Shown: piece after piece, positions 1-64,000 of the stretch | Numbering within the stretch: the first letter of the stretch is position 1 | Layout of the letters: every line of letters starts with the position of its first letter | Notes under the pieces: generated by a model | The model's input: the letters and a program-made list of their open reading frames with translations, nothing else | Database searches by the model: none | Told to the model about the DNA's origin: nothing | DNA from: Nannobrachium achirus | Taxonomy: Eukaryota > Chordata > Actinopteri > Myctophiformes > Myctophidae | Length of the DNA: 64,000 nt | Assembly (NCBI GenBank): GCA_963921795.1 | Contig: OY997647.1 | Span: 65,193,104 to 65,257,103 of the forward strand | Reading direction: 5' to 3' | Made by a program: the position numbers and the translations under genes

Positions 1-2176
1 TCTTTTTCGTATCCTCAGAAATAAGTGTACTGCTCTCACCAAAAGGTTGAAGGCACAGTATTATTTATCTCTAACTTCTGATACATCTGGTGTAAATTTC
101 TGGAAAGCAGTTAAATCTCTCCAGCAGAGGGGAGCTGCTGGCCCCCCGCTAAAGCTACGGGTAGGGGAATCTCTTACATGTGACACAAAGCTGATCGCAA
201 ATGCTTTCAACAATCATTTCAAAAAAGCTGGGCACATTTTCGATGTACAAAATGCTTCCTCCGCGCCGCAAGTTGCACACGAGGAGGCATTTTCATTAGT
301 AGATTCTAATGTACATTTTGACTTTTCTCCTATTCTGGTTATGGATGTGCTCCGTTCGCTGTCCTCGTTGGACCCAAAAAAGGCTCCAGGACCAGATGGT
401 CTCGATCCCTATCTTCTGAGAATAGCTGCGACAGTTTTAGCCCAACCTATAACTGATATATTTAATCTTTCATTAACTTCTCAGAATATTCCTTTGGTGT
501 GGAAGCAAGCGCATGTTTCCCCCCTCCTCAAGGCAGGTGATCCCCTTGATGTAAATAACTATAGGCCAATTTCTAATCTTTCTGCTCTAGCTAAAATCCT
601 GGAAGCGCAGGTATCTGTTCAAGTTAATCAATTTCTTGAGCATTATAAGATCCTAAACACCATGCAGTCTGGGTTTAGATCAAAGCATAGTACCGTTACG
701 GCTTGCCTCACTGTCTTAGATGACATCAAAGCAGCCTGGGAAGATTCTTATGTCTGCGCAGCCTTGTTTATCGACCTATCCAAGGCTTTCGATACTGTGG
801 ATTTGCCCATATTGTTAAAGACGCTCGCAAATATTGGCATGGGCCAAAATGCGATTGGTTGGTTTTCCAGTTATTTGATGGGTCGCTCGCAATGTGTTAA
901 ACTGGGTGACATCGTGTCGGATAAAGTTGCTCTGGAGAAGGGTGTCCCTCAGGGCTCTATATTGGGTCCTTTACTCTTTCTTTTGTACATTAACAATATC
1001 TGCAGTAAGTCAAAGCACTCTAGGTACCATATGTATGCGGACGACACGGTTCTGTACACCTGTGCGCCTACGCTTGAGTTGGCTGTAAATGATTTGTCGT
1101 CTGATTTCATCTCACTGCAGCATGAATTGAGAAGAAACAAATTGTTGTTAAATGGTAACAAAACAAAGGCTGTGTTGTTCACTCCAAGAGAGTATCCAAT
1201 AACAGTAAATATCTCCACTCTAGATGGTACCCCCATTGAATGGGTGGAGCGTTATAAATATCTAGGTTTCTGGTTGGATAAACATCTCAAATTTAAATTT
1301 CATATTGATGCTCTAGGAAAGAAGCTTAAATTCACTTTAGGTTTTTTCTACAGGCTGAAGGCCTGTTTTGCTCGCTCCTCCCGCAAACGATTGGTAAATG
1401 GTTTGTTCTTGTCCCAGCTGGATTATGGGGACACCATTTATAGGTTTGCTTGTGCCTCCACTTTGGCCAAATTAGATCCTCTTTATCACGCAGCTCTGAG
1501 ATTCATAACAAATTCGCCTTTCAGGACTCATCATTGCATGTTGTATGCTGCAGTTGATTGGTCTTCATTGACATCTCGCAGGTTACAACATTGGTTGAAT
1601 TTTGTATACAAAGCGTTACTTGGGGAGATTCCTTTCTATATTTCCTCCAAATTTGTACTGGTTAAGAATGGGCTAAATCTCAGATCAAATGCCTGGTTAC
1701 GATGTGTAGTACCTACATTTACATCTGAGGGAGGCAAAAAAAGCCTCTCCTTTTTTGGCCCCTGGTCATGGAATGACCTTCAGTCCAGTCTCAAATTGGC
1801 TGTGTTAATTCCCTTGAGAAGTTTTAAGAGAATCACTCTAGATAGATCTACAAACGCTTGTACTTGTTCAGATCTGTAATTAATTTGCTCTGTGATCTCT
1901 TCCTTTGGGTACATTGGGTACACTGTGCGTGCCGTGTACTGCTACCTGTAAATTGCAAACTAGTTTTATTATTTAGTGTACATTTTGTATTTTTTGTATT
2001 TCTTAGGTATCTGTTTGTGAATCATGGATGTTCTATTTTTGTTGTGATGTCTTGTAAATAAGCAAGGATTGTGTAATTTTTTATTTCTGCCTCTTGGCCA
2101 GGTCACACTCGTAAAAGAGATCATGTCTCAATGTGTTTTTATCTGGTTAAATAAAGGTTAAATAAAAAAAAAAAAA
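1..2176 (+). mobile_element. LINE remnant with open RT ORF, cut by window edge
   Basis: The element reads open from the window edge; a 610-codon frame runs from 47 to 1879. It carries non-LTR reverse transcriptase motifs: YRPISNLSALAKILE, FIDLSKAFDTVD (catalytic Asp), VPQGSILGPLLF near residue 298, and MYADDTVLY near residue 329. No endonuclease is seen here; it would lie before position 1 if present. The 3' UTR ends in TGGTTAAATAAAGGTTAAAT and an A-run at about 2165-2176. The clade looks CR1/L2/Rex-like, which I cannot settle. The RT frame has no stop, so it is either young or only recently truncated. Confidence 0.85.
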
Positions 2177-2189
2177 TATACCTTAGAGC

Positions 2190-2610
2190 AAAGGTTTTCA
2201 ACAGGGCGTCCTCCAAATCTTTGTGTGACTTTTTTATATTAACCACTTGAACCCTAGTGTCTGTATTCTGAGAACTGAAGCCAAAAATAGCAGATCTACA
2301 AGCTCACAACGCCTCGCAGCCCTCGCGCTGCGAGGCGTTGTGAGCTTGTAGATCTGCTATTTTCAGCAAAGAGCTTTGATGTAGAGGGGAAAAAGAACAG
2401 ACTAAGTACAGAGTGAAAGGTCAAGTATTGATGGTTCAAGTGGTTAAATATCTGAAAACACAAATTGACATGAATCCAAAATACACTGATGATTGTGCTG
2501 TCAAACAATGAAACTATATGGAATCTATGAACAGGTCGTGGGGGTCCCTGCTTCATCTCTCTCTCTCTCAACTAAGGGGTCCTTGTCCTGAAAATGTTGA
2601 AGATCCTGCG
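2190..2610. mobile_element. hAT-type MITE (TCTTCAAC family) with inner TTAA element
   Basis: Degenerate copy of the family seen intact at 55080-55539: a left end like GGTTTTCAACAGGG and a right end GGGGTCCTTGTCCTGAAAAT. Inside, 2239-2447 is bounded by TTAACCACTTGAACC and GGTTCAAGTGGTTAA and holds the palindrome at 2283-2364. I could not read a clean target duplication. Confidence 0.6.
2283..2364. repeat. palindromic module AGCAGATCTACAAGCTC
   Basis: Hairpin with arms AAAATAGCAGATCTACAAGC and its complement, extended by CACAACGCCTCGC / GCGAGGCGTTGTG, and a short tip. It is one of about thirty copies in the window. Confidence 0.9.
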
Positions 2611-3039
2611 TTAGATAGATTTAACCGGTGGTGGAAAAAAGCATTTGTACTTAAAGGGGAGAATCACCCATTTTCAACAATGAACTATATCATTAATATA
2701 CCTTATGGAGTTGTGTGAGTAAAAAAGAAAAAAAAAAAAAAGTTCCTCCCCTTCTGTGTTGCCTAGAACTGGAGGATTGATTTTGGGAGTTTTTGGTTTT
2801 CAAAGTACACCATGATGATGTCATCACAGTGTACTTTGCAAGCCAAAAAATCAATCGTAGAAATCCTCTGTTAAAAGTTGAAGGACGGCGGGATTAAAAG
2901 GCAGTCATGGATTAGAGGATGGTCTGGGGCTGACAGGGAGCTGGGAGGAGATGCATTCCCAGTGGTGTCCCAGGAGACAGCAGACTGGGTTTAAATAACC
3001 ATATCCTCTCTGTCTGTCTGTCTGTCTGGACAGACACCT

Positions 3040-3660
3040 CTTAACTCCATATAGAGGGTATGCGCGTGACATCATCATCATACCCGGTAAGTTATGTGGG
3101 AACGCCTACTGAGTGGCAAAATACTACTTTCTGGCCTTGCCAGCCCATACATCTAAACAGAAAAGTCCTATCAGATTGCATTAAACGATGTTAAATTACG
3201 TTAAACTTTGACACTCGATTTGCCATTCACTTTATGCATGCGCATCCCCTCTATTCTGACTGTTTGTGTTTTTCTGAGCACTGCTCATGGAATGAGCTAC
3301 ATGTAAGCTCCAACATCTGGATTTGTCCGCGAGTCCAAAGTGTGTTGTACGCCCAGGATCACATTGGCCAAGCTTCATGGGACGCTTAATGAAATGAACT
3401 CATAAATAGCACCGCTCACTTCACACTAAGTGTGATTTTTGTCTTCCATAAATGAACGGCCGACCTTGATCATATTACATCGTACTGCGTCGCACAAATG
3501 CATCCAAAGTAGCAGATCTACAAGCTCGACACACAACGCGCAGTGACGCGTTTGGAGCTTGTGGATCTGCTACTTCTGACACATTTGAATTTGAATCCTG
3601 AAAAGTAACAGTATTGGACATAGGAGGTTTCCACCTGACAGAGATGATATCCACAGTACA
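3040..3660. mobile_element. composite MITE with palindrome
   Basis: Sequence from the TATGCGCGTGACATCATC region through GAACGCCTACTGAGTGGC recurs in reverse orientation near 63590-63810. A palindrome lies at 3507-3574, and the right end GGAGGTTTCCACCTGACAG resembles the right terminus of the ATATCGTC MITE family. Outer limits are uncertain. Confidence 0.5.
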
Positions 3661-4273
3661 TTCCGCCCCCACCCAGACTCCTGCATGGAGCATGGCAGGA
3701 ATACAGGGGAATACCAGAAGAGTTGCCAGAAATAAACTCGCCTGGGCTGATGGTTTATGCCTTTTGATTGACCGATTGAGGTATTTATTAGAAGTTTTGC
3801 ATAGGAAAAGGTACAGTTTCATGACAGTGCAGTTCACTGGTACAAGGTCAACTAAAAGTAAACTTGGGTAAGGCAAGGCTTATTTGTTATTTTCCATTGA
3901 GATCTTTATTATCCTTTTATACCTCTGTAAATTATGCCTACACAGTTAAACCTAACCCTATTCCTAACCTTAACCTCAGTAAAACGGTGCCAAAACCTAA
4001 CCCTGTTCCTATTCTTAACCTCAGAAAGATATGCTTAATCCTAAAGTTATTTCTGGCTGAAAAAAACAAATACAAGAATAAAAATCTCTGTGAGTTTCTT
4101 TCCGGCGACTCTACTGGTTACCTTACAGGGTGCTTACAGTGTGCTTACAGGGTGCTACACTGCTTCAGGGTGCTGTTGACGCCGTCAGAGTCAGGCGCAC
4201 GTCGTGACGACGCTAATTTAGATCACGCTTCTCGCTTCCACACTGCAGTTTCTAATCCTGTCACCGTGTTGTA

Positions 4274-4403
4274 GAGACAGCAAGCCAGCCAGCCAGCCAG
4301 CCATCCAGCCAAACAGTCAGTCAGTCAGTCAGTCAGTCAGTCAGTCAGTCAGCCAGTCAGCCAGTCAGCCAGTCAGCCAGCCAGCCAGCCAGCCAGTCAG
4401 TCA

Positions 4404-4488
<85 letters not shown>

Positions 4489-4571
4489 TCAGTCAGTCAG
4501 TCAGTCAGTCAGTCAGTCAGTCAGTCAGTCAGTCAGTCAGTCATCCAGCCAGCCAGCCAGCCAGCCAGTCA

Positions 4572-4621
<50 letters not shown>

Positions 4622-4638
4622 CAGCCAGTCAGCCAGTC
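4274..4638. repeat. (CAGC/CAGT)n microsatellite
   Basis: About 360 bp of alternating blocks of CAGC and CAGT tetranucleotides. Blocks switch in long runs, suggesting segmental slippage rather than single mutations. Confidence 0.95.
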
Positions 4639-5112
4639 GGTGATACCAACGAATGCAGATAGAACAGATCGAGCCTGGAGGGGTTGTGTGTGGGATGAAC
4701 AGGGTAAATATAGTCTGCTGCTTGACAGAGATGGAAATTCATACTCAGATATTTCCATTTTTTCTTTATACAGTACTCCTCCTCCACCACATCTCAGAGC
4801 TCAATATTGTACTTTTTACTCCACTACAAGTATTAGACGTCTTTAGTTACAAGTTAAAGCTATACTGTGTAAGTTGCTAAACTAGTGGTCAGTAGCGGTA
4901 TTGCTTTTTTCGGCCGTTTTTCGCCCGGAGTCGTCGCGGACCACCGCCGCGGACCACCGGAGCAGCGCCGCAAACCACCGCGACGATACAAATCCGTGGA
5001 GGGGTAGAACCATGGTAGAACGTCATTTTCTGGCCAGGATTTGGGGATTAAGAGGTTAAGAATCCTTCACCATGGTAAACACTGTAGCTGAGGGAAGCTG
5101 AAATTATATAGA

Positions 5113-5495
5113 ACAACCTCCAAAAAAAAAAGTTTTTTGAAAAAAAAAATTGAAAAAAAAAGTTTTGAAAAAAGTTTTGACTCTGAAAAAAAAAACAGGA
5201 AACGCGTGTTTTTTGAAAAAAGAGAAAAAAAAAGTTTTTGAAAAAAAAAAGTTTTTTGAAAAAGTTTTTTGAAAAAAAGTTTTTGAAAAAAAAAGTTTTT
5301 GAAAAAAAATTTTTTTTTGAAAAAATAAAAATTTGAAAAAAAGAAATTTTGAAAAAAAAAATTGAAAAAAAATGTTTTTGACTTTTTGACAGTTTTTGAA
5401 AAAAAAATTGTTTTGAAAAAAAAAAAGTTTTGAAAAAAAAAGTTTGAAAAAAAAGGTTTTTGAAAAAAAAAATGTTTTGACTCTGAAAAAAAAAA
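5113..5495. repeat. A-rich cryptic repeat (GAAAAAAAGTTTT)
   Basis: About 380 bp of runs of A interrupted by GTTTTTG every 10-25 bases. GACTCTGAAAAAAAAAACAGG and GGAAACGCGTGT occur twice, so a larger segment has duplicated. Apparent Phe/Lys ORFs here are composition artefacts. Confidence 0.85.
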
Positions 5496-5509
5496 CGGGA
5501 AACGCGTGT

Positions 5510-5713
5510 GACGGGAAAAGTGCTGTTCTGCGTCAACTCTCAGAACAGCACTGTTCTGAGAACCCGTGGAAAGCTTTTCATCTCTGTCTTCCCAAAACCA
5601 GAGAAAGACACAATGTACAGAAATAGGACTTTGTGAGGATAGAAGGTGCCAGTGGGACCCCAAAAAAAGGTTTTAAAATAGAAAAAGTGAAAATTCATGG
5701 TGTAGGTCCTTTA
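5510..5713. mobile_element. partial copy of TTAA element (ACACCATG family)
   Basis: Shares GAGAACCCGTGG, ACCAGAGAAAGACACAA, GACTTTGTGAGGATAGAAGG and the end CATGGTGTAGGTCCTTTAA with 20930-21105. Only the right part is present. Confidence 0.65.
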
Positions 5714-5839
5714 ATGTCTTGTAACCTTTAACTGCTGTACCTTCTGGGTAACTTAATTTCCCCCTTGGGATAATAAAAGTATCTATCAATCTAACTTCTA
5801 CGCCCCCCATCGCCGAATTAAGGGTGAGAATGCTGCCCT

Positions 5840-6954
5840 GTTTAGTGTGGTTCAGTGTGGTACCTGTGACATTGAGTGTGGTTCAGTGTGGTGTCGTATG
5901 TAGTGTGGCAGCCTACCTGTGACATTAGTGTGGTTCAGTGTGGTGTCATATGTAGTGTGGTAGCCTACATGTGACATTAGTGTGGTTCAGTGTGGTGTCA
6001 TATGTGTGGTAGCCTACATGTGACATTAGTGTGGTTCAGTGTGGTGTCATATGTAGTGTGGTAGCCTACATGTGACATTAGTGTGGTTCAGTGTGGTGTT
6101 GTATGTAGTGTGGTAGCCTACATGTGACATTAGTGTGGTTTAGTGTGGTGTCATATGTAGTGTGGTAGCCTACATGTGACATTAGTGTGGTTCAGTGTGG
6201 TGTCATATGTAGTGTGGTAGCCTACATGTGACATTAGTGTGGTTCAGTGTGGTGTCATATGTAGTGTGGTAGCCTACATGTGACATTAGTGTGGTTCAGT
6301 GTGGTGTTGTATGTAGTGTGGTAGCCTACATGTGACATTAGTGTGGTTCAGTGTGGTGTTGTATGTAGTGTGGTAGCCTACATGTGACATTAGTGTGGTT
6401 TAGTGTGGTGTCGTATGTAGTGTGGTAGCCTACATGTGACATTAGTGTGGTTCAGTGTGGTGTCATATGTAGTGTGGTAGCCTACATGTGACATTAGTGT
6501 GGTTCAGTGTGGTGTCATATGTAGTGTGGTAGCCTACATGTGACATTAGTGTGGTTTAGTGTGGTGTTGTATGTAGTGTGGTAGCCTACATGTGACATTA
6601 GTGTGGTTCAGTGTGGTGTTGTATGTAGTGTGGTAGCCTACATGTGACATTAGTGTGGTTCAGTGTGGTGTTGTATGTAGTGTGGTAGCCTACATGTGAC
6701 ATTAGTGTGGTTCAGTGTGGTGTCATATGTAGTGTGGTAGCCTACATGTGACATTAGTGTGGTTCAGTGTGGTGTTGTATGTAGTGTGGTAGCCTACATG
6801 TGACATTAGTGTGGTTCAGTGTGGTGTCATATGTAGTGTGGTAGCCCACATGTGACATTAGTGTGGTTCAGTGTGGTGTGGTATGTAGTGTGGTAGCCTA
6901 CCTGTGACATTGAGTGTGGTTTAGTGTGGTGTCGTATGTAGTGTGGCAGCCTAC
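5840..6954. repeat. 52-bp minisatellite copying donor junction of exon l
   Basis: About 20 tandem units with consensus TAGCCTACATGTGACATTAG plus TGTGGTTCAGTGTGGTGTCA. On the minus strand each unit holds (A)ATGTCACAtGTAGGCT, a slightly diverged copy of the exon l 3' end and donor (CAATGTCACAG|gtaggct). Outermost units nearest the exon keep the exact ACCTGTGACATTGAG form. Confidence 0.92.
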
Positions 6955-7050
6955 CTGTGACATTGAGTCCGTCTGAGCGTTGACAGAACACCAGACGAGA
7001 CGCAGCTCTCCACAGCCCAGTCATCCATCTGTACTCATAACACTGTCCCT
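6955..7050 (-). CDS. thsd7a: thsd7a exon l (last in window)
   Basis: This 96-bp exon has acceptor ctcattgcag and donor gtaggctg. It reads EGQCYEYRWMTGLWRAASR, LVFCQRSDGLNVTG. It contains the Trp-rich start (YEYRWMTGLW), the FCQRSDG strand and an N-V-T sequon of the last TSP1 repeat known in the family. It ends one base into Gly. The next exon, expected to start with a Gly-Cys-containing segment, is not recognisable down to position 1. Arrays with copies of its own junctions flank it on both sides. Confidence 0.94.
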
Positions 7051-7850
7051 CTGCAATGAGACAACACATTACTGTATTAATACATTATCCATCATAACAC
7101 TGGCCCTCTGCAATGAGACAACACATTACTGTATTAATACATTATCCATCATAACACTGGCCCTCTGCAATGAGACAACACATTACTGTATTAATACATT
7201 ATCCATCATAACACTGGCCCTCTGCAATGAGACAACACATTACTGTATTAATACATTATCCATCATAACACTGGCCCTCTGCAATGAGACAACACATTAC
7301 TGTATTAATACATTATCCATCATAACACTGGCCCTCTGCAATGAGACAACACATTACTGTATTAATACATTATCCATCATAACACTGGCCCTCTGCAATG
7401 AGACAACACATTACTGTATTAATACAGTATCCATCTGTACTCATAACACTGTCCCTCTGCAATGAGACAACACATTACTGTATTAATACATTATCCATCT
7501 GTACTCATAACACAACATATTACTGTATTAATACATTATCCATCTGTACTCATAACACTGTCCCTCTGCAATGACACAACACATTACTGTATTAATACAT
7601 TATCCATCTGTACTCATAACACAACATATTACTGTATTAATACATTATCCATCATAACACTGTCCTTCTGTATGAGACAACACATTACTGTATTCATACA
7701 TTATCCATCATAACACTGTCCTTCTGTATGAGACAACACATTACTGTATTAATACATTATCCATCATAACACTGTCCTTCTGTATGAGACAACATATTAC
7801 TGTATTAATACCTTATCCATCTGTACTCATAACACTGTCCCTCTGCAGAG
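7051..7850. repeat. 57-bp minisatellite copying acceptor junction of exon l
   Basis: About 14 units of TGTACTCATAACACTGTCCC TCTGCAATGAGACAACACAT with intron filler. On the minus strand each carries ctcattgcag|AGGGACAGTGTTATGAG or the CATAACACTGGCC variant, i.e. acceptor plus first exon bases. Units nearest the exon keep CTGTACTC; central ones have lost it. Confidence 0.93.
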
Positions 7851-8650
7851 AGACATGTAGAAACATTACTGTGCATCAGAGATATGACACTAATGTAGTG
7901 TCATTGTAAGGCACACCTTGCTTCTCTATAGCTATTTAAAGTCCCAGTTCAAACATCAGAAGTGTGGCTTTTTAAATCCTCAGAAAAATCTCTGCCTTTT
8001 CTCACCCCCCCGAGAAAGTGAGTATTATATACAACAATGTTGGCATTCAATGAGTTAATCATTAAGATCTAGATAAGATGTCTACGCCGCCTCAAAGGAT
8101 GTCTCCACTCTATCTGGAGACCACCAGATAAGGTTTCCACCAGACAATGACCATATGGATGTTAATGTGGTGGTTGGTGGTGTGTATTTATAGACGCATT
8201 AAGGAGAGCTAATGATTTCTTTGAGTATGCTGGTAGAAATGTAGTGTAATATGATATCTACCCAGGAATATATTACATTAGTATGGTGGTAAAAATGTAA
8301 TGTAGTGTAATGTGATATCTACCCAGGAATATCTTACATTAATTAGTATGCTAGTAGAAATGTAACATGATATACTCAGGTGCTGTCTATCTTATCTTAC
8401 AGCTGAATGGCTGCTGCTGCCACCGATTAATTTCATCTTAAAGTTCAGCTTAAGTCTCTCCATGGGGTGCAGCTTTCCTGATCTGTTATCCACATATTAC
8501 TAATTGCTTCTTCTTCTTTTTTTATATCATTTGAGTTCAGGTGTGGCTTAGTTTTGAAAGTTATGAGAGACAGGACAGGAAACAAACCATCAATGTTATG
8601 AAGCTGAACAGATTATGTAACCTAATGTGAGATCTGAGCCACACTTGATT
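7851..8650. other. intron sequence, short local duplications
   Basis: No gene seen. A segment with TGATATCTACCCAGGAATAT and GTAGAAATGTA is present two to three times at 8225-8370, consistent with small tandem duplications. Confidence 0.5.
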
Positions 8651-9116
8651 AAAACCCATTTAGGCCTAGGATTATTGACTGCTTTAACCATTGAAAAATA
8701 GCATTTTTGAAAAATCATGATTTTTCTTTGCAAGTCTTTGAATATATCTATTTAAAAGCGAACATTTGTAACTCAAATATTTGCTTCTGGGGGGTCCCTG
8801 GAACAACATATTTTGAGATGGGGGTCCGTGGCTAAATACTTGTAATTTTGGGGGTCCTTGACATGAAAAAGTTTGAGAACCACTGATTTAGAGGAAGGAT
8901 TTGGAAGTCGGGTCAAAGATCGGGTCAAAGTTATTCAAAGACTTGCACACATTTTCAAATTTTTTCAAAAATAGCAGATCTACAAGCTCGCAGCGCGGCA
9001 CTCGGTGCAGCGCTGTGAGCTTGTATATCTGCTATTTTTCATAACATTTTGCATAGTGGTTAAAATGGTTAAAATCTAACGCGACTCGGGCGCGTTCCAG
9101 GTATTTGAGAGTTAAA
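8650..9116. mobile_element. TTAACCCATT MITE copy with palindrome
   Basis: Begins near AAACCCATTTAGGCCTAGG and ends GGTATTTGAGAGTTAA, sharing both with 35583-35756. It contains an hAT-like end (TTTGAGAACCACTG at about 8880) and the palindrome at 8967-9039 with tip GCGCGGCACTCGGTG. Confidence 0.6.
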
Positions 9117-9502
9117 ACATGAGCGAGAGTGGTCTCTAGTGCGGCTAGCCGCCGATTTGCCACACACTTTTTAGAGCCTAATGTTCTCAGCTAATGTTTG
9201 TAGTTTGGTTTGTGAGAAGGTATGGTATGTTCTGTTTGTTTTTACCAGGAAGCAAGCACGACTCCATTTCTCTTCTCTTCTCTTCACTGAGCAATTTTAC
9301 CGTGTGCACGGTCGGGAACGTAACTTTAAACAAGAGAATAAAGTAAACTGTCTTTGATTGGCGGTTCTTGGCAGCTGGGAAGGTTGGTTCCACACCAACC
9401 GTTGCGTCTCGGTTTCCCCTGGGCCGGGCGTAACATGGTGTGATCAACGTACTTGTACAGGGTGTGTCTTTAGGACAGGTGTGTTAGGTGTGGTAATCGT
9501 AC

Positions 9503-9676
9503 CTGTACACGGCCGGGCCTCCCACTCCTGCTCCGGACACTGCAGCAGGTTCTCAGGGTCCTGGGCCACCACGGCTCTGGAGCGGACCTGCACCGAGCCC
9601 AGGCCCAGGTCATCCCCCCCCACGCAGCTCAGCTGACAGGGACTCCACACCGCCCAGTCTGTCAGGTAGCACTCAC
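9503..9676 (-). CDS. thsd7a: thsd7a exon k
   Basis: This 174-bp exon has acceptor gcgtgttctag and donor gtacgatt. It reads GECYLTDWAVWSPCQLSCV, GGDDLGLGSVQVRSRAVVA, QDPENLLQCPEQEWEARPC, T. It is a TSP1 repeat with W-A-V-W-S-P-C core, the V-R-S-R strand and the CPEQ...RPC end. It starts two bases into Gly and ends one base into the next codon. A (CGCA)n microsatellite begins 8-10 bp upstream of its acceptor and may crowd the polypyrimidine tract. Confidence 0.95.
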
Positions 9677-9683
9677 CTAGAAC

Positions 9684-9684
9684 A

Positions 9685-9716
<32 letters not shown>

Positions 9717-9772
9717 CACACACGCACACACGCACGCACACACGCACGCACGCGCACACACACACACACCCA
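9684..9772. repeat. (CGCA/CACA)n microsatellite beside exon k acceptor
   Basis: A pure CGCA tract grades into CACACGCA. It lies in the intron directly upstream (gene sense) of exon k. Confidence 0.95.
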
Positions 9773-9774
9773 CA

Positions 9775-10270
9775 CATGCAATACAAATTAATTTAATCAG
9801 TTTGTTGTGTCAACATACAGAATTGCTCCATAATAATTTGTCAAGCTTGGGCTTTTTTGTCATTTTAGAAGAAAGGCCACTCGGTCTTTGGCGTTACGTA
9901 ATTTTTTTTAGGGCACAAAGACTACAAGAAATTCTAAAAAGTAATATGTAGAATTAAAAATATCAGTTTAATCAATAACTAAATAATAAATAAAAGCCCA
10001 TTTATTTCACCAAATTGTTTTGGGGTACAACAAAAAATAAAAAAAATAAAAAATTTGTTATCTATTATCAGTAAAAATAACCCCCAAAAAATGTCTTTAA
10101 AAATGTTTTCATATCACGCTCAACCCTGATCAGAATGACTGAATTAATCTGAAGGCAGGGAGTCAAAAATACAAAAATATATTTAGTGAAAGGGAAAAAG
10201 TTACAAGAACAGAAGAAATCGGGTTAATATTCTTAGACGGTACTAAATGTATGAATTAATGTTTTATGGG
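9775..10270. other. AT-rich intron sequence
   Basis: No coding feature seen. A-rich and low in complexity around 10015-10110. Confidence 0.4.
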
Positions 10271-10272
10271 TA

Positions 10273-10881
10273 TTGATTCAAACATCACTGAGTGATGCAA
10301 TGTTTACTATGAGTCTGTTTCCAACTATCACTAAGCCAAGCAGAGTGACATCACACAGTGCCACTCTAATTGACAATATCTACACTAATTGCATGGACAA
10401 CAATATAGTGAGTGGTCTACTGCTGAATGACATCAGTGATCACTTGCCAGTTTTTGTGGTGTATCAGTGTCATTATAAAAAAGGGAAGGAAAATGATATA
10501 GTTAAATACAAGAGAGTGAGAACTGTGGAATCCCTCAATGCATTCAGAACAGATCTACTGGCACAGGCCTGGGAAGGAGTGTATGATGAGAGTGATGTAG
10601 ACAGAGCATATGATACATTTCTTGAAAAATTCTTATCACTGTACGACAAAAACTGTCCATTACAACAATGCAATAGGAAACAAAGGCACATAGAATCACC
10701 ATGGATTACAAAGGGGTTGCAGAATGCTAGTAAAAATAAGAATACATTGTATAGACAATTCATAAAACATAGAACTAAAGAAACAGAATTAAAGTCTAAA
10801 CAATATAAAAATGAATTTACAAATATTGTAAAGAGTGCATGGAGGAGCTCCCGTTATCCTCAGAAAGCTCACCAAAAATAA
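10273..10881 (+). pseudogene. LINE endonuclease fragment
   Basis: Open 202-codon stretch reading SHSATLIDNIYTN, ISDHLPVFVVYQ, SPWITKGLQNASKNKNTLYR and FTNIVKSAWRSSR. This is the C-terminal part of the apurinic-like endonuclease of a non-LTR retrotransposon (LIDNI and SDH-LP motifs) plus the linker toward the RT. No RT follows; the frame stops after AHQK. It is probably a fragment of the same broad clade as the element at 1-2176. Confidence 0.85.
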
Positions 10882-10884
10882 ATA

Positions 10885-11740
10885 TTAAAAGCTCCCCTCA
10901 AATTATTTCCATATCTATTTTACCATGACTCTGTTTTAGCCTGAAAGCAGGACTGTTCTCCTAGCCTGATTTCAGACTCTGCGCTGGAGCTTGAGTCTGA
11001 CATTGTCCAATTGACAAGAGATTTCAAAGGGGAGGGGATTTAAAATTTGAAATTCCCAATCACAAGAGATCTGGTGGGAGGGGTTGCGTTTGACTTGTGT
11101 GTACACAAAACATTCCCCCCTCCCCCTCCCCTGTATGACAGGCATCAAACAAGTCGTTGTCTTTGATGTTTCATTGATTAGAGAGAAGCACTAACGAGCT
11201 ATTGACACTTGTATGGCTCAATCAATTACTGCAGTTCAGAACCCCTTTGAAGTTCAAAGGGAGCAATTAAGAACTCTAGTGAGCCACGCATGCAGCCACC
11301 CCTCCCTCCACTGTTTCTGTTGATTTTCAAAAGTTAGACCCACCCCTCCTCCGTCTTGCATTGATTTCATTGGTTGGTTTGCCAAGATACCATAGAAAGA
11401 GGTGCGTCATATGACAACACCAGACCAAGAGAAGCAGTCCACTCAGAGAGTGGGCGGGTCTATTGGCTGGAGCCAGGCTACTGTTCTCCTGTACTAAATG
11501 GGTCAGATGAGTGGGAACTCCTTTCACACATTAATTAATCATCAGGCTCAGAGTAAAACCTTGAGCTGACAATCAGGAATATGACTGTTGTGTCTGAAAG
11601 TGGACAGACAGACTGGATGAAAAAAAAACAAGGATGAAACCAATATGGAAATCAATATGTTTCAAATAACAGTGTATTTATCCATGTATTGTTTATTTCG
11701 TTTTTGGTGCTATTATTTCCCCGTTTTGTGCCATGGGAAA
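10885..11740. other. intron sequence, no gene seen
   Basis: Unremarkable. AGCCTGA...ACTGTTCTCCT at 10938-10970 and its near-complement around 11465-11490 hint at an old element with inverted ends. Confidence 0.35.
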
Positions 11741-11746
11741 CGCAAG

Positions 11747-11822
11747 AAAATTAATTATAAGAAATAACTGTTCAGAATCTACAGCTGTAGATTCTGAACA
11801 GTTATTTCTTATAATTAATTTT
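11747..11822. repeat. perfect 76-bp palindrome
   Basis: Two 38-base arms meet at CAGCTG with no spacer (AAAATTAATTATAAGAAATA ... CTACAG|CTGTAG ...). Every base I checked pairs. It lies in an old DNA element whose other end resembles CCGATATATATCGGTGCATC (about 11975). Confidence 0.93.
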
Positions 11823-12629
11823 GCAGATAACCAACAACAGTGAAAAATCCATGCTTAACAACAGAGAAATATCGACTACCGCCATCGGTATTTTGTCACC
11901 TTCATTTGCTGATACCGATATTGACCGATGCGATAACGTCCAAAAAAACGACTAATAACGCTATGTAGCCGATATATATCGGTGCATCGCTAAATGCGGG
12001 CATGTCCACACGCAAGCACAAAAGCATGTGTGTGCGCGCACATGCACAAGCACACACACACGCACACACACTGTTTGCTGCTCCCACCACCTCTGTTGGC
12101 AGTGCATTCCTGATGTGACGAATTACACTGAAATGAGACCAGAATAATCCTGTGTGTCAGAGAACAGAAATAATCCTTGGTGTCAGAGAACAGCGCAGCA
12201 GACAAACACAGCAGCTGTGGTAAAAATACAACACTTTTCTCGTCTCGCTGCTGCTTCTGCAGTGAAAGGAGGAGAGAAGGTGACAGAGGTGAGGACATAA
12301 ATCTCTCTCTAGGCGACCGTTCTCTACCGTTGCTGCAGAAACCTCTTTTCTCCACGCTTTAACTTTTGTTGTTTTTTTCTCAACAAGTTGTTGTTTTTTC
12401 TCTACAAGTGACGTGTTTTGAGCTTGTATATCTACTACTTTTCATTTTTTTATTTATTTTTTAATCCTGAAGAAGTAAGAATTTTTCAACATATGCAGTT
12501 TCCACCTGACAAGAGATGAGATGTAATGGAATAAACAGAACGTCTTCTGGAAGACAGTGATTCTCAAATATTTTGTGTCAAGGACCCCCAAAAACGTCCA
12601 CGTCGGGAACCCCGTTTGAAGATATCTTC

Positions 12630-12701
12630 GAAAATAGACGATCTACAAGCTCATAAGGTGTCACAATGGCAATGCGTTGTGAGCTTGCAGATCCCCCACT
12701 T
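12630..12701. repeat. palindromic module, diverged
   Basis: AATAGACGATCTACAAGCTC against GAGCTTGCAGATCCCCCACT. Imperfect arms; a half copy is at 12417-12445. Confidence 0.7.
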
Positions 12702-12995
12702 TGAGAAGCAGCAGTGCTGTTTAAGGTTAGAAAATCAAAGGGGGAAATGAATGGGGTCCAATGGAGAAATATTCTTTTTGGTCCCTCGCGGGGGGAAAAC
12801 AGCGCACCTAGCGGCCAATCATGGGATCTTTCTGTTCCGGGAAAGCTTCATGAATATCCAGGCAACAACACGCCTGCTCTGAACGCTGCCAAAAGCTCTG
12901 TTTCAGCGCGTCGCTTCTCGTTTGGGGGTGTTACTTGTGTATACATTATATATATATGCGTGTGTGCGTGTGTGTGTGCGCGCATGCGTGTGTAC

Positions 12996-13173
12996 CTGGA
13001 CATGGCACGGTGCAGCTCTCCTCCAGGACGATGTTCCGGTCTCCGTCCACAGAGGGCGCCAGATCTCCACACAGCTCCTCCTCCACCAGGCTGCCCGGCC
13101 CCGCCCCCGGCTGCCCGTCCGACACGAAGCACGACACGTTGCGCGAGCGCAGGCCCTCGCCGCAACGCGCCCC
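12996..13173 (-). CDS. thsd7a: thsd7a exon j
   Basis: This 178-bp exon has acceptor gtcctccag and donor gtacacac. It reads GARCGEGLRSRNVSCFVSD, GQPGAGPGSLVEEELCGDL, APSVDGDRNIVLEESCTVP, CP. It contains the CGEG turn, an N-V-S sequon and the ESCTVPCP closing cysteines. It ends one base into a Gly codon. A (TG)n tract begins at the donor, and an array of about 37-bp units copying the acceptor lies at 13174-13425. Confidence 0.94.
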
Positions 13174-13425
13174 CTGGAGGACAAAGATAGACATTACACC
13201 GTGAAGCCCCCTAGAGGAGAGAGACACTCATTACACCCTGAATCCCCCTAGAGGACAGAGACACTCATTACACCCTGAAGCCCCCTAGAGGAGAGAGACA
13301 CTCATTACACCCTGAATCCCCCTAGAGGACAGAGACACTCATTACACCCTGAAGCCCCCTGCAGGACAGAGACACTCATTACACCCTGAAACACCACACG
13401 TTGCCCCTAGAGGAGAGAGACACAC
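13174..13425. repeat. 37-bp minisatellite copying acceptor of exon j
   Basis: Six to seven units of CCCCCTAGAGGAGAGAGACA CTCATTACACCCTGAAG. The minus strand of each unit has ctctctcctctag|GGGG, a copy of the true acceptor gtcctccag|GGGG. Confidence 0.88.
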
Positions 13426-13439
13426 ATTACACCCCAAAA

Positions 13440-13620
13440 ATGATGATTTTTACAGCTAATTTCGATTTAGTTTTAGTCAAAGTCTTTTAAATAACATTTT
13501 GTTTAGTTTTAGTCATATTTTAGTCATATGAAAAGTCTTAGTTTTAGTCAAGATTTTTGTCGACTAAATATAATATTTTAGTCGACTAAATGTTGATTGT
13601 CGACATTTGTCTACATAAAT
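13440..13620. mobile_element. AGTTTTAGTC-type DNA transposon fragment
   Basis: Runs of TTTTAGTCAAA, TTTTAGTCATA and GTCGACTAAAT are typical of a widespread vertebrate DNA transposon end. No second terminus found. Confidence 0.4.
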
Positions 13621-13787
13621 GTATTTTGGCAGTGCCTTGATGGTGTCATAATGTCTGACTTTACACCTGGTTGCATGCTGAAAATCATGACATCATATTG
13701 TAGTTTAGACAGAGCCGTACCCAAATAAATGTGGTTCTAAAAGTGGAGTATGCATAGGCCCTAATAGTGTTGTTCTCTGGACACTAA

Positions 13788-13824
13788 CCTCACCTCACTG
13801 GGACCAGACTAACAGGACTCTCAC
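13788..13824. repeat. second copy of exon i donor junction
   Basis: Minus strand reads CTGGTCCCAGTGAG|gtgagg, copying the exon i end (CTGGTCCCAGTGCCGCTCTGAG|gtgaga) with seven bases missing. Confidence 0.7.
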
Positions 13825-13970
13825 CTCAGAGCGGCACTGGGACCAGGCTCCGTAGTGCCAGCGGTAGCAGGGTTTGACGGGACAGGGTTTCCACTGCTCC
13901 ATCTGGGCGGGACAGGGCCTGCCGTCCCCCTGAGGGGCCTGGACCACCGTCCTGCTGCGCCACAGCTTGC
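13825..13970 (-). CDS. thsd7a: thsd7a exon i
   Basis: This 146-bp exon has acceptor cctctgcag and donor gtgagagt. It reads KLWRSRTVVQAPQGDGRPC, PAQMEQWKPCPVKPCYRWH, YGAWSQCRSE. It supplies the Arg strand and RPCP/KPCPVKPC cysteines of the repeat started in exon h. It then begins another repeat (HYGAWSQC). It ends in phase 0. The last part of the exon and its donor recur once more just downstream (13794-13824), an apparent two-copy junction duplication. Confidence 0.95.
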
Positions 13971-14021
13971 CTGCAGAGGACGGAGACACAGGGGAAGAGA
14001 GTGAATGAATGACCCATGAGG

Positions 14022-14645
14022 CAGGGGCGCTGGAACTCCCAAATCCCAAGGGGAGCTGAGCTTTGAGGAGTTCATGCGCGCCCCGAAAATTCACGTTTTT
14101 TATCCGGTTTTGGGTTATTTTTATTACGTTGCGGGTGCTTATTCCCCGCACAACGATGTAACAAGGAGCTGTATAGTTACTAGTTATTTTAGCACACAGT
14201 ACAACACACAGCACGCACGCACGCACACACACACACACAGACAATCACTCACGCACACACTACAAAATCGGGTATTATTTTTTTAACAGTTTTCTACTGT
14301 TTTTTATTCCCCATATACAACTGTGTTAGTTTGCAACAACGAGCCTACAGACAGTTTCTAGTTCTCAAATAAATAGACTTTGTTGTGCCATCAAAGCGGG
14401 ATTTATTTAAAAACAAAATTTAAATTCGACTTCCCTTCTGACCGGAGGTGGCATGGTGACCATGTGATAATCAAACACCTTTTTTTTTAACATATTTTAT
14501 TCCCCAAAGTCAAATACATTATTGTTTTAATATAGCTCTGTGTGTGTATATATAGGCCTATAAAAAAATAAAGAATAAACATTTTTCTCCTCCCCACCAC
14601 CAGGGGAGCTGCAGCTCCCTCAGCACCCCACTTCCAGCGCCCCTG
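14022..14645. mobile_element. hAT-type MITE, GGGGCGCTGG family
   Basis: Termini CAGGGGCGCTGGAACTCCC and CACTTCCAGCGCCCCTG are inverted. CATGAGG flanks both sides (7 bp readable). Second copy at 32875-33515. Confidence 0.85.
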
Positions 14646-14689
14646 CATGAGGACGTCAACAGAGGACGTTGTCTCCTAAACTGAGGAAT

Positions 14690-15055
14690 TTACAGTCAGA
14701 ACTCAGAACGCTCAAGCGACTTCCCTCAAAGTGCAGAACTAGGCAAGGGAGCATTTTCTGTCAGTGCTCCTTTTGATTGGAATGATCTCCTTAAAAATCT
14801 GATCGTTGCCTTCTTTAGGTCAATTCAAGACAATGGTTTCTAACGCTTTTGTTTTAGATTGTAATTGCTTTAATTAATATCTGTTTAGACTCTTGAATAT
14901 TTCATTTGTCTTGTATTTTGTCTTCTGATTTATATTGTTATATTACTGTATGTAAATGTATATTACTGTTGATTGTTGTATTGTATCTCGGCTGAGTCGG
15001 CTATATTGCAAATATACCCCTCTATTATACTCAGAGTTTAAATAAAGGATATGAA
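14690..15055 (+). pseudogene. LINE 3' end
   Basis: Reads GAFSVSAPFDWNDL and LIVAFFRSIQDNGF, the usual C-terminus after a non-LTR RT, then a UTR ending in TTTAAATAAAGGATATGAAA. Only the end of the element is present. Confidence 0.65.
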
Positions 15056-15134
15056 ACTGCAGACTCACTGCAGATCTTCCATCATAGTCTGAAAACTCTC
15101 CAGACTTACTCCGCCTCAAGGGCAGTCCCAGGAA

Positions 15135-15181
15135 TGTATGTATGTATGTATGTATGTATGTATGTATGTATGTGTGTATGT
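15135..15181. repeat. (GTAT)n microsatellite
   Basis: Tandem GTAT/TATG tract. Confidence 0.95.
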
Positions 15182-15260
15182 GTCCCCCTACAGCCAATGA
15201 GCGACCAGCATTCCTGGTGATGATGTCAGCAGAGTTTGGTATATAAGAGTGCTCTTGGTA

Positions 15261-15412
15261 ATGTCTTCATTAACGGGTGAAGACATTAGGGACATGAGGC
15301 CAGCACCTCGTGGTGAAGACATCAGGGACATGAGGCCAGCACCTCGTGGTGAAGACATCAGGGACATGAGGCCAGCACCTCGTGGTGAAGACATCAGGGA
15401 CATGAGGCCAGC
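15261..15412. repeat. 36-bp minisatellite, four units
   Basis: Units of GACATCAGGGACATGAGGCC AGCACCTCGTGGTGAA, nearly identical. No link to a coding exon seen. Confidence 0.95.
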
Positions 15413-15685
15413 AGTGCACACCCCGTGGTGCGCTCTGCTTGCGCACAAGTAGGCCATGTGTGGCCTGCTTGAGCGTGAGGCCCAAGTTGGCACCTCGACA
15501 GAGTGCAGTTCTAGTTATATGATGTTTTAGCATCTGTTTGTATATGTGTCTGTCGTTACTGTAAATGTGTTGATGAATGATTGAATGGGAACAAAGCCAT
15601 AGTGCTTCCTTGGTTAATTTTTTTTTTATAGCAGACCTTGTATCGTACTGTACCTCCCTGTACCTGGTGGATACATTTTTTATAG

Positions 15686-15711
15686 CTTGTGAGCTTGTAG
15701 ATCTGCTATTT
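15686..15711. repeat. half palindromic module
   Basis: TGTGAGCTTGTAGATCTGCT without its partner arm. Confidence 0.75.
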
Positions 15712-16149
15712 GCCCCAACTTTGGGTCTCGGGGAGACATCAGATCTCTCTCTCTCTTGTGTGTCTGGAGCTAAAAGGTTTTGGGAGCGACTGCTTTATCA
15801 TATCAGATTAGGTTAAAATAACGTTTTATTCAATAAAACAGGCCTCAGAGTGGAGTGTTAAGATCCGTGTGGATTGACTCTAAACGAGGAGAAACAGTCT
15901 CACTGAGTCCACTGTGATTGAATCAAGGTATTGTTTTAGCTGTGAAACCACAGTTTCTTCCTATAAATGGTGGGCGGAGGAGGGATTATATAACTCATGA
16001 ATCTTCCTTAAAACGATGCAGTGGCCTCTCCATGCTGGATCCCAGCAGAGTGGCTCATCTCGTCCCTGGGCCTTGGAAGTACTTCATCCAGCTCAGGTTC
16101 CTCTTAAGACGTTTAAACCGGGAACGCGTCTTTATTACGTTAGATTTTC

Positions 16150-16620
16150 ACCACTTTAAAACATTATTTTACGCTTTAGCTATTGACAAATAGCAGATCT
16201 ACAAGCTCACAGCACGGCACCGAGTGCCGCGCTGTGAGCTTGTATATCTGCTATTTAAAAAAGAAAAAAACGTGAACATTATGTGCAAGTCTTTGAATAT
16301 ATTGACCTGATTCTATAAATGTCCCCAAAATCCCAACAGGTTTCTGAAACACAAAACTATATGTTTCTATGTCAGTGGTGCTCAAACTTTTTCAGGTCAA
16401 GGACCCCCAAAATTACATGTATTTGGCCGCGGACCCCCATCTCAAAATATGTTGTTCCAGGGACCACCCAGAAGCAGATATTTGAGTTACAGAAGTTTGC
16501 TTTGAAAGATATATATTCAAAGATTCAGGATTCTTCTAAAATAGTAGATCTACAAGCTTGCGTGTATATCTGCTATTTTACCAGGGAGCGTGTCGATATT
16601 GCGACATAGCATCTGTTTGA
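16150..16620. mobile_element. TTAACCCATT-related MITE with two palindromes
   Basis: Palindrome at 16188-16257 (tip CACGGCACCGAGTGCCGCG) and a shorter one at 16537-16582. Between them is an hAT-like segment CAGTGGTGCTCAAACTTTTT. Arrangement resembles 60528-61095. Confidence 0.6.
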
Positions 16621-16629
16621 CGGCCCATT

Positions 16630-16850
16630 CTTTCTACACGGGTGAATGCTAACCTGGTGAAATGCTAACCTGCCCGACGCTGGTGAATGCTAACCTCTAT
16701 GCCTAAACCTAAACCTAACTTCAGTAACTGTGACACGAGTAGCTAACCTGCCGACGCTGGTGAATGCTAACCTCTATGCTTAAGCCTAAACCTATCCTCA
16801 GTAACTGTGACACAAGTAGCTAACCTGCCGACGCTGGTTGTCGAAAGAAT
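16630..16850. repeat. imperfect tandem repeats GGTGAATGCTAACCT
   Basis: Three to four copies of GGTGAATGCTAACCTCTATG with TAACCTGCCGACGCTGG spacers. Confidence 0.75.
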
Positions 16851-17209
16851 GACACATCGAAAGAGCGAGATTTCCCCATTTTACAATAGCTAAAGTAGGA
16901 AATAATCCCAGGTCCTAAGGGTTTAATACTTCAAGGTAACCTGGTTTAAGCAGGGAGGAAACAAGCCGTCTGCTCTGAATAGACCACCGTCTGCTCTGCG
17001 TTGTTCCACTCTTCTCCTCAAATGACTTCATCTGAAAACCGCAGCCGTTTTTTGAAACCTCCTCCTCGACTATATCAGCCCACGGGCCGTTTCTGAATAA
17101 TGTAGGGAATCCTTGTTGTTTTACAATTAAAACAAGGAAGACTGTCGCTTGTCGTGGTTGGGGGGGGGGGGGACTGCTTTTACCCAGGATAACCCGGTAA
17201 TTTAACACG

Positions 17210-17599
17210 CCGGCCCAAAGGGAAGGCGGCGAGGAAACTAATTAGCGTTTCTCTCTCCGAGGGAACATTCTGCCTGGCTGCCTTCTCACCCCGGTGAAAT
17301 GAAAGAATTATCCTCCTTCTCACCCCGGTGAAATGAAAGAATTATCCTCCTTCTTACCCCGGTGAAATGAAAGAATTACACTCGGCACTCGCCGCTTTAC
17401 TAAACGATACACAAGGCAGGAAAAACCATCAAACACTTGTGTGTGTGAGCACCGCCGCCGCGGCGGCATTTCAGCTGAGGAAATGTTCCCGGTGTTAATT
17501 GAGACTTGGAGCTCTAGCCATGCGTGCTATAATACTGTACAGCCCTCAAAAGGAATCCCACTCACGCTTATTTCATATTCATAGAGAGAGAGAGCTTTG

Positions 17600-17678
<79 letters not shown>

Positions 17679-18500
17679 CTCAGTCATGTGAGAGAACAAG
17701 GCCTAAAGGGCAACGAACGTCCTTTCATGTCATTTGTTTAATGTTTCATTCTGCTGGCCTCTGACCACGACCGCTTGACTCACTGGAGTCATTTTGCTAA
17801 AAAGGTCACTGGTAGAAAAAAGTACAACATTTTCTTTTACTTAGGTAAAAGTATTAACACTGCATTGTAGTAAATACTCTGTTACCAGTAAAAGTCGGGA
17901 TTTAAAATGCACTTAAAGTACCAAAATGGGGTACAAGTATTCACTATGCAGAGTGTCCCATTTCAAGTTTTCAAATGTAAAAAAAAAATCTTTTGAAAAT
18001 AAGGAAGATCAGCTTTTTTCTTTTAAAAGGCCGAAATGTAAATAGGGCTGAAGTGGTTAACACCCAAGGAGCCAAACTCGTTCAGTAACGAGTTAAGGCC
18101 ACTAGGTGTCACCATGCCAAAAGGAGTTGTCTCGTCCCTGAACGAGACAACGAAGGGTTAACTGTACGTGCAGCTGCCTGCCCTCTGAATGACCCGAGTC
18201 CATATATCACCCCGAGAGAGAGAGAGAAAATGGCACGAGCTGGTTGCATTGATTTCCATTCTACTCTGAAACATAAAAAGGGCTTTATCTCTGAATGAGG
18301 TGAAAAGAACGCCAGGGAAGCAGAGATCTGATTGTTTTCACGGCGACACTATAACGCGATGGTCGGCCCCCGTTTGGATTTTAGTTTCGCGAGCGTTTGT
18401 AAACAAAGGGATTATCTTCCTCAATCGTCAGTGGACACCCACGTGCACACGCACAAAGCTTCCGAGGCTCTTCAAAATAAAGCGTAAGTGAACGGCGGCA
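17210..18500. other. intron sequence with microsatellite
   Basis: Three copies of TTCTCACCCCGGTGAAATGA at 17283-17375 and a (GT)n tract at 17601-17670. No gene seen. Confidence 0.5.
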
Positions 18501-19243
18501 GCAGCAACAGCTAGAAATGTTATAAACCTGAGCAGCCCATGTGTTAATGTAAGTTTTGTAATAATAATCAGAGTGCATGAAGTAACGAGTGGAGTAAAAA
18601 AGTATAAATATATTATATTAACACTTTGCCGAAATAGAATGGTTGTTGGTAGATTAGCCGTGAAATTTCTATTATTATATTATGATCTGAACCGCATTCA
18701 TTTTACCAGAAATCCAGCGCTATATCACGTGGTCTTCATCCCCCATTACCATACCGCGATCCCCCGTTGTATACTCACCCCAGTTCCCAGTGAAAAACTC
18801 AATCTGCATTGGCTTAGAGTGGGAGATTCGGCTGACGCATCATGTCCCTGTGCGTTTCGCGTGCGCGATCCGTTCACGTAAATGTCCCCTCAAATAATCC
18901 ACGTGTGACTCAAGAGTAGAACTGAAAAGTTTCGCTAGCATAGCCCCCAGCACGGCTGCAGTAGAAGCACTCGTGTACAGACAGTAACCGAATGGGGGAA
19001 GGTGCCTTGGAGAAGGAAAGGGCCATGACATCACTTCTGCTTCATGTCAGACCAGCCATGAGCTATCGATGCACGAGTGGTGACTAGGGAAGGTTAGACG
19101 ATCGCCGATTTTCGGATGAAAATCATTTATTTCGGTAAATACGGAAAGTACGGGAAAAGATGAGTGGCTCCCTGTGGCTTGGAAAGGGTTAAGTAAAAGT
19201 ACTGACAATTGGAAATACTCCAGTAAAGTAATAGTACCTCAAA

Positions 19244-19518
19244 ACCCCCAAAATGACTTTTTTCCTTTTGATTGCTCACGCCATGGAGACTTGAGTTCAA
19301 TAATAATTGTTTGTTTTTTGTCGCATTCCTAAGCATTCATAATTTAATTACATTAAATGTACCCCCATTGATTCCAGATGGAGACCCGAATGCATTTGGG
19401 TCCCCATCCAGAATCAATGGGGGTAAATGTACTATAATCACATGCGACAAAAATATTATTGAACTCAAGTCTCCATGGCGTGAGTAATCAAAAGAAAAAA
19501 AAGTCATTTTGGGGGTGA
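19244..19518. mobile_element. foldback element, about 110-bp arms
   Basis: Arms run from CCCCCAAAATGACTTTTTTC to its complement at GTCATTTTGGGGG. They share CACGCCATGGAGACTTGAGT and TACCCCCATTGATTC. The loop lies near 19380-19410. It sits in an AGTAAAAGTACT-rich stretch. Confidence 0.85.
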
Positions 19519-19728
19519 ACTACTCCTTTAAGTACAGTACTTGAGTAAATGTACTTAGTTTCTTATAGTTTCCACCGTTGCATACACTGGCCTCTGCCCA
19601 AATCTCTCGACACACTGAGTCATTTAGTTAAAAAGGTCACACAGACAATTAGCTTCATGGTATTCCAAGCAGAAGTTTCAATCCACCAGAGTCAATCTTT
19701 GTGTATCGTGATGGAATGACTTGGGCAC

Positions 19729-19770
19729 CATCCGTCCGTCCGTCCGTCCGTCCGTCCGTCCGTCCGTCCG
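19729..19770. repeat. (CCGT)n microsatellite
   Basis: Tandem CCGT. A similar tract at 29707-29762 sits in a comparable context (after a GGGCACC/ATGGGGG stretch), probably part of an interspersed repeat. Confidence 0.9.
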
Positions 19771-19823
19771 AATGGCCTCAAACTTGTGTATCTCATCTTA
19801 TGACCCCTGGGGTGTACACTGAG

Positions 19824-20274
19824 CAGGGACGTGCAGAGAATGTTAGAGAGGCAGGGGCTGACATTTCTAAAAGGGCCTTTTGGTGGCAATATCGACAAAA
19901 CTAGCAGACCTCCAAGCTCACAACACGTCACGGTGTGACGCGTTGTGAGCTTGGAGGTCTGCTATTTTTGTGGCTTGACACCACACTGAACTAAGCATAA
20001 TCAAGTGAATACTGGAGATGTGGCGTAACGGCATGGATTTCTACACAGAGAGGGCAATTCTTTCAACATAAGATGCTGCATTCAAGTTCAGGAGAGTTTG
20101 GACAAGGAGATTCTCTTGAATGCTGCCTTCAGGTATGGCATGGAAAGAGGGGGCATTTGCATTTATTTCACCATAGTGAAAACTGCATTCATGGTCTGGA
20201 GAGGGCACTTTTTACAGACATATAAAAGGGCAGGGGATCAAGCCCCCTTTGATGTGTATGTGTGCACGTGCCTG
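19824..20274. mobile_element. hAT-type MITE, GGGACGTGCAGAG family
   Basis: Starts CAGGGACGTGCAGAGAATG and ends GTGTGCACGTGCCTG, flanked by a perfect 8-bp duplication ACACTGAG (19816-19823, 20275-20282). Contains the palindrome variant AGCAGACCTCCAAGCTC at about 19902-19966, both arms carrying the same substitutions. Confidence 0.93.
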
Positions 20275-20698
20275 ACACTGAGTGGCAGTTAGATCGGACC
20301 AAAGGTTTCCATGAACCGAGAAGCCAAACACAGGAAGTTAAGATGTGGAGTTAAGAGGTTCCTTCCTGTCAGTGATGATGTGTGGGTTGGTATTAAGCCT
20401 CCACTCAAGGACTCTTGGAGAGCACAGAGTTCCCTCAGGCTCTCACAGACAGACAGTCATAATGGAGCACCGATCAATGATCTGATGCTATGGAATTACA
20501 CAGCAGGTCATCATCATATCCTCTTTCTGCAGTTGGTTTAGGGCTAAAAAAAAAACATTTCTCACGTCATACGGCCTGCATTTTTATGGTTTTGGCCCGG
20601 CCACTACTGCTGGAAAATAAAATAAAGGCTGTGTTTCTTTCTTTCTTTCTTTCTGTCAGCTGCATTGAGGATTTTGGAGCCGCGGCCACGCTGCGTAT

Positions 20699-21105
20699 TT
20701 AAAGGTGATACACCATGCATTTAAAAAGTATTTATGTCATATTGTTTATGTCCCAAAAACGTTTTTCAAAAGGTTTGAGGCTAAATTTCCACTCCTGAAT
20801 AGAGAGCCTCTCTCATTTTGAATGGCTCTCAGAGCATTTTCAGCTGCAGTACCACCTTTGGCCTGAACTGCGCCACCGTTTTTTTTCTTTCTTCAAAAAC
20901 GGTCGTTTATGACGTCACAAACGGCAGCAAATCTGGACAGCCTGTTTTGAGAACCCGTGGGATACTTTTAACCTTCGCCTTCTCAAAACCAGAGAAAGAC
21001 ACAACGGTCAGAAATGGGACTTTGTGAGGATAGAAGGTGCTAGTGGGACCCCAAAAAAAGGTTTTAAAATAGGAAAAGTGAATTTTCATGGTGTATCACC
21101 TTTAA
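20699..21105. mobile_element. TTAA-flanked MITE (ACACCATG family)
   Basis: TTAAAGGTGATACACCATG at the left and CATGGTGTATCACCTTTAA at the right form inverted ends with TTAA at each edge, the piggyBac-like target. Confidence 0.85.
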
Positions 21106-21544
21106 GCAATATAACACGAGAGGGTGTTGGTTATTGTGATTATTGGAACAGGAGCCTGAAAGGCGAGTGCCCCTATAGGCGGCGCAGAAGTTACACCGTC
21201 TTGTGTGATAGCGACCTTAAGCAACGCTACGGCAACGGCAGATGACAACGGTAACCGGAAATGATCCGCGCTCGATAGATAAACCTGCCTTTGCCGCAGC
21301 CGCCTCTACTACGGCAGAAGGTCCCTTCCCACGTAGCGCCTACTCCGTCTGCTGCGTGTACGCGTCGCCATGGGAACCAAAGCGTTCAGTGAAAGGGGTG
21401 GGAACCCGTCGCCGCCGAGGCTTTGCTTAACCATTTTGATCGCTACGGCGATTACGTCATAGCAGCCGTAGTCCGCCTGGCGTTGCCGTCCTGAAAATCA
21501 TCGAGCTTAAAGTCGCTAATATTGCGATTATGCAACAGTTGCTT

Positions 21545-21932
21545 TTAAAACTAGACCAGGTCAACCTGGTTGTGCCAGACCCCCTGTCTGTCATCATCAT
21601 TTATGACATCATGCCTTTTGTAGGCATGTCATCATCATGTCATCATCATATATACCCTTTATATAGAAAACCCGGACAGACATTTGCTTATGTAGGCCTA
21701 CCCATTTCATGGGTCTGGCAAAAATAAAATATGTCAACTTCATTTCATTGTAATTGCCAGACCCATGAAATGGGTAGGCCTACATAAGCAAATGTCGGTC
21801 TGTCCGGGTTTTCTATATAAAGGGTATATATGATGATGACATGATGATGACATGCCTACAAAAGGCATGATGTCATAAATGATGATGACAGACAGGGGGT
21901 CTGGCACAACCAGGTTGACCTGGTCTAGTTAA
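21545..21932. mobile_element. giant foldback, 172-bp near-perfect arms
   Basis: Left arm 21549-21720 pairs with 21755-21930; the only difference I find is a 4-base insertion (CCGA) near 21797. Loop is 34 bp. TTAA stands at both outer edges (21545-21548, 21929-21932). Arms include AACTAGACCAGGTCAACCTG and repeated CATCATCAT motifs. No ORF of note. Confidence 0.93.
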
Positions 21933-22036
21933 GATAGACGATAGAAATGTGTAATCTTTTAATGCCACATTTAGCTACTATGACACCTGCCTCTGATTGG
22001 CCTACCAACTTCCGTATGTGTACAGTCAGACCACAC

Positions 22037-22464
22037 TGACCAATCACAGAGCAACGTACCGGCCAGGCCACATGAGTGGGTGACCAATCACAGAGCTACG
22101 TACCGGCCAGGCCACATGAGTGGGTGACCAATCACAGAGCTACGTACCGGCCAGGCCACATGATTGGGTGACCAATCACAGAGCTACGTACCGGCCAGGC
22201 CACATGATTGGGTGCAGTCAGACCACATTGACCAATCACAGAGCTACGTACCAGCCAGGCCACATGATTGGGTGCAGTCAGACCACATTGACCAATCACA
22301 GAGCAACGTACCAGCCAGGCCACATGATTGGGTGCAGTCAGACCAATCACAGAGCAACGTACCAGCCAGGCCACATGATTGGGTGCAGTCAGACCAATCA
22401 CAGAGCTACGTACCGGCCAGGCCACATGATTGGGTGCAGTCAGACCAATCACAGAGCTACGTAC
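22037..22464. repeat. minisatellite copying donor junction of exon h
   Basis: Eight copies (units 44-60 bp) plus the true exon end. Minus strand of each holds CAATCATGTGGCCTGGCCG|gtacgtagc or a one-base variant. Confidence 0.95.
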
Positions 22465-22582
22465 CGGCCAGGCCACATGATTGGGTGCAGTCAGACCACG
22501 TGGACCAATCGGAGAGCTGGCAGTTGACGGGGCATTCCACCACACAGGAAGCGTTCATCTGCCACTTCCTGTCCAGACCAAG
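22465..22582 (-). CDS. thsd7a: thsd7a exon h
   Basis: This 118-bp exon has acceptor gtttcag and donor gtacgtag. It reads LGLDRKWQMNASCVVECPV, NCQLSDWSTWSDCTQSCGL, AG. It contains N-A-S, the V-E-C-P-V-N-C hinge, and the WSTWSDC core of the next TSP1 repeat. Phase 0 start and one-base overhang fit both neighbours. It is short and easily missed because minisatellites abut both ends: 22037-22464 copies the donor side and 22583-23408 copies the acceptor side. Confidence 0.93.
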
Positions 22583-23408
22583 CTGAAACATAAACAACAA
22601 CAACATGAGGGGTTAAAGGTCACTTCCTGTCCAGACCAAGCTGAAACACAAACAACAACATGAGGGGTTAAAGGTCACTTCCTGTCCAGACCAAGCTGAA
22701 ACATAAACAACAACAACATGAGGGGTTAAAGGTCACTTCCTGTCCAGACCAAGCTGAAACATAAACAACAACAACATGAGGGGTTAAAGGTCACTTCCTG
22801 TCCAGACCAAGCTGAAACGTAAACCACAACATGAGGGGTTAAAGGTCACTTCCTGTCCAGACCAAGCTGAAACGTAAACCACAACATGAGGGGTTAAAGG
22901 TCACTTCCTGTCCAGACCAAGCTGAAACATAAACCACAACATGAGGGGTTAAAGGTCACTTCCTGTCCAGACCAAGCTGAAACATAAACAACAACAACAT
23001 GAGGGGTTAAAGGTCACTTCCTGTCCAGACCAAGCTGAAACATAAACAACAACAACATGAGGGGTTAAAGGTCACTTCCTGTCCAGACCAAGCTGAAACG
23101 TAAACCACAACATGAGGGGTTAAAGGTCACTTCCTGTCCAGACCAAGCTGAAACGTAAACCACAACATGAGGGGTTAAAGGTCACTTCCTGTCCAGACCA
23201 AGCTGAAACATAAACAACAACAACATGAGGGGTTAAAGGTCACTTCCTGTCCAGACCAAGCTGAAACATAAACAACAACAACATGAGGGGTTAAAGGTCA
23301 CTTCCTGTCCAGACCAAGCTGAAACGTAAACAACAACAACATGAGGGGTTAAAGGTCACTTCCTGTCCAGACCAAGCTGAAACATAAACAACAACAACAT
23401 GAGGGGTT
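22583..23408. repeat. 52/58-bp minisatellite copying acceptor of exon h
   Basis: About 15 units of ACTTCCTGTCCAGACCAAGC TGAAACATAAACAACAACAA. Minus strand of each has gtttcag|CTTGGTCTGGACAGG, the true acceptor and first exon bases. Two length classes differ by a CAA insertion. Confidence 0.95.
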
Positions 23409-23409
23409 A

Positions 23410-24255
23410 GGTCAGAGTTTCCCTTTTTAATCATTATTATTATTTCAAAATACTAGAAAATAAAAATCTATAATCTATACATTATTCAAAAGTATTAAAA
23501 AAGAAAAAGAAAATCTAAGAGGTAGTGAAAATGATCACATTTCTCTTTTGGGTGTTGGGTCTCAAACCTTTGTGAACCACTGGTTTACTACTCCTACATT
23601 AAGCCTACATTATGGAACATTCATTTGAAGATGTTTTTTTAACAATGCAAATAAATATCATGTAAATACGGATATACTGTATGTCTTAGACTGTAAAACA
23701 TGTACAGTAAATGCTTGTTTTCTTGAACCTACACATAAATGCCTTACAACAACTCCATTAATGTGTTTGACTGCGAGCCCAGCCACCCACCCACCACCCA
23801 ACTGCCTGTTCTGTGTAGTTTCAATGGGTCGGGTGGGGGATGTGGTTCTGGGACCCCTAATAGATAATTGGCTCAGGGGGTCCTGGCCTTGAGTCTTAAT
23901 CCCTTCCTTCATGAATCTCTAAATGAGGTTTTATTTGGTGAAGGGGGGGATATAAGCGTCTGACACTGGACCCTAGGGCATTAACCATAAAGCTGACAAG
24001 TCGACTCAATCGACTTCATTACACAAGTCGACCCCCCACCAGAGAAAGTCGAAAGTTGAAATATAAAACGTTTTTATCCTTTGTATTTTTTTTCTACCAT
24101 TATTTTTGTTCCATGTGTGCATATGTACAGCATTCAAACAGAAGGATTGCTTATTGTCAAGCCTTTTCCAACTGTGTTTTTTTCAATGGAATGATCACTC
24201 AGACATTAATTAATGACCAACTTCAAGTGTTGGATCCCATATTATGTAGGAATTA
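23410..24255. other. intron sequence, no gene seen
   Basis: AT-rich. GGGGGGATATAAGCGTCTGACACTG at about 23945 resembles units of the exon g array, 1.2 kb away. Confidence 0.45.
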
Positions 24256-24545
24256 GGATTATTACAGTTTACAGTTTACAGTTTAGGCATTTAGCAGACG
24301 CTTTTAATCCAAAGCGACTTACAATAAGCAGATAAAACATCACAATAATAAACAAGATAATATGTCAGTACATCAACAGCAATATAACAAATGCAAATGG
24401 ATATCTATTTAGAAAAAAAAACACAATATAATCAAAGTTCTAAAAACCTAAAAAACGAATGCTAACTAGCTTCAATATGGTAATTGATTTCCTGTAGTGC
24501 TAAGGGTTTAGGTGGAGTCTGAAAAGGTTATTATTATGTAATGAT
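24256..24545 (-). mobile_element. LINE 3' tail (minus strand)
   Basis: Contains the tail TTGTAAGTCGCTTTGGATTA AAAGCGTCTGCTAAATGCC on the minus strand and is collinear with 49998-50240, where RT codons follow. Solo 3' end. Confidence 0.75.
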
Positions 24546-25149
24546 GCGGCTTGCAATGGAATCTATAATATTAACATAAACACAAAAGCCAAGCCCGAGT
24601 TTCCCGTGTTATTTCAGTACCCCCAGACTGCCATGGCCAGAGTTTCCGGAGTTTTCCCGTAAAAAAAAAAAAAAAAAAAAAAAAAATGCCTAAAAAGTAT
24701 TAGCATGATCGCAATCGCGAAATTGCGTGTTTAGCCCCATAACAAACACATCTTTCAAAATGGCAGCCATGTTTGTTTACATTTGAAGACTTTGAAGGCT
24801 TCTATCTCATGAATGCCTGAACGGATTTCCAAGCGGATTTTTTTGTTTGGAAACTGTGAAAAAGTACTACACATATGGTGCATGATCTAGGCATGGGCAT
24901 GCACGATCCGTGCACTAGAAATGTATCCGTGCACTAGACATTTAGGAACGTGGCAGTGAGGAATTTGGGGGCCATTTTGAAAAGGCAATGAATGAGTTAA
25001 GGGAGAAAGGATCGCTTTAGGCTCTTCTATGAAGTTCAGCGGTAAGTCATTTTCGGGTTTTGTCCCCCGTTCACGCAGTCGACGCAAGTTGATTTCAACT
25101 CAACTCTTTACCGAGTCGATTTGACTTGCAAAAATCACAAGTCCCTCAC

Positions 25150-25780
25150 AGAAAGGGGGATATAAGCATGTGACACTGGACTCACCTCCTCACAGAAGGG
25201 GGGATATAAGCATGTGACACTGGACTCACCTCCTCACAGAAGGGGGGATATAAGCATGTGACACTGGACTCACCTCCTCACAGAAGGGGGGATATAAGCA
25301 TGTGACACTGAACTCACCTCCTCACAGAAACGGAGGTGAAGGGGGGACAGAAGACTCACCTCCTCACAGAAAGGGGGATATAAGCATGTGACACTGGACT
25401 CACCTCCTCACAGAAACGGAGGTGAAGGGGGGATAGAAGACTCACCTCCTCACAGAAACGGAGGTGAAGGGGGGATAGAAGACTCACCTCCTCACAGAAG
25501 CAGAGGTGAAGGGGGGACCGAAGCCTCACCTCCTCACAGAAACGGAGGTGAAGGGGGGACCGAAGCCTCACCTCCTCACAGAAACGGAGGTGAAGGGGGA
25601 CAGAAGACTCACCTCCTCACAGAAACGGAGGTGAAGGGGGGATAGAAGACTCACCTCCTCACAGAAACGGAGGTGAAGGGGGGATAGAAGACTCACCTCC
25701 TCACAGAAACGGAGGTGAAGGGGGGATAGAAGACTCACCTCCTCACAGAAACGGAGGTGAAGGGGGGATAGAAGACTCAC
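25150..25780. repeat. 42-bp minisatellite copying donor junction of exon g
   Basis: About 14 extra copies of CTGTGAGGAG|gtgagt, each in a 42-bp unit (distal units are 44 bp with GGGATATAAGCATGTGACAC). The 42-bp period keeps the exon frame open, reading VSLLSPLHLRFCEE repeatedly. Confidence 0.95.
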
Positions 25781-25896
25781 CTCCTCACAGAAACGGAGGT
25801 CCACAGACTTGCCGTCGCTGCGAACACAGTCCAGCATGCGGGTCTTGATCCCACTGCCACACACCGCTCTCTCACTCAGCTGACAGGTGCTCCAAT
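25781..25896 (-). CDS. thsd7a: thsd7a exon g
   Basis: This 116-bp exon has acceptor ctgtcag and donor gtgagtct. It reads DWSTCQLSERAVCGSGIKT, RMLDCVRSDGKSVDLRFCE, E. It carries a TSP1 core W-S-T-C, the CGSG turn and the RMLDCVRSDG strand. It starts two bases into the Asp codon and ends in phase 0. It is flanked on both sides by arrays copying its junctions: about 15 copies of the donor junction at lower coordinates and a few acceptor copies at 25897-26490. Confidence 0.95.
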
Positions 25897-26490
25897 CTGA
25901 CAGGGAACAAACACACACCGACCACATGATCAGGGCTCATCTACATCTACATGACAGGTGCTCCAATCTGACAGGAGAACAAACACACACCGACCACATG
26001 ATCAGGGCTCATCTACATCTACATGAACACACACCGACCACATGATCAGGGCTCATCTACATCTACATGAACACACACCGACCACATGATCAGGGCTCAT
26101 CTACATCTACATGAACACACACCGACCACATGATCAGGGCTCATCTACATCTACATGCACAAACCAACCACATGATCAGGGCTCATCTACATCTACATGA
26201 CATCTCATCTACATGTCTCATCTACAATCTGACAGGGAACAAACACACACCGACCACATGATCAGGGCTCATCTACATCTACATGATCAGGGCTCATCTA
26301 CATCTACATACACAAACCAACCACATGATCAGGGCTCATCTACATCTACATACACAAACCAACCACATGATCAGGGCTCATCTACATCTACATACACAAA
26401 CCAACCACATGATCAGGGCTCATCTACATCTACATACACAAACCAACCACATGATCAGGGCTCATCTACATCTACATGACATCTCATCTA
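25897..26490. repeat. minisatellite at acceptor side of exon g
   Basis: Units with CACATGATCAGGGCTCATCT ACATCTACATGA. Two of them retain the acceptor junction (GGTGCTCCAATCTGACAGG at 25953-25972; CAATCTGACAGGGAACAAAC at 26225-26244); the rest are pure intron. Confidence 0.9.
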
Positions 26491-26641
26491 CATGTCCGTA
26501 AGACTTTGTTTAGTGCGTGGCAAATTATAGATTATAGATTCCACACCATTATGTTCTTATTTTGATCATACAACCCAATTACTGAAAGTCAAGTCTCCAG
26601 GTTTGCTTCAGAATACTGATATTTACTATGAATGTCAGGAG

Positions 26642-27075
26642 TAGGGATGTCCCGATACCACTTTTTTGCTGACCGAGTACAAGTACGAGTACTTCATTTT
26701 GAGTACTCGCCGATACTGAGTACCGATACGAGTACAATTAATAATACAAAATGTCTTTAAATTACGTTTTTTTTTCTTTTTTTTTTAAATTGCATTGCTT
26801 TCCCAGAACATGGCACAACTGCCACACATTTCACTTTTCTTTTCAGGTTTAGCCCATGGAAATTCCTGTACTGTGCATGATCTTCTAGATCTGCTATGCT
26901 CAAACATTTTGTATTTTTACTTTTGATACTTTAAGAGAGAGAGAGAAAGGCGAAGTGGCGGAACACACAGGGTACTCAGGCGCTTTGTGAGCAGTATCGG
27001 ACGAGTACCGATACCGCAAAATAGGCCGGTATTGAGGCGAGTACCGATACCACGAGTACCGATACCGCATCCCTA
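26642..27075. mobile_element. hAT-type MITE, TAGGGATGTCCCGATAC family
   Basis: Ends TAGGGATGTCCCGATACCAC and GTACCGATACCGCATCCCTA are inverted, with an 8-bp duplication GTCAGGAG at 26634-26641 and 27076-27083. Holds a decayed palindrome half (TTCTAGATCTGCTATG). Confidence 0.93.
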
Positions 27076-27457
27076 GTCAGGAGTCCAACTAGTACTAGTT
27101 GTTCTCAAATATGTTTTATTTGCAAGGACCATCTTAACAAGAGAGCGTCCAAATGAAACCAAATGGATCCATGGAAAGGGTCCATGTGGTTCCATTTGAA
27201 CTCACTCAAATGTACAGACCTGTTATGGTCCTTCAGGGTTAGCTCTTTTACTGTACGTGTTTCTGTTAAGATTATCGTCCACTCACTTTGAATGTCTGTT
27301 TTGACCAAACTGTCCAGCACAAGCCAACATGGGATGACCTTCATCCAAACACACACACATCCCAACCACATGTGTTCAGATTGCATTCTCAATAACAAGG
27401 TCACATAAACAATATTCACTTAAAACCCGATTAAAACAATAAAATGAGTTCAGGTTA

Positions 27458-27724
27458 CATATCGTCACTGTCGGACAGAAACCTTGTATCTCCAAGTTTC
27501 AAATTTGTTCTTTCTTTCGCAAAGTAAAGCCCTGCTTCATCATCCAAGGCCATCTCACAAAAGTAGTGAAAACAGCCGATCTACAAGCACACAACGCCTC
27601 GCACCGCGAGGCGTTGTGTGCTTGTAGATCGGCTGTTTTCACTAGTTTAAATCATTTTTAAAATGATAAATGCAAAACGAACCGTTTTGGACATACAAGG
27701 TTTTCATCTGACAACGACGGTATG
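27458..27724. mobile_element. MITE, ATATCGTCACTGTCGG family
   Basis: Inverted ends ATATCGTCACTGTCGGACAG and CATCTGACAACGACGGTAT surround the palindrome GTGAAAACAGCCGATCTACA (27563-27645). Other copies: 49455-49698, 51445-51690, 32618-32748 (truncated), and the one split by the L2 at 36914-41953. Confidence 0.85.
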
Positions 27725-27757
27725 CTCTAGGTGGGGGTGTTTCAGTAACATGCTCAC

Positions 27758-27829
27758 CAGTGATGTTGTAGGAGTAATGGAAGCAGTTGTTACCAGTGAT
27801 GTTGTAGGAGTAATGGAAGCAGTTCTTAC
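27758..27829. repeat. two extra 36-bp copies of exon f donor junction
   Basis: Minus strand repeats AACTGCTTCCATTACTCCTA CAACATCACTG followed by gtaaca and gtgagc; the exon's own copy is followed by gtaaga. Both extra copies are in frame. Confidence 0.95.
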
Positions 27830-27971
27830 CAGTGATGTTGTAGGAGTAATGGAAGCAGTTCCGGTTCAGTCCGCATGGCTCCGTCTCCTTGGTGGGGGGG
27901 CAGTCCTTTCCCTGGCCGGGTTGACGGATGGGGAGGGCTGTCCTCTCCCGAGTGCTGTTCACACTGCAGGG
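27830..27971 (-). CDS. thsd7a: thsd7a exon f (proximal donor)
   Basis: This exon is 142 bp if the first of three tandem donors is used. Acceptor is cctcttgcag. It reads PCSVNSTRERTALPIRQPG, QGKDCPPTKETEPCGLNRN, CFHYSYNIT. It ends one base into the Asp codon that opens exon g (D-W-S-T-C). It contains N-S-T and N-I-T sequons. The last 36 bases of the exon plus donor are tandemly triplicated downstream, so donors at 27829, 27793 and 27757 all preserve frame. I chose the proximal one because its length matches my memory of the family; the alternatives add 12 or 24 residues. Confidence 0.9.
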
Positions 27972-27987
27972 CTGCAAGAGGGGACAC

Positions 27988-28590
27988 AGGGACGTGCAGA
28001 GAATGTTAGAGAGGCAGGGGCTGACATTTCTAAAAGGGCCTTTTGGTGAAAACATATAGAAAATAGCCAACCTCCGAGCTTGTATTGCTAGTTTTTATTG
28101 TGTTTTTATTCAGTTTTTGTCAGTGAAAAAAAAGAAAACACACACACACACTGATATAAACCACAAGTAGGTTCATGAGATAGAGCAAAGAAAGGTTTAA
28201 GTCACTTGTTGTCACCTGACAGGGACGTGCAGAGAAGCTTAGAGAGGCAGGGGCTGACATTTCTAAAAAGGCCTTTTGGTGAAAATATGAAAAATAGCTG
28301 ACCTGAGCTTGGAGGTCGGCTATTTTCGTTGCTTGATACCACACTGAACTAAGCATAATCAAGTGAATACTGGAGATGTGGCGTAACGGCATGGATTTCT
28401 ACACAGAGAGGGCAGTTCTTTCAACATAAGATGCTGCATTCAAGTTCAGGAGAGTTTGGACAAGGCAATTCTCTTGAATGCTGCCTTCAGGTATGGCATG
28501 GAAAGAGGGGGCATTTTCATTTCTTTCACCATAGTGAAAACTGTGTTCCTGTTCTGGAGAGGACACCTTTTACAGACGGGTAAAAGGGCA
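27988..28590. mobile_element. truncated GGGACGTGCAGAG-family MITEs
   Basis: One short copy starts at 27988 (CAGGGACGTGCAGAGAATG), a longer one at 28221. Both lack the right terminus. Palindrome at 28288-28327. Confidence 0.75.
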
Positions 28591-28599
28591 GGGGCAGTA

Positions 28600-28890
28600 A
28601 CGCCTTACTTTACTTGATTACTCCCTGGAGAAAGTCATTAGTTACACTACTTACATTACTTTTGCGTTACTCCATAAACTCGCCTGAGATGCATTGTCAC
28701 GTAATTTGCCACTTAATATAACATAACCTTACTTGTGATGATATATTAGCACAAATATTTATCCTAATAAGCAGGACAGGGGGGGGGGGGGGGGGGTTCA
28801 TAGTAACACAAGTAACGACTAAAGCGTTTGACCAGTAACTGTGGTGTGATAACTCATTACCGGAAAAAAAAGTTACCTGTAACTCTGTTA
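28600..28890. mobile_element. AGTAACG-type DNA element fragment
   Basis: CAGTAACGCCTTACTTTACT at one end and TTACCTGTAACTCTGTTAGT near the other resemble fish hAT-like repeats. A G-run interrupts it. Confidence 0.45.
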
Positions 28891-28971
28891 GTGGTGAGTG
28901 AGTGGTTCAGTCAATAAGCTGAACATTCCTCATGATATTACATTAATGCCAGGAGAGGATATACACTAAGA

Positions 28972-28978
<7 letters not shown>

Positions 28979-29021
<43 letters not shown>

Positions 29022-29073
29022 AGAGAGAGAGAGACAGACAGAGAGAGAGAGAGGGAGAGAGAGAGAGAGATTT
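28979..29073. repeat. (GA)n microsatellite
   Basis: About 95 bp of GA with a few GGA and ACA interruptions. Confidence 0.95.
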
Positions 29074-29482
29074 TCCACAGCTGTAGCAGCAGCGTCTGCA
29101 TTTCCCTCATCGGCATCAGCCAGATAAAACTGATCCTGGACTCAAACGCGTGTCAAACGGTTTCTATTTGTGGGGTTCTTGTGCGGTGTGTGGGGGGGGG
29201 GGGGGGACGACAACGACACATTCCATATCCATGCTAATTATCCGTCCCTAGAGGACCACAGGGTGACTGACAGCTCCCCCCCCCCCCCCCTCCTGCGTTG
29301 CTACGCTACACATTCCAGCGTATCATTCTTGTTGTACATGCAGGATTTGGATGCTAGCGTGCTATTTATAGAGGCGTGGCGTGATTACACCAAGTACACA
29401 CTCAAATGCTGGTGTAGCAGACTGACTCACAGCCTCAGCATGATGCCCTCAAGAGTCTAGTATCTCCCTCAGTCCATAGGGA

Positions 29483-29553
29483 TGTCCCTTTGGATCAATG
29501 GTTAAGATATTGGACTTTCACATGGGAGACCCGGGTTTGAATCCTGAGCGTTA
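29483..29553 (+). other. tRNA-Glu-like sequence (SINE head or tRNA pseudogene)
   Basis: Has an A box-like TGGATCAATGG and a B box GGGTTTGAATCC at tRNA spacing, with TTC where the Glu anticodon would sit. The acceptor stem pairs poorly. Likely a tRNA-derived SINE head rather than a working tRNA. Confidence 0.5.
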
Positions 29554-29689
29554 CACTGGTGACCCATCAAGACCCGAGGCCCATTCCACAACATTGTGTT
29601 CACTGTGGCTGAACTGCTATTGAACAACATTATTTCTATAGGACTATAGTTGCTATGTGTATAATTAATTGTCTCCACCAGCCGAAGGC

Positions 29690-30745
29690 ATGGGGGAGAG
29701 TATGTTTTTGTCCGTCCGTCCGTCCGTCCGTCCGGGCGTCCGTCCGGGCGTCCGTCCGTCCGTTACAAGCTAATCTCCGGCGCCGTTGGCCCGGTCGCTG
29801 CCAAACTATGCACACACACTCCCTGGATACCAATTCAGAACATGGGCCATCAGGAGGCCGTTTTTTGCAAAACTAACTATTGCCAGTACTCCTACAGATT
29901 TTGTCCGAAAATCACACAAATCGGTAGACAGTGTCTCTACAGTCATGTGATCGACATGGATCTGTCCCATTTTCTATATTCCATCCTGATTGGCTAAAAC
30001 TGGCATCCAAAGTTATCAGGATTGGTCAGTTTTGAATAAAATGCCAGAAATCATGAACGCAGTGTGCGATTTTGGTGAAATTGTGCATGCACATTCCCAA
30101 TAGGAATAAATGCCACTTAAATATTTTCAAATCAGCCTCATGGTGGCGCTATAACAGGCCGATTTTTGTTTTTACCTATAACTCCACTGATCAGTGTACA
30201 ACCTTTTTTTCACATATAGCACCAGCAAGACTCCCTAATCGGGAGATAAGCGACCGTCAGGTCGCAGCGTGATTTTAGTCCAAAATGTGTAGGAGCAGTG
30301 TCCAAAAATGTGTTTTAAAAACTCTGCCTGAAGGTGGTGCTAAATGGAACAGATCCATGTTGATGACATGAGTGTAGAGCAAGTGTGTACAGATTTGCGT
30401 GATTTTAGGGCAAAATTCGTAGGAGCAGTGTCCAAAAATGTGTTTGAAAAAATCGGCCTGATGGTGGCGCTATATGGGACAGATCCATGTTGATGACATC
30501 AGTGTAGACATACTGTGTAGTGATTTGCGTGATTTTAGGGCAAAATCTGTAGGAGTAGTGTCCACAAATGTGTTTTAATAAATCGGCCTGAAGGTGGCGC
30601 TAAATGGGACAGATCCATGTTGATGAGATGAGTGTAGATATACTGTGTACCGATTTGCATGATTTTAGGGCAAAAATTGTAGGAGCAGTGTCCAAAAATG
30701 TGTTTTGCAAGAATCGGCCTCATGGTGGCCATGATGCAAAATGCA
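29690..30745. repeat. interspersed repeat with about 118-bp internal tandem
   Basis: Starts with a (CCGT)n tract, then four diverged units (about 30285-30740) of GATTTTAGGGCAAAATCTGT AGGAGCAGTGTCCAAAAATG and GGCCTGATGGTGGCGCTA. Recognised only as a repeat. Confidence 0.75.
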
Positions 30746-30929
30746 TCACTAGTCCTGCTGAAATACTAAAATATCTAAAACACAGATTGAACACAAAAAA
30801 TAACTCAGGATTGTGTTGATCGTGTCCCGAACAACAATAAAATAAGATAGGGTTGTCCCAGAGGTGAAGTGGGCCTTTAAATAAAGACCAGTTCCCTCAA
30901 CAAGAAGTAGTCCATGCGTTACTAAAGGG

Positions 30930-31200
30930 CAACTCAAATCACTGCAATTTCATCCTCCACAACGCTCTAACGCTTAAACGTATGCTCCGCTGTACGGAGG
31001 AGGATAAACCGGGGCTTAAAACAGATTTGCCTCGCTGCAAATCTTTGCTCTGAACTGGGCTTAATAGACGAGGTTGTTGCCTTACTGAATCAGAGACACA
31101 CGGCCACTTAGATTCACATGTTTTGGTCCTGCCCGCCCTTGTCGGCATGGATTCTGGGGCTCCATGTTTAAATCCCTGAGTGAAGCCCCTACAACATCCT
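30930..31200 (+). pseudogene. L1-like LINE ORF2 C-terminal remnant
   Basis: In shifting frames it reads like LPRCKS and (F)WSCP...FWGSMFKSLSEA, the Cys-rich C-terminus of L1/Tx1-type ORF2 proteins. Frameshifts and stops are present. Confidence 0.5.
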
Positions 31201-31429
31201 TTTAGTGTAAAACCAGAGAATGCTGTCCGGTCAACACAACACGTTTGATGTGTGTCTCCTTCAGAGGTGGCCCAGCCAATAGGCAGAGTAGGCGACTGCC
31301 TAGTAGGGCATTCACGAATAGTGATTTTTTGTATTCGAATTATTCGACCTCAAAGTATTTGAATAGTCGAATATTCGACAGGAGTGGCCAAACTGTCAAA
31401 TATTAAGTAAGCAAGAGGCGAACATTGTG

Positions 31430-31502
31430 AAAATAGCCGATCTACATGCTCACACCGCCTCGCGTTGCGAGGCGTTGTGAGCATGTAGATCTGCTATTTT
31501 CA
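31430..31502. repeat. palindromic module
   Basis: GTGAAAATAGCCGATCTACA TGCTCACACCGCCTCGCG against its near-complement; both arms carry ACATGCTC instead of ACAAGCTC. Confidence 0.88.
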
Positions 31503-32150
31503 CAATATGTATCTGTGGAACCGAGTCACATTACATGTAATACCTACAATTCCATGTGCTAGTCAGGGTGGGGGTTCCCAGTTCAAATATGTTTATTTTG
31601 GGGGTCACGACCTAAAAAGGTTTGAACATATAATCTACAGATATAGAGCTTTTCAAAAATGCATGGTAACCTTTGCCACCTTTCGGATACCGACATCTCG
31701 TATGGCCCATATAGAATGTTTGTTCAGTAACAGTGTAAAATACTGTAGCTCTATATTACAATAGTACTCATTGCAATTTCCCAGAATCTTTCTAGTAATA
31801 TCTTATTTCAGTACAGTTACTGGAATAACATAATGATAATTCAGTAAGGGTTGGAAGGGAGAATGAGTCTGATGTAAGCGATCCCACCTAGCATGAATTC
31901 AATCTGCTCTTCCCTGTGGCGGTTTGTTTCTGCGTAGCACTGATAAATTATGGAGGTTATGCGTTCTCTAGGCCTGGCGCAGCACGCAGCGTGACGCTGT
32001 GATTCAGTAAAGCAGCGTACAGAGAATAAAGAGCCTGGTAATCCCAGGGTTTCATCCATTCAGAAACACTCCAAGAACCTCTGCTCCCGGCTCTGTGTGA
32101 CGTTCTGACATCACAGAGCGCTCTGATCTCCAGAGACATTACGCTAATCT

Positions 32151-32153
<3 letters not shown>

Positions 32154-32222
<69 letters not shown>
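32154..32222. repeat. (GT)n microsatellite
   Basis: About 68 bp of pure GT, then GCGTGTGT variants. Confidence 0.95.
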
Positions 32223-32226
<4 letters not shown>

Positions 32227-32874
32227 GTGTGCGTGCGAGCGTGTATGTGTGTGTGGGTGGGTGGCTGTCTTTCGCGCGCGCATCTCTTGAAGCGTTCAAC
32301 CAATGGGCTAGGCATGTTGTGTGTATTGTCTATACATGTGTGTATTGTGGAGGGCCATAGGGAGTTCAGCTCCCGGTGGGGAGTCGGTGGGATCAGTGGT
32401 TGATCCCACCGACTCCCCCAACCTGCACATCTCTGTGTAACACTTCCTACAGCTCTGTACAGTGTGTACAATACACTGTGTAACACTCCATAGACCAGGG
32501 TTCCCCAATTAGTGTTCCCCAAGGGCCGAATCATGTCTAGGGTACCAAGCCGAGGGCCACAACATTGCAGGGGGCGAAGGCGGCGTTCCTGCTACTCCAG
32601 CGACTGTGAAAGTTCAGATATCGTCTCGCAGGCGTTGTGTGCTTGTAGATCTGCTGTTTTCACTACTTTTGTGCGACAGCCTTGTATGATTTGGGAAAGA
32701 ACGTACAAATTTGGAGATAAGAGATTTCCAGCCGACAACGACGATATACTAGTGTTGTTGCTGCTCTTATACCACCATTATTACTGGGGTTGGTGGGGGC
32801 CAGACAGTAGACCCCCGCGGGCCGCCTATTGGGGAACCCTGCCATACAGCCTTGTAGATTAGTTGTTCTTGCGA

Positions 32875-33515
32875 CAGGGGCGCTGGAACTCCCAAATTCC
32901 AAGGGGAGCTGAGCCTGGAGGAGTTCATGCGTGCGGCCAAAGGCCGCACGCCGAAAAATTCACGTTTTTTATCCGGTTTTGGGTTATTTTTATTACGGTT
33001 TCGGGTGCTTATTCCCCGCACAACGGTGTAACAAGGAGCTATATAGTTACGAGTTATTTTAGCACACAGTGCAACACACAGCACGCATGCACACACACAG
33101 TCACTCACGCACACACTACGAAATCGGGTATTATTTTTGTAACAGTTTTCTACAGTTTTTTATTCCCCATATACAACGGTGTTTGCAACAATGAGCCTAT
33201 AGACAGTTTCTAGTTCTCAAATAAATAGACTTTGGTGTGCCATCAAAGCGGGATTTAAATTTGACTTCCCTTCTGACCGGAAGTGGCAAGGTGACCATGT
33301 GATTAGGTCACCATGTGATAATCAAATACCTTTTTTCAACATATTTTATTCCCCAAAGTCAAATACATTATTGTTTTAATATAGCTCTGTGTGTGTGTAT
33401 TATATTATATTAGGCTTATTAAAAAAAAAAAAAAAAAAAGTTTTTTTTTTTTTTTTTTTCTCCCCACCACCAGGGGAGCTGCAGCTCCCTCAGCACCCCA
33501 CTTCCAGCGCCCCTG
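32875..33515. mobile_element. hAT-type MITE, GGGGCGCTGG family
   Basis: Ends CAGGGGCGCTGGAACTCCC and CACTTCCAGCGCCCCTG; perfect 8-bp duplication TCTTGCGA at 32867-32874 and 33516-33523. Collinear with 14022-14645. Confidence 0.95.
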
Positions 33516-33754
33516 TCTTGCGACCTACGGTTATAATAACCACTAATCAGGGACGTGCAGAGAATGTCAGAGAGGCAGGAGCTGAGAATGAGAATCCCTA
33601 AAAGAGCACGTTTGGTGGACAATAGGGGATCTGCAAGCTCTCAGCTCTCTTTTGCATCCATTTTGGAGTGCCGCTTTTTTTCCTCTTCTGTGTATAGATA
33701 TCCACCTGTTTCCGCGATCATTTACTGCAGCATTATCTGCGAGACACTTCCGGT

Positions 33755-33812
33755 TAACAGCAGACATACAAGCTCACGTTGCGTCGCAGATGCAACTGTT
33801 GTGAGCTTGTAG
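33755..33812. repeat. palindromic module, CGTCGCAGATGC tip
   Basis: AGCAGACATACAAGCTCACG against TGTTGTGAGCTTGTAGATC. Same subtype at 36645-36705 and, reversed, at 48857-48915, all preceded by a TTCCGGTTAA-like context. Confidence 0.85.
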
Positions 33813-33894
33813 ATCACTCTCGGCTGCGGCACCGGAAATGCCACATGCCTTCTGCGCAATGAACGATGGGATGTTGGAAAGTTGTGGATAGGGA

Positions 33895-35141
33895 TATGTA
33901 TAGATTTAGATATAGATGTAGATATAGATAGAGTATATTATAGTATATATACCAGTGTACAGGGACTCCAGGGTCATTCAGATATATATATAGTATATTA
34001 TAGTATATATACCAGTGTACAGGGGCTCCAGTCATTCAGATAGAGTATATTATAGTATATATACCAGTGTACAGGGGCCCCAGTCATTCAGATAGAGTAT
34101 ATTATAGTATATATACCAGTGTACAGGGGCCCCAGTCATTCAGATAGAGTATATTATAGTATATATACCAGTGTACAGGGGCTCCAGGGTCATTCAGATA
34201 TAGATAGAGTATATTATAGCATATATACCAGTGTACAGGGGCTCCAGTCATTCAGATAGAGTATATTATAGTATATATACCAGTGTACAGGGGCCCCAGG
34301 GGCCCCAGTCATTCAGATATAGTATATTATAGTATATATACCAGTGTACAGGGGCTCCAGGGTCATTCAGATATAGATAGAGTATATTATAGTATATATA
34401 CCAGTGTACAGGGGCTCCAGTCATTCAGATAGAGTATATTATAGTATATATACCAGTGTACAGGGGCCCCAGGGGCCCCAGTCATTCAGATATAGTATAT
34501 TATAGTATATATACCAGTGTACAGGGGCTCCAGGGTCATTCAGATATAGATAGAGTATATTATAGTATATATACCAGTGTACAGGGGCCCCAGTCATTCA
34601 GATATAGTATATTATAGTATATATACCAGTGTACAGGGGCTCCAGGGTCATTCAGATATAGATAGAGTATATTATAGTATATATACCAGTGTACAGGGGC
34701 CCCAGTCATTCAGATAGAGTATATTATAGTATATATACCAGTGTACAGGGGCCCCAGTCATTCAGATAGAGTATATTATAGTATATGTACCAGTGTACAG
34801 GGGCCCCAGTCATTCAGATATAGTATATTATAGTATATATACCAGTGTACAGGGGCCCCAGTCATTCAGATAGAGTATATTATAGTATATGTACCAGTGT
34901 ACAGGGGCCCCAGTCATTCAGATAGAGTATATTATAGTATATATACCAGTGTACAGGGGCTCCAGGCCCCCCAGTCGTTCAGGACACAGTCTTCAGTGCA
35001 GTATAGATATAGATATATTATAATAGTACCAGTGTACAGGGGCTCCAGTCATTCAGATAGAGTATATTATAGTATATATACCAGTGTACAGGGGCTCCAG
35101 GGTCATTCAGATATAGATAGAGTATATTATAGTATATATAC
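33895..35141. repeat. 53-bp minisatellite copying donor junction of exon e
   Basis: About 24 units of GTATATTATAGTATATATAC CAGTGTACAGGGGCCCCAGT. Minus strand of each holds CTGAATGACTGGGG...CCCCTGTACACTG|gtatatatac. One unit (34947-34994) keeps a longer exon stretch, coding EDCVLNDWGAWSPCTL. Confidence 0.95.
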
Positions 35142-35295
35142 CAGTGTACAGGGGCTCCAGGCCCCCCAGTCATTCAGCACACAGTCCTCAGGGCAGGGCA
35201 GTCTGCTGTCTCGGGCCCCTAGCGGCATCTCCTCTGGATCACACAGGTAGTCTTCAACCTGGTCTGAGGGCCCGTCTATGGTGTTCTGCATGCAC
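35142..35295 (-). CDS. thsd7a: thsd7a exon e
   Basis: This 154-bp exon has acceptor gcgcgtgcag and donor gtatatat. It reads CMQNTIDGPSDQVEDYLCD, PEEMPLGARDSRLPCPEDC, VLNDWGAWSPCTL. It finishes one TSP1 repeat and starts the next (D-W-G-A-W-S-P-C). Donor gtatat is weaker than the gtgagt/gtaagt type, but phase 0 here matches the phase-0 start of exon f (PCSVNST), which fixes it. Its donor side runs straight into a 1.2-kb array built of the same junction. Its acceptor side abuts a (CGCA)n tract. Confidence 0.92.
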
Positions 35296-35312
35296 CTGCA
35301 CGCGCACATACA

Positions 35313-35420
<108 letters not shown>

Positions 35421-35582
35421 GAGAAAATGTGTGTCATGTTTTGTGTATACAGCAGCAGCTCATTAATCCCGTTCATTAGTGGATAATAGTGAATGTGTTG
35501 ACATTCTGAAGCAGTGATGAACATTTCAAGGTGCTTTCTAAAGGACATGAAAAGACGTTCAAAGACACAACAAAGGCTTTTA

Positions 35583-35756
35583 ACCCATTTAGGGCCTAGG
35601 ATTATTGACTGCTTTAACTACTGAAAAATAGCAGATATACAAGCTCGCAGCGCTGTGAGCTTGTATATCTGCTATTTTCTAAGGTTAAAGCATACAATAA
35701 TGGTTAAAGTGGTTAAAATCTAACGCGACTCGGGCGCGTTCCAGGTATTTGAGAGT
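35583..35756. mobile_element. TTAACCCATT MITE, short copy
   Basis: TTAACCCATTTAGGGCCTAG at left, GGTATTTGAGAGTTAA at right; palindrome 35628-35680 lacking most of the tip. Confidence 0.75.
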
Positions 35757-37262
35757 TAAACTCCACTAACAGATCATTTAAAAACATGAACAGGTGCTGC
35801 ACAGGTGGTCAGCTGAAACTAGCAGGGTGATTTTTATTGATTTGTTGCTTCCCAGTAAAAGTAGAAACAGAGAACATCAAGGTTGTTGTTTTTAGCTTGT
35901 GTTTCAAAGTCAAGATTTGACCGTGGATCCCCCCATCTTAACATATTTTGTTCCATGGACCCCGAGAAAGAATGATTTGAGTTACAAATGTTCTGCTTTA
36001 AAATATATACATATTCAAAGATTTGCACAATTCTTCACGATTTCTCAAAAATAGCTCTCTGCTGTGGGGCCGAAACCTCTTAACTCCAAAATGTTCATTT
36101 TCGGGAAAATGAGCTCAAGTGTTGTTAGGGAGGTTTTGACCAAAGGGTTTTTTATTAATTTTCATTGGTTCAATATTATGTTAACCAACACTCAGATGTA
36201 AAGGGTGTTCAATAGCCCTGATTTATGACAAAAAATCTAAAACCTAAAAAATGGAGTTAAGAGATTTTGGCCAGACAGTGACGATATGCAACCGCGCTGT
36301 GAGCTTGTAGATCTGCTATTTTTGAATATCCAAAGTATCAAAATAATGGTTAAAGTGGTTCAAAGTGACATAACAGTAAAGCTGCCATCCTGGTCTAAAT
36401 GGCTTGAACGGTCTAAATTAGCCTGGAATCAGACAAATCCGCTGGTGCAAAAAAATGTTTGCCTCTGCTGATTTAGCTCTGGCCCCTCCATTTCCTCACC
36501 CCGAAAAGTTGGGTGAGCAATCAGGGCCCTGGTATTGGTCTGGTCTAACCAGTTGTGTCCAGAGTCCTTGGAAAGAAAGCTTCCATATCCACCTCTTTCC
36601 GTGGGAATTTACTGGAGAATTCTTTGCACCACACTTCCGGTTAACAGCAGACATACAAGCTCACGTCACGTCGCAGATGCAACCGTTGTGAGCTTGTAGA
36701 TCAGGGGTTTTCAAAGTGGGTGACAGGGCACCCTGGGGTGCCGTGACGGCAGTCCAGGGGTGCCGTGAGATCATTTGATAATATTTGGAATTTATTTGGA
36801 CACTTGAAAAATATTTAGTATCATTTTAAACTTGAAGTACAAAGTTATTTTCAGTCAGTTCTAACCAAAATGGCTGTTATCTCAACGTTTTCCTCGCAAC
36901 ATAATCACTAAAATAACGCCACTGTCGGGCAGAAACCTTGTATACAGAGCGTGCGCATGCGTGAGCGTCGGTACCTGACAGTGAGAAGCTCTGTCACTCT
37001 GTGGCATTTTAACGTTATTTTAACAGATTTCTACGCAATCTTCTAACACCAAATGCTTGGATACTAGTCCTCTGATATACAGCTTCTCAACCACCTTGCA
37101 ATCGCAGTGATCAGGCACCTAGATCACTTTCTTCACCTTGGAGTCGCACTGTTCTGCTAGCCGGCTGTGGCTCGCCTTTAGCCTAGAAGCCGGTTAGCGA
37201 ACAGTTAGCTGAGGCTAACCATAGCCTAGAAACGACCCAGCCGTACTACGGATACTGCCAAA

Positions 37263-38501
37263 ATGGCACCATCAGCGGCAGAAGTCAACTCATTGAGGAC
37301 GGAGCTCCACTCCATTACTAACCTCCTGAATGAACTCCTCCAGCGGCAATCACAAATCCAGGACCGCCTGGCCATCATGGATCCTCAGAACGGAGATGCC
37401 CCGAGCGGAGAGGCTGCTTCCCGGGAGCCCTGCCCGGGAGGAGGAGGCGCTCAGAGCGGCGACAGTCTCCTACCTTCTCTCGGAGAGGCTGCCTCATACG
37501 CAACGGTGGTCAAGGGACTTCACAGGCGGAGACTATCCTTGTCCCTCTTCGATCCATCGGGTTGTGGAGAACGTGACCTGACCATTGGCTTCCCCTGTTC
37601 CAACTCCTTCTTGCCGCTCCAGGAGTTGGCAGACGCGGCCACGCCGAGCCTGCTCAAGGTCCCTCCGCAGCGATCGGCGGCGACGTCCCGTCCTCGAAAA
37701 CGCGCTGGTGGCCCTGATTCCTCCTCCGAATCTCTCACCGGCACATCGACCCGCACCTCTACCCCCAAGGCTATTCCAGTGGTCAAACGGCGGCGCGTGG
37801 CTGAACCGGCTGTCCCTCCAACTCTCCCTAATCCAGTGGAGATGACCAGCGCCACAGCAGAGCGTGAGAAAGCCGTTACTACTCCAGCTACTGTCCAGGT
37901 GTCAACGCCTCCTGCCTTGATGAGGCCAGCTGTATCTGATTCTCACATTCTCCCCCCTAATCTCGCAGTTTACGGAGATGAGAGCAGTTCCGTCCCCCAA
38001 GTAATGGTATTGGGGGACTCGATTGTGAGATCTATTAAGTTTCCAGGAGCCATAATATGCTGTTTAAGTGGTGGAAAAGTTGTAAACCTTATTCAACTTG
38101 CCCCAATTCTAACCGACCTTTACCCCTCCATTCACACAATCATCATACACTGCGGGACCAATGACGTCATGTCTAGACGCTCAGCTAAACTTCATCATGA
38201 CATTGAATCCTTGTGTGACACTATTGAGAGTTTGGGAAAAACTTGCATTCTGTCTGGCCCTATCCCTAGTCTCTCAAAGAGCAGTGAACATTTCAGTCGA
38301 ATTTTTAGCCTTCATAACTGGCTGAAACATTTCTGTGTGGCAGCAGGTTACAATTTTATCAGTAACTTTGATGATTTATGGTCTAAACAGCACCTTTATA
38401 AAAGGGATGGCACCCACCCTAATCTGAAAGGCTCCAAAATACTAGCAACAAATTTCATTCACTGCCTTCACTGCATAGCCCATGATGTTGGTCCTCTGTG
38501 A
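37263..38501 (+). CDS. L2 ORF1 protein (coiled coil + SGNH/GDSL esterase-like)
   Basis: 412 codons. The N-terminus (residues 1-35, SLRTELHSITNLLNELLQRQ) is heptad-like, suited to trimer or dimer formation. The middle is Ser/Pro-rich and basic. The C-terminal 160 residues form an SGNH hydrolase-type domain: VMVLGDSIV near residue 248 with the nucleophile Ser, HCGTND near 297, and DGTHPN near 381 supplying Asp and His. Such ORF1 proteins of CR1/L2 LINEs bind RNA and lipid esters; the role in retrotransposition is unclear. It ends in TGA, in the same frame as ORF2. Confidence 0.9.
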   Translation: MAPSAAEVNSLRTELHSITNLLNELLQRQSQIQDRLAIMDPQNGDAPSGEAASREPCPGGGGAQSGDSLLPSLGEAASYATVVKGLHRRRLSLSLFDPSGCGERDLTIGFPCSNSFLPLQELADAATPSLLKVPPQRSAATSRPRKRAGGPDSSSESLTGTSTRTSTPKAIPVVKRRRVAEPAVPPTLPNPVEMTSATAEREKAVTTPATVQVSTPPALMRPAVSDSHILPPNLAVYGDESSSVPQVMVLGDSIVRSIKFPGAIICCLSGGKVVNLIQLAPILTDLYPSIHTIIIHCGTNDVMSRRSAKLHHDIESLCDTIESLGKTCILSGPIPSLSKSSEHFSRIFSLHNWLKHFCVAAGYNFISNFDDLWSKQHLYKRDGTHPNLKGSKILATNFIHCLHCIAHDVGPL

Positions 38502-38666
38502 CCTTCACACCCTAATTCTTCTACTCTCATTCCTGTAATTATTAGTAGTAGTAGGTCCTGTTTCCTTGACCACCCTGTACGCTCTGTCATCTTCAGCAAC
38601 CTAGCAATCCCACCTAATAACCAGCAACATGTCCAACTGTCTCCACCTCTCACAGCCCCAGTTTTA

Positions 38667-41462
38667 ATGGGTCTTCTAAATGTCAGAGCATTAAAGGAGA
38701 AGTCATTTCTATGTCGAGATGTTATTCAGAATAACAACTTAGACTTTTTTATGATTACTGAGACATGGCTGACCCCCGAAAACACTGCCTCTCTTAAAGA
38801 GACATGCCCCCCCAACTTTTATTGTTTTAATAAGCCTAGAATAACAAAGACCATTGGTGGTGGTCTTGCCATTATTTATAGAGATAACTTTAAATGCTCC
38901 CAAATTTCTCTCGGAACCTTTTCTTCATTTGAGAGCTTTGGCTTTTTAATCAATGGCGATATTCCTTTTTTATGTGTTTTAATCTATAGACCTCCAAAAA
39001 GCTCTGGGTTTTTAAACGAATTCTCTGATCTTTTATCCGCCATTGTGCCCCAATACGACAGGATCCTGGTTCTAGGAGATCTGAATGTGCATATTTGTTG
39101 TACATCTTCCTGTGTTTTAGCCTCAGATTTTATCACACTTTATGAATCTTTTAATTTTGTTCAATCGGTTACTGGTCCTACCCATGACAAGGGTCACACA
39201 CTAGATCTGGTCCTTTCATTTGGTTTTGAGGTAAATAACACTGGTACAACAGAATTCTCCTCTTCTGATCACAAAGTTGTTACCTTTCAGACTCTGCTTC
39301 CTCCTCCTGATCCCAAGCCCCCTATTTCCACACGCTCCCGTGTTTTTAATACAAACTCAGCTCAGCGTTTCCAACAGGCCTTTTTAGTGGCTCCAACTAA
39401 TTTTAACACGCAGTCTCAATTTTCTGTTGACAAGCTAGTATGTGATTTTAATAATAAATGCACCACCATTTTGGACAGAATTGCCCCTTTTAAAACCAAA
39501 CTCCTTAAATCAAACCAATTATGTTTCTCAAATGAGCAAACAAGAGAGAGCAAAAGGCTTAGCAGAAAAGCAGAGCGTAAATGGAGGAAGGACAAACTTC
39601 CTACATCCTACAACTCACTACGAGAAAGCATGGCTGCCTACCAAAATGCTGTTAAAGAGGCAAGAAGTTCTTATTTTTCTAAACTGATCACATCAAACAG
39701 TCACAATCCCAGGGTTCTATTTCAGGCTATAGATTCAGTTGTCGGCCCTCCTCCCACTCAGCTACTAGAAGCCTCCTCTGAAAAGTGTGAAGAGTTTTTA
39801 TTACACTTTATTAATAAAATAGACGTTATCAGGCAACAGTTTACCCCTGGGCCCAGTGCCCTCGGAGTTTGCACTCCCCCCCCTGCACTTCTGTCCCATT
39901 TTGAGCAGATTAGCCTGTCAACCCTGGAGGAAGTCATTTCTAAAATGAAATCCTCCACTTGCTCACTGGACACTATCCCTACTAGATTTTTTAAGGATGT
40001 TTTACACACAATAGGGCCCAATATTTTAACCATTATTAACCACTCACTGTCCTCAGGTGTATTCCCATCCAGTTTTAAAGCTGCTCTGGTTCAGCCTCTC
40101 TTGAAGAAGCCATCATTGGACCCTTCAGTTTTAAACAATTTTAGACCAATTTCAAAGCTACCTTTTTTATCAAAGATTTTAGAAAAAATTGTATCTACCC
40201 AACTCATCTCTTTTATGAGTTTTAACAGTGTCTTTGAGGACTTTCAATCAGGGTTCCGAGCTTGTCACAGCACCGAAACCACACTAGTAAAGGTCACCAA
40301 TGATCTTCTGTCGGCTGCTGATATTGGTGAGTGCTCCGTGTTGCTTCTTCTTGATCTCAGCTCAGCATTTGACACGGTGAGCCACTCAATTTTAATTAAA
40401 CGCCTAGAGGAATGGGTTGGAATCAGGGACCAGGCACTAGACTGGTTCCGCTCCTACCTTAGTGAGAGAAGCTTCTCAGTGGTCATTGGGAAGGCCTCAT
40501 CCTCCCAGGCCCCCCTCTCCTCGGGTGTCCCCCAGGGCTCAATTCTAGGTCCACTGTTGTTTTCCATTTACATGCTCCCACTTGGTCACATAATACGTAA
40601 ATACAATATCCATTTCCATTTTTATGCAGACGACACACAGTTATACATCCCCCTCAAGCCCGGTAACACCAACAATATGACCCGCATCCTCACTTGTCTC
40701 TCAGAGATTAAGTGTTGGATGTCCCAGAACTCTCTTCAGCTCAACCAGACAAAAACAGAGATCATTTTATTTGGCCCACCTCATTACACCATCCCTTTCC
40801 AGTCACATCTAGGCGATCTGTCGAACAATATCAAAACATCTGCCCGCAACCTAGGTGTGATGTTTGACTCTGATCTATCTTTTAAAGTGCAGGTAACAAA
40901 AGTTGTACAGTCGTGTTTCTTTCAATTAAGAAACATTTCGAAAATTAAGTCATTTTTATCTTTTGCGGATCTAGAAAAAGTTATCCATGCTTTTATTTCG
41001 TCACGTCTCGACTACTGTAACTCGTTATACTCCGGACTCCCTAAAAAAGTAATCTCCCGTCTACAGCTTGTGCAAAACTCGGCAGCTAGACTCCTGACCA
41101 ATACTAGGAGACATGAGCACATCACACCGATACTTGCCGCCCTTCACTGGCTACCGGTGGATTTTAGAGTTGATTTTAAAATTTTATTGCTTACTTTTAA
41201 AGCCCTGCATGGCCTGGCTCCCAGCTACATCTCCGACATGCTGGAGCCTTATAGGCCGACACGCACCCTGAGATCCGCAGGCAGAGCATTATTGGTAGTT
41301 CCCCCAACGAACCTCGTCACTATGGGTGATCGGGCTTTCGCGGCCCGGGCCCCAAAACTTTGGAACAACCTGCCTGTGGACTTAAGGCTTGCCCAGTCAG
41401 TGACTTCTTTTAAGACACTCCTGAAAACGCACTTATACACCAAGGCCTTTCCTAGACTTTAG
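38667..41462 (+). CDS. L2 ORF2 protein (endonuclease + reverse transcriptase)
   Basis: 931 codons from the ATG chosen here. The apurinic-type endonuclease occupies residues 1 to about 225 (LNVRALKEK, MITETWL, GDLNVH, and SSDHK near 200 with the catalytic His). The reverse transcriptase spans about 455-720: NNFRPISKLPFLSKILEKI, LLLDLSSAFDTVSH, SGVPQGSILGPLLF near 617, and FYADDTQLY with the YADD box at 653-656. The C-terminal region has SSRLDYCNSLYSGLP, HWLPVDFRVDFKIL and LWNNLPVDLR, usual for L2. All catalytic residues are present. The frame is open upstream back to the ORF1 stop, so initiation, reinitiation or readthrough are all possible. Confidence 0.95.
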   Translation: MGLLNVRALKEKSFLCRDVIQNNNLDFFMITETWLTPENTASLKETCPPNFYCFNKPRITKTIGGGLAIIYRDNFKCSQISLGTFSSFESFGFLINGDIPFLCVLIYRPPKSSGFLNEFSDLLSAIVPQYDRILVLGDLNVHICCTSSCVLASDFITLYESFNFVQSVTGPTHDKGHTLDLVLSFGFEVNNTGTTEFSSSDHKVVTFQTLLPPPDPKPPISTRSRVFNTNSAQRFQQAFLVAPTNFNTQSQFSVDKLVCDFNNKCTTILDRIAPFKTKLLKSNQLCFSNEQTRESKRLSRKAERKWRKDKLPTSYNSLRESMAAYQNAVKEARSSYFSKLITSNSHNPRVLFQAIDSVVGPPPTQLLEASSEKCEEFLLHFINKIDVIRQQFTPGPSALGVCTPPPALLSHFEQISLSTLEEVISKMKSSTCSLDTIPTRFFKDVLHTIGPNILTIINHSLSSGVFPSSFKAALVQPLLKKPSLDPSVLNNFRPISKLPFLSKILEKIVSTQLISFMSFNSVFEDFQSGFRACHSTETTLVKVTNDLLSAADIGECSVLLLLDLSSAFDTVSHSILIKRLEEWVGIRDQALDWFRSYLSERSFSVVIGKASSSQAPLSSGVPQGSILGPLLFSIYMLPLGHIIRKYNIHFHFYADDTQLYIPLKPGNTNNMTRILTCLSEIKCWMSQNSLQLNQTKTEIILFGPPHYTIPFQSHLGDLSNNIKTSARNLGVMFDSDLSFKVQVTKVVQSCFFQLRNISKIKSFLSFADLEKVIHAFISSRLDYCNSLYSGLPKKVISRLQLVQNSAARLLTNTRRHEHITPILAALHWLPVDFRVDFKILLLTFKALHGLAPSYISDMLEPYRPTRTLRSAGRALLVVPPTNLVTMGDRAFAARAPKLWNNLPVDLRLAQSVTSFKTLLKTHLYTKAFPRL

Positions 41463-41805
41463 CACCTGCACCTTGCACTTTTTGTAACTGTGTTACATTG
41501 TTATATCTATATGTCTACGTCTGGATTTGCCTTCATTTTTAATTCTATTTTTATATTTTTCATTTTATATTTTATACCTTATTTTACATTCTATTTTATA
41601 TAAGCATCCTAATTGATTGTGTTATCTCTACAAATGTTTTTATTTTTTGTTCCATGACACTGTAAAGCACTTTGTAAACACTGTTTTAGAAAAGCGCTTT
41701 ATAAATAAAGTTTATTATTATTATTATTATTATCTCCAAGTTTCAAATGTGTACGTCTTTTGGTAAAGCAAAGCCCTGCTTCATCATACAAGACTGTCAC
41801 ACACA

Positions 41806-41872
41806 ACTAGTGAAAACAGCCGATCTACAAGCATCGCGAGGCGTTGTGTGCTTGAAGATCTGCTGTTTTCAC
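41806..41872. repeat. palindromic module in split MITE
   Basis: GTGAAAACAGCCGATCTACA AGC and complement; part of one arm (CACAACGCCTCGC) is deleted. Confidence 0.8.
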
Positions 41873-42028
41873 TAGTTTAGTAAATTTTATAGATGATAAA
41901 TACAAAACGAACGGTTTTGGACATACAAGGTTTCCACCCGACAACGACGATATGCTATAAATATAAGGTGATGTAGTCTGGCTATGCAAGGCTCGGTCTC
42001 AGTGGGTTGAAGGCTAGGTGGAGATTAC

Positions 42029-42162
42029 CTGACTTTGCGGGTCTGGATTCCCTCTCCACAGTTCTCCTTTAGATCCACGTTGCTCACCTTCCACACGCTC
42101 CAGGGCTCTGCTACCCACACGTACTGACCACAGTCCGACAGGCAGGGGACCACCTCATATAC
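42029..42162 (-). CDS. thsd7a: thsd7a exon d
   Basis: This 134-bp exon has acceptor cttatag and donor gtaatctc. It reads VYEVVPCLSDCGQYVWVAE, PWSVWKVSNVDLKENCGEG, IQTRKVR. It closes one TSP1 repeat (VVPC) and opens another. In the new repeat the core reads P-W-S-V-W, where sister repeats in this gene have W-S-x-C; a TGG codon stands where TGC or TGT would be expected. It ends after two bases of an Arg codon completed by exon e. The acceptor junction is repeated in the array at 42163-42455. Confidence 0.93.
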
Positions 42163-42455
42163 CTATAAGATACAATACCACACATACTGAGGCAGAGGAC
42201 CACCTCATATACCTATAATAATACACAGTCACTGAGCAGGGGACCACCTCATATACCTATAATAATACACAGTCACTGAGGCAGAGGACCACCTCATATA
42301 CCTATAATAATACACAGTCACTGAGCAGGGGACCACCTCATATACCTATAATAATACACAGTCACTGAGGCAGGGGACCACCTCATATACCTATAAGATA
42401 CAATACCACACATACTGAGGCAGGGGACCACCTCATATACCTATAGGATAATACA
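42163..42455. repeat. 45-bp minisatellite copying acceptor of exon d
   Basis: Six to seven units of GGACCACCTCATATACCTAT AATAATACACAGTCACTGAG. Minus strand holds ttatag|GTATATGAGGTGGTCC, the true acceptor and first exon bases. Confidence 0.94.
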
Positions 42456-42459
42456 ACAA

Positions 42460-43520
42460 TACTGCACTCCTCATACTGACCACAGTCACTACTGTACACA
42501 TACTGTACAGGTGTACTGTACTGCTCACAGTTGCTAAGGCACAAGTCTGACAACTCATTACTCTGACTATGTGGCTATACGTGTGTGGTTAGGGTTAGGT
42601 CGCCTCCTTCCACGGCTGCGGCCGGGCGGAGATATTCTACACATCCTGTGGATGGTCATAAACTATAATTCATTCATTTTTACTGAGGCTGTGGTCAATA
42701 AGCTGATATGCCATATATGGAGAAGAAGGGTCCCAGGTTCTTTCTAATGCTATTAGTTTGAGTCCCCCATTACCAACATTCAGTGAAAACCTTAATTGTA
42801 CAACTTGAGTGAAAACCTTAATTGTACGTACAGTAGTTAAGTAAATTGTAAAGACACAAAGGTAACCAATTAAATTAGTTTAGTTTTTGCAAAAAAAAAT
42901 GCACTCACCTGAGCCTGTTGATTCAATCCACGGCGATGGGAGAACGGGGAGAAAAAAAGAAAAGAAAAAGGAAGAAACATAATTCATATTAGTTGGTGCG
43001 TTTTGATTAAACAGAAATATACATTTAAACCCACATGTATGATCTAAATATTCCTCTCATGCCAGAGAGAGCGAGTTCTTCTCCATCTCCCCTTGCTGTC
43101 ATTAATGTTTCACTCTGCAGACCACAGGGTTCAGGAAGGAGAACTCAGCTCATGAATTCATCATTAAATTCATGTCCAACAGTTCACTGTCACAACTTCA
43201 TGGACCAGAAGAGAAAGATCAAACCATTATGTTTTCATTAAACATTAAAACATGATTGAGTGCAGCTGTGAGCGTAGAAATTAATGTTCATTCTTAGATA
43301 GATGGGGACCCCCCCACTGATGCATGAGTTCAATATAAAGCAGTGTTGTCCAAACCGGACCCCAAGTTATTCTGTGGGGTCCTCGAGATGATTAACTTAA
43401 TGTGCAGCATTGTTTTCTCACTCCACAGTAAAAAAAACAACATACAGTATAAGTGTATACAGGGTATCTACGCATGTATAACACTTACAATTTAAAGACT
43501 TTTAAAACCGTTTTAATACC
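42460..43520. other. intron sequence, no gene seen
   Basis: Unremarkable. An hAT-like fragment (GTCCAAACCGGACCCC...GGGGTCC) starts at about 43350. Confidence 0.4.
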
Positions 43521-43526
43521 AAATTT

Positions 43527-43589
43527 GGCCCTGCTTCATCTCTCTCTCAACTAAGGGGTCCTTGGCCTGAAAACGTTGAAGACCCCTGG
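43527..43589. mobile_element. right end of TCTTCAAC-family hAT MITE
   Basis: AACTAAGGGGTCCTTGGCCT GAAAACGTTGAAGACCCCTG matches the right end of 55080-55539. It abuts the exon c array. Confidence 0.8.
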
Positions 43590-43600
43590 TCTTCATACTG

Positions 43601-43886
43601 ACCTGGTTGACATGGTCCAGTTTGGGGCAGGGTCTACAGGGTCATACTGACCTGGTTGGGACAGGGTCTAGGTTGGGACAGGGTCTACAGGGTCTACAGG
43701 GTCATACTGACCTGGTTGGGACAGGGTCTAGGTTGGGACAGGGTCTACAGGGTCTACAGGGTCATACTGACCTGGTTGGGACAGGGTCTAGGTTGGGACA
43801 GGGTCTACAGGGTCTACAGGGTCATACTGACCTGGTTGGGACAGGGTCTAGGTTGGGACAGGGTCTACAGGGTCTCATATACTAAC
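43601..43886. repeat. 60-bp minisatellite copying donor junction of exon c
   Basis: Four 60-bp units of CATACTGACCTGGTTGGGAC AGGGTCTAGGTTGGGACAGG. The distal unit (43609-43636) keeps the exact exon end GACCATGTCAACCAG|gtcagt on the minus strand. Interior units have lost the middle but keep CCAG|gtcagt. Confidence 0.93.
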
Positions 43887-44065
43887 CTGGTTGACATGGT
43901 CCAGTTTGGGGCAGGGTCTTCCTCCGTTGTAGGGCTTCTCTCTGAGCCACTTGGAGCGAACTTTGACCCCGCTGCCGCAGGACTTGCTGCAGCGAGACCA
44001 GTTGGACCACTCACTGAGCTTACAGTCTGATGGACAGGGGATGATGCAGGCCTCCTCGATGTAGC
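43887..44065 (-). CDS. thsd7a: thsd7a exon c
   Basis: This 179-bp exon has acceptor ccccag and donor gttagtat. It encodes a nearly complete TSP1 repeat: YIEEACIIPCPSDCKLSEW, SNWSRCSKSCGSGVKVRSK, WLREKPYNGGRPCPKLDHV, NQ. The WSNWSRC core is followed by CGSG and by the Arg-rich strand that stacks on the tryptophans in this fold. An N-W-S sequon overlaps the core. It ends in phase 0. The 3' end and donor are duplicated in the array at 43601-43886. Confidence 0.95.
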
Positions 44066-44089
44066 CTGGGGACCAAGAATACATTTACT

Positions 44090-44700
44090 TGAGTACTGTT
44101 ACTATACAATACAAAACAGAAAGTAATCACTTCAGTTTCAACTCTTCAGTATTTACTGCTTTTTCCCCTGCAAATGCCCTGCAAAATGCATTTTTTCCAC
44201 AGGTTTCTTTCCCTGTTTTGCCTTTTAATTTTTATGGAGAATGGAGTGTATTTTTGCAGAAACTCGCAAATGTCCAGAAACCACTCCATTCCCATTGAAA
44301 AGCACAAACCTCCTTCATATGTAGATTTAAACGTTGAAGTCAGAGAAAGTCATAAAAATAGCAAAAAATAGCTGATCTACAAGCTCAATGTTCTGCAAAT
44401 CCACTGCAAATCGACTGTCTTGCCAAAGGCAGGACTTGTGAAGTTTTGAACTGTCACATCTGTATATTTTCTGACTGAGTACCTGTCCTGTCGGTTTTTA
44501 TCCATTTTATACATTCGAAACCGGTGAAATGAGTACTTTCTACTTGTTGGTACTTTAAGTACATTTTGATACCAATACTTTAATACTTTTACTCAAGTGC
44601 ATTTTGAATTCTGGACTTTGACTAGAGTGTTTCTACATTGAAGTATTGATACTTTTACTAAAACATTACAGTACTGTTCCAACCACCGTCCAGCAGTGCT
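44090..44700. other. intron sequence, AGTACTTTTA-rich repeat
   Basis: No gene. 44540-44670 is a stretch of GTACTTTAAGTACATTTTGA type seen again at 55935-56160; half a palindromic module at 44365-44390. Confidence 0.45.
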
Positions 44701-44722
44701 AGCCGGCAGCAACAATCCCATC

Positions 44723-45125
44723 CAGGCATGTGCACACACAGACATCAAAGGGGGCTTGAGCCCCTGCCCTTTTATCAGTCTGTAAAAAGTGCCCTCTCCA
44801 GACCATGAATGCAGTTTTTACTATGGTGAAAGAAATGCAAATGCCCCCTCTTTCCATGCCATACCTGAAGGCAGCATTCAAGAGAATTGCCTTGTCCAAA
44901 CTCTCCTGAACTTGAATGCAGCATCTTATGTTGAAAGAATTGCCCACTCTGTGTAGAAATCCATGCCGTTACGCCACATCTCCAGTATTCACTTGATTAT
45001 GCTTAGTTCAGTGTGGTATCAAGCACCGAAAATAGCCAACCTCCAAGCTCAGACGCGTTGTGAGCTTGGAGGTCTGCTATTTTCTGTGTCAGCCCCTGCC
45101 TCTCTATATTCTCTGTTCGTCCCTG
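44723..45125. mobile_element. hAT-type MITE, GGGACGTGCAGAG family, reverse
   Basis: Inverted relative to 19824-20274. Perfect 8-bp duplication ATCCCATC at 44715-44722 and 45126-45133. Palindrome variant with CCAACCTCCAAGCTC at 45028-45085. Confidence 0.94.
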
Positions 45126-45378
45126 ATCCCATCTCTCTCCCACAGAGAGGGAGAACCGACAGGTCAGAGCGACCTCTGAGGATCATCACTGTGATGCTGT
45201 TTACCGGAGCGTTGAGACAAACGCAGTGAAACTACCAGAGCATGGAGGAGGATGACTGCTGGCTTCTTGACCTGCGCCTCCACACGCCCTTTATTCTCAC
45301 TGTCAAAGAACCTTTCCATTTCTCCTCCGCGCGCTTCATGCTGAAGTTCAGATGCTATTCTGTGGTTTTGTTTGTTCG

Positions 45379-45379
<1 letters not shown>

Positions 45380-45429
<50 letters not shown>
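45380..45429. repeat. (GA)n microsatellite
   Basis: About 50 bp of GA. Confidence 0.95.
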
Positions 45430-45435
<6 letters not shown>

Positions 45436-45699
45436 AGGTTTTGGGAAAACCAACTGAAAATGTCACAAAGTTGAGTTTGTGGAAAGAGAGTTTTATTTTT
45501 GTTTAACATATAAATATAACTTGTTTGTTGCCCTAAAGCGTTAAAGTTAAGGTTACCAGTAAACCCACAGCAATTCAAATGTTTTGTTTGTCTTGCCATA
45601 ATGATGCCTCTTTAAAATATATATATATAGCTGGAGGGTTCGTATTAACAGGACCATACCAGAGTATCGTATTTGAAAACAAAAAGTTAATCTATATAT

Positions 45700-46130
45700 C
45701 TCTCGCCTTTTACCCAAGGTGCATTACAATGACTGTGCATTACATTCACCCATTCACACACACATTCATTACATTCACCCATTCACACACACGTTCATTA
45801 CATTCACCCATTCACACACACACACATTCATTACATTCACCCATTCACACACACATTCATTACATTCACCCATTCACACACACATTCATTACATTCACCC
45901 ATTCACACACACATTAATTACATTCACCCATTCACACACATTCATTACATTCACCCATTCACAGACACATTCATACAGTGATGTCAGAGGAAACCATGCT
46001 TGGCACCAACCTGCTCATCAGGAGCAGTTAGGGGTTCAGAGTCTTGCTCAAGGACTCTTCCACACTAACTCTGGGGGAGCCCGGGATCTAATGACGGGGA
46101 ACTCTACCCATGAGCCAGCCACTGCCGACC
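45700..46130. mobile_element. interspersed repeat with CATTCACCCATTCACACACA tandem
   Basis: Tandem array at 45743-45970, followed by GCACCAACCTGCTCATCAGG AGCAGTTAGGGGTTCAG. A shorter relative at 58110-58225 starts AAATGGTAAATGGTGCATTT ATATAGCGC. A common fish repeat, class not settled. Confidence 0.7.
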
Positions 46131-46133
46131 CCC

Positions 46134-46262
<129 letters not shown>

Positions 46263-46791
46263 AGGGTTCATGTTGAGGACACGACCAGAGCAGAGTTTCA
46301 GCAGGGTTTCATCATGCTGGTTCATGCATGTCAGCACTAATAGAACATAAAAACCCACAACAACTCAACTCTGTTCATTTCATGAGCTTCATCTTATCCT
46401 TCTGCTCTGGCCTGGGGGGGGGGGGAAGACCCGCAACGCTGTCTGCAAGCACGCAGTTTGATTTACACTGTATGACGCATTTTATCAAATATTTATACAC
46501 CAAACTAGAAAGTGAAAGTTAAATGATGAAAAGGAGGCCTAGCGTTCTATCATTTTAGGGTCAAGGCGCGGTCATTTACACATTTCCAATATTCGTCTAA
46601 AAGAAATATTTGCAGCCAAAAGTTCACATTCCCTACAAAAGGCATTAATGTTTAAAAAAATGTTTTTCTTTGAGGAAAAGAGAAGAAAAAGCTACAGTGA
46701 GTAGGCTGGCATCGAGGAGGATTTTTGGAGGGGCAGAAAGGCCAAACTGAGAGGTTACAGCGGCCAGAAACATGTTCCTATAAGGCATATG

Positions 46792-47340
46792 TTAACCCAT
46801 TAGGCCTAGAATTATTGAATGCTTTAACCAGTGAAAAATAGCAGATATACAAGCTCACAGCGCGGCACCGAGTGCCGCGCTGTGAGCTTGTATATCTGCT
46901 ATTTTTGAAAAAGTCGTGAAAATGTGTGCAAATCTTTGAATATGTATTTTCAAAGCAAACGTTTGTAACTCAACATTTTGCTTCTGGGTGGTCCCTGGAA
47001 CTAGATATTTTGAAATGGGGGTCCGTGGCCAAATAAATATCATTTTGGGGGTCCTTCACATGAAAAGGTTTGAGAACCACTGACATAGTAGTCTCTCAAG
47101 AACAGACTAACTGAGCTCCAGTTAAGTGAAAAGGACCTTTTCTTTGACGATGGCTGGCCAGATTGCTGACATAGAAACATAGGTTTTTTCCAAAAATCTT
47201 AGAAGGATTCAAAAGACACTCATAGAATCGGGTCAAAATTCAAATTTTCACGATTTAAAAAAAAATAGCAGATCTTCAAGCTCGCAGCGCGGCACTCGGT
47301 GCGGCGCTGTGAGCTTGTATATCTGCTTTTGTGAAGTTAA
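46792..47340. mobile_element. TTAA-flanked MITE with two palindromes
   Basis: TTAACCCATTAGGCCTAGAA at left and AAGTTAA at right. Palindromes at 46834-46905 and 47260-47330 bracket an hAT-like core (GGTTTGAGAACCACTG). Whole layout is the reverse of 60528-61095. Confidence 0.8.
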
Positions 47341-47344
47341 TTTG

Positions 47345-48800
47345 AGCAACACAGCACTGTTTGTGTTTAGTGGACACACATACTGTACACATGCTGTTAC
47401 CCAAACCACGCATGCACACCCACATTAATAAATAATTATGAGAATAAAAGTAGGCTATGTAATCATTATTAAAATTATAATCATTATAGGCTTCACTAAA
47501 TGGTCAGTCTCAGTCCATAAATGTAGGCCTATTTGCAAATGGAAAGGGGGGAAAACAGCTCGTTTACAATTCACTTTTGCTACCTCTGAAAGAAGTAAAT
47601 ATCATGGAATTAAATTTATATTGGAGGTGAGTGAGAAAAGGAACAAATATTGATGGTTAAACTTAAAACTTAAAAGTAAGACTGAACAATGACATCACAC
47701 CGTTTAATCCTACTATTAAACGGAGGGAAGTAGGGGTGCTGGGGGTGCGGCCGCACCCCCTCCCCCACGTCCCACCGCACCCCCTAAAGGGGGGTTGGGG
47801 GGAAAATATTGCCGATCGGCAAGTAGAGGCTCTGACATCAGTGGCGTGAAGTAGGAGCTATTGGCTACTTCTATTTCCAGTACAATTTCAAAATAAACAT
47901 GTGTTGAATGATCGATTGTATAGACAAAAAAAAAAAGAAAGGCTCTTGTTTTGAAATGTGCTTCTGGGCACTGTTCAGAGAGGAAATGGCTTTCAAAGGA
48001 CTTCCCTTTTAACTTGTCTGTCTGAACGTCTGTCTCTCCGTGCGTAACTGATGCGTCATGGACTCGGTGGATTATAACAATACGGCCATAAAGGAATATA
48101 CAGAACACCAAGACAACACAACCTAGGCTATGAAGACATTAAACATCGCCCTCTGCTAGCCTTGGCGTCCTCACTGGTGAGTCGTGGGCTCGTGGCTATA
48201 GACTTGTAATGATGAATGAATGTTATGTTGTTATGCTGCTGTGCTGCCTGGCTAGGCTAACGTTTGGGCTAGCTAGTGGCTAATGGCTATGGTGTACCAG
48301 AACCATCGCCAATGAAGCCTGGGTTTCCGAGGCTAGCTGTTTCCTAACACTGGGGTCTGGACCGATGTGGCGGACACGTTGTATGGGTCACAACGCACTG
48401 AACACAGTGCGAAGCAACTCGTTGTGAGCTTGTACATCTGCTATTTTCACTACTTGTTTGGTACAAGGTAGTAATGTCTCTTGGTTCACGGGCTAAAAAG
48501 TTTGGGAACCATCATACTTGCTGTTGTAGACAGGTTCACGGGCTAAAATGTTTGCTTGCTGTTGTAGACAGTGGTGTAAAGTAACTAAGTAGATTAACTG
48601 AGCTCTGGGAACTGAATGATTTTATGAAACTGGCACTTGTTGTCTGACTGTTGGTACCAAGAAATCCAGACTATATACCAAAAAATACCTGATTTAATAT
48701 GATTTAATATAGGAAAATACTCGTTTTAGCCGACTTTATACCCGAAAAATAGGGCCCCCATAACTATGGGGGCCACCCCCATAACTATGGGGGCCCTATT
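47345..48800. other. intron sequence, repeat fragments
   Basis: GGGGTGCTGGGGGTGCGGCC at 47732 looks like an hAT-type end; half palindrome at 48415-48452. No gene seen. Confidence 0.4.
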
Positions 48801-48856
48801 TGCATTATGCATTGCACAGAAGGTGTGAGGCAGCTTCCGGCGCCGCAGCCGAGTGT

Positions 48857-48915
48857 GATCTACAAGCTCACAACGGTTGCATCTGCGACGCGACGTCAGC
48901 TTGTATGTCTGCTGT
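48857..48915. repeat. palindromic module, CATCTGCGACGCGACG tip
   Basis: GATCTACAAGCTCACAACGG against GTCAGCTTGTATGTCTGCTG; reverse of the subtype at 33755 and 36645. Confidence 0.8.
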
Positions 48916-49148
48916 CCTCTGGAAGTGTCCCGCAGATAATGCTACAGTAAATTCTCACGGAAACAGGTGGATAGGGATATAAATATAATAGAAAATATAA
49001 TAGAAATATATATAATAGGAAAAAAAAGAAAGAAAAAAGGGATATCCCTTTAAATCACAACTAAAGACGCTTGGGTTTTTGCCGCTGCCTTCGATTGAGT
49101 TATTTTCCTTTTTTCTTTCTCTTCAGCACTAGCAATTGTATTTGTTAT

Positions 49149-49186
<38 letters not shown>

Positions 49187-49318
49187 CCTAAAGCACATTG
49201 AATTGCCTTGTTGCTGTACAAATAAAATAAACTTCCAGCTTTCCTTCGTTGCAGGCGTTCTCCAGTCCCCAGGCAGCAGCAGAGAAGGAGAGTCCTCTCC
49301 TCTCTACTCTGCTGTGGA

Positions 49319-49858
49319 CAGGGACGTGCTGGCCATTGGGAAAGCGGGACAACTCCCGAACGGCCGGTTAATTCCCGGCCTGTCAAGGCCGGCCATTAGG
49401 AAAAAATAAAAAATAAAATTGTTCCATTTTGTGGGCTGGGAGGCCAACAAAGTAAATCGTCACTGTCGGACAGAAACCGTGTATCTCCAAGTTTCAAAGC
49501 AAAGCCCTGCTTCATCATACAGGGCCGTTGCACAAAAGTAGTGAAAACAGCAGATCTACAAGCACACAACGCCTCGCGGTGCGAGGCGTTGTGTGCTTGT
49601 AGATCGGCTGTTTTCACTAGTTTAAATAATTTTTAAAATAATAAAAATACAAAACAAACGGTTTTGGACATACAAGTTTTCCACCCGACAACGACGAAAT
49701 AATGTAATTGGCCCACTGGCTTGTCACTTGTCATGATCTGAAATGGCAAATCTTTGAGTAGCAGCAGCGCTATAGAGAGAGATCTCTCTCTATAGCGCAC
49801 AATGAGGGCCTCTACAACTCTTTTTCCCGGGCTGAATCAGGGGCCCAGCACGTCCCTG
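49319..49858. mobile_element. hAT-type MITE, GGGACGTGCTGG family, copy 1
   Basis: CAGGGACGTGCTGGCCATTG ... GGGGCCCAGCACGTCCCTG with perfect 8-bp duplication GCTGTGGA (49311-49318, 49859-49866). Carries a whole ATATCGTC-type MITE (49455-49698) with its palindrome. Confidence 0.95.
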
Positions 49859-49997
49859 GCTGTGGATGAAACCTCTCAACCTCCTCATCTCTGCACACAA
49901 ACACTGATCCGCTGCTGTTAGCCTCAGGCTAACAGGCAGAGGGAAAAGAACACTGCCTAGCAGTCACCAACCCTTCACACAGCACTGGAGCTGCACT

Positions 49998-50485
49998 CAG
50001 TTTACAGTTTAGGCATTTAGCGGACGCTTTTAATCCAAAGCGACTTACAATAAGCAGGTAATACATCACTATAATAAACAAGATAACATGTCAGAATATC
50101 AACAACAATATTGCACATGCATATGAATATCAATCTAAAAATAATATAATCAGTAAAGAAAAGGATTCTAAAAAACCTACAAAAAAATGCCAACTAGCTT
50201 CATATATGGTCATTGAGTGTTTCATTAGTGCAAAGGGTTTAGGTGGAGTCTGAAAAGGTGAGTCTTCAGTCCACGGCAAAAGCTAGCAAGTGAGTCCGTT
50301 GTTCTAAGAGCGACAGGGAGTTTGTTCCACAGCTTGGGGGCCAGGAGGGCAAACTGTCTCGGACGAGTGGATTTTTGCCCTGGAGTTTTTAGCGAGGGTT
50401 CTGTCAGCATCCCTGTGTTGGCTGATCTAAGTGAACGGGTAGGGGTGTAGGGGTTGATCAGGTTTTGGAGGTATGGAGGAGCCAT
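49998..50485 (-). pseudogene. LINE 3' end (RT C-terminus and tail)
   Basis: Minus strand reads MAPPYLQNLINPYTPTRSLR, LLAPKLWNKLPVALRTTDSL and GLKTHLFRLHLN, the C-terminus after an L2/CR1-type RT. It runs into a tail with GTAAGTCGCTTTGGATTAAA AGCGTCCGCTAAATGCC. 5'-truncated copy. Confidence 0.85.
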
Positions 50486-50779
50486 ACCTCATTCTCTGAC
50501 CCGTTCAGTTTCAACTATAAGGACCCCCAGACAGTATTGATATGCGTTAAGGCCCCCCCGAGTCGATACCGCATTTGAACCCCTAGAATCCCCGGCCTAA
50601 TCTACAAGGCAAAGTCCTCAGTGCTAATTTAACTCTGAGAGTGCACACAATGGAAGCGAAAGGACCCGGTCCAGTTGTGCACTCTTCACATAGTGAGTCA
50701 CAGTAAATCACATACTGCAGTGAATCTCATAATGAATCACATACATTAGTGAGTGAGTCACATACAGTAGTGAGTCACA

Positions 50780-50955
50780 TACAGAAGTGAATCATAACTC
50801 GACTGCTGTAACTCTCTCCTCACTGGCCTCACAGCATGTGCACTTAAACCTCTCCAACTGATCCAAAATGTCACGGAACGACTGGTCTTCAACTGGTCTC
50901 CCCTCTTCTCCGCTCCCTCTACTGGCTCCCGGTTTGCGGCCCGCACTGAATACAA
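50780..50955 (+). pseudogene. decayed L2-type RT fragment
   Basis: Frame reads like LDCCNSLLTGLTACALKPLQ and LIQNVTERLVF, matching the RLDYCNSLYSGLP region of the intact ORF2 at 41010-41100. Interrupted. Confidence 0.65.
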
Positions 50956-51306
50956 AACACTGTCTGGCAGGGGCTGACATTTATAAACGGGCCTTTAGTG
51001 GAAATATTGAGCTCTTGTGAGCTTGGAGGTCGGCTATTTTCAGTGCTTGTTACCACAACTAAACTAAGCATTATCAAGTCAATACTGGCAATTCTGTCAA
51101 CATAAAGATGCTGCATTCAAGTTCAGAGAGAGTTTGGACACGGCAATTCTCTTGAATCTGGAGAGGGAACATTTTACAGACGGGTAAAAGGGCTCAAGCC
51201 CCCTTTGATGTCTATGTGTGCACGTGCCTGACAGTGAGGAGAGGCAGAGGTTCTGCTCACAGAATATAAACGTGTTCCTCTGTTTTATCTCCTGGATGGA
51301 GAAGGA

Positions 51307-51845
51307 CAGGGACGTGCTGGCCATTGGGAAAAGCAGGACAACTCCTGAACGGCCGGTTCATTCCCGGCCGGTCCAGGCCGGCCAAAAAAATAAAATAAAA
51401 TGTCGGCCCTCGTTCCATTTTGGGGTCTGGGCAGCCAACAAAGTAGTCGGACAGGAACCTCGTATCTCCAAGTTTCAAATTTATAATTTGTTTCGCAAAG
51501 CAAAGCCCTGCTTCCTCATACAGGGCCGTCGCACAAAAGTAGTGAAAACAGCCGATCTACAAGCGTTGTAGATCGGCTGTGCTTGTAGATCGGCTGTTTT
51601 CACTACTTTAAATCATTTAAAATGATAAATACAAAACAAACGGTTTTGGACATAGGCCTACAAGGTTTCCACCCGACAATGACCAAAATATAAGTCATGT
51701 ACAATAATTGGCCTACTGCTTGTCACTTCAAATCAAATCTTTGAGTAGCAGCAGCGCTATAGAGAGAGATCTCTCTCCATAGCGCACAATGAGGGCCTCT
51801 CCAACTCTTTTTCCCGGGCTGAATCAGGGGCCCAGCACGTCCCTG
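51307..51845. mobile_element. hAT-type MITE, GGGACGTGCTGG family, copy 2
   Basis: Same ends and inner MITE as 49319-49858, 1.4 kb away. Flanks GAGAAGGA (51299-51306) and GAGAAGGT (51846-51853) form a 7-of-8 duplication. Confidence 0.93.
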
Positions 51846-51902
51846 GAGAAGGTGACAGCAGTGTGACTGCTAATTCAATTCTCCTCTCTCTCCCCTTCGA
51901 AG

Positions 51903-52034
<132 letters not shown>

Positions 52035-52153
52035 GTGCACCCACGCGGTGGAATGCTAATGTGAATCATGACGGATTTGGGCTCCGGGCAACACAGCAAC
52101 AACCCCTTAGTTTCCTCCTCATTGATTTGTTCTCTCTCTGTATTGGATTTCCA

Positions 52154-53478
52154 ATCAAGGCCCAATAAAAAGAACAAGTGGTGGGGCCTTCTCCTCCCCT
52201 CCCTGACACCAAACCACCAGAATAAAAAGAACAAGTGGTGGGGCCTTCTCCTCCCCTCCCTGACACCAAACCACCAGAATAAAAAGAACAAGTGGTGGGG
52301 CCTTCTCCTCCCCTCCCTGACACCAAACGACCAGAATAAAAAGAACAAGTGGTCGGGCCTTCTCTTCCCCTCGCTGACACCAAACCACCAGAATAAAAAG
52401 AACAAGTGGTCGGGCCTTCTCTTCCCCTCGCTGACACCAAACCACCAGAATAAAAAGAACAAGTGGACGGGCCTTCTCTTCCCCTCGCTGACACCAAACG
52501 ACCAGAATAAAAAGAACAAGTGGTGGGGCCTTCTCTTCCCCTCGCTGACACCAAACCACCAGAATAAAAAGAACAAGTGGTCGGGCCTTCTCTTCCCCTC
52601 GCTGACACCAAACCACCAGAATAAAAAGAACAAGTGGACGGGCCTTCTCTTCCCCTCGCTGACACCAAACGACCAGAATAAAAAGAACAAGTGGTGGGGC
52701 CTTCTCTTCCCCTCGCTGACACCAAACCACCAGAATAAAAAGAACAAGTGGTCGGGCCTTCTCCTCCCCTCGCTGACACCAAACGACCAGAATAAAAAGA
52801 ACAAGTGGTCGGGCCTTCTCTTCCCCTCGCTGACACCAAACCACCAGAATAAAAAGAACAAGTGGTCGGGCCTTCTCCTCCCCTCGCTGACACCAAACGA
52901 CCAGAATAAAAAGAACAAGTGGTCGGGCCTTCTCTTCCCCTCGCTGACACCAAACCACCAGAATAAAAAGAACAAGTGGTGGGGCCTTCTCTTCCCCTCG
53001 CTGACACCAAACCACCAGAATAAAAAGAACAAGTGGTGGGGCCTTCTCTTCCCCTCGCTGACACCAAACCACCAGAATAAAAAGAACAAGTGGTGGGGCC
53101 TTCTCTTCCCCTCGCTGACACCAAACCACCAGAATAAAAAGAACAAGTGGTGGGGCCTTCTCTTCCCCTCGCTGACACCAAACCACCAGAATAAAAAGAA
53201 CAAGTGGTGGGGCCTTCTCTTCCCCTCGCTGACACCAAACGACCAGAATAAAAAGAACAAGTGGTCGGGCCTTCTCTTCCCCTCGCTGACACCAAACGAC
53301 CAGAATAAAAAGAACAAGTGGTCGGGCCTTCTCCTCCCCTCGCTGACACCAAACGACCAGAATAAAAAGAACAAGTGGTCGGGCCTTCTCTTCCCCTCGC
53401 TGACACCAAACGACCAGAATAAAAAGAACAAGTGGTCGGGCCTTCTCTTCCCCTCGCTGACACCAAACGACCAGAATG
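52154..53478. repeat. 57-bp minisatellite, about 23 units
   Basis: Units of AATAAAAAGAACAAGTGGTC GGGCCTTCTCTTCCCCTCGC plus CTGACACCAAACCACCAG. Because 57 is divisible by 3 and the unit lacks stops in several frames, both strands look open over more than 1 kb. It lies in the intron between exons b and c and copies no exon junction that I can find. Variants (C/G at the CCACC/CGACC site, WSG/WWG) are patchily distributed along the array. Confidence 0.96.
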
Positions 53479-53479
53479 A

Positions 53480-54250
53480 TGACAAATCAATGGATCCCAG
53501 GATCACTGCTGGATTTACTGCATCATCATTAATATCAGCCATAAAGAACACTTTGATTCCACGGTGTTTAAAACCACATGGCAGTTATATTGAAGGCAGT
53601 TTATCAGTACTCACTGTGATGGTGTGTGTAAGACCGATTCAACACGTCTTCTAAATTAGTTTGCTCACACTTTAAAAAAATCTAAAATCTAAAACGACAC
53701 TAGCTGAAGTACTTTCTTACTTACCGTATTTTATCGGTATCACGTTATACCCGAATTGTCCAGATTAGATTTTTTTTTTACCACTTTCAACCTTTCTGAC
53801 CATATATTTTGCACATGTAATATGTGAAAATGATCAAAAGCTTCCAAAATAATTAAAAAATAGAAGCTCCAGCTAAAATGCGTCTCATTGCAACGTACAT
53901 TTTTGACCATTTATTATAATTTTATTTTTTCAAATTGATTAGAAAATGTTGCACTTATTTGACAAAACATCGTTTAAAAAAACAAGATAATCAGGTGTCT
54001 AGGGCTCTCCAAAATTGGGATGGTCATCGGACACAGAGTTCTGGCATGGGTGGGGCTGTAGGGCTGTCACGATTATTTTACATGACGATTAACTCAAATA
54101 ATTGCAGTTAGTGTTTTTGTCGTTGGAAATCACATTTCTATTTGGCTTGTAGGCTTTGAAGTTGCACATGGCAGATCTCACACATAACCGAAATATACAA
54201 AGAAATTACTGACATATTTGACAACTTATACTTAAAAAAGAACACGATAG
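53480..54250. other. intron sequence, no gene seen
   Basis: AT-rich and featureless to reading. Confidence 0.4.
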
Positions 54251-54254
54251 TGGA

Positions 54255-54335
54255 AATAGCTACAATATCTACAAGTTCACAACATGTCACATCGCGACAC
54301 GTTGTAAGCTTGTAGATCTGCTCACTATTTTCGAA
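54255..54335. repeat. palindromic module, diverged
   Basis: ATATCTACAAGTTCACAACATG against CACGTTGTAAGCTTGTAGATC, inside a GATTA-rich hAT-like element (about 54060-54435). Confidence 0.75.
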
Positions 54336-54447
54336 AATGTCTGAAAATCTATGAACATTTTTCAACATTACGATTATGACGATCATGACAAAATAATTTC
54401 GATTAGACGATTATGTAATAATTGTGACAGTGCTAGATGGGGCTCAC

Positions 54448-54714
54448 CGTGGCTGTTGCATCGTGCGGTCTCCACCATGCGGTCGTCCTGGTCGTAACAG
54501 ACCATGGCCTGGTAGCGGTACCCCTGCCCACACTCCCTGATGTCCCCCTGGACCTTCATGCCCAGCTGTCCCTCCGCGCGCCCCCCCTCGGGCAGGATGC
54601 AGTCCGACCAGTTGCCCACCGGCTGGGCGTTGTACTTGTTGCACGGGCAGTACTGTGTCTCTGACAGAGGGTACGACTGGCTGTTCTTGCACTGGTCTCG
54701 CTTCTTGCTCTTCC
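54448..54714 (-). CDS. thsd7a: thsd7a exon b
   Basis: This is the longest exon here (267 bp), between acceptor ctccttccag and donor gtgagccc. It reads GKSKKRDQCKNSQSYPLSE, then TQYCPCNKYNAQPVG, NWSDCILPEG, MKVQGDIRECGQGYRYQAM and CYDQDDRMVETARCNSHG. It completes the TSP1 repeat begun in exon a. It contains an N-W-S glycosylation sequon and a W-S-D-C core, followed by the ECGQGYRYQ turn. It ends one base into a Gly codon finished by exon c. Neither junction has a minisatellite, so it serves as an internal comparison for the array-flanked exons. Confidence 0.93.
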
Positions 54715-55079
54715 CTGGAAGGAGGAGAGAGAGAGACTGTGAGTCCTTTAAGCAACAGACTGTTAAACACACGCAGCGGTGGAAGTACATTCACTTAAAG
54801 ATCTGTGCGCTCAGACAGCGTCAGCCCAAAGCTGCCCTGCAGCGAAATGTATGCTTTGGTTACCGTGGTAACGACGTAGGCGTCATGATGTTACATCACT
54901 ACGTCGACGCTAGTTGATTACACGTTCAGGAAATGCGACATAATAGACCATAGTAAACACACGTTACAATATTGTTTTTCTCTCTTCTTTTCTTTACTCT
55001 TGTGTTTCGCTCTTCTCTCTGGTTTTAACTGTTTGTTTTACTTAAAGATGGAGTGCCGTGATTTTTTCCCCCTCTAAAA

Positions 55080-55539
55080 CAGGGATCTTCAACAGGGGGT
55101 CCGGGACCCCTAGGGGGTCCTCAGAGTTACTACAGGGGGCGCCTCCAAATCTTTGTGTGATAGAAACCTTTTTCCTCCTTTGTTATATTAACCACTTGAA
55201 CCCTAGTTAGTCCATATTCTGAGAACTTTAGCCAAAAATAGCAGATCTACAAGCTCACAACGCCTCGCGCTGTGAGGCGTTGTGAGCTTATAGATCGTCT
55301 ATTTTCGGCAAAGAGGTTTGGTGTAGAGGGAGAAAAAGAGCAGACTAAGTACAGAGTGAAAGGTCAAGTTTACTAAAGGTTCAAGTGGTTAAATATCTGA
55401 AAACACAAATTGACATGAATCCAAAATACACTGATGATTGTGCTGTCAAACGATGAAACTTTATAAAGGTTGTGGGGGTCCCTGCTTCATCTCTCTCTCA
55501 ACTAGGGGGTCCTTGGCCTGAAAACGTTGAAGACCCCTG
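55080..55539. mobile_element. hAT-type MITE, TCTTCAAC family, intact
   Basis: Left CAGGGATCTTCAACAGGGGG, right AAAACGTTGAAGACCCCTG; perfect 8-bp duplication CTCTAAAA (55072-55079, 55540-55547). Inside, a TTAA-bounded unit 55188-55392 (TTAACCACTTGAACCC...GTTCAAGTGGTTAA) holds the palindrome 55235-55305. Confidence 0.95.
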
Positions 55540-55549
55540 CTCTAAAACA

Positions 55550-56590
55550 TGATTATCTACTATTATGATTATACTAGTAGGAAGATTTTTTCCAAAAAAA
55601 TGTACAGAAAGAGTTAAAATGATGTTCTTATGTGGCCACACCCACCAGTTCATTAAGTATGCCTGGTTGTCATGGTGGGTGGTGACCCAGCTGAAGTTAG
55701 CCACGCCCACAGTGTTGGGTGAATGGTAAAAGGGGAGGGGATGATTATATGATGTCACTCTATCTGTGTTTTTGGATCGGCACTTTTGACCCACAAGGTG
55801 TCAGCCTCCAGGAAGAAACCCCAAATACAAAGGGAATACATAATTGCTCATAACAACCACACCAGGGGGTCTAATGAAGTACTGTCAACCTCCTAGACAC
55901 ATGAAAACCAGAAAAAGTACAAAACTATGGCACCACCTCTTTAAGTACTGTACTTTTGTGTTTTTTGTACTCGAGTATTTCCAATATCCAGTACTTTTAC
56001 ATCTACTCCACTACATCTCGTTTTGTTTTTTCTTACTCCACTACATTTATTCGAAAACTTTAGTTACCAGTTACTTTGTAGATTGATTATTAGGCTATTA
56101 CAAAATAATTTTGTACTTTAAGTACATTTTGAAGCCAATACTTTTGTACTTTGTACTTCTACTTCTTCTTCTATTCTACGTGTGAAGGAGGATTCTGCCA
56201 TGCATTTCAATGGGAATGGAGTGGTATGTCTGTGGATTTCAGCAAACACTCCTTTTCCAACTAAATGAAAGGTCATAATCCGCCCTCATAGGTAAAATAC
56301 ATCTGTGGTGTGACCACACACACACACACACACAGTGTGTAGTGAGCGCTTCCTTTTATGAGTTCATTTAATTTAAGCGTCCAGGCAAGCTCGGCCAATG
56401 ACAAGCTCTGCGACTCGGACATACAGCGAATTTGCGACAAATAACTTTGGCCCCAAGGAGCTTTGCTGCTCATTGTGTTTATTTGTTTCATTTTTATCTC
56501 AAAAGTGGAGGGGGCATCTCTCCCCCCTCCCCCTCCCCATGGAACTCTCAGCTAGAAGTGTTACCTTCAAGATCCCACTCTGGAAAAGCA
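55550..56590. other. intron sequence, no gene seen
   Basis: GTACTTTTGTACT-type repeat at 55935-56165 and a short (CA)n at 56309-56333. Confidence 0.4.
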
Positions 56591-56597
56591 GCTGAAG

Positions 56598-56655
56598 ATG
56601 GATGGATGGATGGTTGGATGGATGGATGCATGCGTGGATGGATGGATGGATGCAT
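56598..56655. repeat. (GGAT)n microsatellite
   Basis: Tandem GATG with scattered changes. Confidence 0.93.
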
Positions 56656-56659
56656 AAGA

Positions 56660-57340
56660 TAAGACAAGATAACGTTAAAACGATACCTGGCTAATATCCC
56701 AAATATGTCTTAGCTAATTGAATTGACCCTTTGTCAAGTCCCGTCCGTTGTCCCGCCCCTCTTCGCACCCATTGGTTGCTGTGTTTTGGTTGGACAAAGG
56801 TTCTCTCCATCCACTACCATTGAAATTCAGTTGCTTCTTATTGTTATTCTATGTGTTCAATTCTCATTTTAAACTTGGTTTCAGTCAAAAGGAGCCTCTC
56901 AGGTGCAGTATAGTGACTGGGCATGTTTTTAATTGTTTTTATTCCTCCAAAAAAATATGTTTTATCAAATTCAACATAAAAAAGGCAGAACCAGGGCGGG
57001 ACAAGGCAGAAAGAGCCTGCTGGTTGGTCAGTCAGGGACCAATCAGAAGGCTGACCAAGGGTGAATTACGATATTTGATAGAAATGTGTAATGTTTTAAT
57101 GCAACATTTAGCTACAATGTCCCTGAACTTCACATGAAACTGCTAGCGTAGCCGCTTACAAGGCATCGCCTACGATAACAATGATAGCCAGCCGGCAGCT
57201 TTTTTGCGACCAGCGCACCTGATTTCTTTACTTGACGAGACCCGTTCCATAATGCTCAATATCACCACGGGTAGAGCGCTATTTCAACCAATCAGAGGGC
57301 TTCGTTGGAACTACCTGTTGTATAATCTCCGGTACATCAC
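56660..57340. other. intron sequence, no gene seen
   Basis: Unremarkable apart from short A and T runs. Confidence 0.4.
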
Positions 57341-57344
57341 TCAC

Positions 57345-57526
57345 CCACGAGCATCCTCTTGCGGGTTCGCACGCCCACGCAGTCGGCGGTGCAGGGGGAG
57401 AACTTGGACCAGGGCGTGAGCTGGCAGTCCTCCTGGCAGGGCAGCTGGCATGGCTGGGTGAGGGCGGGCATGGCGCTGGCATGCTGCAGACACGCCCCCA
57501 TGTCCGCCTGGCCCCCGTCCTGCTTT
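57345..57526 (-). CDS. thsd7a: thsd7a exon a (first in window)
   Basis: This 182-bp exon lies between acceptor tgtcttgcag and donor gtgagtga. It reads KQDGGQADMGACLQH, then PCQLPCQEDCQLTPWSKF, SPCTADC and RTRKRMLVG: the end of one TSP1 repeat and the start of the next (W-S-K-F-S-x-C core). Entry phase leaves the final base of a split codon; the exon ends one base into a Gly codon completed by the next exon at 54714. Its acceptor is copied many times in the minisatellite at 57527-58010. The preceding exon is not visible, because nothing TSP1-like was found between 57527 and 64000. Confidence 0.9.
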
Positions 57527-58010
57527 CTGCAAGACACCGCTGAGGAGGAGAGACAGAGGAATGAGACTTAATGCTTTCTGTAAGAAACCACTGAGGAGGA
57601 CAGAGAGGAGAGAGAGACAGAGGTTTGAGACTTAATGCTTTCTGTAAGAAACCGCTGAGGAGGACAGAGAGGAGAGAGAAGAGAAGAGGTTTGAGACTTA
57701 ATGCTTTCTGTAAGAAACCACTGAGGAGGAAAGAGAGGAGAGAGAGAAGAGGTTTGAGACTTAATGCTTTCTGTAAGAAACCACTGAGGAAGAGAGAGAG
57801 GAGAGAGAGACAGAGGTTTGAGACTTAATGCTTTCTGTAAGAAACCACTGAGGAGGACAGAGAGGAGAGAGAGACAGAGGTTTGAGACTTAATGCTTTCT
57901 GTAAGAAACCACTGAGGAGGACGGAGAGGAGAGAGAGACAGAGGTTTGAGACTTAATGCTTTCTGTAAGAAACCACTGAGGAAGAGAGAGAGGAGAGGAG
58001 AGAGAAGAGC
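57527..58010. repeat. 65-bp minisatellite copying acceptor of exon a
   Basis: About seven units containing TTAATGCTTTCTGTAAGAAA CCACTGAGGAGGA. The true junction in + orientation is TGCTTT|CTGCAAGACACCGCTG; the array version differs at three bases, one of which turns the minus-strand acceptor tgcag into tacag. Confidence 0.92.
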
Positions 58011-58371
58011 TTTGGTGTTGGGTGCGAGGCTTCCACTCCCCTACTGGGCAGGGCTTCTGGTAGGGTTTCTTTCTTTGTACAGTGCTTGGGCGTTATCATC
58101 TAACATATAAATGGTAAATGGTAAATGGTGCATTTATATAGCGCTTTTATCCAAAGCGCTTTACAGAGATTGTGCATTACATTCACCCATTCACGCACCG
58201 GTGACGGAGGAAACCATGCAAGGCACCAACCATACAATTAGAGAGGTCAGTCAGTAGGTCAGTCAGTAGGTCAGTCACACAATGCATTTCCACCTTTATC
58301 TATTCACTCGCTTCAGCAACTGATCACAACTTTCACATGGCATTGGCCATTAGCATTATACAGACGATGAC

Positions 58372-58571
58372 NNNNNNNNNNNNNNNNNNNNNNNNNNNNN
58401 NNNNNNNNNNNNNNNNNNNNNNNNNNNNNNNNNNNNNNNNNNNNNNNNNNNNNNNNNNNNNNNNNNNNNNNNNNNNNNNNNNNNNNNNNNNNNNNNNNNN
58501 NNNNNNNNNNNNNNNNNNNNNNNNNNNNNNNNNNNNNNNNNNNNNNNNNNNNNNNNNNNNNNNNNNNNNNN
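58372..58571. other. assembly gap (200 N)
   Basis: Exactly 200 N; true length is unknown. Confidence 0.99.
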
Positions 58572-58689
58572 GGTCCTAACTAATGCTCATTATGTTTTGC
58601 TATCATTGGCTGTGAACAGTTCAGACACCGGCCTACTAGTGACATCCTATTCCACGGACAGGACCCTAACGAAGCAATTATGGTCCTAA

Positions 58690-58960
58690 GGGTCAAATTC
58701 GTTCTCCTGCTATACCACTAAAATGTGGAACACCCTACTGAAGGCCTTAAAGGAGTGCAAATCCCTAACGTGCTTTAAAACGGCCCTGAAAAACCACTTA
58801 CAGGCGGCAGCTGCTCCAAACTGGTAACAACTATCCTGTCCTAACCTTACCCCCCCCCCCACCCCCAGACCCTCCTATTGTAAATAACTTTTGCACTGTT
58901 TTTGTTTCTTTTGTTTACAAGTGCTTTTCTGATATAGATCTACTGCACAGTACTGTGTTC
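58690..58960 (+). pseudogene. LINE 3' end
   Basis: Reads MWNTLLKALKECKSLTCFKT and ALKNHLQAAA, the post-RT C-terminus of an L2/CR1-like element, then a UTR. Confidence 0.65.
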
Positions 58961-59389
58961 TATCTGTCTGTCATTCAATGTTATGAGTTAAAGAGAAGGA
59001 TCTCAACGGAAATAAGCATCGCCTTACCAGAGTTTCCTTTTTGTTGACCTTGTATCAGTGTTATGAAACTGTACCTTTTCCTATGCAAAATTTCTAATAC
59101 ATAACTCAATCAATCAATCATCGATGGGAAAGTTATTGTGGGCATTCTATTCCTGGAAAGATCGCATGATGAAAAAGTAGACATTGTGTTTTAAAAACTA
59201 TGACAACAATGATGTCACTGGTAGGCAGGTGTCCACAGACATTGACAGAGTAGATAGTGTTTTTTTTTCTTTTCATTTTGAGCATTTGTGTGTTCCAATT
59301 AGGCTATATGAACATGGAGAAAATGTTGCCAGTTGACTAAAAGGTTGTGTCCAATTTGGGTAAGTTCTCAGAATCTGCTTAAGAATCTG

Positions 59390-59475
59390 GCTAAAAAGGA
59401 GATTTTAGATTTGGAGGACCCCCTGTAGTAACTCTGAGGACCCCCTAGGGGTCCCAGACCCCCTGTTGAAGACTC
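59390..59475. mobile_element. TCTTCAAC-family hAT end (reverse)
   Basis: GGACCCCCTAGGGGTCCCAG ACCCCCTGTTGAAGACTCTTG is the reversed left end of the family at 55080. Confidence 0.8.
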
Positions 59476-59878
59476 TTGGTCTATGGTTTCAGGCCCTGCT
59501 GTGGCTGAACAGTCCGTTGCTCGAGTGGCAGTCTCTGTTGCAGTTTCTGCAGATGTACTGTGGATGTACTGTGTACTGCCTCTGTGTCTCAGAGGAGGGC
59601 TGTAAAGAATACTTTTTGACACATGTGCCAAAGTGTATTCCTCTATGAGATTCTATAGGTGTTTTGAGTCAATAGCCAACACTGTAGGCAGCCATTTTCA
59701 ATTGTGTCAATAACTTCCTGTTCAAGAGTTTTGGGGCCAAATTCTATGCTTTTTGGAGATTCTTTTGGTGTCTTTTGAGTCAACGGGTCAACAGTTTAGG
59801 CAGCCATTTAGAATTGTGTCCATAACTAACTTCCGGTTTGAGATTGTTTTGGGGCACCCCTTCTAGGATGTCTTAGGA

Positions 59879-60295
59879 CAGGGGTCTTCAACAGGGGGTC
59901 CGGGACCCCTAGGGGGTCCTCAGAGTTACTACAGGGGGTCCTCCAATTCTTTATGTGATAGAAACCTTTTTTCTTGTTCTTTATATTAACCACTTGAACC
60001 CTAACGTCCATATTCTGAGAACTTTAGCCAAAACTAGCCGATCTACGAGCTGAGCTTGTAGATCGGCTATTTTTGGCAAAGAGGTTTGGTGTAGAGGGGA
60101 AAAAGAGCAGACTAAGTACAGAGTGAAAGGTCAAGTTTATTAAGTATTGACGGTTCAAGTGGTTAATATATCTGAAAACACAAATTGACATGAATCCAAA
60201 ATACACTGATGATCGTGCTGTCAAATGATGAAACTATATGGAATCTGGGGGTCCCTGCTTCATCTCTCTCTCAGCTAAGGGGTCCTTAGACATCT
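59879..60295. mobile_element. TCTTCAAC-family hAT MITE
   Basis: Left CAGGGGTCTTCAACAGGGGG; inner TTAA unit 59986-60166 with a shortened palindrome at 60028-60078; right end breaks off at AGGGGTCCTTAGACA. Confidence 0.88.
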
Positions 60296-60527
60296 GTAAC
60301 CAAATGTCATGCTTGCATCCAACGCGTAACGAATTCTCCCTTATTTCCCCCTACTAAATGATGTTTCTACTAAATGATGTTTCTACCCAACAGAGAGAGG
60401 ATATAATTGACCTCTGCATAGCAGGGACGTCCTTCATCTGGTTGTGATTCATAACATTAAATATGATTGGATTACACAGGATGGATATTCATATTCACAC
60501 ATCACATCAGCCACCGCTGATGATCAT

Positions 60528-61095
60528 TAACCCATTCAGGCCTAGAATTATTGAATGCTTTAACTATTAAAAAAATAGCAGATATACAAGCTCACAGCGC
60601 GGCACCGAGTGCCGCACTACGAGCTTGTAGATCTGCTATTTTTGAAAAATCGTGAAAATTAGAATTTTGACCCGATTCTATAAGTGTCTTTTGGATCCTT
60701 CTAAGGTTTTTGGGAAAAAAAACTACATTTCTATGTCAGCAATCTGGCCAGCCATCGTCAAAGAAAAGGTCCTTTTCGCTCAACTGGAGCTCAGTTAGTC
60801 TGTTCTTGAGAGACTACTATGTCAGTGGTTCTCAAACCTTTTCATGTGAAGGACCCCCAAAATGATATGTATTTGGCCACGGACCCGCATCTCAAAATAT
60901 TTAGTTCCAGGGACCACCCAGAAGCAATATTTTAGTTACAAACGTTCGCTTTGAAAATACATGTATTCACAACTTTTTCAAAAATAGCAGATCTACAAGC
61001 TCACAGCGCGGCACTCGGTGCCGCGCTGTGAGCTTGTATATCTTCTATTTTTCACTGGTTAAAGCATTCAATAATTCTAGACCTTAATGGGTTAA
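60528..61095. mobile_element. TTAA-flanked MITE with two palindromes
   Basis: Inverted ends TTAACCCATTCAGGCCTAGA and CTAGACCTTAATGGGTTAA, TTAA at both edges and CCC/GGG next, as in piggyBac-like elements. Palindromes at 60570-60645 and 60980-61052 are parts of the long terminal inverted repeats. Confidence 0.9.
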
Positions 61096-61222
61096 ATACC
61101 AGACAACCATTAGTACTGACGCTGTGGCTGTAATGAAATGGACGCTTAAATTAACCGTTAAATATTTAAGCGGTCGCAATTAAACTTTTCCCTCTTCTTT
61201 GGCACCGGTTGAAGAATGTTGC

Positions 61223-61475
61223 AGCGGTTCTTTTTTATATCTCTGCTGGTGTTAATTAAGGGTTCTTTTTTATATCTCTGCTAGTGTTAATTAAGGGTTC
61301 TTTTTTATATCTCTGCTAGTGTTAATTAAGGGTTCTTTTTTATATCTCTGCTAGTGTTAATTAAGGGTTCTTTTTTATATCTCTGCTAGTGTTAATTAAG
61401 GGTTCTTTTTTATATCTCTGCTAGTGTTAATTAAGGGTTCTTTTTTATATCTCTGCTAGTGTTAATTAAGTGGAG
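61223..61475. repeat. 35-bp minisatellite, seven units
   Basis: GGTTCTTTTTTATATCTCTG CTAGTGTTAATTAAG, almost identical units; the first carries CTGGTG. Confidence 0.96.
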
Positions 61476-61479
61476 CGTT

Positions 61480-61950
61480 TTATCTTGTACACCAAAACGA
61501 CAGACAAGACAATTCTCACTCTCATTCTTCTGTGTGTCTGTCACTGTGGAGACGTTGTCAGCTACGAGCGCGACGCTCTTAATATCGTTATAATTCATAT
61601 GACACTCGTATTATTGTTATCATTCGTTGAGCTGCGTGTGTGTTGTCGGATTAGTCTCATACAGAATGTGTTGCTGCTCTCAGTAAGAGTCTTTTGAACC
61701 TGGAGTTGTTACATACTTCAACATTCATAATCCCAGCTGTCAAATCGGCTGTCAAATACAGAATACAGAAATAGATCATGCTGCTTGTCAAAGGAAGAGG
61801 ATTGTTCTCAAACTACAATTCAATAATCTCTAGAATCAATATTTTGAGAGATATTCTGTATTCTACCGAAATTATTTAACGCCCTCTGAAAATTTGGTTT
61901 ATTAGTGTAGCAATTGTTCCTTTGACTTAGAACTTGTGAACTATATGTTC
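61480..61950. other. non-coding, nothing recognised
   Basis: No feature seen. Confidence 0.35.
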
Positions 61951-61952
61951 AA

Positions 61953-62069
61953 AACCGTACCTTTTGGAACATTCAGTGTCTTTGCAATTGTTTTATAACC
62001 TTTTATTTTTTTGCACAGAGCAATAATCTCTTCTCTGAACTTGTCTGACCCTTCCTTAGACTTAGCCAT
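61953..62069 (-). pseudogene. Tc1/mariner transposase N-terminal fragment
   Basis: Minus strand reads MAKSKEGSDKFREEIIALCK, KIKGYKTIAKTLNVPKGTV, the first helix-turn-helix of Tc1-like transposases (GYKTIAKTLNVPKGTV is the recognition region). The rest of the transposase is missing. Confidence 0.8.
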
Positions 62070-62129
62070 GTTTCTAGCTGCTCTAATCACAGTCAACAAG
62101 TCAACACACTAGTCAGACCAGATTGCACA

Positions 62130-62985
62130 TCTGATGCAACTATATTAGTCGATTGCAGTTGTATTACAGATGTTTTTAGGTGTAATTAAGAGTTGAATAA
62201 TTGAAAGTGACATTGAAAGTGGCATTTAGCATTGAATTTGGAAAAAGAAAAAAAAAACTTTTGTTGAGCTAGTCCCATTGTTCTTGTATGATTTATTTAT
62301 TTCATTCAGTTGACAGTTTGTGAATTTAGCCAATAAACCAGATTTGCAGAGTGGGTTTGAATACGTTTGAGCACAACGGAATATGCATGCATGCGTGTTT
62401 GCGTGCGTGCGTCTCAGACAGTACTTTAGCCCTTGGATGTAATTTCCCACAGTTCAGTGAGTGCATCTGCTTTGTTACTGGAGAAAGTTTTAGAAGTGAT
62501 CATTGTACATTCTACACTTCAGTAGGATGCTCTTCCCAGGCTCCTGGGAGGAAGAATAATAATAATCATATCATATTTACAAAGCTCTTCTTGCAAGGTA
62601 AACCATCCGGGTTGTATTTGACAAGACAGACAGATCTCAGAAAGTCAAGTCACGGTTCCTAGAAGTACTGAGCTGCAGTGCAGCCTTCAGCAGGCATGGA
62701 AGAAACAATATCAGGAAAACTTTGAAGCTGGATGTCCTTGTTTATTTTTATGTTTAAGAGATATTTTAGCTGACCTGATACTGTAAAAATAGGCCTACAT
62801 ATGAACCTGATGCGTGTAATCAGAGCCGTCTGGGAGAAATGCGAGGCCCTGTGCGAAGTCCTGTGCGAGTAGCCACATGTATCACAGTCAAGCTCAAATT
62901 ATAAATAACAATAGTGTAGCATATGCCCAAAGATGGTGTATGAAACAACAGAGATGTCCATACATTAGCATAAGGTGTAATATTA
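62130..62985. other. non-coding, nothing recognised
   Basis: Short (GCAT)/(GCGT) run at 62383-62412 only. Confidence 0.35.
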
Positions 62986-62989
62986 GATT

Positions 62990-63146
62990 TGTAATATTTT
63001 TGAATACTTTTTTTAGTTGTTGTACCTTGCTGCCTACAATATGTCTGCTCTGCACATTGTTGTAAATGTTATTTTTGTACACAGGGCACCCAAACGAGAC
63101 CCTGGTCTCAATGGATTTCCCTGAAATAAAGATTTCAATCAAATGT
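62990..63146 (+). mobile_element. LINE 3' UTR end
   Basis: Ends ACCCTGGTCTCAATGGATTT CCCTGAAATAAAGATTTC, a LINE-type terminus similar in form to that at 2090-2176. Confidence 0.55.
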
Positions 63147-63589
63147 GTGTCCTCTGATAAGTAAACCTCTTCTTGTTGTTTATACCAGTAGTTCTCAAAC
63201 ATGTTTGTCTAAGGTCACACCTGTATTACATTGTTACATTATAGAACCTTACATTTAGGTCATATTACGGCACATACATATGTAAATCTTTCCCACTAAG
63301 CTACAGTATGTGTCCTGTAGGAAAACGTTAGAGAATAGTTTGAACATAACTTCATACTTGATTCATTTAACCAGCATCCCTACTATGGGGGAAACATTCA
63401 CCAAAAACAATTGCGGATCTACAAGTGTGTTCCAACGTGATGCGTCAAGGTCATGTCCAGGGAACTTGAGCATCATGGCTGGGGCGTCTCCAATAATCTC
63501 CCACTACAGAAACGTGATATAGGCTCCTGCCCGCATAAGGACCAGACGTATTCAAAGACTTGCACAAATATTTACGTCACCTCACGTCA

Positions 63590-63810
63590 CCAGGCTTTCT
63601 ACAAACCTGGTATAAGTTTTGAGTGGCAAATCGAGTGGCAAAGTGAGTGGCAAAGTGAGTTTAACGTTGTTTAACGTCGTTTAATACAATCAGATAGGAC
63701 TGTTCTGTTTGGATGTATGGTCTGTCAAGGCCAGAAAGTAATTTTTTTTGCCACTCAGTAGGCGTTCCCGCATACGTTCCGGGTATGATGATGATGTCAC
63801 ACACATACCC
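63590..63810. mobile_element. reverse copy of the element at 3040-3240
   Basis: Shares the reverse complement of GAACGCCTACTGAGTGGCAA and the GTTAAACTTTGACACTCG-like stretch. A tandem TGAGTGGCAAA triplet lies at 63620-63660. Confidence 0.7.
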
Positions 63811-63950
63811 TCAATTGATCCGGTCTAGGCGTGGCCTGATCCGGCAACAGGCAGAATGAGCGGCGTAGTTTTGTTTTGGTCTCCCCTGTTTGTTTCCCCA
63901 ATCACTATTTAAATGCTAGAGAAGTGAAGTCTTGCCAGTTGCTGCGAGTT

Positions 63951-63970
63951 GGGGGGGGGGGGGGGGGGGG
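63951..63970. repeat. poly-G run
   Basis: About 20 G with no interruption; prone to miscounting. Confidence 0.85.
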
Positions 63971-64000
63971 TGCTACTGGTCCAGGCGCATACCACTCAGG

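Follow-up and report, generated by a model that had tools for sequence, protein, structure and literature searches.

Minisatellites spanning exon-intron junctions at half of the splice sites in a segment of thsd7a from Nannobrachium achirus

The window analysed here, the whole stretch of 64,000 nucleotides from the fish Nannobrachium achirus (assembly GCA_963921795.1, contig OY997647.1, positions 65,193,104 to 65,257,103), holds part of thsd7a on its minus strand. Twelve exons with 24 junctions were rebuilt by tblastn, for which a human THSD7A sequence served as the query, and their edges were then refined by splice sites. They are lettered a to l in transcript order, from a (57539-57345) to l (7050-6955). 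GT-AG is found at all of them, and the joined frame contains 0 stops and encodes TSP1 domains according to Pfam. Exons c to m of thsd7a are duplicated inside the gene, the second set being referred to below as the gene copy or copy 2, and the genome also contains a thsd7a paralog and a thsd7b-like gene. The exons of the window are:

57345..57539, minus strand: exon a, the first thsd7a exon in the window
54448..54714, minus strand: exon b, without a junction array
43887..44065, minus strand: exon c
42029..42162, minus strand: exon d
35142..35295, minus strand: exon e
27830..27971, minus strand: exon f
25781..25896, minus strand: exon g
22465..22582, minus strand: exon h
13825..13970, minus strand: exon i, its donor with a weak two-copy duplication (about 13779-13828)
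12996..13173, minus strand: exon j
9503..9676, minus strand: exon k, with a weak second donor copy 50 nt into the intron
6955..7050, minus strand: exon l

As evidenced by TRF and local-duplication scoring, a duplication spans the junction at 12 of these 24 sites, and donors (c, e, f, g, h and l) and acceptors (a, d, g, h, j and l) are equally affected, with six each. An earlier, sequence-only reading had listed 13 junctions; 12 of them are borne out, but the thirteenth, at the i donor, amounts to a weak pair of diverged copies that is missing from the gene copy. The similar weak pair at the k donor was not on that list. The individual arrays are:

57521..58003, minus strand: exon a acceptor array, 64 bp unit x7.2, includes 19 nt of exon; 7 decoy acceptors scored
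43628..43919, minus strand: exon c donor array, 60 bp x5, includes 33 nt of exon; a 14-codon copy of the exon end (43594-43635) at its far end
42186..42455, minus strand: exon d acceptor array, 44 bp x5.9
33926..35196, minus strand: exon e donor array, 52 bp x17.8, plus 60 bp and higher-order rows; 20 decoy donors scored
27756..27861, minus strand: exon f donor array, 36 bp x2.9 (divisible by 3, with an open frame), includes 32 nt of exon
25144..25800, minus strand: exon g donor array, 42/44 bp units, includes 20 nt of exon; 14 decoy donors scored
25881..26494, minus strand: exon g acceptor array, two 72 bp units that include 16 nt of exon, adjoining 42-44 bp units; just 2 decoy acceptors scored
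22037..22498, minus strand: exon h donor array, 51 and 44 bp units, includes 34 nt of exon
22563..23409, minus strand: exon h acceptor array, 58 bp x14.9, includes 20 nt of exon
13169..13390, minus strand: exon j acceptor array, 37 bp x6, includes 5 nt of exon; the gene copy has two units
7035..7835, minus strand: exon l acceptor array, 57 bp x14, includes 16 nt of exon
5861..6964, minus strand: exon l donor array, 52 bp x21.2, includes 10 nt of exon; 20 decoy donors scored

Each array consists of head-to-tail copies of a short segment that lies across one exon edge, the exon-proximal copy being the true junction, and the main units of the 12 arrays measure 36-64 bp. The exon content is 5-34 nt in ten arrays and either 19 nt (60 bp TRF row) or 55 nt (195 bp TRF row) at the e donor. 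At the d acceptor the TRF edge falls 23 nt short of the exon, yet the start of the exon is copied in the unit together with the acceptor, and this array was judged by unit content. The proposal that every array is specific to its own junction was confirmed: among the loci examined, the unit of each of the 12 matches its own array, the gene copy, or the same exon of the paralog alone. For the e donor, the unit over the donor has 22 matches in its own array, 23 in the gene copy and 0 elsewhere in these loci, and a 173-base query from the h acceptor, run against the whole genome, found its own array and the gene copy and nothing else among the best candidates scored. On the strength of these unit searches, one dispersed repeat behind all arrays is rejected. 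The arrays were also said to spread into the intron, and all scored decoys of the window do lie on the intron side. At a threshold of at least 78% identity over 26 nt, where the c donor and the j acceptor yield no decoy, this applies to 96/96 decoys in the window and 88/89 in the gene copy, the single off-side match lying 2 kb from the copy-2 i acceptor.

The dozens of decoy splice sites that had been anticipated amount to about a hundred (102 in the window, counted by GT/AG at an identity of at least 70%). The e acceptor was omitted from this count, as its apparent decoys are chance matches to a microsatellite and were set aside. In a simple score, 70 of the 102 decoys reach or exceed the true site, and a splice site can have up to 47 neighbours at least 78% alike. 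In arrays with at least two decoys, the e-acceptor matches again being set aside, GT/AG is intact in 100/100 decoys of the window and 89/91 of the copy. Strong conservation of these dinucleotides was striking at first count, but it was discarded after a weak column test, in which 3/32 GT/AG columns were variable versus 94/384 other columns (e acceptor excluded). An open in-frame product is predicted for 6 of the 102 decoys. The main period is not a multiple of 3 in 7 of the 12 arrays, and unit length at the f and g donors is divisible by 3, with a partly open frame.

The two gene copies differ with a pS of 0.072, a pN of 0.0045 and 4.05% substitutions in introns; of the five nonsynonymous changes, two fall into a single codon that stays serine. 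At all 11 junction-array sites of exons c to l an array is present in the second copy too, and at 10 of them it still spans the junction, the exception being the g acceptor array of copy 2. Array copy numbers differ between the copies at the same junctions, in what are paralogs and not alleles. When copy 2 was scored in the same way, 9 of 20 junctions lay in a duplication, the c donor being added by eye, and one or two junction duplications at most distinguish the copies (the i donor and perhaps the k donor, by gain or loss). Purely intronic arrays are common to both copies in 2-3 of 10-11 cases, with the array at C10:65215140 grouped with the h donor array and the one at C10:65223370 ambiguous (hence 2 or 3). 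Eight are unshared, and for several of these the other copy also lacks a flank or has it in a different place. Fisher tests of junction versus intronic sharing, with 11 of 12 junction arrays shared if the i donor is counted, gave 5e-4 to 2.5e-3, or 0.002 to 0.010 for arrays still spanning the junction in copy 2 (10/11 or 10/12), on the basis of one duplication, small counts and hand-made calls. As arrays occur in both copies at the 11 c-l sites, they are most simply older than the c-m duplication, their sizes having changed since. Junction arrays look longer-lived than purely intronic ones, and the copy comparison points to unequal retention, which the sequence-only reading had not considered, rather than to continuing birth at exon edges. 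Note that gene conversion between the copies could keep exon-edge arrays alike.

For permutation, 20 arrays were merged by hand from TRF rows; rows of period below 29 were excluded unless they overlapped a kept array (microsatellites and short rows, including two-copy rows of period 26-27). Twelve of the 20 lie over or within 30 bp of a junction, 11 at zero tolerance. In 5000 placements with arrays covering at most 60 bp of exon, the mean was 0.82 arrays and the maximum 6. Unrestricted placement yielded a mean of 2.65 arrays (maximum 8) or, expressed as junctions touched, a mean of 4.19 and a maximum of 14, because whole exons get buried. Nearby intronic events predict about 0.45 junction duplications for the window versus 12 observed, and at this rate P(>=12/24) is about 4e-15, for a window chosen for its striking look and with junctions assumed to be independent. 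Counting up to 600 bp around the 12 exons, 12 junctions are struck and just 2 clusters are purely intronic.

This excess is not a property of the whole gene, as had been suggested, but is confined to exons a to l: at the other scored thsd7a exons 1 of 18 junctions is duplicated (Fisher test versus the window, 0.002). A genome-wide process favouring junctions is likewise unsupported in a control sample from the same genome, where 4/161 junctions bear a spanning duplication. For the 144 control junctions with an expectation from the intronic rate (17 of the 161 are without an event-based one), 4 were observed versus 2.74 expected (P(>=4) 0.29), so that elsewhere in the genome junction duplications occur at about the rate of intronic ones. 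The selection proposed earlier, which tolerates expansions that leave the true site usable, is retained in part below, but tolerance alone leaves the local excess of 12 versus about 0.45 unaccounted for. Special exon composition or weak splice sites were rejected as a cause, since GC, CpG, flank GC and splice-site scores of exons a to l show no clear difference from controls.

The single junction duplication at a thsd7a 5' exon, at the C10:65319593 donor, comprises 61 identical nt, 44 of them exon. Others are found at a thsd7b-like acceptor (65 bp x2 at 97%), at the exon e acceptor of the thsd7a paralog (42 bp x3.8) and at the acceptor of an fn3 exon; the duplication at L081, one of the fn3 loci, was overlooked by first-pass TRF and self-BLAST, spotted by eye and then scored. 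Control exon edges were set by a simple splice score, which recovered 23/24 known edges in at least one open frame and was low at two 5' thsd7a edges. Locus L007 was dropped for its overlap with L006, the junctions left unscored were the L001 and L063 donors, the L036, L076 and L096 acceptors and both at L091, and the low-complexity filter excludes simple-repeat arrays such as that of L090.

In our view the arrays are probably, though by no means certainly, ordinary tandem duplications across exon edges that were tolerated and retained, in other words minisatellites of the type called mirages in amphioxus. Each would have started when slippage, template switching or break repair produced a short tandem duplication that by chance extended over an exon edge, and it may have been tolerated because exon-proximal splicing would still give a normal mRNA. 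Later growth and shrinkage would be those of other minisatellites. Arrays anchored at an edge may outlast intronic ones, perhaps because selection removes deletions that reach from the array into the exon, and this longer life would lead to their accumulation. We would attribute the concentration at exons a to l to the history of that gene segment. Against this best explanation, a generally longer life would predict junction arrays at other exons, and the remainder of thsd7a has 1/18 despite 28 arrays in 109.8 kb of readable 5' thsd7a sequence upstream. Template jumping from spliced cDNA was set aside, as the units hold contiguous intron and not the next exon.

It is conceivable, if rather unlikely, that mutation in this segment targeted exon edges and gave rise to many junction duplications in a single burst, for example through recombination- or transcription-linked breaks or polymerase switches at splice sites. 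The 12 struck junctions beside two intron-only clusters, the involvement of both donors and acceptors, the minute probability at the nearby intronic rate and the position of the window, about 2.4 Mb short of the end of its 67.67 Mb contig, agree with such a process. Yet the gene copies disagree at no more than one or two junction duplications, versus eight unshared intron-only arrays, exon GC, CpG and splice-site scores of a to l are not clearly different from controls, and by eye the units have no motif in common apart from the splice site. Extra splice sites selected for splicing regulation or for an in-frame peptide would fit the nearly complete set of intact GT/AG, the many high-scoring decoys and the f and g donor units; we nevertheless regard such a function as improbable, given the few open in-frame products predicted, the seven periods that are not multiples of 3 and the weak evidence from column invariance.

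Misassembly or unpurged haplotypes as the source of the arrays or of the second gene copy seem equally improbable. Gaps of 200 N at C10:65178877 and 65251475 do flank the stretch with exons a to m, but array lengths differ between the copies at the same junctions, the copies are 7% apart at synonymous sites and under strong constraint, and their similarity stops about 9 kb before the gap; an unpurged haplotype in particular is disfavoured by this divergence and the early end of similarity. Least probable of all is that arrays merely happen to abut exons in a minisatellite-rich region. The region is indeed rich in them, as seen in the window and upstream, and unrestricted placement can bury up to 14 junctions, but neither the placements barred from exons nor the expectation from nearby intronic events comes close to 12.

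A broader reading, which we put forward tentatively, holds that exon edges of some gene segments are preferred substrates for tandem duplication or shelters for its products, so that half or more of a segment's junctions can gain long-lived splice-site minisatellites while the spliceosome still picks the exon-proximal copy out of dozens of similar ones, with thsd7a a to l as a dense case. If true, exons a to l would offer a natural experiment on how the position of a splice site is recognised. Two questions become testable, namely whether exon anchoring prolongs the life of an array and how splicing picks one among similar sites. Junction arrays are also a hazard for gene prediction and for primers and guides at exon edges.

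Zhuo et al. reportedly described, in 2007, human introns derived from tandem arrays. Intron gain by tandem duplication, as in the Rogers model and the potato RdRp case, likewise involves duplications carrying splice signals inside genes (PMC4974935), whereas the thsd7a copies sit in existing introns beside conserved exon edges. No new intron was seen in the thsd7a coding sequence, whose joined exons match human THSD7A one after another in a comparison at the protein level. The Atlantic cod genome has many tandem repeats in or near genes, mostly with short units, and the pertinent passages do not treat junction-spanning minisatellites of the thsd7a kind (PMC5241972). The sequence-only reading had known of no similar case; tandem repeats spanning exon-intron boundaries are, however, described as mirages in the amphioxus genes Adh3, the globins BflGb6 and BflGb9, PGBD5 and troponin C (PMC3087553, PMC3902484). 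Mirages affect 5' and 3' exon boundaries, have units of 10-160 bp and are unstable in length among alleles or haplotypes (PMC3087553, PMC3902484), and RT-PCR suggested regular splicing (PMC3087553). The thsd7a arrays resemble them in spanning the boundary, in affecting donors and acceptors and in units within 10-160 bp. They differ in that 12/24 junctions of one segment bear an array, in contrast to one or a few per gene in the amphioxus accounts, in being shared by an intragenic duplicate that gives a relative age, and in residing in a fish, the hosts in those accounts being cephalochordates. The thsd7a exons are intact and their joined frame is open. The kind of repeat is thus known from amphioxus, and the thsd7a case is apparently unusually dense and long-lived. 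What is new here is the relative age of junction arrays obtained from the intragenic duplication, together with a control rate and a local excess, by which an amphioxus curiosity is extended to a vertebrate gene.

The window (C10:65193104-65257103, in a genome of 1.66 Gb) carries on its minus strand 12 exons of thsd7a, a to l in transcript order, which were mapped by tblastn with a human THSD7A query, used as a lead only, and then by splice-site reading. They are bounded by GT-AG throughout and join into a single open frame of TSP1 domains. As evidenced by local-duplication scoring, a duplication spans the junction at 12 of the 24 junctions, namely the acceptors of exons a, d, g, h, j and l and the donors of exons c, e, f, g, h and l. 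The sequence-only reading had assigned an own array to 13; twelve of these stand, and the i donor is a weak duplicate pair that is missing from the second gene copy (copy 2, see below). Another weak pair is found at the k donor. The arrays are 0.1-1.3 kb long and in TRF ten of them contain 5-34 nt of exon, while the e donor array holds 19 or 55 nt by choice of TRF row and the d acceptor array was counted as spanning by unit content. Note that the f donor unit (window 27756-27861) is 36 bp long and open in frame, with about four units in the gene copy; use of a decoy there would be predicted to add 12 aa with a further N-I-T sequon.

Other features of the window and its surroundings
37230-41462: two long open frames of 423 and 986 aa, from a putative non-LTR retrotransposon
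52164-53477: 57 bp x23 minisatellite, several frames open on both strands, ORFs up to 569 aa
4278-4636: array of the CAGC tetranucleotide, about 360 bp
58372-58571: assembly gap of 200 N, within the intron preceding exon a
C10:65178877: further 200-N gap

Exons c-m, m being the exon after l, are present twice in tandem inside thsd7a, with a single set of terminal exons at the locus, past copy 2.

Duplicate pair of exons c-m
C10:65117969-65169889 versus C10:65184317-65239171 (about 7-46 kb of the window, together with loci L009-L015 and L089)

Between the copies, exons differ with pS 0.072 and pN 0.0045, introns show 4.05% substitutions, and the similarity stops about 9 kb short of the nearest 200-N gap. 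From this divergence pattern and end point both copies therefore seem real and constrained, the c-l sets strongly so. If the copy exons are spliced in, TSP1 repeats from about ten additional exons would be added to the protein.

Chance placement yields few such contacts. When the 20 main minisatellites were placed at random 5000 times, each allowed at most 60 bp of exon, a mean of 0.82 arrays (maximum 6) touched a junction; the observed number is 12 within 30 bp and 11 at zero tolerance. Lifting the exon limit gave means of 2.65 arrays (maximum 8) and 4.19 junctions (maximum 14), because arrays then swallow exons. Two independent duplication clusters less than 600 bp from exons a-l are purely intronic, and the junction share expected from them is 1.9%, about 0.45 of 24. 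Searched against the sampled loci, the units of all 12 arrays matched only their own array, the gene copy or the corresponding exon of a paralog, and the h acceptor query against the whole genome returned, among the matches listed, its own array and the gene copy and nothing else. These confined matches rule out a single dispersed repeat as the source and bear out the earlier proposal that each array is specific to its own junction.

The same reading had proposed a local process favouring splice junctions, to be checked across the genome. Sampled controls from this genome do not support a genome-wide bias, with a junction-spanning duplication at 4 of 161; intronic duplication rates predict 2.74 hits in the 144 junctions left when the last set below is set aside.

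Control junctions duplicated
thsd7a 5' exons and m: 1/14
C2 paralog of thsd7a: 1/22
thsd7b-like gene: 1/17
other TSP_1 exons: 0/52
fn3 exons: 1/39
m' (m of copy 2), transmembrane exon and seven further TSP_1 exons: 0/17

The excess is local: Fisher tests, which assume independent junctions and concern a window selected for its striking look, gave 1.6e-9 against all controls, 0.002 against the rest of thsd7a (12/24 vs 1/18) and 6e-5 against the paralogs (12/24 vs 2/39). Isolated junction duplications do arise elsewhere in the genome, as the four control cases attest. In a thsd7a 5' exon (L022, C10:65319593-65319751) the donor has an intronic duplicate at a distance of 95 bp, identical over 61 nt of which 44 are exon; an array of 39 bp x33 comes next in the intron. 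A 65 bp pair crosses a thsd7b-like acceptor (L061, 405-535), a 42 bp array an acceptor of the C2 paralog (L053, 634-793), and a short duplication a junction of an fn3 gene exon (L081, about 230-300).

All 11 junction-array sites of c-l have an array with matching units in copy 2, at different copy numbers; the g donor array measures 0.66 vs 2.15 kb. Nine of these still span the junction by scoring and the c donor by eye, and the copy-2 g acceptor array does not. Purely intronic arrays are common to both copies in 2-3 of 10-11 cases, a difference in sharing with Fisher values of 5e-4 to 2.5e-3 counting arrays and 0.002 to 0.010 counting junction-spanning ones only. For several unshared intronic arrays the flank is also absent or shifted in the other copy, and larger rearrangements therefore contribute. 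Both copies contain two landmark copies of exon ends, one where the c donor array finishes distally and the other within the e donor array. From this comparison we infer that arrays anchored at an exon edge last longer.

Decoys, the extra splice-site copies, are located towards the intron and keep their GT/AG in 96/96 window and 88/89 copy cases at ≥78% identity over 26 nt, the lone exception being 2 kb away at the copy-2 i acceptor; the spread towards the intron noted from the sequence thus holds. A second count (GT/AG masked, threshold lowered, e-acceptor microsatellite matches removed, arrays with at least two decoys) found intact GT/AG in 100/100 and 89/91. As a sign of constraint this is weak evidence, because just 94 of the 384 remaining columns are variable. 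The dozens of decoys foreseen earlier amount to 102 scored in the window, of which 70 equal or exceed the true site in a simple splice score and 6 are predicted to give an open in-frame product.

The best supported account joins ordinary duplication, tolerance, turnover and retention near the exon. An ordinary tandem duplication would cross an exon edge, be tolerated because the exon-proximal splice site stays, then grow or shrink by minisatellite turnover, and would be kept longer where it adjoins the exon. Array anatomy, direction, change between copies and occurrence in both are its observed elements; the mode of birth and the reason for retention are inferred. The account leaves unexplained the richness in arrays of exons a-l compared with the 5' exons, around which 28 minisatellites lie in 109.8 readable kb.

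The sequence-only reading knew of no described mechanism acting in this way on a whole gene. Exon-intron-spanning tandem repeats of this sort are known from amphioxus, where they were named mirages in Adh3 and are also reported for globin, PGBD5 and further genes; splicing there is suggested to be regular (PMC3087553; PMC3902484). No vertebrate mirage was among the matches listed in the literature searched, in which subscription journals are thinly covered. By anatomy the thsd7a arrays are of the same kind as amphioxus mirages; within the literature covered, their host, density and age are new.
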